Made by a program: the position numbers and the translations under genes. Below are positions 1 to 64,000 of a stretch of 64,000 nucleotides of DNA, in pieces. Source of the DNA: Subsaximicrobium wynnwilliamsii (GTDB lineage: Bacteria; Bacteroidota; Bacteroidia; Flavobacteriales; Flavobacteriaceae); NCBI RefSeq assembly GCF_007997225.1, contig NZ_VORM01000017.1:1-64000 (forward strand), written 5' to 3'. The notes below the pieces were generated by a model, which did not search any database, had not been told where the DNA came from, and was given only the letters and a program-made list of their open reading frames with translations. Position 1 is the first letter of the stretch; each line of letters begins with the position of its first letter.

Positions 1-1
1 C

Positions 2-115
2 ACCTACAACGGCGGCCAGGTGCCCACCAGCGACTACTGGTTCGTGGTCGAGTACCAGGAACAGCAAGCACAGACAACAAGAGAGTTTAAAGCCCATTTC
101 ACACTGAAACGATAA
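2..115 (+). CDS. C-terminal end of a T9SS type B sorting-domain protein (partial)
   Basis: The first bases read in frame as the last 37 residues of a protein, including TYNGGQVPTSDYWFVVEY and ending in FKAHFTLKR before a TAA. This is the end of the gliding motility-associated C-terminal domain (type B, CHU_C-like), which sends large adhesins and enzymes out through the type IX secretion system. The rest of the gene lies outside the window, so its passenger function is unknown. The first 60 bases are about 63% G+C, far above the surroundings. The stop is 5 bases before the PorP/SprF start, so the two are probably co-transcribed, the usual arrangement of SprB-like proteins with SprF-like partners. 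Confidence 0.8.
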   Translation, partial: TYNGGQVPTSDYWFVVEYQEQQAQTTREFKAHFTLKR

Positions 116-120
116 CAGAC

Positions 121-1128
121 ATGAATTTAAAAAAGTATTGTTTAATAGCAATTGCAGCACTATTTACACAAATTGGGACAGCCCAAGAAGGCTTGCCAAT
201 CTACTCAGATTATTTAACCGATAATTATTATTTGATCCACCCATCTATGGCGGGTGTGGCTAATTGTGCAAAGGTAAGACTTACGGCAAGAGCCCAATGG
301 TTCGGTCAAGATGAAGCTCCTAATTTACAGACCTTGAGCGTTAATAGTCGTATCGGGGATTCACCCTCGGCGGTTGGAGCCATTGTCTATAATGATAAAA
401 ATGGATACCACTCACAAACAGGCGCGTATTTTACCTATGCGCACCATTTGATGTTTTCTCGAAATGAGATTGATCTAAATATGCTTTCCTTTGGTTTAAG
501 CGCTGGTTTTATTCAATATAAACTCGATGAAACTGATTTTTTGGCCGATGGTTTTGATCCTATCATTGCGGGTATTGAGCAAAGCGCAACCAATTTTAAT
601 GTGGATGTTGGGTTTTCTTATCATTTTATAGATTTTTATGCCCATGCCACAGTGAAGAATCTTCTTGATAACGACGGGATAAATTTTAATGAACAAGGAT
701 TGAGTTATAATAACCTTAGAACTTATTTAGTTTCTCTAGGCAATACTTTTAGTAAATATGGCAGCCCATTTAGTTTTGAACCTTCAGTCATGTTTATGTA
801 TAGGGATGCTACTCAAGAGGCTTCATTTGATGTTAATCTAAAAGCCTACCGTGAAATGGATTTTGGAAAAGTATGGGGTGGTTTATCTTACAGAAGAAGT
901 TTGGATGGTGCACAATTTCAAGATGGATCTGGTGTGAGCAGTCAAAAGCTTCAGTATTTTACGCCATTTGTGGGTGTTGACTACAACAATTTTGTGTTTG
1001 CTTATACCTATTCGTACCAAGCAAATTCAGTAGTATTTAATAACGGTGGTTTCCATCAAATCACACTTGGGTTCAACTTTAACTGTAGAAGAGAGAAATT
1101 TGAATGTAACTGTCCGGCAGTGAACTAA
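121..1128 (+). CDS. PorP/SprF family type IX secretion outer membrane protein
   Basis: A 335-residue protein with a cleavable signal peptide (about residues 1-21, ending GTAQ) followed by a beta-barrel-like body rich in aromatic and glycine residues. The start of the mature part (LPIYSDYLTDNYYLIHPSMAG) is the hallmark opening of the PorP/SprF family. These outer membrane proteins work with type B sorting-domain substrates and help hold or export them at the cell surface. The tail of such a substrate ends 5 bases upstream, so this is probably the dedicated partner of that adhesin. A strong hairpin terminator follows about 60 bases after the stop. The family call is firm; the substrate pairing is inferred from position. 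Confidence 0.88.
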   Translation: MNLKKYCLIAIAALFTQIGTAQEGLPIYSDYLTDNYYLIHPSMAGVANCAKVRLTARAQWFGQDEAPNLQTLSVNSRIGDSPSAVGAIVYNDKNGYHSQTGAYFTYAHHLMFSRNEIDLNMLSFGLSAGFIQYKLDETDFLADGFDPIIAGIEQSATNFNVDVGFSYHFIDFYAHATVKNLLDNDGINFNEQGLSYNNLRTYLVSLGNTFSKYGSPFSFEPSVMFMYRDATQEASFDVNLKAYREMDFGKVWGGLSYRRSLDGAQFQDGSGVSSQKLQYFTPFVGVDYNNFVFAYTYSYQANSVVFNNGGFHQITLGFNFNCRREKFECNCPAVN

Positions 1129-1189
1129 AGGTATACAATTTAGTGCAAAGTATTAAGCATGAAGTTTGGCCTAAACTAGCATTACAGAA

Positions 1190-1223
1190 AAAAGTCTCGA
1201 TGTTTCCGTCGAGACTTTTCTAT
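1190..1223 (+). terminator. Rho-independent terminator after the PorP/SprF gene
   Basis: AAAAGTCTCGA at 1190-1200 pairs perfectly with TCGAGACTTTT at 1209-1219 around an 8-base loop, followed by a short T-rich stretch. It lies about 60 bases after the PorP/SprF stop and should end that operon. The A and T runs on both sides would let it also work for transcripts coming from the right. Confidence 0.75.
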
Positions 1224-1312
1224 TTAAATGCTGTCGCGTAATTTTGATGGTGGAATTTAGTTTCCATTTAATATTGGAAACGCCTGCCTTCGGCTAAATA
1301 ATTGATAGCCTA

Positions 1313-2467
1313 TTACCAAGTATAGTTTTTAGCTTTGGCTTGGGTTTTAATGGCTTTGATCATGACATTTTCCAAATTGTCGTCAGTGGTATTTTCTTGT
1401 TCGGAAAGATACGAACGTCTTTTTTCATTCAAATTCTGAATGTCTTCATTGATGCTGTTGCGTTCTTGTTTCTTTTGAGCAATATAGGCTTCAATCTCTT
1501 GCGCGCTTTTTCCTATGAGTGCTTTTGGTAATGCTGAAGTGTCTAAGTCTTCAATCTTGAAATCTTTTTTGTTCGAAGCATCTACTAAGTCCCAATTTGA
1601 ATTTTTATACAAATGTGAACTTTTACTTACAGTTCTGCTAACGGCATTTTCCTTACTGTACCCATTGGCATTGGAGTCTTGTTCTGCTTGAAGTGCCATT
1701 TTTTTATGCCCATAACTGCCATAAGCCACATAAGTGGTATTGAGTTTCTGGTTAAGTTCTAAAATCTGGTCATCGTATGGCGTGGATACGTACGTGGTGG
1801 TTCGGTTTTGGTTGATGGCCATATAATTACCGTTGGATAAGAGCGCACCTTCCTGCCATGATGTGGCTATGCCTTGGTCATAATCGCCACAGAAAATGGT
1901 ATTGACACTCACATGGTTCCTTTTGGCTTGTTCGGCAGCATCCCTATAGCTTATTTTGCCTTGGGTAAAGGGTTCGTTGCCTGCAATGAATATGAGTTTG
2001 AGATCTGCTTCATTTGTGCCCCATGACAATTGATTCAGCGAGGTCTCAATGACTTGTCCGCAAAATTCGTTGCCGCCATTTGTGTTGAGAGAAAATAAGT
2101 GTTTCGATATCTCGTCAAGATCAGTGCTAAATGCTATGATTTGTCTTATGTGGCCTTCCGCGGCAGCTAAGTTATCGTTGCCATATTCATAAAGGGCGAT
2201 TTGCAAATTGGGTTTATCCTTACCGCATTTGGCATAGGAAAGTTCGCTAACAATATCCCAAAGTTGGGATTTTGCCTGGTCAATGAGTCCGTCCATGCTA
2301 TTGCTAGTATCGAGTAAGAGCGCCACCTTTATGGACTGTTTGTAGGGCGCACTTGAAGGAGTTTCTGCTAAGGCTAATAGATTGTCTTGTTTTTTCCCGT
2401 TGGCGTTACAGCATAAAAAGTACAGCAAGCTAAATAGTACAATCCCTGTTTTAAAGCGTGTTTTCAT
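1313..2467 (-). CDS. Secreted von Willebrand factor A domain protein
   Basis: A 384-residue protein with a hydrophobic N-terminus (about residues 8-20, with CC at 19-20). This could be a lipoprotein signal, although the lipobox is not standard. The VWA domain begins near residue 45 and carries the MIDAS metal motif DTSNS at 53-57. The later part has a charged coiled-coil-like stretch (about 320-365). VWA domains bind ligands through a divalent cation. Here the domain sits outside the cytoplasm, not in a MoxR/BatA context. The gene lies 46 bases downstream of another minus-strand secreted protein and the two probably form an operon. The ligand and process are unknown. Confidence 0.7.
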   Translation of the reverse strand: MKTRFKTGIVLFSLLYFLCCNANGKKQDNLLALAETPSSAPYKQSIKVALLLDTSNSMDGLIDQAKSQLWDIVSELSYAKCGKDKPNLQIALYEYGNDNLAAAEGHIRQIIAFSTDLDEISKHLFSLNTNGGNEFCGQVIETSLNQLSWGTNEADLKLIFIAGNEPFTQGKISYRDAAEQAKRNHVSVNTIFCGDYDQGIATSWQEGALLSNGNYMAINQNRTTTYVSTPYDDQILELNQKLNTTYVAYGSYGHKKMALQAEQDSNANGYSKENAVSRTVSKSSHLYKNSNWDLVDASNKKDFKIEDLDTSALPKALIGKSAQEIEAYIAQKKQERNSINEDIQNLNEKRRSYLSEQENTTDDNLENVMIKAIKTQAKAKNYTW

Positions 2468-2513
2468 TTTTTCTGGATTTTTTATTGGAAGGATTTAGCA
2501 TTCCAATGGGTTA

Positions 2514-3527
2514 TTATTCGGTTTGTAAAGCTTTGATGTCTATCGGGCCATTAGGAGAGACGATATAATACTTGTGTTTGATTTCGGTGTTCACAGCTGG
2601 CTGGGGCTTGGCGGCTTTTGCTGTGTATTGCAATTTAATGTTCATGCCTATTTGTACAACAGGCTCTAAAACGGAAGGCTTGATGACCAGGTCAAAGGTT
2701 TCATTAGATAAAGGTTGATAATAATAGGAGCTTTGCTTCTTGGCAGTAGTCACGCCTTTTTTTCGTTTTATGGCATCGAAGGAAATGCTATTGTAAGCCT
2801 GATAACTTTGGTAGAAATCCTTCGGAAAATAACAATAGCGATCGTCTGCAATGGCTACATCATAGTTGTTCAAGTCGAAGCCTAAGGTATTGTAGTAGGC
2901 TTTTTTCTGTGTAATCAATTCCAAAAGTTGCACTTCAAGATTTTTATAAACTTCAGCGATGTTGTCTATATAATAATCCACTTTGACGAGATTATAGATT
3001 TCATTTGCTGCACAAGCGCTTAGAATGCTTTCAAACTGACTGGTTTTCGTGAACCGAATGTGAAGGTTCTCTTGCAGTTCAAATCCTTTAGGAACTTCGG
3101 TATAGGTTTTACTGAATAGTTTTTTCTCTATTTCAAGCTCATAATTGGGCACAAATGAAATCACATCGATTACAAGATCATTTTTAGAAATACCGACGGC
3201 CTGTAATTTTTTTCTGACCTGCTCAATACGTTGATTGCTCAATACCGTAGTGCTATCTGCAGTAGGCACTATTTGACTGATATTGAAAATGGCGGTATAG
3301 GTAGTGGCAGCCTCATTTTGTAAGGCCTTCACATCGATGTAAATAGTGGTGCTGGGGTTCAAAACCTTTTGAAGCTGTTGTTGAATTACAGGATTGTAGA
3401 TTGTGGCGTTGCCCGAATGCAAAATATTCTGTCGGGATAAAAGATCGTAATTACCTTTATGCTGGGCATTACTAAAAACGCTGGTCGAGGCTAAGATCGA
3501 AAAGAAGAAGATTTTGTGAAAGCACAT
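2514..3527 (-). CDS. Secreted protein of unknown function, paired with the VWA gene
   Basis: A 337-residue protein with a probable signal peptide (FFFSILASTSVFSNAQ, about residues 7-22). No family was recognised. Residues 80-130 (STTVLSNQRIEQVRKKL then KNDLVIDVISFVPNYE) recall SIMPL/DUF541-type or TonB-helper periplasmic folds, but this is a guess. It is the first gene of a two-gene minus-strand unit with the VWA protein, which suggests a shared envelope role. No TAnnTTTG promoter box was seen in the 438 bases upstream. Confidence 0.5.
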   Translation of the reverse strand: MCFHKIFFFSILASTSVFSNAQHKGNYDLLSRQNILHSGNATIYNPVIQQQLQKVLNPSTTIYIDVKALQNEAATTYTAIFNISQIVPTADSTTVLSNQRIEQVRKKLQAVGISKNDLVIDVISFVPNYELEIEKKLFSKTYTEVPKGFELQENLHIRFTKTSQFESILSACAANEIYNLVKVDYYIDNIAEVYKNLEVQLLELITQKKAYYNTLGFDLNNYDVAIADDRYCYFPKDFYQSYQAYNSISFDAIKRKKGVTTAKKQSSYYYQPLSNETFDLVIKPSVLEPVVQIGMNIKLQYTAKAAKPQPAVNTEIKHKYYIVSPNGPIDIKALQTE

Positions 3528-3965
3528 GCTTGATAGATTTAAGGTTAATGCATAGCCGCTTTGCGTCCTAATAGATATTCTAAACTTAAAAACGCAAAAA
3601 TTTTTGTTTCTCCCATCAGCTACGGCTGAAGCAAAAATTTTAGAATTATTCTAAATTTTGAGAATATGACCACCCTTTAGTCCCGATAGCTATCGGGAGG
3701 GGTAAAGACATATTCGGCTATGGGATATTAAAATTAACTTTTAGTACTGTTTGCGGATATAGGATTAAAGTTATTCTGAAGTAAAACTAGAGACAAACTT
3801 TCTCGAAAAAAAGCAGCAATGAGTAAAGCTTGGGTTTCAATGAGTGAGGATTGCATAAAATTGAGTAAAGCTGGCTATGTTGCTTGACAAACCGCATTAC
3901 AAGACCCATCGGGATTTTATTTACTCAATTAAAGTGTGTAAGTTTATTCCGTTGAAAAAAACACG
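3528..3965. other. Gene-free 438-base divergent region with a palindrome
   Basis: This stretch separates two divergent genes, the minus-strand secreted protein and the plus-strand LytS kinase, so it should contain both promoters. No credible coding frame was seen. It carries the perfect 18-base palindrome TCCCGATAGCTATCGGGA at 3681-3698 and a CAAAAATTTTTG palindrome near 3597. No perfect TAnnTTTG box was found; the closest is TAAGTTTA near 3938, before the kinase. Confidence 0.6.
3681..3698. repeat. TCCCGA...TCGGGA palindrome (dispersed family)
   Basis: A perfect 18-base palindrome whose arms TCCCGA/TCGGGA recur around other loops at 31472-31487 and, imperfectly, at 23341-23358. It lies in a divergent intergenic region. 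This may be a small extragenic palindromic repeat family or a protein site; the sequence alone cannot separate these. Confidence 0.6.
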
Positions 3966-6122
3966 ATGAAAAGCATCTCAAAATACTTGTTCGTACTGCT
4001 CTTTTTGTTTGCCTTTGGAAACCTAGATGCACAACAGGGAAACACTCGCAAGGAAGCCCCAGAATACTCCATAACAGGTTCGGTTAGGGAAAGGTACACC
4101 TATAAACCCATCCCGAAAGTGAACATTGAGATCAACGGTGGCGCTTACACGCGTACTAATTTTGATGGCTCTTTTTTGATTCGCGCCAAGAAAGGTGATG
4201 AGTTGGTTATTAGGCATAAGGATTTTGAAACGGTCTATTACACCATTGAAAGTGATGATCGCATTATCTTAGAAGTAGAGCCTGCAGCAGAGACAGAGTT
4301 GAAGGCTAAAGACTATAAAAGGGACATCAAGAGTTTTAATGCCTTGATGGACTCTGTTGCCAAATACAAAAAGGGGGATGTTGAAAAAAGCATTGCCTAT
4401 GTTGGTGAGGCCTTATCGCAAAGTAGTTCGCAGCAACAAAACGCAGAGGCCTACCTGTTACTTGCTGAAGTTTATATGTACTGGAAACAGTACGATCTTG
4501 CGGTATCCAACTATAGGGTAAGCTTGCAAAATACCGAAACCAACCAAGCAAAATTAGGTTTGGGTAAAGCCTATGAACTCAATAAAAACTACCAAGAAAG
4601 TTTAGAGACCTACAGCGCGATTGATAAAAAAAATCTAAGCAATTACCAGAGCATCATACTTTATGAAGGCTTAGGAGACACCTACGCCAATATCAAGAAT
4701 TATGAAGCTGCCATATCCAACTATAAAAACGGACTCGAGATTGCGAAAAACGCATTGATCTCGCCTAAGGAAGTCGATCTAAACTCCAAGCTTGCCCAAG
4801 TTTACAATGCCAGTGGCAAGGCAGGCAAAGCAGAGGAGTTTTTTGGAAACGCCATGGATTTGGCTTCGAAACAAACCAAAAAGCGTGCTTTGGAGGAAAA
4901 AGAAACGGTGGCCGATTTTAGAAACAACAATCGTAATTATTCTCAAGAAATCGAGTTGAGAAAGGAAATTGTGAAGGATGTTGCTGAGGCGGAACGGGAC
5001 TCGGTCATTGATAATGCCAGTGCGCTAACCTCACAGAAGCAAAATTACAAGATTGGGAACGCCTATTTTTTACAACAGAATTATGCCGAAGCCATACCTT
5101 ATTTGGAAAAGAGCATCAAAGAAGCAGATGCCAAGGCCGACTTAGTGGTCAAGAAAGACGCCACCCGAAAATTATCTGATTTATACGTGAGTGCTGGCGA
5201 TTTTGAGAAAGCGAAGGCTGCCTTTGAGGATTACAAATTGGTGGTGGATGAATTGTATCTCAAACGTGAGCAGGAGCTTTCTCAGGCCGATCGATTTAGG
5301 CGAAATATAAGGGAACAGCAAAACCGAATCACGAGTCTGGAAAGTGACCGCAAACTCACTTCAAGTTTGGCGAATGAGCGCAGTAAGAATCAGCAATTGA
5401 TCATTTACTCTTTGATTGCTGCGACGATTTTGCTTTGTGTAACCGCGTTTTTTATGTATAAGTACATCAAGCAGCAACGTCTGGCAAATAATCTGTTGGC
5501 ATTGAAATCGCTGCGCAGTCAAATGAATCCGCATTTTATTTTCAATGCGCTCAACTCAGTCAATAGTTTTATTGCGATAAATGATGAGCGCACAGCGAAC
5601 AAATATTTATCTGATTTTTCCCAATTAATGCGAGCGGTGCTGGAAAATAGCGAAGAAGATTTTATCCCACTCCAAAAGGAAATAGAGTTATTGCAACTCT
5701 ATACCAAATTGGAGCATTTTAGGTTCAAGGATAAGTTTGATTATGAGATTAAAATTGATGATGATGTGGACGTGGCGGCGTATCAAATTCCACCCATGTT
5801 ATTGCAACCTTACATCGAGAATGCCGTGTGGCACGGATTGCGCTACAAGACCGAAAAAGGAAAACTACAAATTCTCATTGAAAACAAGACAGTAGACGAA
5901 ATTACCATTAGTGTGTTGGATGATGGCATTGGCAGAGCGCGCTCGAAAGCCTTAAAAACCGAGAATCAACAAAAACAGAACTCCAAAGGCATGGGCAACA
6001 TTAAAAAACGGGTGGCTATTTTAAACGATATGTATAAGGATAAAGTGGATGTCGCGATAACCGATTATCATGAGGAAGAGGATGCAGGAACGAAGGTTGT
6101 AGTGACATTGAGGAAGGATTGA
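3966..6122 (+). CDS. TPR-containing LytS-type sensor histidine kinase with N-terminal carboxypeptidase-like domain
   Basis: 718 residues. In order there is a signal peptide (1-22, ending LDAQ), a carboxypeptidase-regulatory-like beta-sandwich (about 35-105, SITGSVRERYTYKPIPKVNI), tetratricopeptide repeats (about 120-430), a transmembrane helix (about 478-499), and a LytS/YehU-type kinase core. The core has SQMNPHFIFNALNS with His at about 523, the ATP N-box ENAVWHGL near 618, and a glycine box (DDGIGRARS). The predicted topology places the TPRs outside and the kinase inside. The partner is the LytTR regulator encoded 243 bases downstream, across a long 7-base tandem repeat. The carboxypeptidase-like domain, usually found at the start of SusC proteins, is an unusual addition. 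Class assignment is firm; the signal is unknown. Confidence 0.9.
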   Translation: MKSISKYLFVLLFLFAFGNLDAQQGNTRKEAPEYSITGSVRERYTYKPIPKVNIEINGGAYTRTNFDGSFLIRAKKGDELVIRHKDFETVYYTIESDDRIILEVEPAAETELKAKDYKRDIKSFNALMDSVAKYKKGDVEKSIAYVGEALSQSSSQQQNAEAYLLLAEVYMYWKQYDLAVSNYRVSLQNTETNQAKLGLGKAYELNKNYQESLETYSAIDKKNLSNYQSIILYEGLGDTYANIKNYEAAISNYKNGLEIAKNALISPKEVDLNSKLAQVYNASGKAGKAEEFFGNAMDLASKQTKKRALEEKETVADFRNNNRNYSQEIELRKEIVKDVAEAERDSVIDNASALTSQKQNYKIGNAYFLQQNYAEAIPYLEKSIKEADAKADLVVKKDATRKLSDLYVSAGDFEKAKAAFEDYKLVVDELYLKREQELSQADRFRRNIREQQNRITSLESDRKLTSSLANERSKNQQLIIYSLIAATILLCVTAFFMYKYIKQQRLANNLLALKSLRSQMNPHFIFNALNSVNSFIAINDERTANKYLSDFSQLMRAVLENSEEDFIPLQKEIELLQLYTKLEHFRFKDKFDYEIKIDDDVDVAAYQIPPMLLQPYIENAVWHGLRYKTEKGKLQILIENKTVDEITISVLDDGIGRARSKALKTENQQKQNSKGMGNIKKRVAILNDMYKDKVDVAITDYHEEEDAGTKVVVTLRKD

Positions 6123-6172
6123 GCTTTGAATAGTATTAAGTGTCAAGTACGATGTATTAAGTAAATAAAACA

Positions 6173-6277
6173 CAGAGAACAGAGAACAGAGAACAGAGAA
6201 CAGATAACAGATAACAGATAACAGATAACAGAGAACAGATAACAGAGAACAGAGAACAGAGAACAGAGAACAGCGAA
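6173..6277 (+). repeat. 15-unit heptamer tandem repeat CAGA(G/T)AA
   Basis: Fifteen contiguous 7-base units. The order is CAGAGAA x4, CAGATAA x4, CAGAGAA, CAGATAA, CAGAGAA x4, CAGCGAA, with no indels. It fills most of the gap between the LytS kinase and its LytTR regulator and should lie in the mRNA leader of the regulator. The symmetry (block of four, four, one, one, four) suggests growth by duplicating multi-unit blocks. Open frames on the opposite strand across it (LFSVLCSLFSVLCYL-type translations) are low-complexity artefacts. Confidence 0.95.
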
Positions 6278-6365
6278 TAGACAAGAGCGTGAAACATCAC
6301 ATTTGAAGACTCTATTTTTTGGAGAGGTTTTACCAGCCTTTGAAACAAGCATAAATATTAGGATT

Positions 6366-7100
6366 ATGAAATTAAGAGCTATTATTGTAGAAGACGAAGA
6401 GACCAGCCGGGATATTCTCAAGAATTACTTAGGTAAATATTGCCCAAATGTGGACATCTTAGGAGAAGCAGCCAATGTAAAGGAGGCCTTGGCACTCATA
6501 AGAAACGAAGCCTTGGATTTGGTGTTTCTTGACGTGGAGATGCCTTATGGCAATGCCTTTGACTTGTTGGACCAAGTGGGCGATGTTGATTTTGAAACGA
6601 TTTTTGTCACTGCCTATAACCAATATGCCATGGAGGCGCTCAATGCCCATGCCTCATATTATTTGATGAAGCCTATTTCTATTGACGATCTCATCAAGGC
6701 CGTAGATTATGTAACCGAAATCAAAGCCAAGGAAGAGGCCCTGCAGGACACGATTTTGGTGCCAAAGACCAATACTGTTCAAGGTAGGATTACCATCCCG
6801 CAACAAGATGGTTTCGAGGTCATCGAAACTGCTCATATTCTCTATTGCAAAGCCGATGATAATTATACCGAAATCCATCTCAACAATCACAAAAAAAAGG
6901 TGGTAAGCAAGACGTTAAAGTATTTTGAGGACATTCTAAAAGAAAGTGGCTTTGCGCGCGTGCACAAGAGTTACCTTGTAAATGTGAATGAGATTACCAA
7001 ATACGTAAAAGGAAAAGGCGGAAGCGTGATCCTAAGCTCTGGGCAAGAAATATTAGTCTCGGCTTCTAAGAAATCGGATTTGTTATCTTACTTTAGGTAA
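6366..7100 (+). CDS. LytTR family response regulator, partner of the TPR-LytS kinase
   Basis: 244 residues from the ATG at 6366. An upstream TTG at 6303 would add 21 residues with no family match, so the ATG was chosen. The receiver domain (about 2-120) has acidic residues VEDEE at 8-12, the phosphoacceptor Asp56 (LVFLDVEMP), Thr82 and Lys102 (YLMKPIS). A LytTR DNA-binding domain follows (about 140-243), with HILYCKADDNYTEIHL and the ending RVHKSYLVN. Such regulators bind direct repeats, typically imperfect 9-mers, upstream of targets. The gene lies downstream of the kinase across the heptamer tract, so changes in tract length could alter regulator expression; this is inference. Confidence 0.92.
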   Translation: MKLRAIIVEDEETSRDILKNYLGKYCPNVDILGEAANVKEALALIRNEALDLVFLDVEMPYGNAFDLLDQVGDVDFETIFVTAYNQYAMEALNAHASYYLMKPISIDDLIKAVDYVTEIKAKEEALQDTILVPKTNTVQGRITIPQQDGFEVIETAHILYCKADDNYTEIHLNNHKKKVVSKTLKYFEDILKESGFARVHKSYLVNVNEITKYVKGKGGSVILSSGQEILVSASKKSDLLSYFR

Positions 7101-7149
7101 TTCAAGGTTCAAGGTTCAAGGTTCAAGATTCAAGGTTCAAGGTTCCGGG
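7101..7149 (+). repeat. 7-unit heptamer repeat TTCAAGG
   Basis: Seven consecutive 7-base units: TTCAAGG x3, TTCAAGA, TTCAAGG x2, TTCCGGG. The tract starts at the first base after the LytTR gene's stop codon. It has the same period as the CAGAGAA tract before that gene but an unrelated unit sequence. Confidence 0.9.
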
Positions 7150-7205
7150 TTTGGATCATCTAAAATTATAATTTCGATACGTCGCAGCAAAACATGTAGA
7201 TTATA

Positions 7206-7240
7206 AAATTCAAAATTCGTCAATCGTAAATTCTTCAACT
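7206..7240 (+). repeat. Degenerate heptamer leader abutting a start codon
   Basis: Read in sevens this is AAATTCA, AAATTCG, TCAATCG, TAAATTC, TTCAACT, immediately followed by the ATG at 7241. Unit similarity is only moderate, but the register runs exactly to the start codon, as in other leaders of this window (rplR, infA, rpsK). Confidence 0.55.
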
Positions 7241-7753
7241 ATGCCTATCATCAAATCCATTAAAGACAAATCTCCACAAATCCCCAGCGATTGTTTTATT
7301 GCAGAAAATGCCACCATCATTGGCGATGTTACCTTGGGGAACCAATGCAGCGTTTGGTTCAATGCAGTGATTCGGGGGGATGTGCATTTCATCAAAATAG
7401 GCAATAAAGTCAATGTTCAAGACGGTGCGGTTATTCATGCGACCTATCAAAAATCGCCTACCACCATTGGTGACAACGTATCTATTGGGCATAATGCAAT
7501 TGTTCACGGGTGTACAATCCATGATAATGTGTTGATTGGGATGGGCAGTATCGTGATGGATGATTGCATCGTGGAAAGTAACAGCATCATTGCGGCGGGT
7601 GCGGTGGTTACAAAGAATACGGTGGTAGCGTCTGGAAGCATTTATGCGGGTGTCCCAGCCAAAAAGGTCAAGGATATTTCTGCGGAATTAATCTCAGGTG
7701 AAATCAACCGCATCGCCGATAATTATGTGGAATATAGCAGTTGGCTCAAATAA
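7241..7753 (+). CDS. Gamma-carbonic-anhydrase family hexapeptide-repeat protein
   Basis: 170 residues made of left-handed beta-helix hexapeptide repeats (ATIIGDVTLGNQCSVWF, NVSIGHNAIVHGCTI, NVLIGMGSIVMDDCIV). The three metal-binding histidines of the family are visible in GAVIHAT and IGHNAIVHGC. This is the YrdA/PaaY-like group of the gamma-class carbonic anhydrase fold, trimeric and cytoplasmic, with zinc or iron at subunit interfaces. Members may hydrate CO2 or act on CoA thioesters, and sequence alone does not decide. The start is the ATG at the end of a heptamer-like leader. A CTTCCGAAG palindrome follows 18 bases after the stop. Confidence 0.85.
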   Translation: MPIIKSIKDKSPQIPSDCFIAENATIIGDVTLGNQCSVWFNAVIRGDVHFIKIGNKVNVQDGAVIHATYQKSPTTIGDNVSIGHNAIVHGCTIHDNVLIGMGSIVMDDCIVESNSIIAAGAVVTKNTVVASGSIYAGVPAKKVKDISAELISGEINRIADNYVEYSSWLK

Positions 7754-7771
7754 TTCAGCTTCCGCGGAAGA

Positions 7772-7893
7772 CTTCCGAAGTATCTAAATGTGTTTTTGCT
7801 GTAGTGTTTTTCAGTAATTAATAAGGCATAGCATTTAGTTCTTTTTTGCTGGCCGTTTTTTATAGGGTCTCATGAAATCAAAGCCTTCCGAAG
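7772..7893. repeat. Pair of CTTCCGAAG palindromes
   Basis: CTTCCGAAG occurs at 7772-7780 and 7885-7893, 113 bases apart. The same 9-mer (either strand) occurs in intergenic DNA at 20810-20818, 20919-20927, 34698-34706 and 38787-38795, and only once was it noticed inside a gene (24059-24067). Four of the six intergenic copies lie within 40 bases after a stop codon. Confidence 0.6.
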
Positions 7894-7916
7894 CTTAGTT
7901 TCTGGAAATAGGTTTA

Positions 7917-8013
7917 AATCCCTCCAGAGCGTTTTAGTCCCCAAGGCATCCTCGAAATACAAAGAACATCTTTCAATTCATACCTTGTGGGCTTGCCCCG
8001 AGCTTATTGATTC
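7917..8013 (+). repeat. 97-base dispersed repeat, copy 1
   Basis: Matches 32347-32444 over its whole length with one indel and scattered substitutions. The last 65 bases (from CTCGAAATACAAAGAACATC to the end) are nearly identical. Internal short inverted repeats (such as GGGCTTGCCC and CTCG/CGAG pairs) give it a REP- or MITE-like look. No terminal target duplication was identified. Confidence 0.75.
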
Positions 8014-8126
8014 ACTTCAGTGCATTTTTATGCGTAGCGCTTAACTGTGAATGCCAAGTGTCTTCACACTGCCTACTGATCTAATAAGGTCATCTTTTAG
8101 GCTTGCCTTTCGCTTTGATAAACTCA

Positions 8127-8909
8127 CTAAAAATCCAGAACCTCTACAATGGCGTGATTGTTATCTAAGATATGACGTAAAACCTCCGTATTTGTATTGG
8201 TGTAAAAATGGTTTTTTGCAGTGACGCTAGTAGTATTGAAAAGACCGTATTGTTCTAAAACAGACTTGGTTTGTTTCGCAACCGCCCGGCCAGAATCGAT
8301 AATGGTCACTTCTTTTGGCAAAAGATTGGATAGCATGGGAATCAAATAGGGATAATGCGTACATCCCAAGACCAGATAATCAATATTGGCGGCAACCATA
8401 GGTTTGAGATAGCGTTCTAACAAAGCTTTCATTTCTATAGTGTCTGTTTTGCCAGCTTCAATAAGTGGCACAATACCGTCGCCCACTTGCTCAATGACGG
8501 CAATGTCCCGTTTGTACAAATCTGTTGTTTTATGAAACAGCGCGCTAGACAGGGTTCCTTTGGTGGCTAGAATGCCAATTGCCTTGGTTTTGGTGTTGAG
8601 GGCAGCAGGTTTTATGGCGGGTTCAATCCCAATAATAGGGACGCCATAGTTCAATCGTAAATAATCGATGGCATTGGTGGTAGCGGTATTACAAGCCACA
8701 ACAATAAGTTTACAATTGCGATGTAACAGCAGCTCTGTGTTTTTGATGCTGAGTTGTAAGATCTCATCCTGGCTTTTATTGCCGTAAGGTGCATTTTTGC
8801 TATCGGCGAGATAAATGGTATTCTCATGTGGTAAAAGTTCATGGATCTCTTTGAAGATCGACGTCCCTCCAATACCAGAATCAAATATGCCAATAGGTTG
8901 TGTGCTCAT
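8127..8909 (-). CDS. murI: Glutamate racemase
   Basis: A 260-residue cytoplasmic enzyme that interconverts L- and D-glutamate to supply D-Glu for peptidoglycan. The Asp/Glu racemase signatures are clear: FDSGIGG at 9-15, the first catalytic cysteine in ACNTATTNA (Cys73), and the second in LGCTHYP (Cys183) with His185. Length is normal. The ATG at 8909 gives the canonical N-terminus MSTQPIGIFDSG. It lies downstream of two Skp/OmpH chaperone genes on the same strand, a common Bacteroidota order that links wall and outer membrane synthesis. A terminator hairpin between it and the chaperones suggests partly separate transcription. Confidence 0.96.
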   Translation of the reverse strand: MSTQPIGIFDSGIGGTSIFKEIHELLPHENTIYLADSKNAPYGNKSQDEILQLSIKNTELLLHRNCKLIVVACNTATTNAIDYLRLNYGVPIIGIEPAIKPAALNTKTKAIGILATKGTLSSALFHKTTDLYKRDIAVIEQVGDGIVPLIEAGKTDTIEMKALLERYLKPMVAANIDYLVLGCTHYPYLIPMLSNLLPKEVTIIDSGRAVAKQTKSVLEQYGLFNTTSVTAKNHFYTNTNTEVLRHILDNNHAIVEVLDF

Positions 8910-9126
8910 ATCTTAAAAATAGGATGGTTGGTTGCCCAATAAAAATTCAAAACCACTTCGCTTGACTGAACTCAGTATTCGTTGTTTACTAGGGTAAATC
9001 CCTAGAACTAAGGGTAAAGGTCTAATGCTAACTCCTAGGTTTCAAGAGGGTTTATGAAACTAAAAATAGTTTCAATCGCAAACTAACGAATAGTGATTAG
9101 TTTTTCAGGTCATACTGGGCAAAAAT

Positions 9127-9157
9127 AAAAAAGCCACTCGTTAAAAGTGGCTTTTTT
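9127..9157 (-). terminator. Terminator after the OmpH/Skp gene pair
   Basis: AAAAAAGCCACT (9127-9138) pairs with AGTGGCTTTTTT (9146-9157) around a 7-base loop. Read on the minus strand it gives a stem followed by a T-rich tail, 21 bases after the stop of the short OmpH gene. It should end the long envelope operon before murI. The A/T symmetry makes it potentially bidirectional. Confidence 0.8.
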
Positions 9158-9177
9158 AAATATATTTTAGTCTGTAA

Positions 9178-9687
9178 TTAGAATCCTAATTCTTTTTTGA
9201 CATCTGCCATAAGGTCTTTGCCATCGGCTACCAAGACACCACCACCTTGGGTAGAGTCTAATACATATTGAATACCTTGAGCATTGGCTACTTTTTCAAT
9301 CGCAGCTTTTGCTTTTTCAAAGATAGGCTTGTAGAGCGCAGCTTCTTTACTACCAAGGTCTTCTTGTGCTTGACCTTGAAATTGACGAATGCCTTGTTCC
9401 ATTTGTTGAACTTCTTTAGATCTAGAAGTGTTTTCCTCTTCTGTTTTAGTATCAACTTCTGCTTGATACTGCTTGACCTTGTTTTGAATCTCAGTGGCCA
9501 TTTCCTTGATTTGTGCCTCGTAAGTTTTTGTCAATCTTTCGATTTCGGCTTGTGCAGTTTTCATTTCTGGCATGGCCTGCACTAATTCTGTTGTGTTTAT
9601 ATGTGCAATTTTACTTTGTGCTGTTGCAATGCTAGTTGTTCCAACAAATAATAGAGCTGTAAATAATAAGGTTTTGAAATGTTTCAT
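9178..9687 (-). CDS. Periplasmic chaperone, OmpH/Skp family (short paralog)
   Basis: 169 residues with a signal peptide (about 1-23, ending TATAQ) followed by the Skp body: a beta strand SKIAHINTTELVQAMPE, long charged helices (about 45-115) and a C-terminal strand IQYVLDSTQGGGVLVADG. Skp proteins are trimeric periplasmic holdases for unfolded outer membrane proteins on their way to BamA. It follows a longer OmpH paralog by 33 bases and lies in the same operon as bamA, which supports the role. The symbol is left blank because two paralogs share the locus. Confidence 0.92.
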   Translation of the reverse strand: MKHFKTLLFTALLFVGTTSIATAQSKIAHINTTELVQAMPEMKTAQAEIERLTKTYEAQIKEMATEIQNKVKQYQAEVDTKTEEENTSRSKEVQQMEQGIRQFQGQAQEDLGSKEAALYKPIFEKAKAAIEKVANAQGIQYVLDSTQGGGVLVADGKDLMADVKKELGF

Positions 9688-9720
9688 TTTTAAATTTGTT
9701 ACGTGTTATGATTATTGTTT

Positions 9721-10761
9721 TTAGTTAACCTGTTCGTCGGGCTCCTCTTCGTTTCTAGCGGCTTCCCGTTCTTCTTTAGCTTTTTTTCTAGCTTCTAAGA
9801 TTTTCTTTTTTCGCTCTTCCAACGCTTTTTTACGTTCTTCGCGATCTGTTAATTTCTCTTGCCTTTTTTCTTCTGCAAGTTGTTCTGGCGTTTTTGAAGT
9901 GGTTGCTTCTGTTGCGCCTGTGGCCTTAGTACTGTCTTCAACCACGGTGTTTCTTTCTACATCTGGACTTGCACTTTCCCCGCTTACACTGTCTCGTGCT
10001 GCTTTGGCCGCTGCCCGCTCATCCAAAATGCTTTGGCGTCTTGCTGCTGCTGCATCTTTGAGTGAATCACGACGTTTAAGACGTTCGGCATTGCGCTCAT
10101 CCATGGCAGCCTCACGAGCCGTTTGTCTTTCCTCCAAGACTTTTTCCCGCTCATCCATCGCTTCATTTATTTCTGGCACCACCTCTTCACGCTCGGCTTC
10201 CCTGCGCTCAGACCTTGAGGTCGCTTGGGTACGTTTGGCAGATCTTGTGATACTTCTAATGATCATTTCACTAATGTCATAACGCTCTGCTGAATAAAGC
10301 ATGACCACATCTGCTGATTTGTCAAAGATAAAATCATATTTTTTATTTTCAGCAATTTCCTGTACCGCCGCAAAAATTTGATCTTGAATGGGCTGAATAA
10401 GCTGTTGCTTTTGGATCATTAAATCGCCATTGGGCCCGAAACGTTTCTGCTGGTAGTCCAATATTTCAGCCTCCTCAAAGCCTATATCCTCTAAGCGCTC
10501 TTCATATAATTGCTGGGTCAACAAAACGCGTTCGCCGTTCAATTGCTTCTTTTTAGATTCAATTGTATTTAGGCGTTGCTCAATATCGGTTTTCCATTGT
10601 TGTACCTTTTGATCCAATTGTGTGTTGGCTTCGGTATATTCTGGTACATTTTCCAAGATATATTCGGTATCAATATAGCCAATTCGCACCCCTCTTTGCG
10701 CATTTGAAACAAAGCAGCTTAAACTTATTAAGGTCAATAAAAAAAGAACGTTGCGTTTCAT
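9721..10761 (-). CDS. OmpH/Skp family protein with long charged C-terminal extension
   Basis: 346 residues. A signal peptide (about 1-21, ending SNAQ) precedes an OmpH/Skp core (RGVRIGYIDTEYILENVPEY to about 165). A roughly 170-residue extension follows, dominated by Arg, Glu, Ala and Lys (ERREAEREEVVPEINEAMDE, EERKKKILEARKKAKEEREA), probably helical or disordered. The core is the normal chaperone; the extension is far longer than in E. coli Skp and may be variable and lineage-specific. It is encoded just downstream of bamA and directly before the short paralog, so the two may form mixed trimers (inference). Confidence 0.88.
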   Translation of the reverse strand: MKRNVLFLLTLISLSCFVSNAQRGVRIGYIDTEYILENVPEYTEANTQLDQKVQQWKTDIEQRLNTIESKKKQLNGERVLLTQQLYEERLEDIGFEEAEILDYQQKRFGPNGDLMIQKQQLIQPIQDQIFAAVQEIAENKKYDFIFDKSADVVMLYSAERYDISEMIIRSITRSAKRTQATSRSERREAEREEVVPEINEAMDEREKVLEERQTAREAAMDERNAERLKRRDSLKDAAAARRQSILDERAAAKAARDSVSGESASPDVERNTVVEDSTKATGATEATTSKTPEQLAEEKRQEKLTDREERKKALEERKKKILEARKKAKEEREAARNEEEPDEQVN

Positions 10762-10927
10762 CTGTTTTGTTTTATGGTTCGTTGAAATGATCTCAAAATT
10801 AAAATGACAGATTTAACATACGATTCCGTCATTGGGTTTCATTTTTCAAATTAACGAAATTTAATCTGAAAAATTTTAACACACCAAATAAATCGTTGTA
10901 AAGTACTTAGAAAATATCGTGCCAAAG

Positions 10928-13474
10928 TTAAAATTGCTGTCCAATGATGAAGTGTGTTTCCCAACCATTTTTCTGAACACCACCTGGTAAGGGATCAAAC
11001 CCATGTCCAAAATCAATACCTAGCAAGCCGAAGGCAGGCATAAATATTCTCAATCCAAATCCTGCGGAACGTTTTAACCTAAATGGGTCAAAATCCCTAA
11101 AACTATCAAAGGAGTTACCTGCTTCCAGAAACGTAAGACCATATATTTTTGCCGATGCTCCCAAGGTAATTGGATAGCGCAGCTCTAAAGAAAATTTGTT
11201 GTAAATGGTACCACCATCCTGCGAAGATAATGCTTGATTAGGATAACCTCTCAATTGGATAATCTCACGACCATCTAAAGCAAAATTGCCTAAGCCATCG
11301 CCACCAATAAAGAAGCGCTCAAATGGGATGATGCCACGATCTTGGTTATAAGCACCTAAGAAGCCAAATTCCATGCCCGATTTCAATACTAATTTATCTA
11401 CTGGATTGGTGTACCAATCGCCTTTGAATTTGACTTTATAAAATTCCAACCACTTGTAACGCTCTTGGTCAATTTCTCCAATCCTTGCCAGTTCATCTGG
11501 ATTTTGTGGGTTCAACTCATCGCGTTCTTCCTTTAAGGCCCCATAATCTGTTGAATTGAATAAAGAATAAGGAATGGATAATTTTGCACTTACAGAAAAA
11601 TTTGAACCTTGTGTAGGGTAAATAGGATCAGTTGCCGTATTGTTTCTCGTAAGACCTACGGTGTAAGAAAGGTTATTGGAGTAGCCATTCCCGAAGGTAA
11701 ACAAACCTGTATTATAATTTTTTAGGTCGTAATGTTGAAAACTCACGGCTTGAGACAATTGAAAATAATCATCTGGCTCTTTTAATCGTTTTGCAATACC
11801 AATCGATACCCCTGTGATGTTGAAACGTCGGTCTTTGTCGGCATCACGAGTTATTGGGTTAAATAAAAACTGTTTGGTGTGTGAAATGGAAGTCGTTAAT
11901 TGGGTTGGTCGCTTACCACCTAACCAAGGTTCAGAAAATGAGAAGCTATAGGTTTGGAAAAATCTTGAGGCTTGCAAACGCAGCGCCAAACTTTGACCAT
12001 CACCAGTGGGAATTGGTTTATAGGCTTCTTTCTTGAAAATATCTTTGAGTGCAAAGTTGTTGAATGATAATCCTAATGTACCAATGAACCCTCCACCACC
12101 GTAGCCACCTTGCAATTCAATTTGGCTTGAGCCTTTTTCCACTACTTGGTATTCAATATCGACCAAACCATCTTGGGTGTTGAAGTTTTTCATGTTTGGT
12201 GTGATTAATTGCGCATCAAAGAAGCCTAGTTGACCTAATTCCCTAATGGTTCTAATCACGTTGCTTTTACGATAGAGTTGGCCTGGTTTTGTACGCAGTT
12301 CACGATAAATCACATGGTCGTTTGTTTTTTCGTTACCAGAGACTGAAACTGCGTTGAAATACGCTGGTTTACCTTCAACAATTCTAATTTCAAGATCAAT
12401 GACGTTGCCTTCTGCACTTACCTCCACTGGATTGATAGAGGAGAAGAGGTAGCCCGAATCTTGATAAAGGTTAGTCAAATCTGCCGCATCTGGTTTGGTG
12501 TCGTCTGCAATGCGCTTGCGAAGTTCTACGCCATTATAGGTAGAGCCTCCCCTAATTCTCAATACGGATTGCAATTGCTGGTCTGTGTAAACACTGTTCC
12601 CCACGAAGGTGATTTTACCAAATTCATACTGTTCGCCTTCTTCAAGCTTTACGTGGACGTCAATGGTTTCGTTGTCTAAATAAGCAATGGAGTCTGATAA
12701 TATACGTGCATCACGATAGCCGTTCTCTTTGTAGACATCTATGAGGTTTACGAGATCTTCTTTAAAATCGGCCCTGATAAATTTAGAGCGTTTTAAAAAA
12801 TTGAAGAAGTTTTTTTCCTTGGTGTTTTTCATGGCCTTCTTTAATTTCTTGTCGGAAAGCTTTTCATTGCCATCAATGGCGATGTTCTGAATTTTTACCT
12901 TTTCACCTTTATCGATGTAGACTAACATGTCTACCCTTGCTTTTTGAATGGAGTCGTCGGTTACTTCTCTAGTGTCTACCCTAACCTTGGTATTTAAAAA
13001 ACCGTCTTTTTTATATTTGTTGGTCAAATAATTACGGGTGGTGGTTATCAGGTTTTCGGTCACCTTGATGCCTTTTGAAAGACTATTGTCTTTGATGATG
13101 GCTTCTTTTTTACCTTTTTTGACCCCTTCAATTTTGAGGTCTCGGAGTTCGGGTAGGTCAAAAAGGTTTATTTCCAAGAAGGCTTTGTCGCCTTCCACTT
13201 TTGTCAAATACACATCAATGCTGCTGAATAGGTTGGAGTCCCAAAGTTTTTTTATGGCGTTACTGATGTCTTCTCCAGGGATGACAATCTCTTCGCCTTT
13301 TTTAAGCCTAGAAAAAGAAATGATGGTGGTCTCGCTAAAATTGGTGTTACCAGTAACTTTAACGTCCTCAAGGATATATTTCTTGCCTTTATTGAAATTG
13401 GATTGTTGTGCGGTTGCTGCAAAGGCAATAAGGAGGGCAGTTACAGTTAGTAATGACTTAAAGTATGTTTTCAA
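10928..13474 (-). CDS. bamA: Outer membrane protein assembly factor BamA
   Basis: About 848 residues. A signal peptide (KTYFKSLLTVTALLIAFAAT), five POTRA domains (about 30-430, including GNTNFSETTI, GNEKLSDKKL, GNSVYTDQQL, GNEKTNDHVI) and a C-terminal Omp85 barrel (IELQGGYGGGGF to FGHGFDPLPG) ending in HFIIGQQF with a terminal Phe. It inserts beta-barrel proteins into the outer membrane. The open frame reaches a TTG at 13513 inside uppS; the TTG at 13474 is preferred because it gives a normal signal peptide right after the uppS stop (10-base gap). No ATG is available. The flanking Skp genes fit the role. Confidence 0.93.
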   Translation of the reverse strand: MKTYFKSLLTVTALLIAFAATAQQSNFNKGKKYILEDVKVTGNTNFSETTIISFSRLKKGEEIVIPGEDISNAIKKLWDSNLFSSIDVYLTKVEGDKAFLEINLFDLPELRDLKIEGVKKGKKEAIIKDNSLSKGIKVTENLITTTRNYLTNKYKKDGFLNTKVRVDTREVTDDSIQKARVDMLVYIDKGEKVKIQNIAIDGNEKLSDKKLKKAMKNTKEKNFFNFLKRSKFIRADFKEDLVNLIDVYKENGYRDARILSDSIAYLDNETIDVHVKLEEGEQYEFGKITFVGNSVYTDQQLQSVLRIRGGSTYNGVELRKRIADDTKPDAADLTNLYQDSGYLFSSINPVEVSAEGNVIDLEIRIVEGKPAYFNAVSVSGNEKTNDHVIYRELRTKPGQLYRKSNVIRTIRELGQLGFFDAQLITPNMKNFNTQDGLVDIEYQVVEKGSSQIELQGGYGGGGFIGTLGLSFNNFALKDIFKKEAYKPIPTGDGQSLALRLQASRFFQTYSFSFSEPWLGGKRPTQLTTSISHTKQFLFNPITRDADKDRRFNITGVSIGIAKRLKEPDDYFQLSQAVSFQHYDLKNYNTGLFTFGNGYSNNLSYTVGLTRNNTATDPIYPTQGSNFSVSAKLSIPYSLFNSTDYGALKEERDELNPQNPDELARIGEIDQERYKWLEFYKVKFKGDWYTNPVDKLVLKSGMEFGFLGAYNQDRGIIPFERFFIGGDGLGNFALDGREIIQLRGYPNQALSSQDGGTIYNKFSLELRYPITLGASAKIYGLTFLEAGNSFDSFRDFDPFRLKRSAGFGLRIFMPAFGLLGIDFGHGFDPLPGGVQKNGWETHFIIGQQF

Positions 13475-13484
13475 AAGTAAAATG

Positions 13485-14225
13485 TTAGCTAAGTTGTTCG
13501 GTTGTTTTTCCAAATCGTCGTTCTCTATTTTGATAGTCTATCAAAGCTTCATAAAGATCCTTTTTAGTAAAATCAGGCCAAAGGATGTGAGTAAAATATA
13601 GTTCGGCATAAGCAATTTGCCATAGGAGGAAATTGCTTATCCTATGTTCACCGCTAGTTCTGATTAACAAATCTACGTCTGGTAAATTTTGCGTGTAAAG
13701 ATGCTTATTAATAATCGATTCGTCAATGCTTTCAATAGAAATTATATTATTTTTAACTTTATCTGCCAAGGTTTTTACAACACTAATAATTTCTTCCCTA
13801 GAGCCATAACTTAGCGCTAGGGTTAGTGTCATGTGTGAATTATTTTTGGTCTTTTCTATGACCTCCAAAAGCTCTTGATGGGCTTTTTTTGGCAAATCTT
13901 TAAGGCATCCTATGGCTAAGAGCTTGATGTTGTTTTTCTGAAGTGTCGCAATCTCTTTTTTTAGGGATTTAACGAGCAGTTTCATTAAGGTTTGAACCTC
14001 TATTTTAGGTCGGTTCCAATTTTCTGTGGAAAATGCATAGAGTGTTAGATTTTCAATGCCTATTTCCGCAGTGGCCTCGACCACCTCCCGAACGGATTTT
14101 GTGCCGTTTTCATGGCCTATTATTCGCAGGAAACCTTGCTGTTTTGCCCATCTACCGTTGCCATCCATAATGATGGCGAGATGCTTTGGCAGCTTATCGG
14201 TTTGTATTTGTGATTTTAAATCCAT
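13485..14225 (-). CDS. uppS: Isoprenyl transferase (undecaprenyl diphosphate synthase)
   Basis: 246 residues from the ATG at 14225. An in-frame start at 14243 lies inside the upstream gene. HLAIIMDGNGRWAKQ with the catalytic Asp21 is the cis-prenyltransferase signature; later motifs include LYAFSTENWNRP and DLLIRTSGEHRISNFLLWQ. It condenses isopentenyl units onto farnesyl diphosphate to make the lipid carrier for peptidoglycan and other glycans. The start overlaps the upstream stop (TAATG), showing translational coupling, and bamA follows after 10 bases. Length and motifs are typical. Confidence 0.95.
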   Translation of the reverse strand: MDLKSQIQTDKLPKHLAIIMDGNGRWAKQQGFLRIIGHENGTKSVREVVEATAEIGIENLTLYAFSTENWNRPKIEVQTLMKLLVKSLKKEIATLQKNNIKLLAIGCLKDLPKKAHQELLEVIEKTKNNSHMTLTLALSYGSREEIISVVKTLADKVKNNIISIESIDESIINKHLYTQNLPDVDLLIRTSGEHRISNFLLWQIAYAELYFTHILWPDFTKKDLYEALIDYQNRERRFGKTTEQLS

Positions 14226-14914
14226 TAGAAATTGCAATAACAAGGTCTTTGACCAAAAGTATAGGTTAGTGTGAAGCCTGTAAATACGTACCAGTCGTTG
14301 CTGTTGGTATTCCCAAAGCTAAAATTTTCCCTAAAATCACCATCTGGCACGCTGCCATCGAGCTCATCGGAGAACGTGTACCGTGCACCAACTTCAAAAC
14401 CCAATACAAAATGGTTTGTGATATTTGATTTAACGCCCAACACCATTGGGATGCCATAAGCCCAACTCTTGACGTTTTCATCGGTGTATTTGCCATTGCC
14501 ATCAAAATAATAGTTGCTATGTAAGGCGGTTGAAATCCCCGAGTAGAGGTAAGGCGTTACCTTGAGCCCAGGGGTGTGCAAATCAAAATCGAAAAAAGTG
14601 AACTCCATACCTGCTGAAATTTCCAAGAGGGAATTATCAAAACTGTAATCGCGCTGCACTCTTCTGGGATCATCAGATTTGGAGTCCATGCCTTCCAAAT
14701 CTGCATAAATAAAAGAGATACGCCAAGAGTGTCTGGGGCTTCTGTTCCATTTGAAAATCGCACCAAAAGCTGCTGCATTTGGCGAAATGTAGTCTGTGGC
14801 GCCAACGTCTCCAATAAAATTGCTCCCACCGGCAAAAACACCAACTTCATAAATTTGTGAATGGCTTGATGGCACGAAAGCGATCGTCAATATAAAAAGG
14901 AATAAATACCTCAT
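14225..14914 (-). CDS. DUF6089-like outer membrane beta-barrel protein
   Basis: 229 residues with a signal peptide (about 1-19, ending SHSQ), then alternating hydrophobic strands typical of an 8-stranded barrel (IYEVGVFAGGSNFIGDVG, HSWRISFIYADLEG, FVLGFEVGARYTF) and a C-terminal WYVFTGFTLTYTFGQRP. This matches the DUF6089 proteins that commonly precede uppS and bamA in Bacteroidota. Its stop overlaps the uppS start. Its biochemical role is unknown; the position suggests envelope biogenesis. A TATATTTG box lies 17 bases before its start, so it begins the uppS-bamA-ompH transcript. Confidence 0.8.
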   Translation of the reverse strand: MRYLFLFILTIAFVPSSHSQIYEVGVFAGGSNFIGDVGATDYISPNAAAFGAIFKWNRSPRHSWRISFIYADLEGMDSKSDDPRRVQRDYSFDNSLLEISAGMEFTFFDFDLHTPGLKVTPYLYSGISTALHSNYYFDGNGKYTDENVKSWAYGIPMVLGVKSNITNHFVLGFEVGARYTFSDELDGSVPDGDFRENFSFGNTNSNDWYVFTGFTLTYTFGQRPCYCNF

Positions 14915-14931
14915 AAATTTTTAAAAGTTTG

Positions 14932-14939
14932 CAAATATA
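14932..14939 (-). promoter_or_regulatory. -7 box (TATATTTG) of the DUF6089-uppS-bamA-ompH operon
   Basis: The plus strand reads CAAATATA, which is TATATTTG on the minus strand, a perfect Bacteroidota TAnnTTTG element. It ends 17 bases before the ATG at 14914, a spacing shared by pdxJ, mvaD and rluB here. No clear TTG/TTTG -33 element was found at the usual distance. Confidence 0.6.
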
Positions 14940-15013
14940 ACAATTAAGATTTGACCATTGTAATTTGTGTCAAGTAGTCATGCAGTTAAACAGTATTTAC
15001 AGACTTTTATTGT

Positions 15014-15889
15014 TTAATTTCTTCGGTCTTCGCCCCAAAGCAGCTTCTTTCTAAGGGTGTCTATAAAGCTCTCTTCGAGTACTTGAAGCATTTTAATCTT
15101 AAAATTAGCCTTTTTGATGGTAACAATGGTATCATTGCTCAAGGTGGCAATTCTTGAATCCAATGAAATGAGATAATTGTCCTCACGACCATTTACCTTG
15201 AGTTGAATCACGGTGGCGTCTGGGATTACCAAGGGTCTTGCATTGAGATTATGTGGTGCGATGGGTGTGAGCACCAAGCTTTCGGTATCTGGCGTAATCA
15301 CTGGGCCACCGCAACTAAGTGAGTATCCCGTGGAGCCCGTTGGTGTTGATATAATGAGACCATCGCTCCAATATGAGGTTAAATATTCCCCATCCAAATG
15401 GGTGTCTACAGAAATCATGGAAGTGGTGTTCTTTCTGCTTATGGCCACTTCGTTGAGTGCAAAATTGATGCTTTGCAGCGCCATGTTTTTTGGATTGGTC
15501 TCTACGGTAAGAAGCGAGCGTTCAGAGATTTTATAGTTGCCTTTGAGTATTTCGTTGATGGCCAATTCAACATGATTGACCTGTATCGTGGCCAGAAAAC
15601 CAAGCCTTCCGGTATTGATGCCTACGATGGGAATGGAAAAATCCCGCAAAAAGGTCACTGCTCTCAAAATGGTGCCATCGCCTCCTACGCTAATAAGCAA
15701 ATCGAAACTCTCATCTAAAGATGTAAAGCTTTGCAATCGCTTATCCTTCAGTAGAGGCAGGTCTAATTTTTGGCGGAATTCAGATTCTATAAATACGGAA
15801 ACCTCTTTCGTGAGAAGTATTTCGAGCAATTGCTCAAAATATTCAGTAGATTTTCCGTCGAAATATTGGCTGTAGACTGCAATCTTCAT
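15014..15889 (-). CDS. nadK: NAD kinase
   Basis: 291 residues. It phosphorylates NAD to NADP in the cytoplasm. Family motifs are present: LLISVGGDGTILRA with GGDGT at 69-73, VGINTGRLGFLA, FALNEVAISRKNTTSM, and the glycine-rich STPTGSTGYSLSCGGP near residues 180-195. Length is normal. The ATG at 15889 gives the usual start MKIAVYSQ. It sits 4 bases downstream of the CBS protein gene and is clearly co-transcribed with it. About 100 bases separate it from the DUF6089 gene, which has its own promoter. Confidence 0.95.
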   Translation of the reverse strand: MKIAVYSQYFDGKSTEYFEQLLEILLTKEVSVFIESEFRQKLDLPLLKDKRLQSFTSLDESFDLLISVGGDGTILRAVTFLRDFSIPIVGINTGRLGFLATIQVNHVELAINEILKGNYKISERSLLTVETNPKNMALQSINFALNEVAISRKNTTSMISVDTHLDGEYLTSYWSDGLIISTPTGSTGYSLSCGGPVITPDTESLVLTPIAPHNLNARPLVIPDATVIQLKVNGREDNYLISLDSRIATLSNDTIVTIKKANFKIKMLQVLEESFIDTLRKKLLWGEDRRN

Positions 15890-15893
15890 AATG

Positions 15894-16550
15894 TTAAACG
15901 TCTAGATATTTCTTAAGATATTCTGAGCGCTCCTTTAGGTTTTCCACGTAAGTGTCATCTTCATGGCCAGAAATGATGTTATAGCTGTAGCGCCTAAACG
16001 TTTGGATGACATCATTTAATCCTGTCTCACCGATTTTCAATGTGATTTGTATGATGTCGCTTTCCATCTTGGATATAAAAGCACCCAAGAGTTTGGCGTC
16101 GTTGGATTCTACGATTTGGCTTATTTCGCTAAAGGAATAATCTTGAGTGGTTGTCTCAATGATCAACACGCCTCCGGGCTCGGCAAAGAATGGTGTTTCA
16201 TTGAAAATGCCAATAACATCATTGAGCTCGTAATACCCTAAATACTGATTTTGAGCATTAAGAACAGGCATGATGTTGCAAGAGTTTTGAGCAAAGGCCT
16301 CTAGCGCATCAAGCCAATTGCTGGTGTCACGCACATAAAAGCCTTCGAGGGAATGGCTGCATTCTTCAATGGCCTGTTTGCCCTCAAAGCAATGGGCATC
16401 GGTTTCAGAAATACAACCCATATAAATGCCTTCCTTTGTAATTGGAATATGCGAGTAAGTAAGCTCGTTGAACATCATTTTTAAGTCGCTTACCTTGGCG
16501 CTATAATCCAAGGGCTTGATATCGTTGATGAGGTATTGTTCTAAGGGCAT
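15894..16550 (-). CDS. CBS domain protein
   Basis: 218 residues with two CBS motifs (about 5-60, YSAKVSDLKMMFNELTYSHIPI, and about 75-125, NWLDALEAFAQNSCNIMPVL), then an ACT-like C-terminal half (VLIIETTTQDYSFSEISQIVE then IQITLKIGETGLNDVIQTF). CBS pairs bind adenosyl ligands and act as energy or cofactor sensors. The gene is 4 bases upstream of nadK, so a role in regulating NAD(P) synthesis is plausible, but this is inference. No catalytic domain is present. It is divergent from pdxJ. Confidence 0.85.
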   Translation of the reverse strand: MPLEQYLINDIKPLDYSAKVSDLKMMFNELTYSHIPITKEGIYMGCISETDAHCFEGKQAIEECSHSLEGFYVRDTSNWLDALEAFAQNSCNIMPVLNAQNQYLGYYELNDVIGIFNETPFFAEPGGVLIIETTTQDYSFSEISQIVESNDAKLLGAFISKMESDIIQITLKIGETGLNDVIQTFRRYSYNIISGHEDDTYVENLKERSEYLKKYLDV

Positions 16551-16612
16551 AAGCGTTGTGATTAGTTGTGCAAATTAATTAAAAATAAGCAGAAAAACCC
16601 TTGCGGACTTTG

Positions 16613-16620
16613 TATTTTTG
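16613..16620 (+). promoter_or_regulatory. -7 box (TATTTTTG) of pdxJ
   Basis: A perfect TAnnTTTG element, 19 bases before the ATG at 16640. It lies downstream of the alternative TTG at 16601, so a transcript from here cannot use that TTG; this fixes the pdxJ start. Confidence 0.6.
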
Positions 16621-16639
16621 TAATCTAACACCTAAAAAA

Positions 16640-17356
16640 ATGACCAAACTTAGCGTAAACATCAACAAGATTGCCACCTTGCGAAATTCAAGAGGAGGCG
16701 ACACCCCAAACGTTATTCAGTTCGCTAAGGACGTGCAACGTTTTGGCGCACAAGGGGTAACGGTTCATCCTAGGCCAGATGAACGCCATATTCGTTATCA
16801 GGATGTGCGCGATTTGAAAGCTGAAGTTTACACGGAATTCAATATAGAAGGCAATCCCATAAAATCCTTTATGGATTTGGTCTTGGAAATCAAGCCAACC
16901 CAAGTCACTTTGGTGCCCGATGCGGAAGATGCCATCACATCAAACGCGGGTTGGGATACCATTAAGCATAAGGCTTTCTTGACGGAAGTGATTACTGAAT
17001 TTAAGGCCAATGGTATAAGAACCTCAATTTTTGTGGACCCCATTTTAAAAATGGTGGAAAATGCGAAAAACACAGGAGCCGATCGCATTGAACTCTACAC
17101 GGAAGCCTATGCCGAAGATTATGTGAACAATAGAGAAGCTGCCATCAAACCTTACGTAGATGCCGCTGTTTTGGCAAATGGACTTGGCATTGGCATCAAC
17201 GCAGGGCATGACCTCTCTTTGGATAATATTGAGTTTTTTCAAAAGCATATTCCTAATTTATTGGAAGTCTCCATAGGCCATGCGCTCATTGCGGAAAGTC
17301 TCTATCTAGGTATTGAAAACGTAGTGCAAATGTATTTGCATCGTTTGTCTAAATAG
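16640..17356 (+). CDS. pdxJ: Pyridoxine 5'-phosphate synthase
   Basis: 238 residues from the ATG at 16640. It condenses 1-deoxy-xylulose 5-phosphate with 3-amino-2-oxopropyl phosphate to make pyridoxine phosphate (vitamin B6, DXP-dependent route). Conserved TIM-barrel segments are clear: KLSVNINKIATLRNSRGG, GAQGVTVHPRPDERHIRYQD, FNIEGNP, GADRIELYTEAYA, GLGIGINAGHDLSL and LLEVSIGHALIAE. The longer frame from a TTG at 16601 includes the promoter and is rejected. It is divergent from the CBS-nadK unit. Confidence 0.96.
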   Translation: MTKLSVNINKIATLRNSRGGDTPNVIQFAKDVQRFGAQGVTVHPRPDERHIRYQDVRDLKAEVYTEFNIEGNPIKSFMDLVLEIKPTQVTLVPDAEDAITSNAGWDTIKHKAFLTEVITEFKANGIRTSIFVDPILKMVENAKNTGADRIELYTEAYAEDYVNNREAAIKPYVDAAVLANGLGIGINAGHDLSLDNIEFFQKHIPNLLEVSIGHALIAESLYLGIENVVQMYLHRLSK

Positions 17357-17425
17357 TTTTCAGTCTCATTTTACAGCTTATCAAATTACAAAGTAACAAC
17401 AAACAACTTCACAACTCAACACTAA

Positions 17426-18199
17426 ATGGCACTCCACTCACAAATATTAGGCGAAGGCAAACCCTTTATCATCTTGCACGGCTTTCTGGGCATGGGCGAC
17501 AATTGGAAAACCTTGGGCACCAAGTTTAGTGAAGTAGGTTACGAGGTGCATTTGGTAGATCAACGCAACCACGGTAGGAGTTTTCATGATGCCGATTTTA
17601 GTTATGAGGTCATGGCTGAAGATTTGAAAACCTACATTGACGCCCACAAATTGAAAGAAGCCTTGCTGCTCGGGCATTCCATGGGTGGCAAAACCGCGAT
17701 GCTATTCGCCACATTGTATCCCGAATTAGTGTCCAAACTGATGGTGGCAGATATTAGCCCGCGATATTATCCCGTTCACCACGATGCCATTTTGGACGGC
17801 TTGAGTCAATTGGATTTTGACAGCATCAAGAGTAGGGGCGAGGCCGATAAAAAACTGAAGCGATATGTGCCCGATGTTGGCACGCGGCTATTTTTGCTGA
17901 AAAACCTGTACTGGATCAAAAAGGGAACACTGGCTTTGCGCATGAATCTGGAGGTATTAAAGGAGCATGTTTCCGAAGTAGGCGAAGCATTGCCCATGCA
18001 TGCCAATTTTGATAAGCCCACCTTATTCCTTCGTGGCGACAAGAGCGAATACGTGATGCCTTCCGACGAAACCATTATCAAGCAACATTTTCCACAAGCA
18101 AAAATAGAAACCATTGGTAACGCAGGCCATTGGTTGCATGCCGAGAATCCTGATGATTTTTACGATGCTGTGCAAGACTTTCTTAACTTTGATGTTTAG
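17426..18199 (+). CDS. Alpha/beta hydrolase (YbfF-like esterase)
   Basis: 257 residues with the alpha/beta-hydrolase fold: the oxyanion segment ILHGFLGMGDNW, the strand VHLVDQRNHGRS, the nucleophile elbow LLGHSMGGKTA with Ser85, and the late histidine in GNAGHWLHAENP near residue 236. The closest known group is the YbfF/ABHD11-like esterases, which act on short acyl or acyl-CoA-like esters. No signal peptide, so it is cytoplasmic. The ATG follows a loosely heptameric A/C-rich leader (17394-17425). The true substrate cannot be inferred. Confidence 0.88.
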   Translation: MALHSQILGEGKPFIILHGFLGMGDNWKTLGTKFSEVGYEVHLVDQRNHGRSFHDADFSYEVMAEDLKTYIDAHKLKEALLLGHSMGGKTAMLFATLYPELVSKLMVADISPRYYPVHHDAILDGLSQLDFDSIKSRGEADKKLKRYVPDVGTRLFLLKNLYWIKKGTLALRMNLEVLKEHVSEVGEALPMHANFDKPTLFLRGDKSEYVMPSDETIIKQHFPQAKIETIGNAGHWLHAENPDDFYDAVQDFLNFDV

Positions 18200-18260
18200 T
18201 TTAACTCGCAGTTTTGGTAATTCGAAATTTCGTATGCTTTAACCCACAACCCACAAAACC

Positions 18261-18608
18261 ATGAACTTCATCATCCGTCTTTTAATTACCGCAGTAATCG
18301 TAATATTGCTTGCTTACCTATTGCCAGGTGTAGGCGTCACTGGATTTGGCGCGGCCATTGTTGTTGCCATCGTATTGGCTTTGCTCAATGCAATCCTCAA
18401 ACCTATTTTGGTGGTCTTGACCATCCCAATTACCATAGTCACACTTGGTCTTTTCTTGCTGGTCATCAACGCATGTATCATTTTATTGGCCGATGCCTTT
18501 GTGGACGGATTTTCAGTAAGCGGCTTCTGGATCGCGTTGCTGTTCAGCATCTTGTTGTCCTTCTGCCAATCCATTGCCAATTCCATGATAGGCAAAGATG
18601 GAAAATAG
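18261..18608 (+). CDS. Small four-helix membrane protein (phage holin family 4 / YvlD-like)
   Basis: 115 residues, almost entirely hydrophobic, with about four predicted membrane helices (about 3-24, 28-53, 55-80, 86-108). The pattern LLAYLLPGVGVTGFGAAIVVAIVLALLNAILKPI matches the PF04020 family (YvlD, mycobacterial 4TM phage holin-like). Despite the name these are chromosomal inner membrane proteins, not prophage lysis genes, and their function is unknown. No phage genes are nearby. The leader contains two AACCCAC heptamers (18241-18254). Confidence 0.8.
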   Translation: MNFIIRLLITAVIVILLAYLLPGVGVTGFGAAIVVAIVLALLNAILKPILVVLTIPITIVTLGLFLLVINACIILLADAFVDGFSVSGFWIALLFSILLSFCQSIANSMIGKDGK

Positions 18609-18635
18609 ACTAATATTCAGTCACTTAAAAAATTG

Positions 18636-18663
18636 TTGGGTTGCAAAAAATATCGTATTTTTG
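18636..18663 (+). promoter_or_regulatory. tig: Promoter of tig (TTG-N17-TATTTTTG)
   Basis: A TTG at 18636-18638, a 17-base spacer and TATTTTTG at 18656-18663 form a full Bacteroidota promoter, with the trigger factor ATG 52 bases after the box. The bases right after the box (CAGCCCT) match those at the rpsL promoter. Confidence 0.75.
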
Positions 18664-18715
18664 CAGCCCTTTTTAACGTAAAACGTAACGCCCTTTTGGG
18701 CCTATAGCAGATACA

Positions 18716-20038
18716 ATGAACATTACAAGAGAAAACATCGACGCATTGAACGCGGTTGTAAAAGTAGATATCGCCAAAGAAGATTACAGCGATAAAGTAG
18801 AGAAAATATTGGTTGATTACCGCAAAACGGCTAACATCCCAGGATTTAGAAAAGGCCATGTGCCCATGGGAATGGTCAAAAAGCAATACGGTAAAGCAGT
18901 ATTGGTAGATGAGGTCAATAAATTATTGCAAGATGCGCTCAACAAATATCTTACTGAAGAGAAGTTGGACGTTCTGGGCAACCCCTTACCAAAGCCACAA
19001 GATGATCTGGATTGGGATTCTGATGTCTTTTCTTTCGAGTTCGAGTTGGGTCTTGCACCAGAATTTGAGGTGGCATTGAAAGGTAAAAAAGCCATCACAC
19101 ATTACAACATTGTTGCCGATAAGAAAATGATCGACGACCAAATTGAGCATATTAGAAAGCAATACGGTAAGATCATTGCTCAAGATACAGCGGCTAAAGA
19201 TTCCGAAATCACGGGAACTTTCAAAAACGAGGAGAAAGACATCGAAAACTCCACCATGATCACTTTAGATAAATTCAAGGGCAAAACCACCGAGAAACAA
19301 TTCATTGGTGCCAAAGTGGGCGATGTGATCACTTTAAAGACCAAGGGCCTTTATAAAGACGATCACGATTTGATGAAAGCACTCAAAGTATCTCATGACG
19401 ACATTCATGATATGGATCTTGAAGTCAATTTTACCATTGAGGAAATCAACGCTAGGGAGATGGCAGATCTTGATCAGGAATTGTTTGATAAACTCTTCGG
19501 AAAGGATGTCGTAACCACGGTAACTGAGTTGAAAGATAAAATCAAGGAGGATTCTGAAAAGCAATTCGCACAGCAAGGTGACCAGAAGTTGTTGAACGAT
19601 GTGACCGAATATTTAGTGGACCACACCAAATTTGACCTTCCAGCATCGTTCTTGCAAAAATGGATGCAAACTGCTGGCGAGGAAACCATGGATGCCGATC
19701 AGGCAAAAGAGGAATACGAGAAGACCGAAAAGAGCATGCGCTACCAATTGATTGAAGGCAAACTTATTGAGAAGCACGATTTGCAGGTCAAATTGGAAGA
19801 TCTTAAGGCACATGCCAAAGAGATGATCAAAGTGCAAATGGCACAATTTGGACAAACCAACCCGTCCGATGAGGAGCTGGAGGGGATTGCGGCAAGAATT
19901 CTTTCCAATAAGGAAGAAGTGAAGCGTATGAGTGAGCAATTAATGAGCACCAAACTGTTAAATCTTTACAAAGCCGAAACCAATTTAAAGACAAAAGAAA
20001 TAACTTACGACGAATTTGTAAAAGAATTCTACAGCTAA
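18716..20038 (+). CDS. tig: Trigger factor (ribosome-associated chaperone)
   Basis: 440 residues. The N-terminal ribosome-binding domain contains the signature PGFRKGHVPMGMVKKQYG near 37-56 (the usual FRxGKxP region). A weakly conserved PPIase-like middle (about 155-240) and a long helical C-terminal chaperone domain follow. It binds nascent chains at the ribosome exit. The middle domain is diverged, as in other Bacteroidota trigger factors, so prolyl isomerase activity is uncertain. The gene has its own promoter and terminator and precedes clpP and clpX, the classic tig-clpP-clpX order. Confidence 0.94.
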   Translation: MNITRENIDALNAVVKVDIAKEDYSDKVEKILVDYRKTANIPGFRKGHVPMGMVKKQYGKAVLVDEVNKLLQDALNKYLTEEKLDVLGNPLPKPQDDLDWDSDVFSFEFELGLAPEFEVALKGKKAITHYNIVADKKMIDDQIEHIRKQYGKIIAQDTAAKDSEITGTFKNEEKDIENSTMITLDKFKGKTTEKQFIGAKVGDVITLKTKGLYKDDHDLMKALKVSHDDIHDMDLEVNFTIEEINAREMADLDQELFDKLFGKDVVTTVTELKDKIKEDSEKQFAQQGDQKLLNDVTEYLVDHTKFDLPASFLQKWMQTAGEETMDADQAKEEYEKTEKSMRYQLIEGKLIEKHDLQVKLEDLKAHAKEMIKVQMAQFGQTNPSDEELEGIAARILSNKEEVKRMSEQLMSTKLLNLYKAETNLKTKEITYDEFVKEFYS

Positions 20039-20057
20039 GCTTTACATCATAAATTAA

Positions 20058-20065
20058 TATATTTG
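20058..20065 (+). promoter_or_regulatory. TATATTTG box between tig and clpP
   Basis: A perfect TAnnTTTG match 61 bases before the clpP start. It is followed at once by the tig terminator hairpin (20067-20090), so a transcript starting here would meet a terminator within its first 40 bases. It could be a chance match in AT-rich DNA or an attenuated clpP promoter. No other convincing clpP promoter was seen. Confidence 0.35.
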
Positions 20066-20066
20066 G

Positions 20067-20100
20067 GCGTAAAACTTAGCGGTTTTACGCTTTTTTGTTT
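20067..20100 (+). terminator. Terminator after tig
   Basis: GCGTAAAAC (20067-20075) pairs with GTTTTACGC (20082-20090) around loop TTAGCG, followed by TTTTTTGTTT. A classical intrinsic terminator 28 bases after the trigger factor stop. Confidence 0.88.
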
Positions 20101-20126
20101 CACATTAAAATATCACAACCCAAAAT

Positions 20127-20801
20127 ATGGATTACGGAAAGGAATTTGAGAAATTCGCAATAAAAGATCAAGGCATCAGCAGTACCTACTATAACAATAT
20201 CATCAACAGTATGTACCCAACCAACCTCACGCCGAACATTATTGAGGAGCGCCAAATGAATGCGGTCTCCATGGATGTATTTTCCCGTTTAATGATGGAT
20301 CGCATCATTTTTATGGGCACTGGCATCAATGATCAAGTCGCCAACATCATCCAAGCGCAATTGTTGTTCTTGGAGAGTACAGATTCGGCAAAAGACATAC
20401 AGATTTACATCAACTCGCCAGGCGGTAGCGTTTACGCAGGCTTGGGCATTTACGATACCATGCAACTCATCAAACCCGATGTGGCTACGATTTGTACAGG
20501 TATGGCTGCTTCTATGGGAGCTGTTCTATTGTGCGCAGGCACAAAAGGCAAACGTAGTGGGTTGACACATTCTCGGGTCATGATTCACCAGCCTTTGGGA
20601 GGTGCTCAGGGCCAAGCCAGCGATATTGAAATCACAGCACGTGAGATCGTGACGCTTAAAAAGGAATTGTACGATATTATCGCCAAACATTCTGGTCAAG
20701 ACTTTGACAAAGTTTATGAGGATAGTGACCGTGATTATTGGATGAAAGCCGATAAGGCCAAAGAATACGGGATGATCGACGAAGTCTTGAAGCGCAAGTA
20801 A
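20127..20801 (+). CDS. clpP: ATP-dependent Clp protease proteolytic subunit
   Basis: 224 residues. The serine protease signatures are complete: oxyanion segment INSPGGSVYAGLGIYDTM, nucleophile in TGMAASMGAVLL (Ser129), His154 in RVMIHQPLGGAQGQ, and a later Asp in the ISGQDFDKVYED region. It assembles into a tetradecameric chamber that degrades proteins unfolded by ClpX. The N-terminal extension of about 30 residues is slightly long and may be processed. clpX is 326 bases downstream. A CTTCGGAAG palindrome lies 9 bases after the stop. Confidence 0.96.
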   Translation: MDYGKEFEKFAIKDQGISSTYYNNIINSMYPTNLTPNIIEERQMNAVSMDVFSRLMMDRIIFMGTGINDQVANIIQAQLLFLESTDSAKDIQIYINSPGGSVYAGLGIYDTMQLIKPDVATICTGMAASMGAVLLCAGTKGKRSGLTHSRVMIHQPLGGAQGQASDIEITAREIVTLKKELYDIIAKHSGQDFDKVYEDSDRDYWMKADKAKEYGMIDEVLKRK

Positions 20802-21127
20802 CCCCTTTTCTTCGGAAGAAATTTAAAGGAAGATCATATTGAGGATAAGGGCTGGAAATTTTGAATTGGCCTTTAATAGCCTTAAGTTGATTGAAATAAC
20901 GGAAATAAAAAGTGTTTACTTCGGAAGCTCTAATATTCAGGATCTATTTCAATCTGAATAATTGTTCTTGAAGGAATGCACATAAATAAGTCAATAATGT
21001 TTTGGGGTTTTTGAGGATCAACTTAGAAACCCAAATCCATGGACTTAAAATAATAATAAGTAAATCAAGATTTGGAGCATTGGAAAATCAGCCTTGATCC
21101 AAAACATTGAACTTAGAATAGCAAAGT
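20802..21127 (+). other. Gene-free 326-base gap between clpP and clpX
   Basis: No coding frame or terminator was found. It contains two CTTCGGAAG palindromes, 20810-20818 and 20919-20927, 109 bases apart, matching the paired copies after the hexapeptide protein gene. No perfect TAnnTTTG promoter for clpX was found, so clpX may be read through from clpP or use a weaker promoter. Confidence 0.55.
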
Positions 21128-22360
21128 ATGGCAAAGGAAGTATTAGAATGTTCGTTTTGTGGTAGGAAAAAGCCAGAAACAAGTTTATTGATCGCAGGCT
21201 TAGATGCGCATATCTGTGACCGCTGCATCGAGCAGGCGCATGGTATTGTGTTGGAAGAAAGCAAACAGAGCGACAACGCAGAGTTGTCTTCTGAATTAAT
21301 GCTGAAAAAACCACAGCAAATCAAAGCCTTTCTCGATGAGTATATCATTGGTCAGGATTATTCAAAAAAGGTAATGTCTGTTGCAGTTTACAACCATTAC
21401 AAACGTTTGCTGCAACCTGCCAATGACGACGATATTGAAATCCAAAAAAGTAACATCATCATGGTGGGGCAAACCGGTACCGGTAAAACCCTTATGGCAA
21501 AAACCATTTCAAAAATGCTCAACGTGCCTTTGGCGATAGTTGATGCCACAGTGTTGACTGAGGCTGGTTATGTTGGAGAGGATGTAGAGAGTATCCTGAC
21601 CCGTTTATTGCAGGCAGCAGATTACAATCTTGAAAAAGCCGAAAAAGGCATCGTTTTCATTGATGAAATCGATAAGATTGCCCGTAAAAGTGATAACCCA
21701 TCCATTACCAGAGATGTTTCTGGGGAAGGTGTGCAACAGGCATTGTTGAAATTGCTGGAAGGTACCACCGTAAACGTGCCGCCAAAAGGTGGGCGTAAGC
21801 ATCCAGATCAAAAATTTATTGAGGTGGATACCGAGCACATCCTGTTTATTGCAGGTGGTGCTTTTGATGGCATTGATAAAAAGATATCCAAACGCTTGAA
21901 TTTAGCGGCGATTGGTTACAAAGCAGCGCATGATAATGATGTGTTGGATATGGACCATCTCTTGCAGTATGTGATCCCTAAAGATTTAAAAGATTTTGGT
22001 CTCATCCCAGAAATCATTGGGCGCTTACCAGTCTTGACTTATATGGATCCTTTAGATGCAAAAACATTGCGCGCCATTTTGACCGAACCAAAAAACGCCA
22101 TCATCAAACAGTACAAAAAGTTGTTTGAGATGGACGATATTGAGTTTACCATTACCGATGGTGCCTTGGATTATATTGTGACTAAGGCGATTGATTATCA
22201 ATTGGGCGCAAGGGGGCTACGATCTTTATGCGAGGAAATATTGACCGATGCGATGTTTGAATTGCCAAGTGGCAAGGAGAAAAAATTGCATGTCACTAAA
22301 TCTTATGCAGAAGACAAATTGAGTAAAACCACCTTGAAAAAGTTGAAGGCGGTGTCTTAA
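21128..22360 (+). CDS. clpX: ATP-dependent Clp protease ATP-binding subunit ClpX
   Basis: 410 residues. The N-terminal zinc-binding domain has Cys8, Cys11, Cys30 and Cys33 (CSFCGRKKP...CDRC). The AAA+ core has Walker [10 protein letters not shown], the pore loop GYVGED, Walker [12 protein letters not shown], the segment [13 protein letters not shown], and sensor 2 in [13 protein letters not shown]. It recognises and unfolds tagged substrates and feeds them to ClpP. Length and motifs are fully typical. A strong terminator follows after 53 bases. Confidence 0.97.
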
Positions 22361-22412
22361 AACTGATAAAACCGCAAAAAACAATGCGTTTTTTGAAATC
22401 GATCTAAAAAGC

Positions 22413-22443
22413 AAAACCACTCTTTTCCCGAGAGTGGTTTTTT
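22413..22443 (+). terminator. Terminator after clpX
   Basis: AAAACCACTCT (22413-22423) pairs perfectly with AGAGTGGTTTT (22431-22441) around a 7-base loop and runs into Ts. It lies 53 bases after the clpX stop. Confidence 0.88.
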
Positions 22444-22750
22444 AGTTGGATTAAAAACTAATACTGCTAAAATTTATAAACTTTAAACCTATTCGATAGG
22501 GATTTGGTATTTTTTAGTTTGGTTTCTTAACTTGTCACTGCTAATATAATGGCAATTATTTAAGAAATAAAACAGGTTTGTCCTCTTTTGGATAAAGACT
22601 GAAAAATAATCGTTAAGCGGGTGTGTGCTTTGCAGTTCAACGATAAATTGAACCTAATACTTTATTTATTAGTTTTGTGTCGTTGAAAATCGTTCGCTTC
22701 AAAAAACGGGTTCTAGCATTGATGCCTTTTATAAATTAGCACGAGCTTTC

Positions 22751-22814
22751 AGTCTGAGCGCAACCTAAGACCTTTAAGTTTTGCTTGATAGGCACTTTGT
22801 ACTGCGCTCAGACT
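22751..22814. repeat. Long-spaced inverted repeat AGTCTGAGCGCA
   Basis: AGTCTGAGCGCA (22751-22762) and its exact reverse complement TGCGCTCAGACT (22803-22814) flank a 40-base interior. This looks like a small inverted-terminal element or two opposed copies of an extragenic repeat. No flanking direct duplication was evident. Confidence 0.6.
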
Positions 22815-22879
22815 TACAAATGAGGTCAGTTTGATAAATTGGGTTTTTTTAAATGGTGGCGAAAGTAAGCTCGGATGAT

Positions 22880-22957
22880 CCTGCAAGGTCTTTTTTGACC
22901 TTGTAGGTATGATTCATTATTTGGAAAAGACCTGCAAGGTTTTTGAAACCTTGCAGG
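22880..22957. repeat. Two tandem CCTGCAAGG hairpins
   Basis: CCTGCAAGGTC/GACCTTGTAGG (22880-22907, one mismatch) and CCTGCAAGGTTT/AAACCTTGCAGG (22931-22957, perfect 12-base stem, 3-base loop) lie 23 bases apart. Hairpins of this sequence are a familiar extragenic palindrome type in Bacteroidota genomes. They are not next to a gene end, so terminator function is unlikely. Confidence 0.7.
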
Positions 22958-23332
22958 AAAGTTTAAATGAACCTACGTTCACAAAAGTGTAAAGAGTATT
23001 TTTTGATGCACGATTTTTTAAAAATAGCTTTTTTCAAAAAGTTCAATAAATATTTAAAAACATTAGTGTAAGGGTAAATATAATTTAAAGATGACTAGGC
23101 CTTTACATGTATGAAATCTAACACTGTTTTTAAATGGATACCTTGCTTTTTCCAAATTGATTTTATCAAAAGGGAGGGAATAATTTCGTTTCAAATAATT
23201 ACTGTTTCTCAATTAGTTACAATCAAGTCTTGATTCTATGTTCTGGCAGCGAAGCGGTCTTGGTTCTTTATCGGGCAACAATGATTTAAAAAGCATAAAT
23301 AGGAGTCATAAATAGTATCACATAGTTAAAAG

Positions 23333-23394
23333 CAAGTCTTTCCCATAAGCTTTCGGGATTGATTCTAAAAGCGAAGCGGTCTTATGTCTAAAAA
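23333..23394 (+). repeat. Dispersed repeat with GCGAAGCGGTCTT, copy A
   Basis: Begins CAAGTCTTTCCC and continues TCGGGATTGATTCTAAAAGC then GAAGCGGTCTTATGTCT. It shares order and most bases with 31464-31543 (CAAGTCTTTCCCGA ... TCGGGATTGACTCTAAAAGC). A shorter, degenerate relative is at 23222-23264. Confidence 0.6.
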
Positions 23395-23400
23395 CAGTAT

Positions 23401-24609
23401 ATGAAACATTATGATGTCATAATCATCGGTGGTGGAGCGGCGGGTTTTTTTACAGCAATCAACCTTGCAGAACGCCATCCCCAATTAAAGGTCGCCATAT
23501 TGGAGCGCGGTAAAACAGGTCTCCAAAAGGTAAAGATCTCCGGTGGTGGTCGCTGTAATGTCACCCATGCTGAATTTATCCCCTCAGAATTGGTGCGCAA
23601 TTATCCCAGAGGCGAAAAAGAGCTTCTCGGGCCTTTCCATCAATTCATGACTGGAGACACCATCGCTTGGTTTGAAGCACGAGGAGTTAGCCTTAAAATC
23701 GAGGACGATGGGCGCATGTTTCCGGTAAGTGATTCCTCACAGACCATAATCGACTGTTTCTTGGCTGAAGCGCAAAAGCATCAGGTGGACCTATTGTATA
23801 ATCATTCCGTGAAAACGCTTCAGAAAACTGACGGATTGTGGGAAATGAAGACCAATACTGGCCTGTTTTCCTCAGAAAAAGTAGTTCTGGCTACAGGAAG
23901 CAACCCTAAAATATGGAATTTGCTGGAAAGCCTCGGGCATGCCGTGGCGCAACCTGTGCCGTCTTTGTTTACGTTTGATGTTAAAGATGAGCGCATAAAG
24001 GATATCCCTGGCGTGGTGGTGCAGGATGTTGAGGTCACCTTATGCGATTCAGGTTTGACTTCGGAAGGTCCCTTGCTAATCACACATGTGGGTTTTAGCG
24101 CAGCTTCCATTTTAAAATTATCCGCTTTTGCTGCATTGGAACTGGCAAAGCATAATTATCAATTTGAGATTGAGATCAATTTTATCAAACAGCCTTTTGA
24201 GAATTGCCAGCTTCAGCTCAAACAATTCAAACAGGATTTGGCAAAAAAACAAGTCTCTAAATCGGCACAACTGGATATTCCCAAACGCTTATGGAAAAAG
24301 TTGGTGCTGGCGGCAGACATTTCCGAAGAAACCCGTTGGGCAGATCTCAATAAGCAGCAATTGGAGCACTTGGCGGCTCAGCTTACCAAAGCCTTTTTTA
24401 AAGTGACAGGCAAAAGCACGTTTAAAGAGGAGTTTGTCACTGCAGGTGGTGTGGATCTCAAGGAGATTAACTTCAAGACCTTTGAGAGCAAGCTCCATGA
24501 GAACCTATATTTTGCAGGTGAGATTATGAATATTGATGCCGTCACTGGCGGTTTTAATTTTCAAAATGCCTGGTCTGGAGGCTACATCGCAGCGAAGCAC
24601 ATGTATTGA
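23401..24609 (+). CDS. BaiN/HI0933-family FAD-dependent oxidoreductase
   Basis: 402 residues. The N-terminal Rossmann motif DVIIIGGGAAGFFTAINLAE binds FAD. KVKISGGGRCNVTH (about 45-60) and the C-terminal EFVTAGGVDLKEI, YFAGEIMNIDAVTGGFNFQ and NAWSGGYIAA are diagnostic of the HI0933/BaiN/RdsA group, often annotated as aminoacetone oxidase family or NAD(P)/FAD-dependent oxidoreductase. The physiological substrate is not known for most members. It is cytoplasmic, and its stop is one base from the stop of the convergent hybrid kinase gene. Confidence 0.88.
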   Translation: MKHYDVIIIGGGAAGFFTAINLAERHPQLKVAILERGKTGLQKVKISGGGRCNVTHAEFIPSELVRNYPRGEKELLGPFHQFMTGDTIAWFEARGVSLKIEDDGRMFPVSDSSQTIIDCFLAEAQKHQVDLLYNHSVKTLQKTDGLWEMKTNTGLFSSEKVVLATGSNPKIWNLLESLGHAVAQPVPSLFTFDVKDERIKDIPGVVVQDVEVTLCDSGLTSEGPLLITHVGFSAASILKLSAFAALELAKHNYQFEIEINFIKQPFENCQLQLKQFKQDLAKKQVSKSAQLDIPKRLWKKLVLAADISEETRWADLNKQQLEHLAAQLTKAFFKVTGKSTFKEEFVTAGGVDLKEINFKTFESKLHENLYFAGEIMNIDAVTGGFNFQNAWSGGYIAAKHMY

Positions 24610-24610
24610 A

Positions 24611-26854
24611 TTAGACCTGGTAGACTTTGGAATAGCCCCTAACAATGGCCTTGAAATCATCAAAATTATAAGGTTTCGTGATGACCTGATTCATGCCACA
24701 GGCTTCAGCTTTGGCAGAGACCTCTCCAGAATTGAGTGCGGTTAATGCCAAAACAGGAATGTTGGGATTAAACAGTCTAATGTGTTTGGTGACTTCAAAA
24801 CCGTCCATTTCTGGCATATTGATATCCATTAAAACCATGTCAAAATCCTTTTGCTTTACCAATGAAATGGCTTCTTTCCCATTGGATGCAGTCTCACAGG
24901 TACATCCAGGGATACGCTCAAGTGTTTTTTTGGTAATGAGCAAGTTGATCTTGTTATCGTCCACAATGAGCACATGATTATCTATTCTAGCCTCGAGATC
25001 TTCGTGATGTGCAACTGTTTCTGGTTTTTCACAAAGGTCAAAAGTGACATTAAAGAAAAAACTGGAGCCCTTATTTGGCTTAGATACGAAGTCTATTTCT
25101 GTACCATGGCTTTTGAGTAAGGTCTTTACAATATAGAGTCCTAAGCCTGAGCCACTGCTGTTCTTTTGCAGAAACATTTTGTTTTCAAAGGCAGAAAAAA
25201 CCGTTTGGCGGTGTTCTTCACTTATGCCTATGCCAGAGTCTTTGACCTCAAAAAGTAATTCTATTTGCGCATCAGTCCTATTTACCTCAGAGACGTCTAT
25301 GGAAATAAATCCCTTGTTGGTATACCTTATGGCGTTATAGGCCAAGTTTATCATTATTTGACTAAAGGCAACTTTATCAATCATGATATATTCATCTTCA
25401 TCAGAGTGGGCGATGTTTGAAAACAAATTCAGGCCTTTATTCTCTGCAGCCACTTTCACGGTGTTGATCACATTTTGTAAAATGGGGTCTATTCGGCCGG
25501 GTTTAAGTCTTAATTGTTTGTCTTCAAATTTGGCTCTGGTGGCTTGAAGGATGTTGTCAATAAGTATGGAGATGTAATTGCTCGACGAAATGAGTGACTT
25601 GAGATAGGCCTCTTTTTTGACTTCAGACTGTTCCTGCTCAATCAAAGTGGACAATCCACTGATGCCATAAATTGGCGTTCTCAGCTCATGGCTCAATACC
25701 GAGAAAAATTCAGAGCGATCCTTGTCTCGCTTGATCAGTTTTTTGTTACTATTCTTAAGTTCCTCATTTATGGTCTCAATATTTTTACGCGTCTTGTAAT
25801 AGTAGAAAAAGAAAATGACTACCACAACAAGTAAGATGCTTGAAATTATGGTAGAGGCAATAAATGACCTTGATAGCTTTGCATCATTTATTCGCAGCTT
25901 GTTGGCGCTGCTAAGTTGCTCTTCAGTTTTGAGGATCTTGTAGATAAGTTCGCCATTTTGTGAGGTAGCGCGCTCATATTCAAGCATTGCAGAATATTTG
26001 TACTCATCACTTTTTAACAAATAGGCAACAGCAGAATCCTTTTGCTTTTTGAATTCATGAAAGTAACGAAATTTATAATAGTTTAGGGTGGAAAGTTGAC
26101 GGTTTGCATCATTATTTAGAACAATACTCTTCTTGAAGTCCTTAATGTCAATGCTAAACAAAAGTGTATAACCCTCATCAAAATGTCCTAGCTTGATTAG
26201 CCCAATAGCTTTGTAATACAAGCTATTATACTTTAGGCGTTTTTCTAGAGTCTCAGACTTGTAGTCTCTAGAATAACTGAGTTTATCAAAATCTGTGCGA
26301 GCTAGTTGATTAAAGCTGTATTCGGCAAGCTTGATGAGTGCGTCGTTGCGATTGGTGTAATAGTTGCGTTTGATTTCATTTTCCAGATTTATAAAAAAGA
26401 GTTCACTATTGAGTTTTTTTGCTGAAGATTGAGCGATGGGGTAAATGCTGTCAAACTGCTTGTATTTCTTGTAAAGGAGATAGGTGTTTGCAAGATTGGA
26501 AAGCACATAATCCCTGCCGTGTGGCTCATGAATGCTGTCGTAGATGCTTAGCGCCTTGTAATAATACATCTTGGCGCTATTGTTGTTTCCCATTTCAGAA
26601 AACACCATGCCCAAACCATTATAAGCTTGTGCCTCGTACTTTGTGAAACCATATTTCTTCGTAAATGCCAAAGCTTCATTTAAGAGTATGGTAGCTTTGT
26701 AGAGACTATCATTTTGTATAAGGGTTTCAACACGCTCATTATTGAATGAACATTTTGACTGCTTATCAAAAACTAATAGTTCCTGCGAAAAAAGATTTTG
26801 AAAACCAAAAAAAAGCAGTAATACTGCTATAAAAGTAGGTTTGGGGTAATTCAT
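24611..26854 (-). CDS. Hybrid sensor histidine kinase/response regulator with TPR sensor
   Basis: 747 residues from the ATG at 26854 (MNYPKPTFIAVLLLFFG, a signal peptide). TPR-like repeats fill about 40-290, and a membrane helix spans about 325-350. HisKA contains FFSVLSHELRTPIYGISG. The ATPase has NLAYNAIRYTNKG and SGSGLGLYIVKTLL. A C-terminal receiver has LIVDDNKINLL, the phosphoacceptor in VLMDINMPEMDG and the lysine in VITKPYNFD. There is no output domain, so it must pass phosphate to another protein. An ATG at 26911 would add 19 residues but lies upstream of the promoter boxes, so it is rejected. No obvious partner is adjacent. Confidence 0.9.
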   Translation of the reverse strand: MNYPKPTFIAVLLLFFGFQNLFSQELLVFDKQSKCSFNNERVETLIQNDSLYKATILLNEALAFTKKYGFTKYEAQAYNGLGMVFSEMGNNNSAKMYYYKALSIYDSIHEPHGRDYVLSNLANTYLLYKKYKQFDSIYPIAQSSAKKLNSELFFINLENEIKRNYYTNRNDALIKLAEYSFNQLARTDFDKLSYSRDYKSETLEKRLKYNSLYYKAIGLIKLGHFDEGYTLLFSIDIKDFKKSIVLNNDANRQLSTLNYYKFRYFHEFKKQKDSAVAYLLKSDEYKYSAMLEYERATSQNGELIYKILKTEEQLSSANKLRINDAKLSRSFIASTIISSILLVVVVIFFFYYYKTRKNIETINEELKNSNKKLIKRDKDRSEFFSVLSHELRTPIYGISGLSTLIEQEQSEVKKEAYLKSLISSSNYISILIDNILQATRAKFEDKQLRLKPGRIDPILQNVINTVKVAAENKGLNLFSNIAHSDEDEYIMIDKVAFSQIMINLAYNAIRYTNKGFISIDVSEVNRTDAQIELLFEVKDSGIGISEEHRQTVFSAFENKMFLQKNSSGSGLGLYIVKTLLKSHGTEIDFVSKPNKGSSFFFNVTFDLCEKPETVAHHEDLEARIDNHVLIVDDNKINLLITKKTLERIPGCTCETASNGKEAISLVKQKDFDMVLMDINMPEMDGFEVTKHIRLFNPNIPVLALTALNSGEVSAKAEACGMNQVITKPYNFDDFKAIVRGYSKVYQV

Positions 26855-26881
26855 TGTTAGGGCAATACAGTTTATTTGGGG

Positions 26882-26897
26882 CAAACATACAAATTTA
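26882..26897 (-). promoter_or_regulatory. Two adjacent -7 boxes before the hybrid kinase
   Basis: On the minus strand TAAATTTG (26890-26897) and TATGTTTG (26882-26889) lie end to end; both match TAnnTTTG. The ATG at 26854 is 27-35 bases downstream. No good -33 element was found for either. Confidence 0.45.
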
Positions 26898-26921
26898 TTG
26901 TTAAATCGCATTAATATGTAG

Positions 26922-27062
26922 GAAAGAGACTATAACAGATTTAAGAATGACCTCTTAGATGTGGACGAAAAAGCCAACGATTTCAATTTCTTACGCGGTT
27001 TCATGCCTGCGGAAGCAATGGCCGACACGCTCAAAATCGGTTTTTATCGAGTCGCAGATTGA
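26922..27062 (+). pseudogene. Possible gene remnant, family not recognised
   Basis: A 46-codon open stretch has protein-like composition (NDFNFLRGFMPAEAMADTLK, then IGFYRVAD) but no start that makes sense and ends in TGA. The next frame continues with IDLYYDCVGTF, a TAG, and KNGHGRTKTTIKYLFYKYS up to about 27152, as if a frameshift and a nonsense mutation broke a longer gene. The surrounding 26855-27218 gap has no other content except promoters. Neither piece matched a known family, so chance is not excluded. Confidence 0.3.
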
Positions 27063-27192
27063 TTTGTATTACGATTGTGTGGGCACCTTTTAGAAAAATG
27101 GCCACGGAAGGACCAAAACCACCATCAAATATTTGTTCTACAAATATAGTTAGCGGCAATCACAAGAAATTTCAAAACATTGCAAAAGTTAG

Positions 27193-27200
27193 TATCTTTG
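27193..27200 (+). promoter_or_regulatory. -7 box (TATCTTTG) of mvaD
   Basis: A perfect TAnnTTTG element 18 bases before the ATG at 27219. It lies within the frame that would start at the TTG at 27180 and therefore argues for the ATG. Confidence 0.6.
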
Positions 27201-27218
27201 GCAAGTGAAAATAAGCCA

Positions 27219-28307
27219 ATGACTGTAAACGAATTCCTCCCCAAGCCTTATCCCATTGCCATAGCGAATGGCAGCATCACTTGTGCTGCTCCCAGCAACA
27301 TTGCCCTAGTCAAATACTGGGGGAAAAAAAAGGACCAGATTCCTGAAAATCCTTCAATTAGCTTTACGCTGAGTGCATGCAAAACCATAACTACGCTTCA
27401 CTACAAGAAAAAGAAGGATCAAGACCAGTTTTCTTTCGACATCTATTTGGACGGGATCCCGAAACCGGATTTCAAACCAAAAATCGAAACTTTTTTTAGG
27501 CGTATTGAAATGTACGTTCCTTTTCTTAAGACCTATCATTTCGAGATTGAGACCTCCAACACCTTTCCACACAGTTCTGGCATTGCCAGCTCAGCATCGG
27601 GAATGGGAGCGCTGGCCTTGTGCCTTGTGCAGCTAGAGCAAAAATTGAACGCCGAAAATGCAGAGGAATCCAATTACAAAAAAGCATCCTTTCTCGCGCG
27701 TCTGGGCTCAGGAAGTGCCTGCCGAAGTCTGGAAGGGGAGCTCATTGTTTGGGGAGAACATGCAAAAATCGAAGGCAGTTCAGATAACTTCGGAACAAAA
27801 TATCCTTATGAAGTACATGAGCATTTTAAGGACTATCAAGATGTCATTTTACTGGTAGATAAAGGCGAGAAACAAGTGAGCAGCACCCTTGGTCATAACC
27901 TCATGCATGAGCATCCCTATGCCGAAAGGCGTTTTGAACAAGCACATGAGCACCTGTCAAAACTTATTGACATCTTTAAAACTGGTAATTTGGATCGATT
28001 TGTCGCTATTGTTGAAAGTGAAGCTTTGACCCTACATGCCATGATGATGACCAGCATGCCTTATTTCATATTGATGAAACCCAATACCCTGCACATCATC
28101 AATGCCATTTGGAAGTTTAGACAAAACACAGGCTCAAAAGTCTGTTTTACCTTAGATGCCGGTGCGAATGTTCACCTGCTTTTTCCGAAGCAAGAAAAAG
28201 ACAGTGTTCTAAAGTTTATTGAGAGTGATTTGGCCAAATTTTGTCAAAATGGTCATTATATTAACGATCAACTTGGGCTTGGAGCGGAGCTATTGGGATC
28301 TAAATAA
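27219..28307 (+). CDS. mvaD: Diphosphomevalonate decarboxylase
   Basis: 362 residues from the ATG at 27219 (an upstream TTG at 27180 precedes the promoter). A GHMP-superfamily enzyme that uses ATP to turn mevalonate diphosphate into isopentenyl diphosphate. Diagnostic segments are APSNIALVKYWGKKK, NPSISFTL, the phosphate loop PHSSGIASSASGMGALALC, and RLGSGSACRSLEGELIVWG. It heads a cluster with a second GHMP kinase and a UbiA prenyltransferase, so isoprenoids here come from mevalonate. The C-terminal FTLDAGANVHLLF is also typical. Confidence 0.94.
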   Translation: MTVNEFLPKPYPIAIANGSITCAAPSNIALVKYWGKKKDQIPENPSISFTLSACKTITTLHYKKKKDQDQFSFDIYLDGIPKPDFKPKIETFFRRIEMYVPFLKTYHFEIETSNTFPHSSGIASSASGMGALALCLVQLEQKLNAENAEESNYKKASFLARLGSGSACRSLEGELIVWGEHAKIEGSSDNFGTKYPYEVHEHFKDYQDVILLVDKGEKQVSSTLGHNLMHEHPYAERRFEQAHEHLSKLIDIFKTGNLDRFVAIVESEALTLHAMMMTSMPYFILMKPNTLHIINAIWKFRQNTGSKVCFTLDAGANVHLLFPKQEKDSVLKFIESDLAKFCQNGHYINDQLGLGAELLGSK

Positions 28308-28370
28308 TTTGAGATCCTTCAAAATAAGTGTTTAAACTGAAGTCAAAAAACGAGATCACAGAAATATACG

Positions 28371-28378
28371 TATATTTG
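28371..28378 (+). promoter_or_regulatory. -7 box (TATATTTG) before the GHMP kinase
   Basis: A perfect TAnnTTTG element. The ATG at 28402 is 23 bases downstream; the in-frame ATG at 28387 would be only 8 bases away. This gives the kinase a promoter separate from mvaD. Confidence 0.55.
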
Positions 28379-28401
28379 CCATACTAATGCGTCGTAATTA
28401 T

Positions 28402-29331
28402 ATGAAAGGACCACTATTTTACTCTAAAATTTTACTCTTTGGCGAATACGGAATCATAAAGGATTCTAAGGGTTTGTCTATACCATATAACTTTTACAAT
28501 GGCGCACTTAAAAGCGACGGTAGTACCTCAGAAGAGGCTATAAAGTCCAATGCTGGTTTGAGTAAATATGTTGCATATTTGGCAACCATAGACACCCAAT
28601 TGGTACAATTTGATTTGGAAGCTCTTACCAAGGATGTTGAAGAAGGCATGTATTTTGACTCTTCCATTCCTCAAGGCTATGGCGTTGGGAGTAGCGGTGC
28701 TTTGGTTGCGGCTATTTATGATAAATATGCCAAAGAAAAAATCACGGTGTTGGAAAATTTAACCCGTGAGAAATTATTGGCACTCAAAACCATTTTTGCC
28801 GAAATGGAATCTTTTTTCCACGGAAAATCCTCAGGTCTCGATCCGCTAAACAGTTATTTGAGCATCCCGATCTTGATCAATTCTCCAGACCATATTGAAG
28901 CTACAGGAATACCTGCCCAGCAAACCGGTGGGAAAGGCGCAGTCTTTTTGATTGACTCTGGCAGTATTGGGGAAACCGCTCCCATGGTTCAGATTTTTAT
29001 GGAAAATATGAAGCAGGAAGGCTTTAGAAACATGTTGAAAGATCAGTTCATCAAACATACCGATGCCTGTGTGGATGATTTTTTACAGGGCAATATCAAA
29101 TCCCTGTTTCGTAATACCAAACAGCTTTCTAAGGTGGTGCTCAACCATTTTAAACCAATGATCCCGGCACAGTTTCATGAGCTTTGGAAAAAAGGACTGG
29201 ACACCAACGATTACTATCTCAAATTATGTGGTTCTGGCGGCGGTGGCTATATTCTCGGTTTTACTGAAGATTATAAAAAAGCCCAACAGGCTTTAAAAGA
29301 CTACAAGTTGGAAGTGGTTTACAACTTCTAG
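28402..29331 (+). CDS. GHMP kinase, probable mevalonate kinase
   Basis: 309 residues from the ATG at 28402 (MKGPLFYSKILLFGEYGI); the ATG at 28387 adds 5 residues and cannot be excluded. GHMP motifs are SKILLFGEYG, the phosphate loop PQGYGVGSSGALVAAIYDKY near 92-111, a substrate-site stretch FFHGKSSGLDPLNSYL, and LCGSGGGGYILGF near the C-terminus. Position between mvaD and UbiA and the kinase-like SGLDPL motif favour mevalonate kinase. Phosphomevalonate kinase is the alternative. It is cytoplasmic. Confidence 0.85.
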   Translation: MKGPLFYSKILLFGEYGIIKDSKGLSIPYNFYNGALKSDGSTSEEAIKSNAGLSKYVAYLATIDTQLVQFDLEALTKDVEEGMYFDSSIPQGYGVGSSGALVAAIYDKYAKEKITVLENLTREKLLALKTIFAEMESFFHGKSSGLDPLNSYLSIPILINSPDHIEATGIPAQQTGGKGAVFLIDSGSIGETAPMVQIFMENMKQEGFRNMLKDQFIKHTDACVDDFLQGNIKSLFRNTKQLSKVVLNHFKPMIPAQFHELWKKGLDTNDYYLKLCGSGGGGYILGFTEDYKKAQQALKDYKLEVVYNF

Positions 29332-29342
29332 AAGCTTCAAAT

Positions 29343-30245
29343 ATGTTATCGCGTAAACAAAAACACATCCTGCTGAAATTTTTCAGTATGTTCTCTGTGG
29401 TTCGTGGATATAACATTTTGATTGTTGTGATTGCGCAATATTTGACTTCCATTTATATCCTCGCCCACGATAAACCGTTAAAAGCAGTACTTTTTGACCT
29501 CAATTTATTGATGTTGGTGCTTGCGTCTTCCGCAGTGATAGCAGGCGGTTATATCATTAACAACTTCTACGATTCAGAAAAGGACCAAATCAATAGGCCC
29601 CACAAATCGAGATTGGATCGCTTGATCAGTCAGAACACGAAACTCTCATTTTATTTTGTCCTCAACTTTTCGGCAGCGATCATGGCGAGCTATGTCTCTT
29701 TTAGGGCAGTGGTATTCTTTTCGATCTATATTTTTGGGATTTGGTTTTATTCCCATAAGCTAAAAAAGTTACCATTTATAGGCAACCTCACTTCAGCAAT
29801 TCTAATGATCACACCGTTTTTTGTGGTTTTTCTGTACTACAAAAATTTTGAACAGGTCATTTTTGTACATGCCTTTTTCTTGTTTCTCATCATCTCCATG
29901 CGTGAATTGACCAAAGACCTCGAGAATATTAAAGGTGATTTGTTGCTCAATTATAAAACAATCCCAGTGGTTTATGGGGAAAAAGCATCAAAAATCATGT
30001 TAACGGTTTTGACTTTGCTAACCTTGATTCCCACTCAACTGTTGCTTTTTAAATATCAAATTGGTCACATGTACCTCTTTTTTTACATGTCTATTTTTTT
30101 GTTGTTTATCTTCATGCTATTGCTCTGGTACTCCAAAACAAAAACGCATTATTTGATACTTCATAATATTTTGAAGTTTATCATTGTAGTTGGCGTATTT
30201 TCAATTGTATTGATTGAGGTAAGCGTGGTTTTAAATCGTATTTAG
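29343..30245 (+). CDS. UbiA-family prenyltransferase, geranylgeranylglycerol-phosphate geranylgeranyltransferase-like
   Basis: 300 residues with about eight or nine membrane helices. The first prenyl-diphosphate/Mg motif is NNFYDSEKDQINRPHKS (about 76-92); the second acidic motif is LTKDLENIKGD near 190-200. In Bacteroidota this position after the mevalonate genes is usually occupied by a protein annotated as an archaeal-lipid-type geranylgeranyltransferase. The acceptor in bacteria is not settled and could be a glycerol phosphate ether, a quinone ring or heme. It starts 12 bases after the kinase stop, so they are one operon. Confidence 0.82.
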   Translation: MLSRKQKHILLKFFSMFSVVRGYNILIVVIAQYLTSIYILAHDKPLKAVLFDLNLLMLVLASSAVIAGGYIINNFYDSEKDQINRPHKSRLDRLISQNTKLSFYFVLNFSAAIMASYVSFRAVVFFSIYIFGIWFYSHKLKKLPFIGNLTSAILMITPFFVVFLYYKNFEQVIFVHAFFLFLIISMRELTKDLENIKGDLLLNYKTIPVVYGEKASKIMLTVLTLLTLIPTQLLLFKYQIGHMYLFFYMSIFLLFIFMLLLWYSKTKTHYLILHNILKFIIVVGVFSIVLIEVSVVLNRI

Positions 30246-30393
30246 GTAATATTTCAAAATCTTCAGTAAAAAATCAGAGTGCTTAATTGTGCTGAAGGTT
30301 TTCCGAGCCCATCAAAGTCTGCGTTTAGGATGGTTTGAAGCTGCTCAAATTCAGCATAATAAGCGATGTGGAATACACGATTTAATTTTTCGA

Positions 30394-30420
30394 TTTGTTA
30401 CAACATTTATTCTACCTTTG
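30394..30420 (+). promoter_or_regulatory. Promoter of rluB (TTTG-N15-TACCTTTG)
   Basis: TTTG at 30394-30397 and TACCTTTG at 30413-30420, with a slightly short spacer of 15. The ATG at 30438 is 17 bases after the box. The longer frame starting at 30366 is upstream of the promoter and is rejected. Confidence 0.6.
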
Positions 30421-30437
30421 CAAAAATATTCAAAGAC

Positions 30438-31358
30438 ATGAGCAGACATCAAGGCACAGGCGGAAAAGGTAAATCTTCGGGGAACAGACAGAGCAAACCC
30501 ACCAATAAAAAAGCGGGTGCTCGGCAAGGCAAATCCTCAGACAAAGGTACTGTTAGAGGAAATGCACCTATCAAGAAAACCAGCTCGGATAAGGCGGCAG
30601 CAAGCCCGTCAAAACCAGCAAGTCCTTCAAAGCCATCTAGACCGTCCAATCCAGATGAGATTCGGTTGAACAAGTACATCGCCAATTCAGGCATGTGCTC
30701 ACGTCGTGATGCCGATATGCACATTACCGTTGGCAGTGTGAGCGTTAATGGCGAAGTCATCACAGAAATGGGTTACAAGGTCAAGTTGGATGATGAGGTT
30801 CGTTTTGATGGGGCGCGCATCAATCCAGAAAAAAAGACTTACGTGCTGCTCAATAAGCCCAAGGGATTTGCCACCACAACCAGCCAATCCAAAGGGCGTA
30901 CGGTTATGGATTTGGTCGCGAATGCCACCTCTGCAAGAATACAGCCCATTGGTCGTTTGGGGAGGAATTCCACCGGGTTACTCTTATTTACAAACGATGA
31001 TGTAATTACCAATAAATTTACCAAATCTAAAAATGGCGTCTCGCGACTTTTTGAGATCGAGTTGGATAAAGCCCTCAAATATGAGGATTTCAAAAAAATC
31101 CAAGAAGGTTTTAAAGTGGCAGGTAAATTGGTTGCGGTTGAGGAAATTAGTTATATTCATGACGCTCCAAAATCTAAGATCGGTTTAAAAATCAAGAATA
31201 TTGGTAATATTATTATCCATACCATTTTTGATGAACTTAAATATGAGATCGTTAGAATAGACTGCGTGGCCATAGGTCACCTTACCAAAAAAGATCTTCC
31301 TCGTGGCCATTGGAAACATTTGACCACACAAGAAATCAATACCCTTAAGATGATTTAG
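30438..31358 (+). CDS. rluB: RluB/RsuA-family pseudouridine synthase
   Basis: 306 residues from the ATG at 30438. A basic, Lys/Ser/Pro-rich tail (about 1-70, GGKGKSSGNRQSKPTNKKAG) precedes an S4 RNA-binding domain (IRLNKYIANSGMCSRRDAD) and the RsuA-type catalytic domain (LNKPKGFATTTSQ, IGRLGRNSTGLLLFTND, KGRTVMDLV). It should isomerise a uridine in 23S rRNA. The family motif is GRLD followed by TxGLLL; here the fourth position is Gly175, read directly as GGG, so the usual catalytic Asp is missing at this place. Either a neighbour replaces it or activity is lost. Confidence 0.85.
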   Translation: MSRHQGTGGKGKSSGNRQSKPTNKKAGARQGKSSDKGTVRGNAPIKKTSSDKAAASPSKPASPSKPSRPSNPDEIRLNKYIANSGMCSRRDADMHITVGSVSVNGEVITEMGYKVKLDDEVRFDGARINPEKKTYVLLNKPKGFATTTSQSKGRTVMDLVANATSARIQPIGRLGRNSTGLLLFTNDDVITNKFTKSKNGVSRLFEIELDKALKYEDFKKIQEGFKVAGKLVAVEEISYIHDAPKSKIGLKIKNIGNIIIHTIFDELKYEIVRIDCVAIGHLTKKDLPRGHWKHLTTQEINTLKMI

Positions 31359-31463
31359 AAAAGCTAATGCTTTCAATATTAGCTTATTTTTCAGGAAAAT
31401 TTGTATAGAGCTAGACCAAGCAATTTTCGCTTTAATCTTAATCTGTAGTCAGTTTATTAGAAT

Positions 31464-31543
31464 CAAGTCTTTCCCGACGCCTCGGGATTGACTCTAAAAG
31501 CGACCCGTATTGAGCCGAGTCGAATTAGAGGTCTTAGGTCTTT
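31464..31543 (+). repeat. Dispersed repeat, copy C, with TCCCGA/TCGGGA hairpin
   Basis: Matches 23333-23394 in order and mostly in sequence (CAAGTCTTTCCCGA, then TCGGGATTGACTCTAAAAGC, later GTCTTAGGTCT). The hairpin arms TCCCGA (31472-31477) and TCGGGA (31482-31487) are the same as in the 3681-3698 palindrome. It lies between convergent rluB and the PaiB-like gene. Confidence 0.6.
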
Positions 31544-31560
31544 TATTTAAAACTAGTGTC

Positions 31561-32151
31561 TCAAAACACCTTATCCAGAAAATTTTCGATACTCAACTGC
31601 TGTGAACGTAGTAGTGCTTCTCGAGCATGTCTAATGTCTTTTGGGGCTTTATCTTGAGATAGCTTGAACTTTCCTTCCCAAGACTCAATATGGATTTCAA
31701 AAAGCTGGATGTATTTTAAATTCTGGTCCATTCTTGGGTTGTTGGCATCCAAAACGTACTTGTGGTCTGGAGCTTCCAAGGCTTCGGTCATGCTAATGAG
31801 TGAGGCTTTTAGGGCGGCCTGATCATCAATGGCAGTGACTTTCCCTTTGAGATGCACCTTTATATAATTCCAAGTAGGGAGATGCGTACTGCTGAAAATG
31901 CTTGGAGAGATATAACATTCAGGTCCTGAAAAAAGCACGGTAACATCTATCTGGTCTTTCAATAAATGCGTCTGCGGATTCATCTTATCAATGTGGCCTA
32001 TGAGTCTTCCACGTTCATAGATGAGCGGCAAATGTGTTATGAGCGGCAGCCCATCTGCCACCGAAATGAGTGTGGCCAATGGATAGGTTTTTATTACTTC
32101 AATCAATCGGTTCTTATCGTCTTCTTGATGCTTTGGCGGTGGATAGGTCAA
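31561..32151 (-). CDS. FMN-binding PaiB-like protein
   Basis: 196 residues from a TTG at 32151 (MTYPPPKHQEDDKNRLIEVI), where similarity to the PaiB/FMN-binding negative regulator family begins. Conserved blocks are YPLATLISV, THLPLIYERGRLIGHIDKMNPQ, VTVLFSGPECYISPS and HLPTWNYIKVHLKG. The split-barrel fold binds FMN; Bacillus PaiB represses degradative and sporulation genes, but the biochemical role is unclear and this one has no close DNA-binding evidence. An ATG at 32277 would add 42 Lys-rich residues and has a TAAATTTG promoter box downstream of it, so it is less likely. Confidence 0.75.
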   Translation of the reverse strand: MTYPPPKHQEDDKNRLIEVIKTYPLATLISVADGLPLITHLPLIYERGRLIGHIDKMNPQTHLLKDQIDVTVLFSGPECYISPSIFSSTHLPTWNYIKVHLKGKVTAIDDQAALKASLISMTEALEAPDHKYVLDANNPRMDQNLKYIQLFEIHIESWEGKFKLSQDKAPKDIRHAREALLRSQQLSIENFLDKVF

Positions 32152-32346
32152 TTGGTTTCTGTTTTTAGTGGTTAATTGTAATGCACTGGTATTGATTGGA
32201 TCAAATTTAGCTTTTTTCTGAAACTCTTTGTTCTTGAAAGTGCCAATTGTATATGCTTTTGATTTTAGAGCTTTCATTTTATTTTTTATAGGGCTTTTGA
32301 AGCCAATGACTTTTTTATTTTTTCTACTTCAAGATACAGATGTCTT

Positions 32347-32444
32347 AATCCCTCTAGAGGGTCTAATTCCCCGAGGCTTGTCTCGAAATACAAAGAACAT
32401 CTTTCAATGCATAGCTTGTGGGCTTGCCCCGAGCTTATTGATTC
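32347..32444 (+). repeat. 97-base dispersed repeat, copy 2
   Basis: Second copy of the element at 7917-8013, in the same orientation, with one indel. Nearly identical from CTCGAAATACAAAGAACATC onward. Like copy 1 it is entirely intergenic. Confidence 0.75.
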
Positions 32445-32506
32445 TTTAAAATTAATTGCATCAGAGACTTACAATATATATATCTTTATAAAATACCCTG
32501 AAACAA

Positions 32507-32529
32507 CTCTTGTTTCAGGTATGTCTTTC
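32507..32529 (+). promoter_or_regulatory. Perfect inverted repeat before radC
   Basis: CCTGAAACAA (32507-32516) and TTGTTTCAGG (32520-32529) form a perfect 10-base stem with the loop CTC, ending 14 bases before the radC ATG. No T-run follows, so it is not an intrinsic terminator. It is either an operator for a dimeric repressor or a leader hairpin near the ribosome site. Confidence 0.55.
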
Positions 32530-32543
32530 AATAAACAAGCAAC

Positions 32544-33242
32544 ATGGCCGATAAACCTGTCTTTATTTCAATTAAAAATTGGTCACAGGATGATCGTCCT
32601 CGCGAGAAACTTCGCGATAAGGGAAAAGCCAATCTTAGTGATGCCGAATTGATCGCCATACTTTTGGGCACCGGCAGTAGAAGTGAAAGTGCCGTTAGTT
32701 TGAGCCAGCGCATACTGTCGAGTGTTGACAATAATTTAAACCAGTTGGGCAAGCTGTCCATAAAGCAACTCATGACCTTTAGGGGCATTGGTGAAGCGAA
32801 GGCGATCACAATTGTCGCTGCGATGGAGTTGGGCAGAAGACGTAGGGGGGAAGAAGCACTCGAAAAGATGAAAATCAGTTCAAGCACCTCGGTATTTGAA
32901 CTCATGCAGCCTATTATTGGCGAACTGCCGCACGAAGAATTTTGGATTGTCTACCTCAATAATTCCAATAAGGTGCTCCACAAAAATCAAGTGAGCAAAG
33001 GCGGTATCACAGGCACGCTGGTTGATGTGCGCCTGGTGCTCAAAAGCGCTTTGGAATTGGGTGCAGTAGGTTTGATCTTGGCACATAACCATCCTTCTGG
33101 CACCTTAAAACCTAGTACTGCCGATAAGGATCTTACCAAAAAACTGAAATTGGCTGCTGAAAGCTTGGATATAAAGGTCTTGGACCATCTCATTATTACC
33201 GAGAAAGCCTATTTCAGTTTTGCAGATGAGAACATCATGTAA
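32544..33242 (+). CDS. radC: RadC family protein (JAMM/MPN+ domain)
   Basis: 232 residues. The N-terminal UPF0758 helix-hairpin-helix part (NWSQDDRPREKLRDKGKANLSDAELIAILLG region, about 10-80) is followed by the JAMM domain, with the metal motif HNHPSGTLKPSTADKDLT starting near His181. The name is historical; the E. coli locus does not encode a proven repair protein and the peptidase-like domain has no established substrate. Length is typical. The upstream 10-base hairpin may control it. A 7-base-periodic tract follows its stop directly. Confidence 0.93.
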   Translation: MADKPVFISIKNWSQDDRPREKLRDKGKANLSDAELIAILLGTGSRSESAVSLSQRILSSVDNNLNQLGKLSIKQLMTFRGIGEAKAITIVAAMELGRRRRGEEALEKMKISSSTSVFELMQPIIGELPHEEFWIVYLNNSNKVLHKNQVSKGGITGTLVDVRLVLKSALELGAVGLILAHNHPSGTLKPSTADKDLTKKLKLAAESLDIKVLDHLIITEKAYFSFADENIM

Positions 33243-33290
33243 ATTTCCAAATTCCAAACTTGAAACCTCGGAACCAAATTTTAAATTCCG
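33242..33290 (+). repeat. Degenerate heptamer tract after radC
   Basis: Starting at the last base of the stop codon, the sequence reads in sevens as AATTTCC, AAATTCC, AAACTTG, AAACCTC, then a 6-base unit GGAACC, then AAATTTT, AAATTCC. Sequence conservation is moderate and there is one phase slip. Confidence 0.5.
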
Positions 33291-33355
33291 TAGCTAAGAC
33301 GAGGGGATTAACTATTGAATTTGGTACTTTTAAGCTTTGGAATTTTAGATAGAAA

Positions 33356-34678
33356 ATGCTACTAGTTTACACACATAAAATCACTCCTCGCGTACAATAT
33401 GCATTCAAGCACCTGTGCACACGTATTCTTGGGATCCCAGTATCATTTACAACCACCATTGAAGAGTTTATTGCGCACGACAGCATAAAGATGTCTTACA
33501 CAAAGAAGGCATTGAGCAATGAGATCTTTGTGAAAAGTCATGAGTTGCTCTTTGAGCAAGGCTTATCAGACGTTGAGATTAACGTACAAGAATGGTACGG
33601 TACCAAATGCTTTTTTCCAGCCGGCGAAAACAGTGCGTTGCCCTATGATATTTTTGCAGCTGCGTTTTATCTCATAAGCCGTTATGAGGAATATTTGCCG
33701 CATGTAAAGGATGATTATGGTCGTTTTACGGCTACTGAAAGCTTGGCGTTTAAGGAAGGTTTTCTGCATCAACCGGTAGTCGATATCTGGGCATACCGCT
33801 TGAAAACGGTTCTAGAACAGAAGTTTGAGAACTTTAAATTTCCTAAACAAATTTATAAGGTCCAACCTATCATTGATGTCCCCGTGGCTTATTTGTTTAA
33901 GCAAAAGGGTTTGATGCGAATTATTGGTGGCACCTTGAATGAGGTTTTCAATCTTAAACTGAAACAACTGTCACAGCGATTTTTGGTTCTTTTTGGATTC
34001 AAACGGGATCCTTACGATACCTTCAAATGGATTATCAATAAACAGAAACAATACAAGTTTAAGTTCATCGTCTTTTTTTTGATAGGAGACTTTTCTACCT
34101 ACGACAAAAACGTCAATGTGAATAAGAAAGAATTTGTGTCACTTATCAAGTCGGTTGGGGATTATTGCAAAGTGGGTCTAAAGGTCTCCTTTTTGGCATT
34201 GGAGGATATTTTGAGACTCAAGAAAGAGAAGAAAAAGATGGAATCCATTACCAATTACGAATTGGAAGCTACCCGTAATTCATTTTCTAAAATTAATTTG
34301 CCACACTCCTACAGAAACCTAGTGGAACTAGAGATTAAGCAAGATTATACCATGGGCTATCTCAATTATATGGGCTTTAGGGCTGGTACTTGCACGCCTT
34401 TTCTTTACTATGATCTTGATTATGAAATTAGAACACCGTTGATAATCAACTCGTTTCATTGCATTGATCACGCCTTGTTGAAACACCAATCCCAATTAGA
34501 TAAATCTGAAGCTTTGGAGCGCATGATCAAAGAAGTCAAAAAAGTGAATGGTACCTTTACACCGGTATTTCACAATTACAGTTTCGGCGACGAGCCCACA
34601 TGGAAAGGCTACAGAAAATTGTTCACACAAATCTTAAATTCTGTTGAAGGCGGCAATATTCCGAAAAAGACAGCTTAG
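33356..34678 (+). CDS. Polysaccharide deacetylase-fold protein (DUF7033-like N-terminus)
   Basis: 440 residues. The N-terminal ~150 residues (MLLVYTHKITPRVQYAFKHL through RYEEYLPHVKDDYGRF) match the DUF7033 region found ahead of NodB-like domains in Bacteroidota; the rest resembles a polysaccharide deacetylase barrel (PIIDVPVAYLFKQKGL, GFRAGTCTPFLYYDLD). The usual second Asp and the HxxxH zinc pair are not visible; where HPSY is expected the sequence reads VGLKVSF. It may have lost or changed catalysis. No signal peptide is evident. The function is unproven. Confidence 0.65.
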   Translation: MLLVYTHKITPRVQYAFKHLCTRILGIPVSFTTTIEEFIAHDSIKMSYTKKALSNEIFVKSHELLFEQGLSDVEINVQEWYGTKCFFPAGENSALPYDIFAAAFYLISRYEEYLPHVKDDYGRFTATESLAFKEGFLHQPVVDIWAYRLKTVLEQKFENFKFPKQIYKVQPIIDVPVAYLFKQKGLMRIIGGTLNEVFNLKLKQLSQRFLVLFGFKRDPYDTFKWIINKQKQYKFKFIVFFLIGDFSTYDKNVNVNKKEFVSLIKSVGDYCKVGLKVSFLALEDILRLKKEKKKMESITNYELEATRNSFSKINLPHSYRNLVELEIKQDYTMGYLNYMGFRAGTCTPFLYYDLDYEIRTPLIINSFHCIDHALLKHQSQLDKSEALERMIKEVKKVNGTFTPVFHNYSFGDEPTWKGYRKLFTQILNSVEGGNIPKKTA

Positions 34679-34723
34679 ATGTGTATGATTGCACATCCTT
34701 CCGAAGTAAAATAAATCAACGCT

Positions 34724-35413
34724 ATGAAATTAAAAGGCATTAAACATATATTTTTCGATTTGGATCACACGCTATGGGATTTTGATAAAAATTCTTCCTT
34801 AACCTTCCAAAAGATCTTTGGCTTGCACAATGTGGATATCAACCATGAGCATTTTGTAAAAGCCTACGAGCCTATAAATCTCAATTATTGGAAACTGTAT
34901 CGCGAGGAAAAGATCAACAAGGAAAACTTGCGTTACCAGCGGCTCAAAGATACTTTTGACGTCTTGAACGTATTTGTGGAAGATGCGTTAATTGATAAAT
35001 TGTCCAGTGACTACGTGGTACATCTCAGTAGTTTTACCCATCTTTTTGAAGGTACATTTGAGCTGTTGGATTATCTAAAGCCCAATTATGAATTGCATAT
35101 CATTACCAATGGTTTTGATGAGGCGCAGCATAAGAAGATGAACAACTCCAAGATTGCGCCGTATTTTAAAACCATGACCAATGCTGAAATTGCAGGTGTG
35201 AAAAAGCCAGATCCCATTATTTTTAATTATGCATTGGAGCTGGCAAAAGCTAGCCCTGGAGAAAGTATCATGATTGGCGATAATTACGAAGCCGATATTT
35301 TGGGTGCCAAAGCATTGGGTCTCGAAGTGATTTTGTTCAATTACCACAATAGTGTTGTTGAAGCAAATATCAAGCAAGTAAAGCTTTTGCAAGAGCTAAG
35401 GCAGTACTTGTGA
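34724..35413 (+). CDS. HAD-family YjjG-like noncanonical pyrimidine nucleotidase
   Basis: 229 residues. HAD motifs in order: the nucleophile FFDLDHTLWDFDKNS near 11-25 (first Asp nucleophile, second acid/base), motif II LHIITNGF, the lysine in AGVKKPDPIIF and motif IV MIGDNYEADILGA. The family removes phosphate from small nucleotides, including damaged pyrimidine monophosphates. It is cytoplasmic. A CTTCCGAAG palindrome lies in the short gap after the upstream deacetylase-like gene, so co-transcription is uncertain. Confidence 0.88.
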   Translation: MKLKGIKHIFFDLDHTLWDFDKNSSLTFQKIFGLHNVDINHEHFVKAYEPINLNYWKLYREEKINKENLRYQRLKDTFDVLNVFVEDALIDKLSSDYVVHLSSFTHLFEGTFELLDYLKPNYELHIITNGFDEAQHKKMNNSKIAPYFKTMTNAEIAGVKKPDPIIFNYALELAKASPGESIMIGDNYEADILGAKALGLEVILFNYHNSVVEANIKQVKLLQELRQYL

Positions 35414-35497
35414 ATGAGCGTTAAATACCGCTGTTATAAAATCTGATTTTACCGTAAATTGTATCTTTACATGAGCATTACTTTAATGAAAACCCAT

Positions 35498-36373
35498 ATG
35501 AAAAAGTCCGTTTTAATACTAATTATAGCCATTTGCACCCAATTCACTGCATGGTCTCAAGAACAGATCAATGCCTATAAATACGTTCTCATCCCCAATC
35601 AGTTTGAATTTTTGAGTGCTAAAGATCAATATCAAATCAATTCCTTGACCAAGTTTCTATTTAATAAGTACGGTTATACCGCGTTTTTAGAGGATGAGGA
35701 ATTGCCAGAGGATCTAAAGCGTGATCGTTGCTTGGCGCTAAAAGCCGATGTGAACAAGGTGAGTGGTGGGTTTCTAAAGACCAAGCTTCAAATGTCATTG
35801 TTGGACTGCAATAATAAGGTGGTGGCAGCGTCTAAAGTAGGTGAGACTAGGGAAAAGAAATACGAAGTCGCTTATAACCTAGCCTTGAGGGAGGCCTTTG
35901 AGACCTTTCAAAATTTTGACTACGCTTACCAGCCAACTTCAGATTCAAACTCAAAAATGGATGACACAAAGGCCGACGTCGCAGCCATCAAAGATCAAAA
36001 GGCGGCTAAAAAGGAAATTGAGCGGCTAAAAAATGAAGTGGAATCCTTGAAAAATAAAGAAAGAGAAGCTGTATCTCAAGTTGAAAAGCAAGTGATCAAG
36101 GCAGAGTCCAAGACAGAGGTCATGCCATCGGCTCCCAAAAACACAATCGTTGAAGACACTGCAGATTTGTTATATGCACAGCCCTTAGACAATGGCTATC
36201 AAATTGTGGATACTGAACCGAAGAAGGTTATGATCCTATTGAACACTGGCGTACAAAATACGTTTCTTGTAAAAGGTAAGGACGCCATCGTTTATAAGAG
36301 AGGCAACACCTGGGTTTATGAATCTTACGAAACTGAAAAATTGGAAACCAAAACCCTTAATTTGAAATTCTAG
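35498..36373 (+). CDS. Secreted coiled-coil protein of unknown function
   Basis: 291 residues from the ATG at 35498 (MKKSVLILIIAICTQFTAWSQ, a signal peptide); in-frame ATGs at 35486 and 35471 and a TTG at 35459 are alternatives, the last being upstream of a TATCTTTA promoter-like box. After an N-terminal globular part (NAYKYVLIPNQFEFLSAKDQYQ) there is a charged coiled coil (about 165-210, KKEIERLKNEVESLKNKERE) and a C-terminal beta-rich segment. No family was recognised. It is likely periplasmic or surface exposed. Confidence 0.55.
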   Translation: MKKSVLILIIAICTQFTAWSQEQINAYKYVLIPNQFEFLSAKDQYQINSLTKFLFNKYGYTAFLEDEELPEDLKRDRCLALKADVNKVSGGFLKTKLQMSLLDCNNKVVAASKVGETREKKYEVAYNLALREAFETFQNFDYAYQPTSDSNSKMDDTKADVAAIKDQKAAKKEIERLKNEVESLKNKEREAVSQVEKQVIKAESKTEVMPSAPKNTIVEDTADLLYAQPLDNGYQIVDTEPKKVMILLNTGVQNTFLVKGKDAIVYKRGNTWVYESYETEKLETKTLNLKF

Positions 36374-36554
36374 TTTTACTGGTTTTAGCTAGATCTATAT
36401 TATTTAGCGATCTTAAGCAGAAGTTGGTACTGGGCTCCTATTCGAAAATAAAACTAGGTTTGGGACCAATATTGGTCGGAATACATCCATAACAAAATCA
36501 GGTCTAATTCAGCTAGATTCATTCATCTCAATAGAATAGTTCTCTCAATACTTA

Positions 36555-36610
36555 ACAGACAAGACAACAGACAACAGACAACACAAAACACACAACACAC
36601 AACAGATAAC
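36555..36610 (+). repeat. 8-unit heptamer tract AGACAAC/ACACAAC
   Basis: Units are ACAGACA, AGACAAC x3, ACAAAAC, ACACAAC x2, AGATAAC, ending 3 bases before the rarA stop codon on the opposite strand. It lies at the 3' ends of two convergent genes, so here the tract is not a translation leader. Confidence 0.85.
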
Positions 36611-36612
36611 TC

Positions 36613-37893
36613 CTAGTACCCATATTTCTCCTTCCAACGCGCTTTTAAAAAATCACGTTGCGCTTGTTCTCTCGCGTTGTCTCCGGGTTCGTATAGTTTA
36701 GTGCTTTTTATGGCATCGGGTAGAAATTCGTGCGGTACAAAATTCTGCTCATAACGGTGTGCGTATTGGTAGTTATCGCCATATCCCAACTCCTTCATCA
36801 GTTTTGTTGGGGCATTTCTCAACGACAAGGGTACTGAGAGGTCTCCAGTTTGTTTTACCAATTGCTGTGCTTTGCCAATGGCTTCATAAGAGGCGTTGCT
36901 CTTGGCTGAAGTGGCCAAATAGGTCACACATTGGCTCAAGATGATTCGCGACTCTGGATAGCCAATGACCGAAACCGCTTGAAAGGCGTTATTCGCAATG
37001 ACCAAAGCCGTGGGATTGGCGTTTCCAATATCCTCACTTGCTAATATGAGTAAACGTCTTGCAATGAATTTCACATCCTCACCGCCTTCAATCATTCGTG
37101 CCAACCAATACACGGCAGCATTGGGGTCGCTTCCTCGAATTGATTTTATAAATGCCGAAATGATATCGTAATGCTGTTCTCCGGTTTTGTCATACCTAAC
37201 GGTGTTGCTCTGTATGCGTTTCGCAACTTCAGTATTGGTGATTACCACAGGGGTTTCTTCGGAATAGGAGGTCACGATCAGCTCAAAAAGGTTGAGCAGT
37301 TTTCTAGCGTCGCCACCAGAAAAACGGATTAAAGCCTCGGTTTCTTTAAGCGTTATCTTCCGTCTTGATAAAATGTCATCTTTTTCCATCGCACGTTTCA
37401 GTAGCGCTTCCAGATCGTCTTTTGAAAAGGAATTTAGGACGTAGACTTGACATCGTGAGAGTAGGGCAGGGATGACTTCAAAACTGGGGTTTTCAGTGGT
37501 GGCTCCTATGAGCGTGACCCAGCCTTTTTCCACAGCCTGTAAAAGCGAATCTTGTTGTGATTTGCTAAACCTATGGATCTCATCGATGAATAAAATAGGA
37601 TTCTTCGTGGTAAAGAGACCACCACTTTGTTTGGCTTTGTCAATGACTTCACGAATATCTTTTACGCCCGAGTTAATGGCGCTCAAGGTGTAAAATGGGC
37701 GTTTGGACTCATTGGCAACAATGTTTGCCAAGGTGGTCTTGCCAGTTCCTGGCGGTCCCCAAAAAATCATTGAGGCAATGACGCCTTGTTGCAACTGTTG
37801 CCTCAAAACACCCTTCTCGCCTATTAAATGATTCTGGCTTAGGTAGTCATCAAGAGTTTCTGGTCTTAAACGTTCTGCTAGGGGTGCGGTCAT
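36613..37893 (-). CDS. rarA: Replication-associated recombination protein A (RarA/MgsA)
   Basis: 426 residues. A clamp-loader-like AAA+ ATPase with Walker A GPPGTGKTT at 46-54, Walker B ILFIDEIHRFSKSQQD near 100-115, the sensor region LIGATTENPSFEVI, a helical lid (SGGDARKLLNLFEL) and the C-terminal tetramerisation part (ASEDIGNANP, YPESRIILSQ). It acts at stalled forks. The N-terminus MTAPLAERLRP fixes the start. The TAATTTTG box ends only 4 bases before the ATG, so the mRNA is probably leaderless. Confidence 0.95.
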   Translation of the reverse strand: MTAPLAERLRPETLDDYLSQNHLIGEKGVLRQQLQQGVIASMIFWGPPGTGKTTLANIVANESKRPFYTLSAINSGVKDIREVIDKAKQSGGLFTTKNPILFIDEIHRFSKSQQDSLLQAVEKGWVTLIGATTENPSFEVIPALLSRCQVYVLNSFSKDDLEALLKRAMEKDDILSRRKITLKETEALIRFSGGDARKLLNLFELIVTSYSEETPVVITNTEVAKRIQSNTVRYDKTGEQHYDIISAFIKSIRGSDPNAAVYWLARMIEGGEDVKFIARRLLILASEDIGNANPTALVIANNAFQAVSVIGYPESRIILSQCVTYLATSAKSNASYEAIGKAQQLVKQTGDLSVPLSLRNAPTKLMKELGYGDNYQYAHRYEQNFVPHEFLPDAIKSTKLYEPGDNAREQAQRDFLKARWKEKYGY

Positions 37894-37897
37894 TCGG

Positions 37898-37924
37898 CAA
37901 AATTACAAAAAATGCACGTGACAA
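37898..37924 (-). promoter_or_regulatory. rarA: Promoter of rarA (TTG-N16-TAATTTTG)
   Basis: On the minus strand TTG (37922-37924) is followed by a 16-base spacer and TAATTTTG (37898-37905). The box ends 4 bases before the start codon, so transcription should begin at or within a few bases of the A of the ATG. Confidence 0.65.
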
Positions 37925-37981
37925 TTTTTCATATAAGTCCAAATTGGAAGGTTAATTGCTTAGAATAATTTAAATTTAGGA

Positions 37982-38749
37982 ATGGAACAGCAAGCCCAAT
38001 TTAGATATTCCACCAGTGTGATTTTATATCCGCTCATTTTTGTGCTTTCCATCTGGATGGTATTCTGGTTGCAAGTCCGTTTTTTTCCCTCGATCAAGCA
38101 TATGGGCATTCGGCCCCAAGAATGGCAGGGATTGTTCGGTATTTTTACCAGTCCTTTCATTCATGCCGACATTGAACATCTATTTCACAATAGTCTGCCA
38201 CTTTTTATATTGAGTGTGGCACTTTTTTATTTTTACCGAAATATCTCCTGGAAGGTGTTGGTCTATGGCATCTTATTGTCTGGTCTCATCACTTGGCTTA
38301 TAGGAAGGCCTTCGAACCATATTGGCGCCAGCGGATTGGTTTATGTTTTGGTAAGCTTCATATTTTTTAAAGGCATTTTCGCGAGGTATTTTCGGTTGGT
38401 GGCTTTATCACTAGTGATTATTTTTCTCTACGGAAGTTTGATTTGGTACGTTTTCCCTGTAAAGGAAGGCATGTCTTGGGAAGGTCACCTGGGAGGCCTC
38501 ATCACCGGATTGCTTTTTGCCCTTATTTTTAGGAAATCGGTTGCAAAGCCAGAACGTTATGTTTGGCAAGAGCCCGACTATATCGAGGACGACGACCCTT
38601 TTCTAAGACATTTTGATGCTGACGGAAATTTCATTGAAAATCTGGAGCCTGAAAAGCCTGAAATTGAAATTGAATCCGAAGCAAAAATTGAAGAAACACA
38701 GATCTCGCTGAAGGTGAATTATATTTTCAAGGAAAATCCCGACCGTTGA
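37982..38749 (+). CDS. Rhomboid-family intramembrane serine protease
   Basis: 255 residues with about six membrane helices. The catalytic Ser117 is in NHIGASGLVYV (GxSG), the catalytic His169 is in WEGHLGGLITG, and the oxyanion-type His/Asn are in HADIEHLFHNSLPL. It cleaves substrates inside the inner membrane. The C-terminal ~60 residues are acidic and cytoplasmic. Divergent from rarA, with an 88-base gap. The protease call is firm, the substrate unknown. A CTTCGGAAG palindrome is 37 bases after the stop. Confidence 0.9.
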   Translation: MEQQAQFRYSTSVILYPLIFVLSIWMVFWLQVRFFPSIKHMGIRPQEWQGLFGIFTSPFIHADIEHLFHNSLPLFILSVALFYFYRNISWKVLVYGILLSGLITWLIGRPSNHIGASGLVYVLVSFIFFKGIFARYFRLVALSLVIIFLYGSLIWYVFPVKEGMSWEGHLGGLITGLLFALIFRKSVAKPERYVWQEPDYIEDDDPFLRHFDADGNFIENLEPEKPEIEIESEAKIEETQISLKVNYIFKENPDR

Positions 38750-38885
38750 AGCGCTTCCAATGCTAGCACATTGCATGTTTCTGATGCTTCGGAAGTGTTA
38801 GTGATTTCTAAATGAGCTAGTATTATGTGCACAGAATTTATAAGAAACAACAGAAGAAGCAGGCCGTAAATCAAAAATCCACAAA

Positions 38886-39620
38886 CTATCGACGTTGCCT
38901 TAGTGCTTCATATAAGAGCGCACCACAGGCAACCGAAACATTCAAGGATTCGATTTCACCAAGAACAGGAAGTTTCGCCAACTCATCTACTACCTTCAAT
39001 ACCGATGGGTTGATGCCTTTACCTTCAGAACCCATTACAATGGCGCAGGGCTCTTTAAAACTAACGTCATAAAGCGTCTTATCGGTTTTCTCAGTGGCAG
39101 CGATCACTTTGATGCCTGAAGCCTGCATATGGAATACAGCATCCTTGATATGGTCGACCTTACAAATGGGAATATTGAAAATGGCACCAGCACTCGTTTT
39201 CACGGTATCTCCATTGATAGGTGCGCCGCCTTTTTTCTGAATGATAATCCCAGAAACGCCAGTACATTCGGCGGTGCGAATGATTGCGCCAAAATTACGC
39301 ACATCGCTCAATTGATCGAGCAAAAGGAATAGAGGTGTTTTGCCAGATTCAATAACATTCATAACCAGGTTATCCAGATCGTAAAAAGTTATTGGAGCAA
39401 TTTGTGCTACAACCCCTTGGTGGTTCTTTTTTGTAAGACGGTTTAATTTCTCAATGGGCACGTATGAAAAGTTGATGCGTTCTTTCTTGAGCAACTGTTC
39501 CAACTCTAAAGAAAGCTCGCCTCTAAGGCCTTTTTGAATAAAGATCTTATCGATGTTCTCGTTGGATTTGATGGCCTCAATAACTGCCCTGATGCCAAAT
39601 ATAGTGGTGTCTTTTTCCAT
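38886..39620 (-). CDS. rlmB: 23S rRNA (guanosine-2'-O)-methyltransferase RlmB
   Basis: 244 residues from the ATG at 39620. A small N-terminal substrate-binding domain (IFGIRAVIEAIKSNENIDKIF) precedes the SpoU/TrmD-fold catalytic domain, with motif 1 LDQLSDVRNFGAIIRTAEC, motif 2 IVMGSEGKGI and motif 3 LPVLGEIESLNVSVACGALLYE. It methylates a guanosine in 23S rRNA. An ATG at 39644 would add 8 residues but is upstream of the TACCTTTG box. That box ends 5 bases before the chosen ATG, so the mRNA is probably leaderless. A broken copy of its N-terminal domain is at 41396-41583. Confidence 0.95.
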   Translation of the reverse strand: MEKDTTIFGIRAVIEAIKSNENIDKIFIQKGLRGELSLELEQLLKKERINFSYVPIEKLNRLTKKNHQGVVAQIAPITFYDLDNLVMNVIESGKTPLFLLLDQLSDVRNFGAIIRTAECTGVSGIIIQKKGGAPINGDTVKTSAGAIFNIPICKVDHIKDAVFHMQASGIKVIAATEKTDKTLYDVSFKEPCAIVMGSEGKGINPSVLKVVDELAKLPVLGEIESLNVSVACGALLYEALRQRR

Positions 39621-39625
39621 AAGGG

Positions 39626-39633
39626 CAAAGGTA
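39626..39633 (-). promoter_or_regulatory. rlmB: -7 box (TACCTTTG) of rlmB
   Basis: The plus strand reads CAAAGGTA, giving TACCTTTG on the minus strand, 5 bases before the ATG at 39620. No clear -33 was found. The arrangement closely matches that of rarA. Confidence 0.55.
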
Positions 39634-39681
39634 TAAAAAAACACCTATACATTGGCATGAAGTATACCTGTCAAAAACTGC

Positions 39682-41301
39682 TTAATGCTTGATGATCTTT
39701 TTACTTACGCGCTTGGTGCCGGTATTTATCTGGCAAATATAAATTCCTGCGTTTAAATCGCTCAAGTTTATGCTTTTGCTAAATGACCTTGTCTCAGAAA
39801 CCAATGCTCCCAAAAGCGAATAAACTTTAATACTTTCAATGGGATGTGTTGATCTAATGTAAAGTTGCCCAGAGGTTGGGTTGGGATACATCTCAACAGC
39901 TTGAAAATCGTGCGACGCAATACCCAAGTCATTACAGATGCTATTTGGGTTTTGTTCCAAAGCTTGTCCAGGCGTTAAGTCTCGACCAACAAATGCTGGA
40001 AAATCTGGTGCATATTTTTTCGCTCTGAAGATTAAATTTGTGCTAGGAGGTGGATTTCCTTGAATACCTGGGGAGCCATTTGCTGTGTTTATTGGGTTGA
40101 TGTATTTCCAGACGAGTTCATCATTTGCGTTGATTTCGAAAATTTCACCGTTGATGCCTTCGCAAACCAATATGTTACCATTTGGGAGGCGTTGAGCACT
40201 ACTTAATATACCTGAGTAAAATGGTGAAGGGGTAGCGGAAAGATCTGCATAACTATAGTCTGCGGCAATTGGTCCGAACGCGGTATTGGGGCTGTAATCA
40301 TAAACGCCAGGGGCAGTAGTTGGTGGGTCAAGGATCAAGACCTCAGAGTAAAGTGGTGTTCTCCCGTTACCATTATTGTATAACATGAGCTTGCCAGCAT
40401 CTTCTAAGCCTTCTTGGATGTAATATGGCGAATGTTGTCCAAACAACTTTCGGTCTGAAGCCAATCCTTGACGATACGCTTGAGGATTTCCCCAGCGATA
40501 GAGAAAGTCGCCGGCAGTTGTTGCTGCTTCAATAGTGCTTATGGAATGATCGATGATATAGATTTCGCTCAAGTTGCGGGAGCTAATAACAATCTGGTCT
40601 AAGGTTTCGTCATATTGTATGGAATTGAAATGTAACCAATTGGAGGCACCGTTGCCAGCATTTAAAAAATTGACGTCCAATTTTTTTGGACTCATTGCCA
40701 CATTTCCAAAATTAGACTTTTGAGCGTCAAAGTCCTGTACCAAATGATCTTGAATGTTCCACTCCCAAACTACATTTGCGGCATCGGTTCCTACTGGTTC
40801 AATTTCAAAAATTCGTTCGTTATATAGCCTGCCTTCAGTAAGTTTGCTAGGGTCTCTGCCCAAGTCGATAGCCTCTTGATTGGTTATTACGGTTGCGGCA
40901 AGTATGAGGATGTTGCCATTTGGCATGGGAAAGACATCATGATGCTGCCTTATACTATTTGAGTTGTAGCGTTTAGACCAAAGGAGTTGACCATCCCAAT
41001 CAAATAACTCTACGATGCCTCCCTGTCCACCAAAAGTAATATTACTGCTGTCATCATCAACCTGTCCTGCTCTAAGCAAATTGCCGTTAGGAAGTAGATA
41101 AACCGCATTGCCAGGAAGATATTCGCTGTCCCATTCATTGATTAACGCTCCGCAATTATTGAGCAAATAGGTCTTGGTGTGCGCAGTAAATAGTGTGTAG
41201 CCATCAAACACATCTGGGGCAATAGAAACGGCGCCCATCGTATTTTGAGCACTTAATAAATTAGAATAGAAGCATAATAAAAAGATTGTAATTTTTTTCA
41301 T
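39682..41301 (-). CDS. Arylsulfotransferase-like beta-propeller protein with T9SS type A sorting domain
   Basis: 539 residues. Signal peptide (about 1-18, ending LLSAQ); a propeller of repeated blades (LLPNGNLLRAGQVDDD, FPMPNGNILILAAT, RLPNGNILVCEGINGEIFEI) matching aryl-sulfate sulfotransferase (ASST/PF14269-like) proteins; and a C-terminal type A sorting domain (VEMYPNPTSGQLYIRS to KRVSKKIIKH). It is exported by the type IX system and surface bound or released. Sulfotransferase activity is not proven; the catalytic His of PF05935 enzymes could not be placed with confidence. It lies between rlmB and a broken rlmB copy, all on the same strand. Confidence 0.75.
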   Translation of the reverse strand: MKKITIFLLCFYSNLLSAQNTMGAVSIAPDVFDGYTLFTAHTKTYLLNNCGALINEWDSEYLPGNAVYLLPNGNLLRAGQVDDDSSNITFGGQGGIVELFDWDGQLLWSKRYNSNSIRQHHDVFPMPNGNILILAATVITNQEAIDLGRDPSKLTEGRLYNERIFEIEPVGTDAANVVWEWNIQDHLVQDFDAQKSNFGNVAMSPKKLDVNFLNAGNGASNWLHFNSIQYDETLDQIVISSRNLSEIYIIDHSISTIEAATTAGDFLYRWGNPQAYRQGLASDRKLFGQHSPYYIQEGLEDAGKLMLYNNGNGRTPLYSEVLILDPPTTAPGVYDYSPNTAFGPIAADYSYADLSATPSPFYSGILSSAQRLPNGNILVCEGINGEIFEINANDELVWKYINPINTANGSPGIQGNPPPSTNLIFRAKKYAPDFPAFVGRDLTPGQALEQNPNSICNDLGIASHDFQAVEMYPNPTSGQLYIRSTHPIESIKVYSLLGALVSETRSFSKSINLSDLNAGIYICQINTGTKRVSKKIIKH

Positions 41302-41395
41302 GATTTTTATGAATTACCGGTTCTTGTTTTAAGTGCAACAGGCAAATTTGGAATGGCAGTACCACTCATTAATTTTCAATGAATAAGTGCGACCT

Positions 41396-41583
41396 CTTTT
41401 TTGTAAGCCGATTCAATTTTTCGATCAGATTCTGTGAGGTGTTGAGTTGTTCTTTTTTGAGGAAGTCTTCTAATTCTGAAAACAAATTCCCACTATGGAT
41501 AAATATTTTAGCGATGTTGTTTTAAGATTTCATGACTTCGATAGCGGCTATAACACCAAAAACTCTTTTGTCTTTTTTTTCAT
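41396..41583 (-). pseudogene. Broken duplicate of the rlmB N-terminal domain
   Basis: Reading the minus strand from the ATG at 41583 gives MKKKTK, then a one-base frameshift, then FGVIAAIEVMKS, a TAA stop, NNIAKIFIHSG, ELEDFLKKE and IEKLNRLTKK, where the similarity ends. The matching stretches of RlmB are FGIRAVIEAIKSNENIDKIFIQKG, ELEQLLKKE and IEKLNRLTKK (first stretch given in two parts: FGIRAVIEAIKS and NENIDKIFIQKG). About half the residues are identical over 55. With two disruptions and no catalytic domain it cannot be functional. It is the remains of a duplicated or displaced rlmB. Confidence 0.85.
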
Positions 41584-41627
41584 ACCTATAAAGTTATTTA
41601 AACATTTTGTAAATCGGGCTGTTATAT

Positions 41628-41664
41628 CAAAATAAAAAAGAGGAACCGTAAAACGGTTCCTCTT
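41628..41664 (-). terminator. Terminator after the SusC-SusD operon
   Basis: AAGAGGAACCG (41638-41648) pairs perfectly with CGGTTCCTCTT (41654-41664) around TAAAA. On the minus strand the stem runs into TTTTTTATTTT. It lies 28 bases after the susD stop. Confidence 0.9.
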
Positions 41665-41691
41665 CTTAAAGATTCATTAAGATGAAAATAA

Positions 41692-43278
41692 TTAGTCTAC
41701 ATCCCAAAATAGTCTGCTAAATACGGTATCTCCATCACTTAAGTCAGATACTGCACTAGCTCTATTAGCACCATTTAAGCTTTGCAGGGTAGCAGGATAT
41801 GTCACACGGAAGGGTAGTGTGGTAAGCCCATCAACACCCGATACAAATGTATAAGTTGACTCTCCTGTTGCAGCAGCTTGCGCTGGAGACAATGTATAGG
41901 TCTCATTTGGCAAGAATAATATAGAAGTGTTTGGATATCCAGTTCTTCTAATTTCAGCATAAGCTTGATGCCCTTGCATGTAAAGCGCGACGTATTTTTG
42001 ATTAAGCACGTTCGCTTCATTTGCAGCAGGTAAGTTGTTTACAAATGCAGTGATATCAGCTGCAGGCACACCCCATTTTTGCATGGAAGCAGCAACAGCG
42101 TTTTCATAGTTTACTTGAGCAAATCCATTATATTCAGAAATTAAAAATTGCACTTCTGCGTATTCCATTAAGATTTCAGCGTAGCTTGGCTTTAAAACTT
42201 GACTACTTGGAAAAGAGTACAAGTCAAACCCTAATTGATTCACGTTACCGTAAGCATAAGGTACACCAACGTAATCGGCATAGTCTGTACTTGGCGTGTA
42301 ATCTCCAGCCTTGATAGATGGAATACTTGCACTTATAGGTGCGGCCATGCTAAATAATCTTGGATCTGGACCAAAGTTACCAGTGGTACCTTTCATTAGA
42401 TCAACAAATGGCGCAGACACTGCAAAATCATTTCTGTTAATAAAAGACTTCCAAATTGGGTTTGCATTAGCATCGCCGTCTTCATAAGCTTGAGCAGCAT
42501 TATCATCATTACTAGTCATAACACCATCGGCTAAAGCAGCAGCGATTGCCGTATTAGCGGTTGCAGCATCAATTTCTCTGAGATTTGCGGCAACTCTTAA
42601 TATTAAAGAGTTTGCTAATTTCTTCCATTTAGAAGCATCACCATTGAAAATGTTATCGCCACTAGTAAACACTGGCTCATTCACGTTGATCATATCTGCA
42701 GATTCGCGCAGTTCCTTCAAAATATCAGCATAGATTTTTTCTTGCGGTGCAAAGACAGGAGACAAAAATTCGTCTATTTGCAAGGCTTGAAAATCAGGAT
42801 CGTCAGAACCATAAGAATAGTAAGGCACATCACCAAACGTGTTGGTTTGTTGGTGGAACATGTAAGCCAAAATAATTCTTGAGGCTGCAATTTGATTGTT
42901 ATTATTTCCTACTGCCGATGCTCCAACTCTTGTAGCTTCATCTGTGTTTATTTCAATAATACTTTTCAAATCAGTACCTACTAGATATATAGCAGTGTAT
43001 AAGCTTTGCACTGTGGTTTCACGGTATAAATACCGATCTTCATCTGCATAACTATTCTGTCCCCAATACTCAACCCAGTTCAATGTAAATCTTCCATGAT
43101 TGAATTCGTTTCTTGAATTCGTGAAATATTGTTCAGTGGCACTGTTGAAAATAGTATTGGTTGGAACGACTTCAGGAGAATTTGGATTGATGTTTACATC
43201 CTCAATTTCGTCACCACATGATACCAGCGAAAGGCTGGCAATCATGGTTAATATTCCTATAAATTTAATCTTTTTCAT
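41692..43278 (-). CDS. SusD/RagB-family surface lipoprotein
   Basis: 528 residues. A lipoprotein signal with the lipobox LSLVSC (Cys21) is followed by an acidic stretch (GDEIEDVN), the Bacteroidota signal for export to the cell surface. The body is of the SusD-like type (ASRIILAYMFHQQTNTFGDV, then LANSLILRVAANLREIDAAT), rich in helices. It captures a glycan or peptide and delivers it to the SusC pore. The gene follows susC by 3 bases. No glycan-degrading enzyme is adjacent, so the nutrient is unknown; a peptide or protein substrate is possible. Confidence 0.93.
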   Translation of the reverse strand: MKKIKFIGILTMIASLSLVSCGDEIEDVNINPNSPEVVPTNTIFNSATEQYFTNSRNEFNHGRFTLNWVEYWGQNSYADEDRYLYRETTVQSLYTAIYLVGTDLKSIIEINTDEATRVGASAVGNNNNQIAASRIILAYMFHQQTNTFGDVPYYSYGSDDPDFQALQIDEFLSPVFAPQEKIYADILKELRESADMINVNEPVFTSGDNIFNGDASKWKKLANSLILRVAANLREIDAATANTAIAAALADGVMTSNDDNAAQAYEDGDANANPIWKSFINRNDFAVSAPFVDLMKGTTGNFGPDPRLFSMAAPISASIPSIKAGDYTPSTDYADYVGVPYAYGNVNQLGFDLYSFPSSQVLKPSYAEILMEYAEVQFLISEYNGFAQVNYENAVAASMQKWGVPAADITAFVNNLPAANEANVLNQKYVALYMQGHQAYAEIRRTGYPNTSILFLPNETYTLSPAQAAATGESTYTFVSGVDGLTTLPFRVTYPATLQSLNGANRASAVSDLSDGDTVFSRLFWDVD

Positions 43279-43281
43279 ATT

Positions 43282-46200
43282 TTATAATTTTATTTCTAAG
43301 TTAAGACCATAAGTTCTTGTAGATGGTAATGAACCACCTTCAGATCCTTGGATGTTTCCACTACCAGAGGTTGCAACTTCAGGATCAAAGTTTTCATTGT
43401 CCAAGCCCCATACAAAAAGGTTTCTTCCAAAAGCACTAAGTCTAATAGAAGCAACATCTCCTGTCCATTTTTTAGGGAATGTGTAACCAAGAGCAACTTC
43501 TCTCAATTTTACGTAATCGGCATCAAATACGTTTAACGCATCTGCACCAAAAAAGTGATCTTGACCCCATCTTTGTGCAGGTACTGCTTGTGTGTTTTCT
43601 GCGGTGTTTGTTACAGTGTAAGAGCCATCGTCGTTATAATCAATAGTGCCAGTTACCCCTTCAAGTACCACACCTTCAACACGAATATTGTTGGCAGCAG
43701 TGCTCTCTAGAATCCCGGAGTAATGCCCCCAAATGTTGGTAAGTGATCTGTATTTACCACCTTTTTGAACATCGATCAAGAAACTGAAATCAAAGTTTTT
43801 GTAACTGATACTGTTTCTAAAACCCATGTTGTAATCAGGAAGGACTGAGCCTAAATTTTGTTGTGTGACGGTTTCTGCATAGAGACCATTTGCTTTTATC
43901 ACTTTATTTCCATTATCGTCATAAACAAAATCTGTACCTCTAATGATACCGTAAGGTTGACCAACGATTGCATTTAGAGTTACACCGTTGAATGGGAAAC
44001 GTGCCAATTCAAGTGAGTTAACACCTGGCAATAATTCCAAGAGCTCGTTGTCGTTTTTTGCGAAATTCCAGGTAACGGTCCAGTCAAAATCGTCCGTTCT
44101 AATCGGGGTGATATTCACTAAAGCCTCAAAACCTTTATTCTCTAATACACCTGCATTTGCAACTGTTGAAGTATAGCCAGTGGATGGGTCAACCTGCACC
44201 GGAGTAATTAAATCCTCAGTACGTTCGTTATAGTAAGTCAAATCCATATTGACCCTATTTTTGAAAAAGCCCATTTCCAAACCAACTTCCCAAGTCTTTT
44301 TATTCTCAGGTCTTAAATTTGGATTATTGTTTTGGCTTGGTTGAGTGAAACGAATACCATCAAAAAATGCGGGGTTACTAGCAAACGCATTTCTCAAGTT
44401 GTATGGTTCAGTGTCACCACCTACCTCTGCATAACCACCACGTATTTTACCAAAAGTAAACCAGTCTGCCTCAAAAAATTCTGAAAACACAACACTACCA
44501 GATAAAGATGGGTAAAAGAAAGAGTTATTTGCCTCTGGTAAAGTTGATGACCAGTCGTTACGACCAGTTACGGTTAAATAGTAAGTGTCGTCAAATCCAA
44601 AAGATGCTGATGCAAAAACACTCTCGATTTGTCTTCTAGAATCGAAATCGTTCACGAATGGGTTAGCCACAGAGTTGTTGAGGTTGTAAATACCATCTAC
44701 AACTAAACCTCCATTGGTGCTGCCGTCTAATGATTGAAAGCTAGACACCCTCTTATTGGTACCAAAAAAGCTATTAATGCTTATTCGGTCATTTGCAATG
44801 TCGGTATCGTAGAATAAAATAGCTTCATAGTTAGTCTCCGAAAAATCACGATCTACTTCTGTATAAAGAGATTGTTCTGCAGAACCTTGTGCAGTCCTTG
44901 AACTTCTTCTGTCGTCATAAGTATCTGAATATATTTTAGCTGTGACGTAAAGCTCGTCTGTAAAATTATACTTCATGCCCACATCACCAAAATAGCGTGT
45001 TCTTTTATCGGTAGTGACATTCTTGTTGATCGTCCAATAAGGGTTGTCAGAATATCTTATGTTAGGATTGTCATACGCAATTCTGTTCCAAGTACGTTGT
45101 GTGCCATCTGGCAATTGATATTGTTTCAAGCGTTCCATATCTACGGACGTTTGACCAAACTGAAAAAATTGCTGAATGACACCTGCGCCAGTATACCCTA
45201 TCGCTGGTCTGTTAAAGCCGTTTGTGACCGTGTAGTTGATACCAGCACTAACTTCAAGTTTTTCTGTGATTTTTGAAGAACCATTGAAATTGAAAGATGT
45301 TTTATCTAGCTCAGAATTTGGAACGATTCCTGTTTGCTGCGTATTGTTGATAGACAATCTCATTTGTCCTTTTTCTGTACCACTTGAGAAGGAAACCCCA
45401 TTATTGACGGATACTCCTGTGTTAAAGAAGTCCTCACGATCGTTTTTAGGATAAACCCATGCACGTGGTTGTAAAAATTCATTAGGAAATTCTGGATCGA
45501 ATGCATCCCAGTGCAACACTGAACGCGTAGGATCATAACGTGGACCCCAAGATTCATCTGTTGCGTAATCTACAATGTCAAAAGGTTGCCCATTGATGTT
45601 TACAGAGTTGAAATCGCTTTGCTCAAAAGTACTTGCGATTCCACCACCACCACCATAAAGCTTTTGAACTTGTGGGACGACGTTGATGGTTTCAAAACTA
45701 ACACCAGAGTTTAAGACGATTTCGCCTTTTCCTTTTTTACCAGTCTTCGTAGTAATAATGATTACACCATTACTCGCTCTGTTTCCATAAAGAGCAGCCG
45801 CAGGGCCACCTTTTAAAACGTTCATCGACGCTATGTCATCTGGGTTGATGTCAAAACCGGTATCACCAAAATCGGTACCACCACCACCAGTTTGTGCGCT
45901 GTTTGAATTATAGTTACTGTTATCCAATGGGATACCATCCACTACAATTAAGGGTCTGTTGTTCTGGGTAATAGAACCAATACCTCTAATAAGGATTCGC
46001 GTAGAACCTCCCAAGTTACCAGACGGCGTGCTAATTTGAACCCCCGCAACCCTACCACTAAGTGCATTAAGCGCTGTAGCATTTCTGGTTTCTGTGAGTT
46101 CTTCCCCAGCAATTTGCTGTGTTGAATATCCAAGAGATTTTTTCTCTCTACTTATACCCAAAGCGGTAACTACCACTTCGTCTAAGGTGTTATCCAATGC

Positions 46201-46485
46201 CAAACTTGCATTGATGACATTACTCGCTCCAACGGTGATTGATTTGGTAGAATAGCCCACATAACGAAACTCAAGAACCTCGCCTTGACTCGCGTTAATA
46301 GCGTAGTTACCATCAAAATCTGTTGATGCTCCTGTTGTCGTTCCTTGAATCACGACCGTCGCTCCTGGGAGCGGCATGCCATTTTCATCAGTAACCTTTC
46401 CAGTTACTGAAACTTCTTGTGCAAAACTTATTTGCACTACAAACACTAATAATAGTGTTAGAATTCCACTAAACTTTGTTTTCAT
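43282..46485 (-). CDS. SusC/RagA-family TonB-linked outer membrane transporter
   Basis: 1067 residues. Signal peptide (ending ISFAQ), an N-terminal carboxypeptidase-like domain (about 25-100, VTGKVTDENGMPLPGATVVI), the TonB-box/plug region (LDEVVVTALGISREKKSLGY, LNALSGRVAGVQIS, RGIGSITQNNRPLIVVDGIP, GNRASNGVIIITTK), and a 22-strand barrel ending YGLNLEIKL. It imports ligands captured by SusD using TonB energy. It is the first gene of the pair. No TAnnTTTG box was recognised in the upstream 150 bases. Neighbouring arylsulfotransferase-like and BamA-like genes may be unrelated. Confidence 0.95.
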   Translation of the reverse strand: MKTKFSGILTLLLVFVVQISFAQEVSVTGKVTDENGMPLPGATVVIQGTTTGASTDFDGNYAINASQGEVLEFRYVGYSTKSITVGASNVINASLALDNTLDEVVVTALGISREKKSLGYSTQQIAGEELTETRNATALNALSGRVAGVQISTPSGNLGGSTRILIRGIGSITQNNRPLIVVDGIPLDNSNYNSNSAQTGGGGTDFGDTGFDINPDDIASMNVLKGGPAAALYGNRASNGVIIITTKTGKKGKGEIVLNSGVSFETINVVPQVQKLYGGGGGIASTFEQSDFNSVNINGQPFDIVDYATDESWGPRYDPTRSVLHWDAFDPEFPNEFLQPRAWVYPKNDREDFFNTGVSVNNGVSFSSGTEKGQMRLSINNTQQTGIVPNSELDKTSFNFNGSSKITEKLEVSAGINYTVTNGFNRPAIGYTGAGVIQQFFQFGQTSVDMERLKQYQLPDGTQRTWNRIAYDNPNIRYSDNPYWTINKNVTTDKRTRYFGDVGMKYNFTDELYVTAKIYSDTYDDRRSSRTAQGSAEQSLYTEVDRDFSETNYEAILFYDTDIANDRISINSFFGTNKRVSSFQSLDGSTNGGLVVDGIYNLNNSVANPFVNDFDSRRQIESVFASASFGFDDTYYLTVTGRNDWSSTLPEANNSFFYPSLSGSVVFSEFFEADWFTFGKIRGGYAEVGGDTEPYNLRNAFASNPAFFDGIRFTQPSQNNNPNLRPENKKTWEVGLEMGFFKNRVNMDLTYYNERTEDLITPVQVDPSTGYTSTVANAGVLENKGFEALVNITPIRTDDFDWTVTWNFAKNDNELLELLPGVNSLELARFPFNGVTLNAIVGQPYGIIRGTDFVYDDNGNKVIKANGLYAETVTQQNLGSVLPDYNMGFRNSISYKNFDFSFLIDVQKGGKYRSLTNIWGHYSGILESTAANNIRVEGVVLEGVTGTIDYNDDGSYTVTNTAENTQAVPAQRWGQDHFFGADALNVFDADYVKLREVALGYTFPKKWTGDVASIRLSAFGRNLFVWGLDNENFDPEVATSGSGNIQGSEGGSLPSTRTYGLNLEIKL

Positions 46486-46641
46486 ATTTTATTTAATTTG
46501 AATTAGCCTTGGCCAAATATCACAATAATATGTTAAGCATACAATAATAGGGTCTTAAAATTTCAGAATATAATGTTTGGACACCCTTTAAATGCTAAAT
46601 AATGGCGCAGCAATTTTTTCAATGCGATCATTTAGATAATG

Positions 46642-48333
46642 TTAGAACAATGCCGTTAAACTCAAGTGTATTTTAGAATTTGTGAGACTGAAGCTCTGGT
46701 TTTCTGTTTTTCCACTGCTGTAATTGAATTTAAACAGTCCGGCTTTAGTTAGTAGGCCAAAACCAAAGCCAAATCCAAACAGTTTTCCTTTTTGGTCAAT
46801 CAATTGATTTTCGAAATAGGCAGCGTCAACGACCGAGTGTACATATAGCGTGCTGTTTAATCGATATCGGTACTCTGTATTCAAAACAGCATAGAGATTG
46901 GCCAACAAGCTATTTTCCTCAAAACCTCTTATGGAGTTGATGCCGCCAAACCTAAACAATTCATTTTCTAGAAAAGTGTTGGATGTAAAGTACTCACTTG
47001 TGAGCCTAGAGAAGAAACTGTTGGTCGCGTTGAAGTCGAAGATTTTATAGGTCTCCAGGGCAAAATGATTTTGGGCGTCTCTGTTTTGATCAAATATCCT
47101 GCTTCCTGTGCCTGCTGTAAAATCAAATAGTGCATCTATGGGAAATAGTGGGTCTTTTTGGCGTTGCTGTGTATACTGGTAATTTGCAAAGTAACTATTG
47201 CTCCTGTAATCATTGATTATGCTTGTGTTTAGGTCTAACAAATCGGTAGAATTAATAGCTTTTACCCCAAGGGAAACAGAGTTTTTAGGATCAAACTGGT
47301 AATTTATTCTTGCAGATTGCTCTACTGTGACAAATGTTGAATCTCTTTTGAATATATTGAGCTTTACGGTTGCACCTAAGGGAGAGCCAAATAAAAAAGG
47401 CATTTGTAAACTAAGGTCAAATGTTTTTTGTTCGATCTCGTCGCTTTTATAGAGTAACTTTAAGGATTCGCCATAATTCAAATTGTTGGTTAAATTAAGT
47501 CTCAAATAGCCATCAAATTCTATTTTATTGGTGTTTTCATTGGTTCCAAAGCCTAAGAAGCCATCAAAGGTGTTGCTCTTGTTTTTTTCTATATACATGT
47601 AGAGCAGTGTTGAATCTTGGGTGAATAGAACTTCAGGGTCTCTAATGACGTTTGCAAACATGAGGTTGTTGAGCGAGGCCGATTTCAATTTGATTTTTTT
47701 GAGATTAAAATCCTGCCCAGTCTTTAATTTCAAGAAGTGTTTCAAATACGACTCCGGAAATTTCTCGTATCCCTTCACAATGATATTATCTATGGTCCTG
47801 GCTGAAGTGTTTGATGCGGTTAGTCTAGCACTTAGGGTAAAGTCATCGTTCTTATTGATTTGTTCTAATGTAAGGGTCAAAAACGGGCTGCCTTCATTCG
47901 CGATTTCGGCATTGATAAGCTGTAGTGTTAGCTCCAGTTCTTCTATGGGTACTGTAAAATGATCGTTTTCAACTTTAGTGTCGATCATTTTAAAGATTGA
48001 TCGAGGCACCAATTCCTTATTGTATATGCGTACCTGGGAAAAACGTTTCTTTAAGCTGAATTGTGCCAGGTACAAACTGTCATTCTCCTTAAAATAGGAT
48101 AGCAGCTTTTGATCGATGTACCCTATGGTTTCTATTTTTTTGCTGAAATTCGCCAGCTCTAACTTCAAAGACTGCAAATCCTCAAACCTAGAGGCATAAC
48201 CTAAAGAGTCGATAGTTTTGGTTTCGGCTTCAGTTTTACCCAAAATGCTCAATTTTAAATTCTGGGCGAGGGCTTGTTCCGCCGAAAAATGGAAAATGAG
48301 TATTGAGAAATATAAAAGTGTTCGTTTGGTCAT
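46642..48333 (-). CDS. BamA/TamA-like outer membrane protein (Omp85 superfamily)
   Basis: 563 residues. Signal peptide (about 1-23, ending ALAQ), a POTRA-like segment (IIVKGYEKFPESYLKHFLKL, about 170-240), and a C-terminal Omp85-like barrel (FDGFLGFGTNENTN, RFGGINSIRGFEENSL, LFGFGFGFGLLTKAGLF) with a terminal Phe. The RGFEENS segment is the conserved barrel motif of the superfamily. It is shorter than BamA, with fewer POTRA units, and its partner or substrate is unknown. It is transcribed alone, divergent from the ribosomal operon. Confidence 0.82.
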   Translation of the reverse strand: MTKRTLLYFSILIFHFSAEQALAQNLKLSILGKTEAETKTIDSLGYASRFEDLQSLKLELANFSKKIETIGYIDQKLLSYFKENDSLYLAQFSLKKRFSQVRIYNKELVPRSIFKMIDTKVENDHFTVPIEELELTLQLINAEIANEGSPFLTLTLEQINKNDDFTLSARLTASNTSARTIDNIIVKGYEKFPESYLKHFLKLKTGQDFNLKKIKLKSASLNNLMFANVIRDPEVLFTQDSTLLYMYIEKNKSNTFDGFLGFGTNENTNKIEFDGYLRLNLTNNLNYGESLKLLYKSDEIEQKTFDLSLQMPFLFGSPLGATVKLNIFKRDSTFVTVEQSARINYQFDPKNSVSLGVKAINSTDLLDLNTSIINDYRSNSYFANYQYTQQRQKDPLFPIDALFDFTAGTGSRIFDQNRDAQNHFALETYKIFDFNATNSFFSRLTSEYFTSNTFLENELFRFGGINSIRGFEENSLLANLYAVLNTEYRYRLNSTLYVHSVVDAAYFENQLIDQKGKLFGFGFGFGLLTKAGLFKFNYSSGKTENQSFSLTNSKIHLSLTALF

Positions 48334-48429
48334 GAATCGAATAATGCTCCAAATCTAACGGAAAAGTGAAACTAAAAATATGTGCTCGGGATTTTTTTTC
48401 ATAAAGTTCTAAAAATTAATCTCATTACG

Positions 48430-48479
48430 TTTGAAAAATTAATATTTATTTCTACCTTTGCAGCCCTCTAAAGTGAGGG
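48430..48479 (+). promoter_or_regulatory. rpsL: rpsL promoter with start-site hairpin
   Basis: TTTG (48430-48433), a 19-base spacer and TACCTTTG (48453-48460) make a full Bacteroidota promoter. The predicted start lies around 48465, where a short hairpin CCCTC/GAGGG (48464-48479) begins, placing a structured 5' end on the str-operon mRNA. The bases CAGCCCT after the box are shared with the tig promoter. Confidence 0.8.
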
Positions 48480-48503
48480 TTTAATAAATTTATATAGAAA
48501 TAT

Positions 48504-48878
48504 ATGCCAACAATTTCACAATTAGTACGAAAAGGAAGAGCCAAAATAACCAAGAAGAGTAAATCGGCTGCTTTAGATTCGTGTCCTCAAAGACGTGGTG
48601 TATGTACTCGTGTTTATACAACGACGCCAAAGAAACCTAACTCAGCAATGCGTAAGGTGGCAAGGGTTCGTTTAACAAACGGTAAAGAGGTGAATGCATA
48701 CATTGGTGGAGAGGGTCACAATCTACAAGAGCACTCGATAGTATTGGTTAGAGGTGGAAGGGTAAAAGATTTGCCAGGAGTTAGATATCACATTGTTCGT
48801 GGTGCCTTAGATACAGCAGGTGTCGCAGGTAGAACACAACGTAGATCTAAGTACGGTGCAAAACGCCCTAAAAAGTAA
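48504..48878 (+). CDS. rpsL: 30S ribosomal protein S12
   Basis: 124 residues with the conserved blocks [34 protein letters not shown] and [17 protein letters not shown], where K of TTPKKPNS and K of RVKDLP are the wild-type residues linked to streptomycin sensitivity. It sits at the decoding centre. It is the first gene of the str-S10-spc run and follows a strong promoter. Slightly short at the C-terminus compared with some homologues but complete. A heptamer tract lies between it and rpsG. Confidence 0.98.
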
Positions 48879-48917
48879 AACAAGTTAAGAGTTGCAAGTT
48901 TGAGCGCATAACGCCTC

Positions 48918-48945
48918 AACAACTAACAACTAACAACTAAACACT
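48918..48945 (+). repeat. 4-unit heptamer tract AACAACT
   Basis: AACAACT x3 then AAACACT in exact 7-base register, in the 79-base gap between rpsL and rpsG, ending 12 bases before the rpsG ATG. Confidence 0.85.
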
Positions 48946-48957
48946 TAAGAAGAAGAC

Positions 48958-49434
48958 ATGAGAAAAAGAGCAGCAAAAAAGAGACCGCTTTTACCAGATC
49001 CACGATTTAACGATCAGTTAGTGACACGTTTTGTGAACATGATGATGTGGGACGGTAAGAAATCCGTTGCGTTTAAAGTATTTTACGATGCAATTGACAT
49101 TGTGGAATCCAAAAAAACCGATGAAGAGAAAACGGCGCTGGAAGTTTGGAAAGATGCCCTGTCTAACGTTATGCCTCACGTAGAAGTACGTAGTCGTAGA
49201 GTTGGTGGAGCAACGTTTCAAATCCCAATGCAGATTCGTCCAGACCGTAAAGTATCTACAGCCATGAAATGGTTGATTAGTTACTCAAGAAAAAGAAATG
49301 AAAAATCAATGCCCCAAAAATTGGCGGCCGAGATTATTGCAGCAGCTAAAGAAGAAGGCGCAGCTGTTAAGAAGCGAGTGGATACTCACCGAATGGCGGA
49401 AGCAAACAAAGCATTCTCACACTTTAGATTTTAA
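48958..49434 (+). CDS. rpsG: 30S ribosomal protein S7
   Basis: 158 residues with the S7 core ([53 protein letters not shown] and the C-terminal [15 protein letters not shown]). It organises the 3' major domain of 16S rRNA. Length is normal. It precedes fusA by 6 bases. Confidence 0.98.
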
Positions 49435-49440
49435 TAAGAA

Positions 49441-51567
49441 ATGGCAAGAGATTTAAAACTTACTAGAAATATTGGGATTGCAGCTCACATTGATGCTGGT
49501 AAAACCACTACAACAGAACGTATCTTATTTTATACCGGTGTATCACATAAAATAGGTGAGGTGCATGATGGTGCTTCTACGATGGACTGGATGGAGCAAG
49601 AGGCAGAAAGAGGTATTACAATTACTTCGGCTGCAACTACTTGTGACTGGACGTTTCCTAAAGAAAACGGAGAGCCAACAGCAGAAGCAAAAGATTATCA
49701 CTTTAATATTATTGACACACCTGGTCACGTTGATTTTACGGTAGAAGTAAACCGTTCGCTTCGTGTGCTTGATGGGTTGGTATTCTTGTTTAGTGCAGTT
49801 GATGGCGTTGAGCCTCAATCTGAAACTAACTGGAGACTAGCAGATAATTACAAGGTGCCAAGAATTGGTTTCGTCAACAAAATGGATCGTCAAGGATCTA
49901 ACTTTTTGGACGTTTGCCAACAGGTAAAAGATATGTTGAAGTCTAATGCAGTGCCAATTGTACTTAACATTGGTGAGGAAGAAGACTTCAGAGGTATCGT
50001 AGATTTAGTTAAGAATAGAGCTGTGGTTTGGCATGATGAGAATTTTGGTGCAACTTTCGACGTAGTTGATATACCAGAATCCATGAAAGAGGAAGTACGT
50101 AAGTACAGAGCACTTTTAATTGAAGAAGTTGCGAGTTACGACGAAAACCTGTTAGAGAAATTCATGGAAGATGAAAACTCTATTACAGAAGACGAAGTAC
50201 ACGCCGCTTTAAGAGCTGCTGTTATGGACATGGCAATCATTCCAATGGTTTGTGGTTCTTCATTCAAAAATAAAGGTGTTCAGTTTTTATTGGATGCTGT
50301 TTGTAGATATTTGCCTTCTCCAATGGATAGAGAAAGCGTTATTGGTGTGAACCCAGATACAGATAAAGAAGAAAGACGTAAGCCTAGCGTTCACGAACCT
50401 TTCGCTGCATTAGCATTTAAAATTGCAACCGATCCTTTTGTTGGTCGTCTGGCATTTTTCAGGGTTTATTCTGGTAGATTGGATGCAGGTTCTTACATCT
50501 TGAACAACCGTTCAGGTAAAAAGGAACGTATCTCACGTATCTACCAAATGCACTCTAATAAACAAATTGCACTTGATTTTATCGAGGCAGGTGATATTGG
50601 AGCAGCAGTAGGGTTTAAGGATATCAAGACGGGTGATACTATGTCTGACGAGAAACATCCAATTGTTTTGGAATCCATGGACTTTCCAGATCCAGTAATT
50701 GGTATAGCGGTTGAGCCTAAAACTAAGGCTGATGTTGATAAATTAGGTATGGCTTTGTCTAAATTGGCCGAAGAAGATCCAACATTTACAGCAAGAACTG
50801 ACGAATCTTCAGGACAGACGATTATATCTGGAATGGGAGAGCTTCACTTAGATATCATCGTTGATCGTTTACGTCGCGAGTTTAAAGTTGAAGTAAATCA
50901 AGGTCAACCACAAGTCGAGTACAAAGAGGCTATTACAAGAGCTGCAGATCACAGAGAGGTTTACAAAAAACAATCTGGTGGTCGTGGTAAGTTTGCCGAT
51001 ATTGTCTTTACGATTGAGCCAGCTGATGAAGGTGTAACCGGACTTCAGTTTGTGTCTGCAATAAAAGGTGGTAACGTTCCTAAAGAATTTATACCTTCCA
51101 TTGAAAAAGGATTTAAAATGGCGATGGTCAATGGACCGTTGGCAGGATACGAGGTGGATTCTATGAAAGTGACATTGAAAGATGGATCTTATCATGATGT
51201 GGATTCTGATCAATTATCGTTCGAATTGGCTGCAAAGCTTGGATTTAAAAATTCAGCAAAAGCTGCTAAGGCTGTAATTATGGAGCCTATTATGAAAATC
51301 GAAGTTATCACGCCAGAAGAAAACATGGGTGATATCGTAGGTGATTTGAATAGAAGAAGAGGTCAAATGACGAGTATGGGAGATAGAGCAGGTGCAAAAA
51401 CTGTAAAGGCTACTGTCCCATTATCAGAGATGTTCGGGTATGTAACCACGTTGAGAACCTTGTCTTCTGGTCGTGCAACATCAACAATGGAATTTTCACA
51501 CTATGCTGAGACACCTTCTAATATTTCAGAAGAAGTTATCAAAGCAGCTAAAGGCATAGAAGCTTAA
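49441..51567 (+). CDS. fusA: Elongation factor G
   Basis: 708 residues. The GTPase domain has [20 protein letters not shown], the switch [23 protein letters not shown] and NKMDRQG. Domains II-V follow, with the C-terminal [10 protein letters not shown]-like sequence read here as [20 protein letters not shown]. It drives translocation and, with RRF, ribosome recycling. Length and motifs are standard. It starts 6 bases after rpsG and rpsJ follows by 11 bases. No tuf gene follows, unlike in E. coli. Confidence 0.98.
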
Positions 51568-51578
51568 AACTAAAGAAA

Positions 51579-51884
51579 ATGAGTCAAAAAATTAGAATAA
51601 AATTAAAGTCTTACGATCACAGTTTAGTTGATAAGTCTGCTGAAAAGATTGTAAAAACAGTAAAAAGTACAGGTGCAGTGGTTACGGGGCCAATCCCGTT
51701 GCCAACGCATAAGAGAATATTCACTGTATTGCGCTCGCCTCACGTTAACAAGAAATCGAGAGAGCAGTTTCAATTAAGTTCTTACAAGCGCTTATTGGAT
51801 ATCTACTCCTCCTCTTCCAAAACGATTGACGCTCTAATGAAATTAGAGTTGCCAAGTGGTGTGGAAGTAGAGATCAAAGTGTAG
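51579..51884 (+). CDS. rpsJ: 30S ribosomal protein S10
   Basis: 101 residues with [49 protein letters not shown] and a normal C-terminus. It binds the 16S 3' domain and, in many bacteria, NusB during antitermination. It heads the S10 cluster but a 267-base hairpin-rich gap follows before rplC, unlike the tight spacing of the rest. Confidence 0.98.
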
Positions 51885-52151
51885 TTACGCGATTCATCGC
51901 GTATCAAACGATGTACCGCGTTTCATTTTATGCATATTATGCATAAGTGCATTATGGTAAATCACAAACATGTCCCGAGCTGCGTGCAAAGGAAAAACGG
52001 TAAAAATACAATTCAAGGTCGAATGTATTTTCGGCCTTGAGTGTTTTAAAATCGTAGGGTCAAGTCGCGACTTGATTGTACAATTTTAAATTGAATTTTA
52101 ATATTAATAAGTAATGGCAAGTCGCGAATTGTCTGTAAATAAATAATAATT
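51885..52151 (+). promoter_or_regulatory. Hairpin-rich gap between rpsJ and rplC
   Basis: Contains at least four inverted repeats: ACGCGATTCATCGCGT (51887-51902, right after the stop), TTATGCAT/ATGCATAA (51928-51946), TCAAGGTCGA/TCGGCCTTGA (52013-52040, one G-T pair), and the palindrome TCAAGTCGCGACTTGA (52060-52075), with a partial second copy CAAGTCGCGAATTG (52118-52131). No T-run follows any of them, so they are not obvious terminators. They may form an RNA leader that controls rplC and later genes, or be inserted extragenic palindromes. Confidence 0.6.
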
Positions 52152-52769
52152 ATGTCTGGGTTAATAGGAAAAAAGATCGGCATGACTAGTATTTTCGATG
52201 AAAATGGAAAAAACATTCCATGTACAGTAATCGAAGCTGGACCATGTGTCGTTACCCAAGTCAGAACCGAAGAGGTCGACGGGTACAGTGCCCTTCAGCT
52301 TGGTTTCGATGACAAGACAGAGAAAAGTGCTACAAAAGCTGAACTTGGCCACGCCAAGAAAGCCGGTGCTTCTGTTAAGAGAAAAGTCGTCGAATTTCAA
52401 GGATTTGAAGGAGAGTTTAAATTGGGGGATGCCATTACAGTGGATCACTTTATTGAAGGTGAATTCGTTGATATCGCTGGTACTTCCAAAGGTAAAGGTT
52501 TCCAAGGTGTTGTAAAACGTCATGGATTTGGTGGAGTTGGACAAGCAACGCATGGCCAACACAACCGTTTAAGGGCTCCAGGTTCCATTGGTGCTGCGTC
52601 ATATCCTGCGAGAGTATTCAAGGGAATGAAAATGGCAGGACGTATGGGTGGCGAGAGAGTCAATGTAGAAAATTTAAGAGTTTATAAAGTGGTGCCTGAG
52701 AAGAATCTACTAGTTGTTAAGGGATGCGTCCCAGGACACAATAACTCTTATGTAATTATTCAGAAGTAA
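52152..52769 (+). CDS. rplC: 50S ribosomal protein L3
   Basis: 205 residues with the L3 core ([49 protein letters not shown] and the glutamine-methylation region [14 protein letters not shown]). It is an early assembly protein of the peptidyl transferase domain. Its stop overlaps the rplD start (TAATG). Confidence 0.98.
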
Positions 52770-53398
52770 TGAAAATAGCAGTTTTAGATATCAACGGAAA
52801 AGACACAGGTAGACAAGCAGAGCTGTCTAAAGATGTGTTCGCTATTGAGCCTAATAACCATGCGGTCTACTTAGATGTTAAGCAATATTTGGCTAACCAA
52901 CGTCAAGGTACCCACAAGGCTAAAGAAAGAGCTGAGATTTCTGGAAGTACACGTAAGATCAAGAAACAAAAAGGTACTGGTACTGCGAGAGCAGGTAGTA
53001 TTAAATCTGGTGTATTTAAAGGTGGTGGACGTATGTTCGGCCCTAGACCAAGAAACTACAGTTTCAAATTGAACAAGAACCTCAAACGATTGGCACGTAA
53101 ATCGGCGCTATCGATGAAGGCGAATGATAAGGCAATCGTAGTGATTGAAGACCTAAATTTTGATGCGCCAAAGACCAAAAATTTCACGGCAATTTTGAAA
53201 GCGCTTGATATTCAAGACAAAAAATCGTTGTTTGTGTTGGGAGCGTCAAATAATAATGTATATTTGTCAGCACGTAATTTTAAGGGCTCTGAAGTCATAA
53301 TGAACTCAGAATTAAGCACTTATAAAATATTAAATGCTAATAAAATAATCCTTTTGGAGGGTTCTTTAGAAGGAATTGAATCGAATTTAAGTAAATAG
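52769..53398 (+). CDS. rplD: 50S ribosomal protein L4
   Basis: 209 residues. It has the conserved loop that reaches into the exit tunnel ([20 protein letters not shown] region, with [17 protein letters not shown]) and a C-terminal domain. Some L4 proteins regulate the S10 operon; here the unusual rpsJ-rplC gap upstream could be a target, but this is inference. The start overlaps the rplC stop. Confidence 0.97.
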
Positions 53399-53404
53399 AA
53401 GACC

Positions 53405-53695
53405 ATGAGTATCTTAATTAAACCTATAATCACTGAAAAAGCGACAACTAAGAGTGAGTTGAACAACTGCTTTACGTTTCAAGTGAATACCAAGGCGAAC
53501 AAGGTGGAAATCAAAAAAGCTGTTGAAGCAGCTTATGGTGTTTCTGTTGAAAAAGTTCGTACTATAAATGTCCGTCCAGATCGCAGTACCAAGTTTACAA
53601 AAACTGGTGTTCAGCATGGTAAAACAAACGCTGTTAAGAAAGCAATTGTACAACTGGCGGAAGGGGAAGAGATTGATTTGTACGCTAATATGTAA
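53405..53695 (+). CDS. rplW: 50S ribosomal protein L23
   Basis: 96 residues with LIKPIITEKATTKSELNN, the ribosomal L23 fold and the conserved KANKVEIKKAVEAAYGVSVEKVRTI-type helix. L23 lies at the tunnel exit and binds trigger factor, whose gene is also in this window. Starts 6 bases after rplD. Confidence 0.97.
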   Translation: MSILIKPIITEKATTKSELNNCFTFQVNTKANKVEIKKAVEAAYGVSVEKVRTINVRPDRSTKFTKTGVQHGKTNAVKKAIVQLAEGEEIDLYANM

Positions 53696-53705
53696 TTAGA
53701 AGAAA

Positions 53706-54533
53706 ATGTCAGTAAGAAAATTAAAACCAATCACATCAGCACAGCGTTTTAGAGTAGTAAATGGATTTGACGCCATAACTACTGATAAGCCGGAAAAGAG
53801 CTTGCTCGTTCCGAATAAAAGGTCTGGTGGTAGAAACAGTCAAGGAAAGATGACCATACGCCAAGTAGGTGGAGGTCACAAAAGAAGGTATCGTATAATC
53901 GATTTCAAACGAAACAAAGCGGGAATCCCTGCCGAAGTAAAGTCTATCGAGTACGACCCAAACAGAACAGCATTTATTGCATTGCTCAACTATCAAGACG
54001 GTGAGAAGCGTTATATTATCGCTCAAAACGGCTTGCAAGTTGGACAGACAGTATTGTCTGATAGAACAGGTGTCGCTCCAGAGATTGGAAATGCAATGCC
54101 TTTGAGTCAAGTCCCTTTTGGATCGATCATTTCTTGTATAGAATTGCGTCCAGGTCAAGGAGCGGTCATGGCAAGAAGTGCAGGCGCTTTCGCTCAGTTA
54201 ATGGCTAGAGACGGCAAATTTGCCTCTATTAAATTGCCATCTGGTGAAACGAGATTGATACTTGCAGAATGTATGGCAACTATTGGTGTGGTCTCCAATT
54301 CTGATCATCAATTAACGGTTTCAGGTAAAGCTGGACGTTCAAGATGGTTGGGTAGAAGACCAAGAGTTAGACCGGTAGTCATGAACCCAGTAGATCACCC
54401 AATGGGTGGTGGTGAAGGTAAATCTTCAGGGGGTCATCCAAGATCTAGGAATGGTGTTCCAGCCAAAGGTTATAGAACACGTTCTAAAACCAAAGCGAGT
54501 AATAAATATATTGTAGAACGTAGAAAGAAATAA
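53706..54533 (+). CDS. rplB: 50S ribosomal protein L2
   Basis: 275 residues with [35 protein letters not shown], the strongly conserved [20 protein letters not shown] and a basic C-terminus. L2 is essential for subunit joining and the peptidyl transferase centre. Length is normal. It is 10 bases after rplW. Confidence 0.98.
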
Positions 54534-54543
54534 CTGAAATAAT

Positions 54544-54822
54544 ATGGCACGTTCATTAAAGAAAGGACCTTTCATTCATTATAAATTAGACAAAAAAGTT
54601 GCTGAGAATGTAGCTTCAAACAAAAAAACGGTAATCAAAACGTGGTCTAGAGCCTCAATGATTTCCCCAGATTTTGTTGGACAAACAATCGCAGTTCACA
54701 ATGGTCGTCAATTTGTACCAGTGTACGTCACTGAGAACATGGTAGGTCACAAGTTAGGAGAATTCTCACCAACCAGATCTTTTAGAGGTCATACCGGTGC
54801 GAAAAATAAAGGTAAAAAATAA
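54544..54822 (+). CDS. rpsS: 30S ribosomal protein S19
   Basis: 92 residues with [41 protein letters not shown] and the C-terminal [13 protein letters not shown]. Binds the head of the 30S with S13. Ten bases after rplB. Confidence 0.98.
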
Positions 54823-54830
54823 GAAGCGCT

Positions 54831-55238
54831 ATGGGAAGTCGTAAAAAACAAATGGCAGACGCTATTAAGGAAGAAAGAAAGCATATCGCTTTCGCTAAGC
54901 TTAATAATTGTCCTACCTCACCAAGAAAAATGCGCTTGGTTGCAGATCTAGTGAGAGGAAAAGAAGCTGAAAAGGCACTTCAAATCTTGAGATTCAGTTC
55001 TAAAGAAGCATCTCGCCGATTAGAGAAATTGGTCTTATCGGGAATTGCAAACTGGCAAGCAAAAAATGAAGACGCTTCTATAGAAGATGCAGATTTGTTT
55101 ATACAAGAGATTCGAGTGGACGGTGGAGCAATGTTGAAAAGATTGCGTCCAGCACCTCAAGGTCGTGCACACAGAATAAGAAAACGTTCAAATCACGTTA
55201 CAGTGGTGATTGGAGCTAAAAATAATACACAAGCTTAA
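54831..55238 (+). CDS. rplV: 50S ribosomal protein L22
   Basis: 135 residues. The L22 core ([59 protein letters not shown]) includes the beta hairpin lining the exit tunnel. A short charged N-terminal extension of about 20 residues is present. Eight bases after rpsS. Confidence 0.97.
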
Positions 55239-55246
55239 GTAGAGAT

Positions 55247-55972
55247 ATGGGACAAAAGACAAATCCAATCGGAAATCGTTTAGGAATTATCAGAGGATGG
55301 GAATCCAATTGGTATGGTGGAAATGATTATGGTGACAAACTAGCTGAAGACGATAAAATCAGAAAGTACATCCATGCTCGTTTATTTAAAGCAAGTGTAT
55401 CTAGAGTAATTATTGAGCGTACGCTTAAACTTGTAACCGTTACTATCACTACTGCTAGACCTGGTATCATTATCGGTAAAGGTGGCCAAGAGGTAGACAA
55501 GTTGAAAGAAGAGCTTAAGAAAATTACTGATAAGGAAGTTCAGTTAAATATCTTTGAAATCAAAAGACCTGAGCTTGACGCATTCTTGGTAGGATCTAGC
55601 GTTGCCCGTCAAATTGAGAATCGTATCTCTTATAGACGCGCAATCAAGATGGCTATTGCAGCAGCAATGCGAATGAATGCTGAAGGAATCAAAATTCAAA
55701 TTAGTGGTCGTTTAAATGGTGCTGAAATGGCGCGTAATGAGCATTACAAAGAAGGTAGAATTCCGTTATCTACATTTAGAGCAGACATTGACTATGCTTT
55801 AGTTGAAGCACACACTACTTATGGTAGATTGGGTGTGAAAGTATGGATCATGAAAGGTGAAGTGTATGGTAAAAGAGATCTTTCTCCTTTAGTTGGCCTG
55901 TCTAAAAAACAAGGCGGCAAAACTGCAGGAGGAGGTCGTGGTGGGAACACTAAGCCCCGTCGCAGAAAGTAA
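55247..55972 (+). CDS. rpsC: 30S ribosomal protein S3
   Basis: 241 residues: N-terminal [18 protein letters not shown], the KH domain around [20 protein letters not shown], and the C-terminal domain ([34 protein letters not shown]-like [18 protein letters not shown]). It sits at the mRNA entry. A basic glycine-rich tail ends the protein. Confidence 0.98.
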
Positions 55973-55989
55973 TTTAAAGACAAACAAAA

Positions 55990-56409
55990 ATGTTACAACC
56001 TAAAAGAACAAAATTTCGTAAGGTCCAGAAAGGACGTATGAAAGGAAATGCCGGAAGAGGTCACAGACTATCCTATGGTATGTTTGGTATAAAATCGATG
56101 GATACAAACTTCCTAACCTCGCGCCAAATTGAGGCAGCACGTATCGCGGCAACGCGTTACATGAAGAGGGAAGGCCAATTGTGGATCAAGGTGTTCCCAG
56201 ATAAACCAATTACCAAAAAACCATTAGAAGTACGTATGGGTAAAGGTAAAGGTGCTGTTGAATATTGGGTGGCAGTTGTGAAACCGGGTAGAATTTTATT
56301 CGAAATTGGTGGCGTGCCACTTGAAGTTGCAAAAGAGGCGTTACGCTTGGCAGCTCAAAAGTTACCAGTCAAAACTAAGTTTTTAATAGCTCGAGATTAC
56401 GAGGCTTAA
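55990..56409 (+). CDS. rplP: 50S ribosomal protein L16
   Basis: 139 residues with [56 protein letters not shown] and the closing [11 protein letters not shown]. It contacts tRNA elbows near the A site. Normal length; 17 bases after rpsC. Confidence 0.98.
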
Positions 56410-56420
56410 TTTAAAGAATT

Positions 56421-56612
56421 ATGAAGCAAGCAGAAATTAAAAAGCTATCGGTAGCTGATTTGAATGACAAACTCGGCGAAACCAAAAAAAGTTATGCAGA
56501 CCTTAAAATGGCACATGCAGTATCCCCTTTAGAGAATCCAATTCAGTTACGCAACGTAAGACGTACGGTAGCAAGAATTGCAACGGAATTAACTAAAAGA
56601 GAAGTACAATAA
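56421..56612 (+). CDS. rpmC: 50S ribosomal protein L29
   Basis: 63 residues, a two-helix protein with KQAEIKKLSVADLNDKLGET and the C-terminal LRNVRRTVARIATELTKRE. It lies by the tunnel exit close to L23. Eleven bases after rplP. Confidence 0.96.
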   Translation: MKQAEIKKLSVADLNDKLGETKKSYADLKMAHAVSPLENPIQLRNVRRTVARIATELTKREVQ

Positions 56613-56630
56613 TTGTATTCTGGCTGAAAG

Positions 56631-56888
56631 ATGGAAAAAAGAAATTTAAGAAAAGAGCGCATAGGAGTTGTTACTAGTAACAAAATGATGAAATCAATCG
56701 TTGTTGCCGAAGTAAAAAAGGTAAAACACCCTATGTACGGAAAATTCGTTTTGAAAACAAAGAAATATGTTGCTCATGACGAAACAAACGACTGCAACAT
56801 TGGTGACACTGTTAAGATCATGGAGACACGACCTATGAGTAAATCCAAATGTTGGAGATTAGTAGAAATAATTGAAAGAGCTAAGTAA
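56631..56888 (+). CDS. rpsQ: 30S ribosomal protein S17
   Basis: 85 residues with [40 protein letters not shown] and [18 protein letters not shown], the standard S17 motifs. An early-binding small subunit protein of the OB-fold type. Confidence 0.97.
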
Positions 56889-56890
56889 TT

Positions 56891-57259
56891 ATGGTACAAC
56901 AGGAATCAAGATTAAAGGTAGCTGATAACACTGGAGCAAAAGAGGTTTTGACCATTCGTGTTCTAGGTGGGACAAATAGAAGATATGCTTCTATAGGTGA
57001 TAAGATTGTAGTATCTGTTAAGGATGCAACACCAAACGGAAACATCAAGAAAGGAGCGGTTTCTACAGCAGTAGTTGTGCGCACTAGGAAGGAAGTAAGA
57101 CGTCCAGATGGGTCTTATATAAGATTTGATGACAATGCTTGCGTGCTTTTAAACCCAACGGGTGAAATGAGAGGTACACGTGTTTTTGGCCCAGTAGCTA
57201 GAGAACTTCGTGATAAGCAATTCATGAAAATTGTATCATTAGCACCTGAAGTGCTGTAA
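56891..57259 (+). CDS. rplN: 50S ribosomal protein L14
   Basis: 122 residues with [20 protein letters not shown], the L14 signature, [21 protein letters not shown] and [20 protein letters not shown]. It bridges the subunits. It starts 2 bases after the rpsQ stop. Confidence 0.98.
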
Positions 57260-57286
57260 CAATAGAGCGGGCTCCATTGTAAATAA

Positions 57287-57607
57287 ATGACAAAAATGAC
57301 AAAGTTTAAAATTAAATCGGGAGATATCGTTAAAATTATAGCCGGAGATCACAAAGGATCTGAAGGTAAGATTATCAAGATATTGAAAGATAAGAACAAA
57401 GCCATCGTAGAAGGCGTGAATATGGTTAAGAAACATACTAAACCAACAGCACAAAGCCCTCAAGGTGGAATCGTAGAAAAGGAAGCTGCTTTGCATATAT
57501 CCAATCTATCCTTGTTGACCGCTAAGGGAGAAACTACCCGTGTAGGTTACAAAATGGAAGGCGATAAGAAAGTAAGATATTCTAAAAAATCAAATGAAGT
57601 AATATAG
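57287..57607 (+). CDS. rplX: 50S ribosomal protein L24
   Basis: 106 residues with the KOW motif ([20 protein letters not shown], near residues 10-30) and the conserved [23 protein letters not shown] codons at 57287 and 57296 are both possible; the first was kept. It initiates 50S assembly. Two bases before rplE. Confidence 0.96.
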
Positions 57608-57609
57608 TT

Positions 57610-58161
57610 ATGGCTTATACTCCTAGATTAAAAAAAGAGTACCAGGACAAAGTTGTCACTGCTCTTACAGAAGAGTTCGGATATAAAAACGTAATGGAAG
57701 TTCCTAAACTTAAAAAGATCGTGTTATCTAAAGGAGTTGGAGCTGCAGTTGCCGATAAAAAGTTAATTGATCATGCTATTGATGAATTAACCGCCATCAC
57801 TGGTCAAAAAGCGGTAGCTACCTTGTCTAAAAAGGATGTTGCATCTTTCAAGTTGCGAAAAGGAATGCCAATTGGTGTTAGAGTGACCTTGAGAGGAGAG
57901 CAAATGTATGAGTTTTTGGACCGTTTGATTACTTCGGCATTACCACGAGTAAGAGACTTTACAGGAATCAAGGCCACTGGTTTTGATGGTAGAGGAAATT
58001 ACAACTTAGGTGTTGTTGAGCAAATTATCTTTCCTGAAATGAATATTGACAAGATCAATAAGATTTCCGGTATGGATATTACGTTTGTAACTTCAGCAGC
58101 TACAGACAAAGAGGCAAAATCGTTATTAACTGAAATGGGTCTTCCGTTTCAAAAGAACTAG
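57610..58161 (+). CDS. rplE: 50S ribosomal protein L5
   Basis: 183 residues with [20 protein letters not shown], the segment VALTGQKAV-like [41 protein letters not shown] and [13 protein letters not shown]. It binds 5S rRNA and contacts the P-site tRNA. Confidence 0.98.
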
Positions 58162-58164
58162 AAT

Positions 58165-58434
58165 ATGGCTAAAGAATCAATGAAAGCCCGTGAGGTTAAG
58201 AGAGAAAAGACAGTAGCTAAATATGCCGAAAAACGCAAAGCTTTGAAAGAAGCTGGCGATTACGAAGGCTTACAAAAGTTACCTAAAGATGCTTCTCCTG
58301 TTCGTTTGCACAACAGATGCAAAATAACAGGAAGACCTAGAGGGTATATGAGAACTTTCGGACTTTCGCGTGTAATGTTTCGTGAAATGGCAAATCAAGG
58401 TTTGATCCCAGGTGTGAGAAAAGCATCTTGGTAA
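58165..58434 (+). CDS. rpsN: 30S ribosomal protein S14 (zinc-independent, long type)
   Basis: 89 residues with the C-terminal [42 protein letters not shown] split here as two pieces. The CxxC zinc pairs of the short 61-residue type are absent, so this is the zinc-free (C-minus) long form. Three bases after rplE. A gap with three hairpins follows. Confidence 0.97.
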
Positions 58435-58552
58435 ACCCGCGATTTTTCGCGAGTTAATATGTGATTGTTCACATATCAAAAAAAGTATAAACTGGTCTTA
58501 GGTTCGGTCTCGACGGTTCGAGATGGAAAACCATTACCGCAATTTAATATAA
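58435..58552 (+). promoter_or_regulatory. Three-hairpin gap between rpsN and rpsH
   Basis: CGCGATTTTTCGCG (58438-58451 region, right after the stop), ATATGTGA/TCACATAT (58457-58476, 8-base perfect stem, 4-base loop) and TCTCGA/TCGAGA (58508-58523, 6-base stem) follow one another in 118 bases. There is only a weak A-run and no T-run, so intrinsic termination is unlikely. The first hairpin, like that after rpsJ, starts within 4 bases of the stop codon and has CGCGA/TCGCG arms. Confidence 0.6.
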
Positions 58553-58951
58553 ATGAATACAGATCCAATTGCTGATTACTTAACAAGAATCAGAAACGCA
58601 GTGAAGGCCAACCACAGAGTGGTAGAGATTCCTGCATCCAATTTAAAAAAAGAAATAACCAAAATTTTATTCGATCAGGGATATATTTTGAGTTACAAAT
58701 TTGTTGATTCCACTGCACAGGGCTCCATAAAGATCGCCTTAAAGTACAACAAAGACACCAAAGAATCTGTCATTAAAAAGATTCAAAGAATAAGTAAGCC
58801 AGGTTTACGTAAGTATGCAGGCTCTAACGAAATGCCACGAATTCTTAACGGTCTTGGTATTGCAATCGTTTCTACATCTCATGGTGTCATTACCGGTAAG
58901 CAAGCTCAGAGAGATAATTTAGGTGGTGAGGTCATTTGCTACGTTTACTAA
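58553..58951 (+). CDS. rpsH: 30S ribosomal protein S8
   Basis: 132 residues with DPIADYLTRIRNAVKANHR, the conserved RISKPGLRKYAGSNEMPRIL and IVSTSHGVITGKQAQRDNLG ending ICYVY. In E. coli S8 represses the spc operon by binding rplE-adjacent mRNA; here the hairpin gap directly upstream is a candidate site (inference). Confidence 0.98.
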   Translation: MNTDPIADYLTRIRNAVKANHRVVEIPASNLKKEITKILFDQGYILSYKFVDSTAQGSIKIALKYNKDTKESVIKKIQRISKPGLRKYAGSNEMPRILNGLGIAIVSTSHGVITGKQAQRDNLGGEVICYVY

Positions 58952-58969
58952 TCATAAAGAAGAAAGAAC

Positions 58970-59512
58970 ATGTCAAGAATAGGTAATAACCCAGTAGCGA
59001 TTCCAGAAGGAGTTACGGTTGATATAAAAGAAAACAACATTACAGTTAAAGGGAAATTGGGCGAATTGACGCAAGATTTCGATACTGTGACTATAAAAGT
59101 TGAAGACGGTAACATCTTAGTGAGACGCGCAGGGGATAGTAAAGAAGATAAATCCAAGCACGGTTTGTATAGATCGTTGATGGAAAATATGATTGAAGGT
59201 GTATCAAACGGCTGGACTAAGCAGTTAGAATTGGTAGGTGTTGGTTATAGAGCATCCTGTCAAGGTCAAAAGTTAGACATGGCCTTAGGTTTTTCACACA
59301 ACATCGTTCTCAATGTAGCTCCAGAAGTGAAAGTGGAGACCATTTCAGAAAAAGGTAAGAATCCGGTTATAAAACTAACCTCTCACGATAAACAATTGGT
59401 AGGCCAAGTAGCTGCGAAGATTCGCGGTTTTAGAAGACCAGAACCTTACAAAGGAAAAGGTATCAAGTTTGTTGGTGAAATATTAAGAAGAAAAGCAGGT
59501 AAATCTGCATAA
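58970..59512 (+). CDS. rplF: 50S ribosomal protein L6
   Basis: 180 residues with SRIGNNPVAIPEGVTVDIKE, the L6 duplicated fold, and the conserved C-terminal FRRPEPYKGKGIKFVGEIL. Contacts the sarcin-ricin loop. Normal length. Confidence 0.98.
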   Translation: MSRIGNNPVAIPEGVTVDIKENNITVKGKLGELTQDFDTVTIKVEDGNILVRRAGDSKEDKSKHGLYRSLMENMIEGVSNGWTKQLELVGVGYRASCQGQKLDMALGFSHNIVLNVAPEVKVETISEKGKNPVIKLTSHDKQLVGQVAAKIRGFRRPEPYKGKGIKFVGEILRRKAGKSA

Positions 59513-59557
59513 ATGAATTTACGATGTTAGATTTAAGAGTTACGAAACAAACACAGT

Positions 59558-59599
59558 AAATCATAAATCATAAATCGTTAATCATAAATCGTAAATCAA
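59558..59599 (+). repeat. 6-unit heptamer leader before rplR
   Basis: Units are AAATCAT x2, AAATCGT, TAATCAT, AAATCGT, AAATCAA in exact register, ending one base before the rplR ATG. It fills half of the 88-base rplF-rplR gap. Confidence 0.9.
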
Positions 59600-59600
59600 A

Positions 59601-59957
59601 ATGGCATTAACAAAGAACGAAAAAAGACTAAGAATTAAAAGCAGAATTCGCAAGGTAGTTTCTGGTACAGAAGCAAGACCACGACTGGCTGTTTTTAGAA
59701 GCAATAAAGAAATTTATGCTCAAGTTGTAGATGACGTCACAGGTGTAACCTTGGCTGCGGCATCTTCAAGAGATAAAGATATTGCTTCAGATAAAGGAAA
59801 TAAAACTGATAAAGCTACATTGGTTGGTAAAGCTGTTGCTGAAAGAGCAATTAAAGCGGGCGTCAACACCATTTCTTTTGATAGAGGCGGATATCAGTAT
59901 CACGGTAGAGTAAAATCATTAGCTGAAGGAGCTAGAGAAGGAGGACTTAAATTCTAA
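59601..59957 (+). CDS. rplR: 50S ribosomal protein L18
   Basis: 118 residues with [23 protein letters not shown] (read in parts), the 5S rRNA-binding core [18 protein letters not shown] and the ending [20 protein letters not shown]. The heptamer tract ends one base before its ATG. Confidence 0.97.
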
Positions 59958-59963
59958 GACATT

Positions 59964-60488
59964 ATGTATCATAAATATAAAAACGCAGAATTAGTAAAAC
60001 CAAGTGGAATAGATCTTAAGGATCGACTTATTGGTGTACAAAGAGTTACAAAAGTAACTAAAGGTGGTCGTGCTTTCGGTTTTTCAGCTATTGTAGTGGT
60101 AGGTGATGAAGCTGGTGTCGTGGGTCAAGGTCTAGGTAAATCTAAAGATGTGGCAACGGCAATCGCTAAGGCGGTAGAAGATGCTAAAAAGAACCTAGTT
60201 AGGATTCCTATTATAAAGGGAACTTTACCACACGAACAAAAAGGTAAGTATGGTGGTGCTCGTGTAAACATTATTCCGGCAGCGCCTGGTACAGGTGTTA
60301 TCGCTGGTGGTGCTGTGAGAACAGTGTTAGAATCGGTGGGTGTTCATGACGTATTGTCAAAATCCCAAGGATCTTCTAACCCTCATAACGTTGTAAAAGC
60401 AACCTTTGACGCCTTGTTGCAATTGAGAAGCGCCGCTTCTGTTGCTAAAGAAAGAGGGATTTCGCTTGATAAAGTGTTTAACGGATAA
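59964..60488 (+). CDS. rpsE: 30S ribosomal protein S5
   Basis: 174 residues with the dsRNA-binding-like domain ([40 protein letters not shown]) and the C-terminal [21 protein letters not shown] helicase-like ring partner of S3 and S4 at mRNA entry. Six bases after rplR. Confidence 0.98.
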
Positions 60489-60575
60489 CTATTAGATCTT
60501 AGTCTTTAGTTGGAGATTCGGTATAATAATATCAATACCACTCCTCACTAATAACGATCACTAAAAACCAAGAAA

Positions 60576-60761
60576 ATGGCAAAAAAAATAAAAGTAACCA
60601 AAGTAAGAAGTGCAATTAACCGTGCCCAGACCCAAAAGAGGACATTAGAATCTCTAGGTTTGAACAAAATTGGTCAGGTTAAAGTACATGATGCTTCCCC
60701 GAGTGTTCTTGGGATGGTTAATAAAGTTTCACATTTAGTTTCTGTAGAAGAAATGAGCTAA
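60576..60761 (+). CDS. rpmD: 50S ribosomal protein L30
   Basis: 61 residues with KIKVTKVRSAINRAQTQKRT, ESLGLNKIGQVKVHDASPSV and MVNKVSHLVSVEEM, the short bacterial L30. An 87-base gap precedes it, ending in a loosely heptameric A/C-rich leader. Confidence 0.96.
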   Translation: MAKKIKVTKVRSAINRAQTQKRTLESLGLNKIGQVKVHDASPSVLGMVNKVSHLVSVEEMS

Positions 60762-60858
60762 ATATATTTGCGGAATCTTTTTACGCTTTAGGCCAAAGTG
60801 AATACATTTAGCCTAACGGAAAATAATTCCTTCAGATAAAACAAAACAATAAGATACA

Positions 60859-61311
60859 ATGGACTTAAGTAATTTAAAACCAGCCGAAGGTTCCAATAAA
60901 AATCAAGGCAAAAGAATAGGTAGAGGACAAGGCTCTGGAAAAGGTGGTACTGCAACTCGCGGTCACAATGGAGCTAAATCGCGTTCTGGCTATTCCAAGA
61001 AAGTAGGTTTTGAAGGTGGTCAAATGCCACTTCAAAGACGTGTGCCTAAATTTGGGTTCACGAATAGAAACCGTGTTGTCTATCAAGGGGTAAACTTGGA
61101 TAAGTTGCAACAATTGGCAGATGACAAGAAGATTAGCGATGTAGTGGATTTTCAAACTTTGGTTGAATTAGGTTTGGCTGGAAAGAATGAAATGGTAAAA
61201 ATTCTTGGACGTGGCGAATTAAAATCAACCTTAAAGGTAACTGCTCATAAATTTACTGCTTCAGCAAAAGCTGCAATTGAAGCTGCAGGAGGAGAAGTTG
61301 TAACTTTATAA
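60859..61311 (+). CDS. rplO: 50S ribosomal protein L15
   Basis: 150 residues. The glycine-rich N-terminal tail (GRGQGSGKGGTATRGHNGAKSR in parts), the VGFEGGQMPLQRRVPKFGF motif and the C-terminal AHKFTASAKAAIEAAGGEVV. Assembly protein of the 50S. Ninety-seven bases after rpmD; secY follows after 13. Confidence 0.97.
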   Translation: MDLSNLKPAEGSNKNQGKRIGRGQGSGKGGTATRGHNGAKSRSGYSKKVGFEGGQMPLQRRVPKFGFTNRNRVVYQGVNLDKLQQLADDKKISDVVDFQTLVELGLAGKNEMVKILGRGELKSTLKVTAHKFTASAKAAIEAAGGEVVTL

Positions 61312-61324
61312 GATCTTTATAAGT

Positions 61325-62677
61325 ATGAAATTTATAGATACATTAAAAAATGTTTGGAAAATTACTGAACTGAAAGACAGAATCATACTAACACTTGGTC
61401 TGCTTTTGGTGTATCGTTTTGGTGCGCAGGTGGTTTTACCAGGGATTGATGCAAGTCAATTAGGAGGTTTAGCTCAAGGTACAGATCAAGGGATATTGGG
61501 TATTCTCAATATGTTTACTGGAGGTGCCTTTGCCAACGCTTCGGTATTTGCCTTAGGTATCATGCCTTATATCTCTGCATCCATTGTAGTGCAGTTAATG
61601 GGAATTGCGATTCCCTACCTGCAAAAACTGCAAAAAGAAGGTGCCAGCGGACAAAAGAAAATCACTCAGATTACACGATGGTTGACCATCATTATCTGTT
61701 TATTCCAGGCTCCTGGGTATTTGGCGAGTTTACAACCAGCATTTGGTATACCAACTTCGGCCTTTTTATTGGGTACTGGACCAACATTTTACATCTCTGG
61801 GGTTATCATTTTGGTAACAGGAACTATTTTTGCAATGTGGTTGGGTGAGAAAATTACCGATAAAGGTATTGGTAATGGTATCTCTTTATTGATCATGGTA
61901 GGAATTATAGCGACCTTACCTCAATCATTCATCCAAAATGCTGCATCCCGTTTAGATGGTGGTGGCAATGGAGGTCTAATGATGATTTTAATTGAGTTGG
62001 TGGTTTGGTTCGTGATTATTATGGCATCTGTTTTGTTAGTAATGGCAGTGCGTAAAATTGCTGTGCAATACGCAAGACGTACGGCCTCTGGGGGTTATGA
62101 GAAAAACGTGTTTGGATCGCGACAGTTCCTTCCGTTGAAATTGAATGCTTCTGGTGTAATGCCAATTATCTTTGCTCAAGCAATTATGTTCGTACCCAGC
62201 TTAATCGGAAAATCCTTTGGATCTTCCAGTGAAGTAGGGCAATGGATTCAAGCTCAGTTTACAGATATATTTGGTTTGTGGTATAATGTGGTGTTTGCGT
62301 TATTGATAATCATCTTTACGTATTTCTATACAGCAATCACGGTGCCTACCAATAAAATGGCAGATGATCTCAAACGAAGTGGTGGTTTTATTCCTGGAAT
62401 TAGACCAGGATCTGAAACTTCAGAATACTTAGATAAAATAATGTCTCAAATTACATTGCCTGGATCTATTTTCTTGGCGCTTATTGCTGTGTTCCCAGCA
62501 ATTATAGTTAAGCTTATGGATGTACAAGCAGGCTGGGCATTGTTCTTTGGCGGTACTTCTTTATTGATTATGGTTGGTGTTGCTATCGATACGATGCAAC
62601 AAATCAACTCGTATTTGTTGAATAAACATTATGATGGTTTGATGAAGACCGGCAAGAATAGAAAGGCAGTGGCCTAA
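61325..62677 (+). CDS. secY: Protein translocase subunit SecY
   Basis: 450 residues with ten predicted membrane helices, the plug region (GIDASQLGGLAQGTDQGILG), ALGIMPYISASIVVQLM, the loop QYARRTASGGYEKNVFGSRQ, LKLNASGVMPIIFAQAIMF and the C-terminal LLNKHYDGLMKTGK. Central channel of the Sec system, and the usual spc-operon position after rplO. adk and map, often next, are absent here; infA follows after 101 bases. Confidence 0.97.
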   Translation: MKFIDTLKNVWKITELKDRIILTLGLLLVYRFGAQVVLPGIDASQLGGLAQGTDQGILGILNMFTGGAFANASVFALGIMPYISASIVVQLMGIAIPYLQKLQKEGASGQKKITQITRWLTIIICLFQAPGYLASLQPAFGIPTSAFLLGTGPTFYISGVIILVTGTIFAMWLGEKITDKGIGNGISLLIMVGIIATLPQSFIQNAASRLDGGGNGGLMMILIELVVWFVIIMASVLLVMAVRKIAVQYARRTASGGYEKNVFGSRQFLPLKLNASGVMPIIFAQAIMFVPSLIGKSFGSSSEVGQWIQAQFTDIFGLWYNVVFALLIIIFTYFYTAITVPTNKMADDLKRSGGFIPGIRPGSETSEYLDKIMSQITLPGSIFLALIAVFPAIIVKLMDVQAGWALFFGGTSLLIMVGVAIDTMQQINSYLLNKHYDGLMKTGKNRKAVA

Positions 62678-62743
62678 AATTAGACAATAGTCCACAGGAT
62701 TTGGATATTAGAGATATTTAGCATATAATATAAAAACGTAGTT

Positions 62744-62778
62744 CTAATAACTAAATACGAAGAACTAAAAACTAAAAT
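62744..62778 (+). repeat. 5-unit heptamer leader before infA
   Basis: CTAATAA, CTAAATA, CGAAGAA, CTAAAAA, CTAAAAT in exact 7-base register, ending directly at the infA ATG. Confidence 0.85.
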
Positions 62779-62994
62779 ATGGCAAAACAAGCAGCAATTG
62801 AACAGGACGGATCCATCATCGAAGCATTATCAAATGCGATGTTCCGTGTTGAATTAGAGAATGGTCACATTGTGACCGCACATATTTCGGGTAAAATGCG
62901 GATGCATTACATTAAGTTGTTACCTGGAGATAAAGTAAAATTGGAAATGAGCCCTTATGATTTAACTAAGGCTCGCATAACCTATAGATACTAG
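62779..62994 (+). CDS. infA: Translation initiation factor IF-1
   Basis: 71 residues with [40 protein letters not shown] and [20 protein letters not shown], the S1-like OB fold. It blocks the A site during initiation. Its leader is a heptamer tract that runs right up to the ATG. Confidence 0.97.
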
Positions 62995-63049
62995 TAAGGT
63001 GCCGTCGAAAGATAGCCCGAAGGTGTCATAACATTAAATAAGAGGACAG

Positions 63050-63166
63050 ATGAAAGTAAGAGCATCAGTTAAAAAGAGAAGTGTTGATTGTAAATTGGTC
63101 CGCAGAAAAGGCAGACTGTACGTCATTAACAAAAAGAATCCTAGATTCAAACAAAGACAAGGTTAA
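63050..63166 (+). CDS. rpmJ: 50S ribosomal protein L36 (zinc-free type)
   Basis: 38 residues, read directly: [20 protein letters not shown] then [18 protein letters not shown] and a TAA. The usual three Cys and one His that bind zinc are reduced to a single Cys14; the others read Ser, Asn and Phe. This is a zinc-independent L36. Three bases before rpsM. Confidence 0.95.
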
Positions 63167-63169
63167 ATT

Positions 63170-63544
63170 ATGGCAAGAATTGCAGGTGTAGACATACCCA
63201 AACAAAAAAGAGGAGTGATCTCGTTGACATATATCTACGGGGTAGGTAATAGTAGATCACAAGAAATTTTGGCAACCGCTAAAGTTGACGAAAGCATCAA
63301 GGTAGAAGATTGGACAGACGAGCAAATTGGAGCAATCCGTGAGGCTGTTGGGACTTTTAAAATTGAAGGTGAATTACGTTCTGAAACCCAATTGAACATT
63401 AAGCGATTAATGGATATTGGTTGTTACAGAGGGATTCGTCATAGAGCTGGTCTTCCTTTGAGAGGTCAAAGAACCAAAAACAACTCTAGAACCAGAAAAG
63501 GTAGAAGAAAAACTGTTGCCAACAAGAAAAAGGCAACTAAATAA
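63170..63544 (+). CDS. rpsM: 30S ribosomal protein S13
   Basis: 124 residues with [33 protein letters not shown] and the C-terminal [20 protein letters not shown]. It contacts the P-site tRNA and the B1 bridges. It begins the alpha-operon part, 3 bases after rpmJ. Confidence 0.98.
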
Positions 63545-63613
63545 TAATTAAGACAGTAGTCATTAGTAATTAGAAGTTAGCCGAATCTGTTTGAAATTGA
63601 AAGGTTTAGGATT

Positions 63614-63648
63614 CTAACAACTAAAAACTAACACTATAAACTAGAAAC
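63614..63648 (+). repeat. 5-unit heptamer leader before rpsK
   Basis: CTAACAA, CTAAAAA, CTAACAC, TATAAAC, TAGAAAC in exact register, ending one base before the rpsK ATG. A weaker TTAGTAA/TTAGAAG run lies further upstream, near 63563. Confidence 0.8.
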
Positions 63649-63649
63649 T

Positions 63650-64000
63650 ATGGCAAAGTCAAGTACAAAAAAACGCAAGGTAATAGTGGAAGCTTTAGGA
63701 GAAGCGCACATCGCAGCTTCTTTTAATAACATCCTTATCTCATTGACCAACAAAAAAGGAGATGTCATTTCATGGTCATCTGCAGGTAAAATGGGCTTTA
63801 GAGGTTCTAAAAAGAACACGCCTTACGCTGCACAATTAGCTGCAGAAGATGCTGCAGGTGTAGCAAAAGAAGCAGGACTCAAGAAAGTCAAAGTGTATGT
63901 GAAGGGACCTGGAAATGGTCGTGAATCTGCAATAAGATCTTTACACAATGCTGGGATAGAGGTGACCGAAATCATTGATGTCACCCCTCTACCGCACAAT
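63650..64000 (+). CDS. rpsK: 30S ribosomal protein S11 (runs off the window)
   Basis: The window holds the first 117 codons: [40 protein letters not shown] and [20 protein letters not shown], then [21 protein letters not shown] and VTPLPHN at the window end. The family is about 125-130 residues, so only the tail is missing. Expected next genes are rpsD, rpoA and rplQ. Confidence 0.97.

What the first reader, a model, noticed from the sequence alone, without database searches (positions are those of the whole stretch)
7206..63648. Length-locked heptamer tracts with different unit sequences at many intergenic sites
Besides CAGAGAA (6173) and TTCAAGG (7101), 7-base periodicity appears at 33242-33290, 36555-36610 (AGACAAC/ACACAAC), 48918-48945 (AACAACT), 59558-59599 (AAATCAT), 62744-62778 (CTAAAAA), 63614-63648 and weakly at 7206 and 17394. 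The unit sequence is different at each place but the length is always seven. Slippage expansion would preserve any period; a shared seven suggests a mechanism with a built-in 7-base measure, for example a polymerase or repair footprint, or selection for a 7-base pattern in RNA. Heptanucleotide tandem repeats are known from some cyanobacteria; I know of no explanation for this group.
Basis: partly seen in the sequence, partly recalled or inferred. Interest (0 to 1): 0.8.

Follow-up and report, generated by a model that had tools for sequence, protein, structure and literature searches.

The report
Seven-base repeats at gene edges
The DNA between genes in this marine flavobacterium is rich in short tandem repeats that are mostly seven bases long though their sequences differ; they seem to arise on the spot and change in seven-base steps, and in related genomes they tend to run with the G-rich strand pointing away from the neighbouring gene, which is not yet explained.

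Summary
Eight of ten named places are significant (7206 marginal, 17394 not). In a 641-kb sample of this Psychroserpens genome, intergenic DNA holds 109 heptamer arrays against 0.4 in shuffles, 27 hexamers and 0-2 at periods 5, 8, 9, 10; the 109 use 57 distinct units. Five genus mates have about 12 times fewer per kb. The arrays look local: none of 4,284 variant 28-mers is shared between stretches, one spacer carries different heptamers in different species, and duplicated segments differ by gaps of 7, 14, 21 (16, 8, 3) more than 5, 6, 8, 9 (3, 6, 3, 0). Best explanation: tandem gain and loss with a preferred 7-base step in weakly constrained DNA. Heptamer dominance and a polymerase footprint are in print (Mrazek 2007, seen only as cited). 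Less expected: in other genomes, edge arrays read G-rich outward from the nearest ORF edge, start or stop (21 of 24; other periods show no bias). Here it is weaker (29 of 40; 12 of 18 outside stretches I had picked, not significant). Published Xanthomonas data, as I read them, fit. The cause of seven, of the polarity and of the excess is not shown.

The parts
6172..6281 (+). heptamer array ACAGAGA/ACAGATA, 15.7 copies, 49 nt after the stop of 3966-6122 (TPR-type protein) and before the LytTR-type response regulator 6303-7100
   Evidence: variant units occur in a block
7101..7145 (+). heptamer array TTCAAGG, 6.4 copies, starting directly after the response-regulator stop codon; G-rich strand reads outward from the ORF
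   Evidence: the same spacer in other species carries CTAACAA, CAAACAA or CACTAAC heptamers, or none
7206..7240 (+). weak heptad-like stretch before the start of the gamma carbonic anhydrase-like gene 7241-7753
   Evidence: p=0.028 best of lags 4-10; marginal
   Evidence: p=0.34
33242..33290 (+). weak repeat after the stop of 32544-33242; lag 7 and lag 8 equal
   Evidence: lag 7 0.52, lag 8 0.51, p=0.010
36554..36610 (-). heptamer array (AACAGAC/ACACAAC on +; outward strand GTCTGTT/GTTGTGT) abutting the stop of the RarA-like ATPase gene 36613-37893 (-), in a convergent spacer
48918..48940 (+). heptamer array AACAACT in the rpsL-rpsG spacer, 17 nt before the rpsG start at 48958
59557..59602 (+). 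heptad array TAAATCA/TAAATCG reaching the rplR start at 59601 (AATC core, other bases vary)
62744..62778 (+). imperfect CTAAAAA heptads ending at the infA start codon (62779)
63614..63649 (+). imperfect CTAAAAA/CTAACAA heptads ending at the start codon (63650) of the gene after rpsM, rpsK by position and protein start (recalled, not searched)

Best explanation
These are locally born tandem repeats. Short stretches of non-coding DNA are duplicated, and copies are gained and lost, by a slippage-type event whose preferred step is seven bases; point changes in one unit are copied into its neighbours, so the unit drifts along an array and differs from place to place. The arrays survive where DNA is least constrained: behind stop codons, between convergent genes, and in A/C-rich leaders. 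The window's genome has far more of them than the genus mates sampled. Shown here: period preference, signs of local origin, seven-base copy-number differences between duplicated segments, the distribution. Inferred: that the event is replication or repair slippage, and that seven comes from the polymerase. The outward-G polarity at ORF edges is seen in other genomes and is weaker here; I think it partly reflects selection (A/C-rich leaders) and partly an unknown strand bias of the event.
For: Period: 81 heptamer arrays against 18, 1 and 0 at 6, 8 and 9 in unpicked stretches; in 120 family genomes the core AATC occurs 4 times at 7-base spacing in 48, at 8 in 13 (8 of these by AATC tetranucleotide runs), at 6 in 11; CTAA 57, 14, 8. 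Steps: in 30 pairs of duplicated intergenic segments, gaps of 7, 14, 21, 28 occur 16, 8, 3, 1 times, gaps of 5, 6, 8, 9 occur 3, 6, 3, 0 times; of 18 gaps of at least 4 that are tandem copies of their neighbour, 13 are 7 or 14 long. Local birth: 57 units in 109 arrays, 0 of 4,284 variant 28-mers shared between stretches; of 67 spacers measured behind the same response regulator, 4 carry heptamers, with three or four different units, and none has an array scoring 10 or more at periods 5, 6, 8, 9 or 10. Weak constraint: 1.84 loci per kb between convergent genes, 0.72 co-directional, 0.31 divergent (picked stretches included). Rarity in genus mates: 4 arrays in 61 kb intergenic of five species.
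Against: In the same alignments gaps of 1, 2 and 4 bases occur 52, 19 and 11 times, so 7 is the preferred repeat step but not the commonest indel. Slippage alone does not explain why edge arrays in other genomes read G-rich outward in 21 of 24 cases, nor arrays with a fixed 4-base core and changing other bases, one of them nearly identical in two species. MutS1 is intact and Y-family polymerases are as in 10 of 12 genus mates, so no repair loss explains the excess. One further family genome (G379) has 12 hexamers against 9 heptamers. No strain-level data were available to see a step happen.
Confidence: 0.6

Rival explanations
1. Break-end extension. A broken end in a spacer is extended at its 3' end by a polymerase that repeatedly slips back about seven bases and re-primes on a 3-4-base core, adding G/T-rich units much as a telomere is extended; two such ends are then joined. 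This would give G-rich heptads pointing outward from both ORF edges whatever the gene direction, a fixed core with free bases between, and gradual drift.
For: Other genomes (15, 2, 80 loci): edge heptamers G-rich outward 21 of 24, p=2.8e-4; arrays of period 8, 9-13 and 15-20 show none (4:2, 2:4, 11:8). Spacer halves: left G>C 20 of 22, right C>G 19 of 21. Stop-edge arrays oppose local composition (18:2 against 515:796). In the 6 spacers with a G-type array at the left and a C-type array at the right edge, the two units differ at 2-4 of 7 positions at best rotation. Conserved phases tend to be adjacent (with caveats). Rehm 2015 (PMC4692102, sections 10-11): Xanthomonas GGGAATC repeats lie on average 28 nt from the 5' neighbouring ORF and 160 nt from the downstream one, on either strand relative to the genes, with 70-75 convergent pairs per genome; I read 5' as relative to the G-rich strand.
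Against: In the unpicked part of this genome the rule holds in only 12 of 18 (p=0.24), and other periods show it here too. No enzyme is known or found; no reverse transcriptase domain (RVT_1) matched in this genome. Array ends could not be used to tell extension from duplication. Small numbers; some loci are orthologous and some stretches were placed on heptamer hits, so the cases are not fully independent.
Confidence: 0.1
2. Selected RNA or DNA element. Heptads are kept because a protein (for example S1, a cold-shock protein, or a tandem DNA-binder) reads a 7-base pattern in leaders and 3' regions.
For: Tracts reach the start codons of rplR, infA and the gene after rpsM and lie 17 nt before rpsG in the window. 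AATCNNN arrays with unlike NNN stand just before starts in several genera. One leader has the same heptads in two species and a slightly changed version in a third. MacGregor 2015 proposed translational regulation for TAACTGA (abstract).
Against: Leaders of 1,727 genes in other genomes show no lag-7 excess (0.3133 against 0.3144 at 6 and 0.3128 at 8). The same leader in related species carries quite different sequences. Units share no sequence.
Confidence: 0.15
3. A dispersed mobile or REP-like element whose copies happen to contain 7-base periodicity.
For: In the unnamed genus g146 a string of roughly 40-100 bases made of GATT then AATC heptads recurs at many places.
Against: In the sample of the window's genome no variant string is shared between stretches. 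Y1 transposase domains do not go with heptad abundance in 120 genomes (medians 3 and 2, p=0.27). Units differ.
Confidence: 0.05
4. The excess in this genome comes from a changed repair background, for example two extra MutS-core proteins lacking the mismatch-binding domain.
For: This genome has 5 MutS-family matches, each of the 12 genus mates searched has 3; the two that I take as extra have domain V, one also domain III, and no match to MutS domain I.
Against: Only a presence difference in 13 genomes; other heptamer-rich genomes were not examined for it; MutS1 itself is intact.
Confidence: 0.06

Closest known systems
Heptanucleotide long simple sequence repeats of prokaryotes (Mrazek et al. 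2007, seen only as cited in PMC4679880 and PMC4692102)
   Same: Heptamers dominate long repeats; a 7-nt polymerase contact proposed as cause
   Different: Here many different units within one genome, seven-base differences between duplicated segments, and an ORF-edge polarity in related genomes
TAACTGA direct repeats of marine Beggiatoaceae, cyanobacteria and five Bacteroidetes (MacGregor 2015, PMC4679880)
   Same: Seven bases, intergenic, mostly just before start codons; in Flexibacter litoralis 12 of 14 sets are forward before a start and one is reversed just after a stop, i.e. one orientation relative to the ORF edge; other heptamers noted beside them in Gramella forsetii and A. sublithincola
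   Different: One unit; it has equal G and C, so the G-rich rule itself cannot be judged on it; no TAACTGA doublet in my sample of this genome
GGGAATC and GGGGA(C/T)T repeats of Xanthomonas and Nostoc (Rehm 2015, PMC4692102)
   Same: Seven bases with a conserved core, mostly intergenic; in Xanthomonas close to the 5' ORF and often in convergent pairs
   Different: G-quadruplex runs; only 1 of 109 arrays here has a G4 consensus; few inverted pairs in Nostoc
Heptamer-derived satellites, e.g. (GATAGRA)n of Chloroflexus aurantiacus (PMC6749651, passages)
   Same: Bacterial satellite families derived from heptamers and hexamers
   Different: A single species-specific family, read by the authors as probably transposed

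Membership tests
Bacterial heptanucleotide simple sequence repeats | tandem units of seven well above chance | tested here: met
   109 arrays against 0.4 in shuffles
Bacterial heptanucleotide simple sequence repeats | mainly non-coding | tested here: met
   109 intergenic, 4 in called genes
Bacterial heptanucleotide simple sequence repeats | copy number changes by whole units | tested here: met
   between duplicated segments of this genome; between strains not testable
TAACTGA repeats | unit TAACTGA repeated directly | tested here: not met
   0 doublets in the 641-kb sample
TAACTGA repeats | within tens of bases before start codons | tested here: inconclusive
   true for 4 window tracts, but 66 of 95 array loci of this genome lie nearer a stop codon
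G-quadruplex heptamers of Xanthomonas/Nostoc | four G-tracts | tested here: not met
   1 of 109 arrays
Phase-variable contingency loci | length polymorphism switches a neighbouring gene | not testable with these tools
   one genome per species held
REP elements moved by RAYT transposases | dispersed copies of one sequence | tested here: not met
   0 of 4,284 variant 28-mers shared in this genome's sample; dispersed strings were seen in genus g146, other genera were not examined for them
REP elements moved by RAYT transposases | go with a Y1 transposase | tested here: not met
   no association in 120 genomes

The most novel reading that the evidence does not exclude
Bacterial heptad arrays are made by a telomere-like process: 3' ends exposed by breaks in spacers are extended by reiterative seven-base slip-and-reprime synthesis of G/T-rich units and then joined, so that a spacer tends to read G-rich units inward from both flanking ORFs; the signature is seen in Bacteroidota and, from published data as I read them, in Xanthomonas.
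Probability: 0.1. Interest if true: 0.9.

Novelty: new variant of a known kind. Interest (0 to 1): 0.6.

Why it matters
A period that stays at seven while the sequence changes is a trace of how a replication or repair enzyme steps. A genome with roughly one heptamer array per kilobase of spacer, in many different sequences, is a good place to measure that step. The outward-G polarity at ORF edges, if it survives whole-genome tests, is hard to get from transcription direction alone and would tie separately described repeats (Bacteroidota, Xanthomonas) to one process. For annotators it is a warning that leaders and 3' regions in these bacteria can be repeat-born rather than regulatory.

Tried and rejected
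Gene calls are from my own ORF/codon script, not a standard caller; it misplaces some starts (rpsG) and truncates some acidic tails, which inflates the hexamer count.

Contiguity of conserved phases: the count is inflated by array edges and by scanning from the left, so I do not rest on it; one search is affected by duplicated blocks. Kept only as a hint.

A general heptad signal in all leaders: rejected, no lag-7 excess in 1,727 leaders of other genomes. Palindrome as the reason for paired arrays: not supported in the 6 spacers with both arms. Reverse transcriptase, Y-family polymerase number, MutS1 loss, Y1 transposase as causes: no support. The E. coli control (one 50-kb stretch, 3.8 kb intergenic, 0 arrays at periods 4-12) is too small to mean much. 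G345, chosen for many AATC matches, is poor in perfect arrays (3 in 27.4 kb).

Results against the polarity: own genome 29 of 40 overall but 12 of 18 without the picked stretches (p=0.24); in the own genome other periods show it too (hexamers 12:1, periods 9-13 9:0, 15-20 13:0), probably in part coding tails, so the claim rests on the other genomes. One search did not filter out arrays of a smaller period. Start edges in the own genome are 3:2. The own stop-edge count 26:6 includes stretches picked at TTCAAGG hits. Family-wide AATC loci (29 of 30 read): 14 obey, 4 break, 8 lie over 60 nt from an edge, 3 are inside ORFs. Opposite strings were GATT-then-AATC in 20 neighbouring pairs and the reverse in 4, which I ascribe to tandem clusters in L299 and L300; those loci were chosen from hit lists.

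Some stretches of G029, G037 and G039 were placed on TTCAAGG hits, and one of G345 on an AATC hit, and so favour heptamers. In one search I gave 77 of 80 loci plus the window; 11 gave no spacer, and in about 11 of the 67 measured the next ORF is not the carbonic anhydrase.
Full report
What was checked. The window (64,000 bases, 39.5% G+C) is part of contig C42 of a 4.90-Mb, 132-contig assembly. Eight of the ten named places are significant; at 33242 lag 7 is no better than lag 8, 7206 is marginal and 17394 is not significant.

Genome sample. Intergenic DNA in 641 kb of this genome has lag-7 self-identity of 0.309 against 0.279 at 5 and 8, with echoes at 14, 21 and 28. Arrays: 109 at period 7, 27 at 6, 0-3 at each other period from 4 to 13, against shuffled means of 0.2-1.4. 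Leaving out the window and five stretches that I had chosen at TTCAAGG hits, 81 heptamer arrays remain in 99.2 kb, 18 hexamer, 1 octamer; 2.5% of these intergenic bases lie in heptamer arrays. Some spacers are long fields of heptads whose unit changes step by step. In called genes period 7 is rare (4) and periods 6, 12, 15, 18 are commoner (25, 9, 8, 6).

Relatives. Five genus mates have 4 heptamer arrays in 61 kb of intergenic DNA, ten more genomes of the family and order 12 in 95 kb (some stretches of three of them placed on heptamer hits), two further family genomes 12 in 64 kb, and 80 syntenic loci of Flavobacteriaceae and kin 9 in 178.5 kb. Even there seven tends to lead among short periods: the counts at 5, 6, 8, 9 are 2, 1, 3, 1 against 16, 0, 1, 3, 1 against 9 (there periods 20 and 21 have 8 and 13); the exception is G379, with 12 hexamers against 9 heptamers. 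Core searches agree: of the same 120 family genomes, 48 have AATC four times at 7-base spacing, 13 at 8, 11 at 6; for CTAA 57, 14 and 8. Of 397 family genomes 154 have the AATC heptads, of 148 of the phylum 49 (the window's genome counted in both), with large differences inside one genus.

Local birth and seven-base steps. Of 67 spacers measured behind the same response regulator, four carry arrays: TTCAAGG here, CTAACAA in P. mesophilus (L151), CAAACAA in L152 and CACTAAC in L158 (L151 and L152 may share an origin because their flanks match); no array scoring 10 or more occurs there at periods 5, 6, 8, 9 or 10. In this genome 57 distinct units make up 109 arrays, and none of 4,284 28-mers of intermediate repetitiveness is shared between stretches. 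Thirty pairs of duplicated intergenic segments differ by gaps of 7 (16 times), 14 (8), 21 (3) and 28 (1), against 5 (3), 6 (6), 8 (3) and 9 (0); gaps of 1, 2 and 4 occur 52, 19 and 11 times. This is the most direct evidence for gain and loss of whole heptamers.

Where they lie. Density is 1.84 loci per kb between convergent genes, 0.72 co-directional, 0.31 divergent; in convergent spacers 18 of 39 arrays lie within 30 nt of a stop codon where 9.3 (s.d. 2.4) are expected; both counts include the picked stretches. In the window four tracts stand in ribosomal-operon spacers: they reach the start codons of rplR, infA and the gene after rpsM and end 17 nt before rpsG.

Polarity. Read outward from the nearest ORF edge, arrays tend to be G-rich (GGTTCAA, GATTNNN, GTTAGTG, TTCAGTC), so the sense strand is G/T-rich behind stops and A/C-rich before starts. 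In other genomes 21 of 24 edge heptamers obey (p=2.8e-4) while arrays of period 8, 9-13 and 15-20 do not (4:2, 2:4, 11:8); spacer halves are 20:2 and 2:19, spacers without arrays 714:555 and 687:615. Stop-edge arrays run against the local composition (others 18:2 against 515:796; here 26:6 against 141:156). In this genome 29 of 40 edge heptamers obey, but only 12 of 18 in unpicked stretches, and other periods show it too, so I do not claim the rule from this genome alone. In an unnamed genus (g146) dispersed strings run GATT heptads then AATC heptads across the spacer. Published data: Xanthomonas GGGAATC repeats are on average 28 nt from the 5' neighbouring ORF and 160 nt from the downstream one, on either strand relative to the genes, often in convergent pairs (PMC4692102, sections 10-11 read); I read 5' as relative to the G-rich strand. 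In Flexibacter litoralis 12 of 14 TAACTGA sets are forward before a start and one is reversed after a stop (PMC4679880, section 12 read); that unit has equal G and C, so it shows a fixed orientation, not the G-rich rule.

Core and variable bases. Many AATC arrays keep AATC every seven bases while the other three change. In own-genome arrays mismatches are unevenly spread over the seven phases (mean chi-square 10.2 against 6 expected, 73 arrays) and conserved phases are adjacent, but shared ancestry of units inflates this.

Causes looked for. MutS1 is intact; Y-family polymerase domains number two as in 10 of 12 genus mates; no RVT_1 domain matched in this genome; Y1 transposases do not go with heptads. 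This genome has two more MutS-family matches than each of the 12 genus mates searched; the two that I take as extra have no match to MutS domain I: a lead, not a cause.

Prior work. Searches of the paper library gave MacGregor 2015 (abstract, passages and section 12), Rehm 2015 (passages and sections 10-11), a 2019 survey of prokaryote satellites (PMC6749651, passages), a 2025 survey of short tandem repeats (PMC12699852, passages) and Baez 2019 on flavobacterial translation starts (PMC6847099, passages). The heptamer excess and the polymerase-footprint idea are in print (Mrazek 2007, seen only through citations). In what I read I did not find the ORF-edge polarity stated as a rule, nor a heptamer-rich Psychroserpens; most subscription papers are not held, so this is not proof.

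Verdict. A confirmed and strong case of a known kind of repeat, with a probable seven-base mutational step, plus an unexplained polarity in related genomes that deserves a whole-genome test.

Noticed in passing
G000:C55:41926-42720 (L314:3090-4757) and G000:C20:20514-21191 (L315:2423-4273): Two MutS-core proteins (domain V, one with domain III, no match to domain I) that seem to be extra: 5 MutS-family matches here against 3 in each of the 12 genus mates searched.
   Followed up: partly
L045:1-125 (G000:C56:1-125): A contig begins inside a perfect TAACCTC heptamer array of at least 125 bases; long arrays may break this assembly, so the longest ones may be undercounted.
   Followed up: no
L294-L313, e.g. 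L294:316-393; genus g146: A dispersed intergenic element of GATT heptads followed by AATC heptads, often filling the spacer between two open frames; it behaves like a repeat family, unlike the local arrays of the window's genome.
   Followed up: partly
L316:4840-5630 (G000:C45): A spacer near mutS that, by eye, is built of about five repeats of roughly 160 bases, each mixing heptamers (GATTGCT, GATTAAC) with hexamers (TTCAAG) in varying copy number.
   Followed up: partly
L263, L266, L267, L268, L281 (leader of a hemB-like gene, name recalled, in genus g146): The same leader carries AATC heptads, AACT heptads, TTTAAAC-type repeats or a palindrome in different species, so leader sequence turns over quickly while heptad style recurs.
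   Followed up: partly
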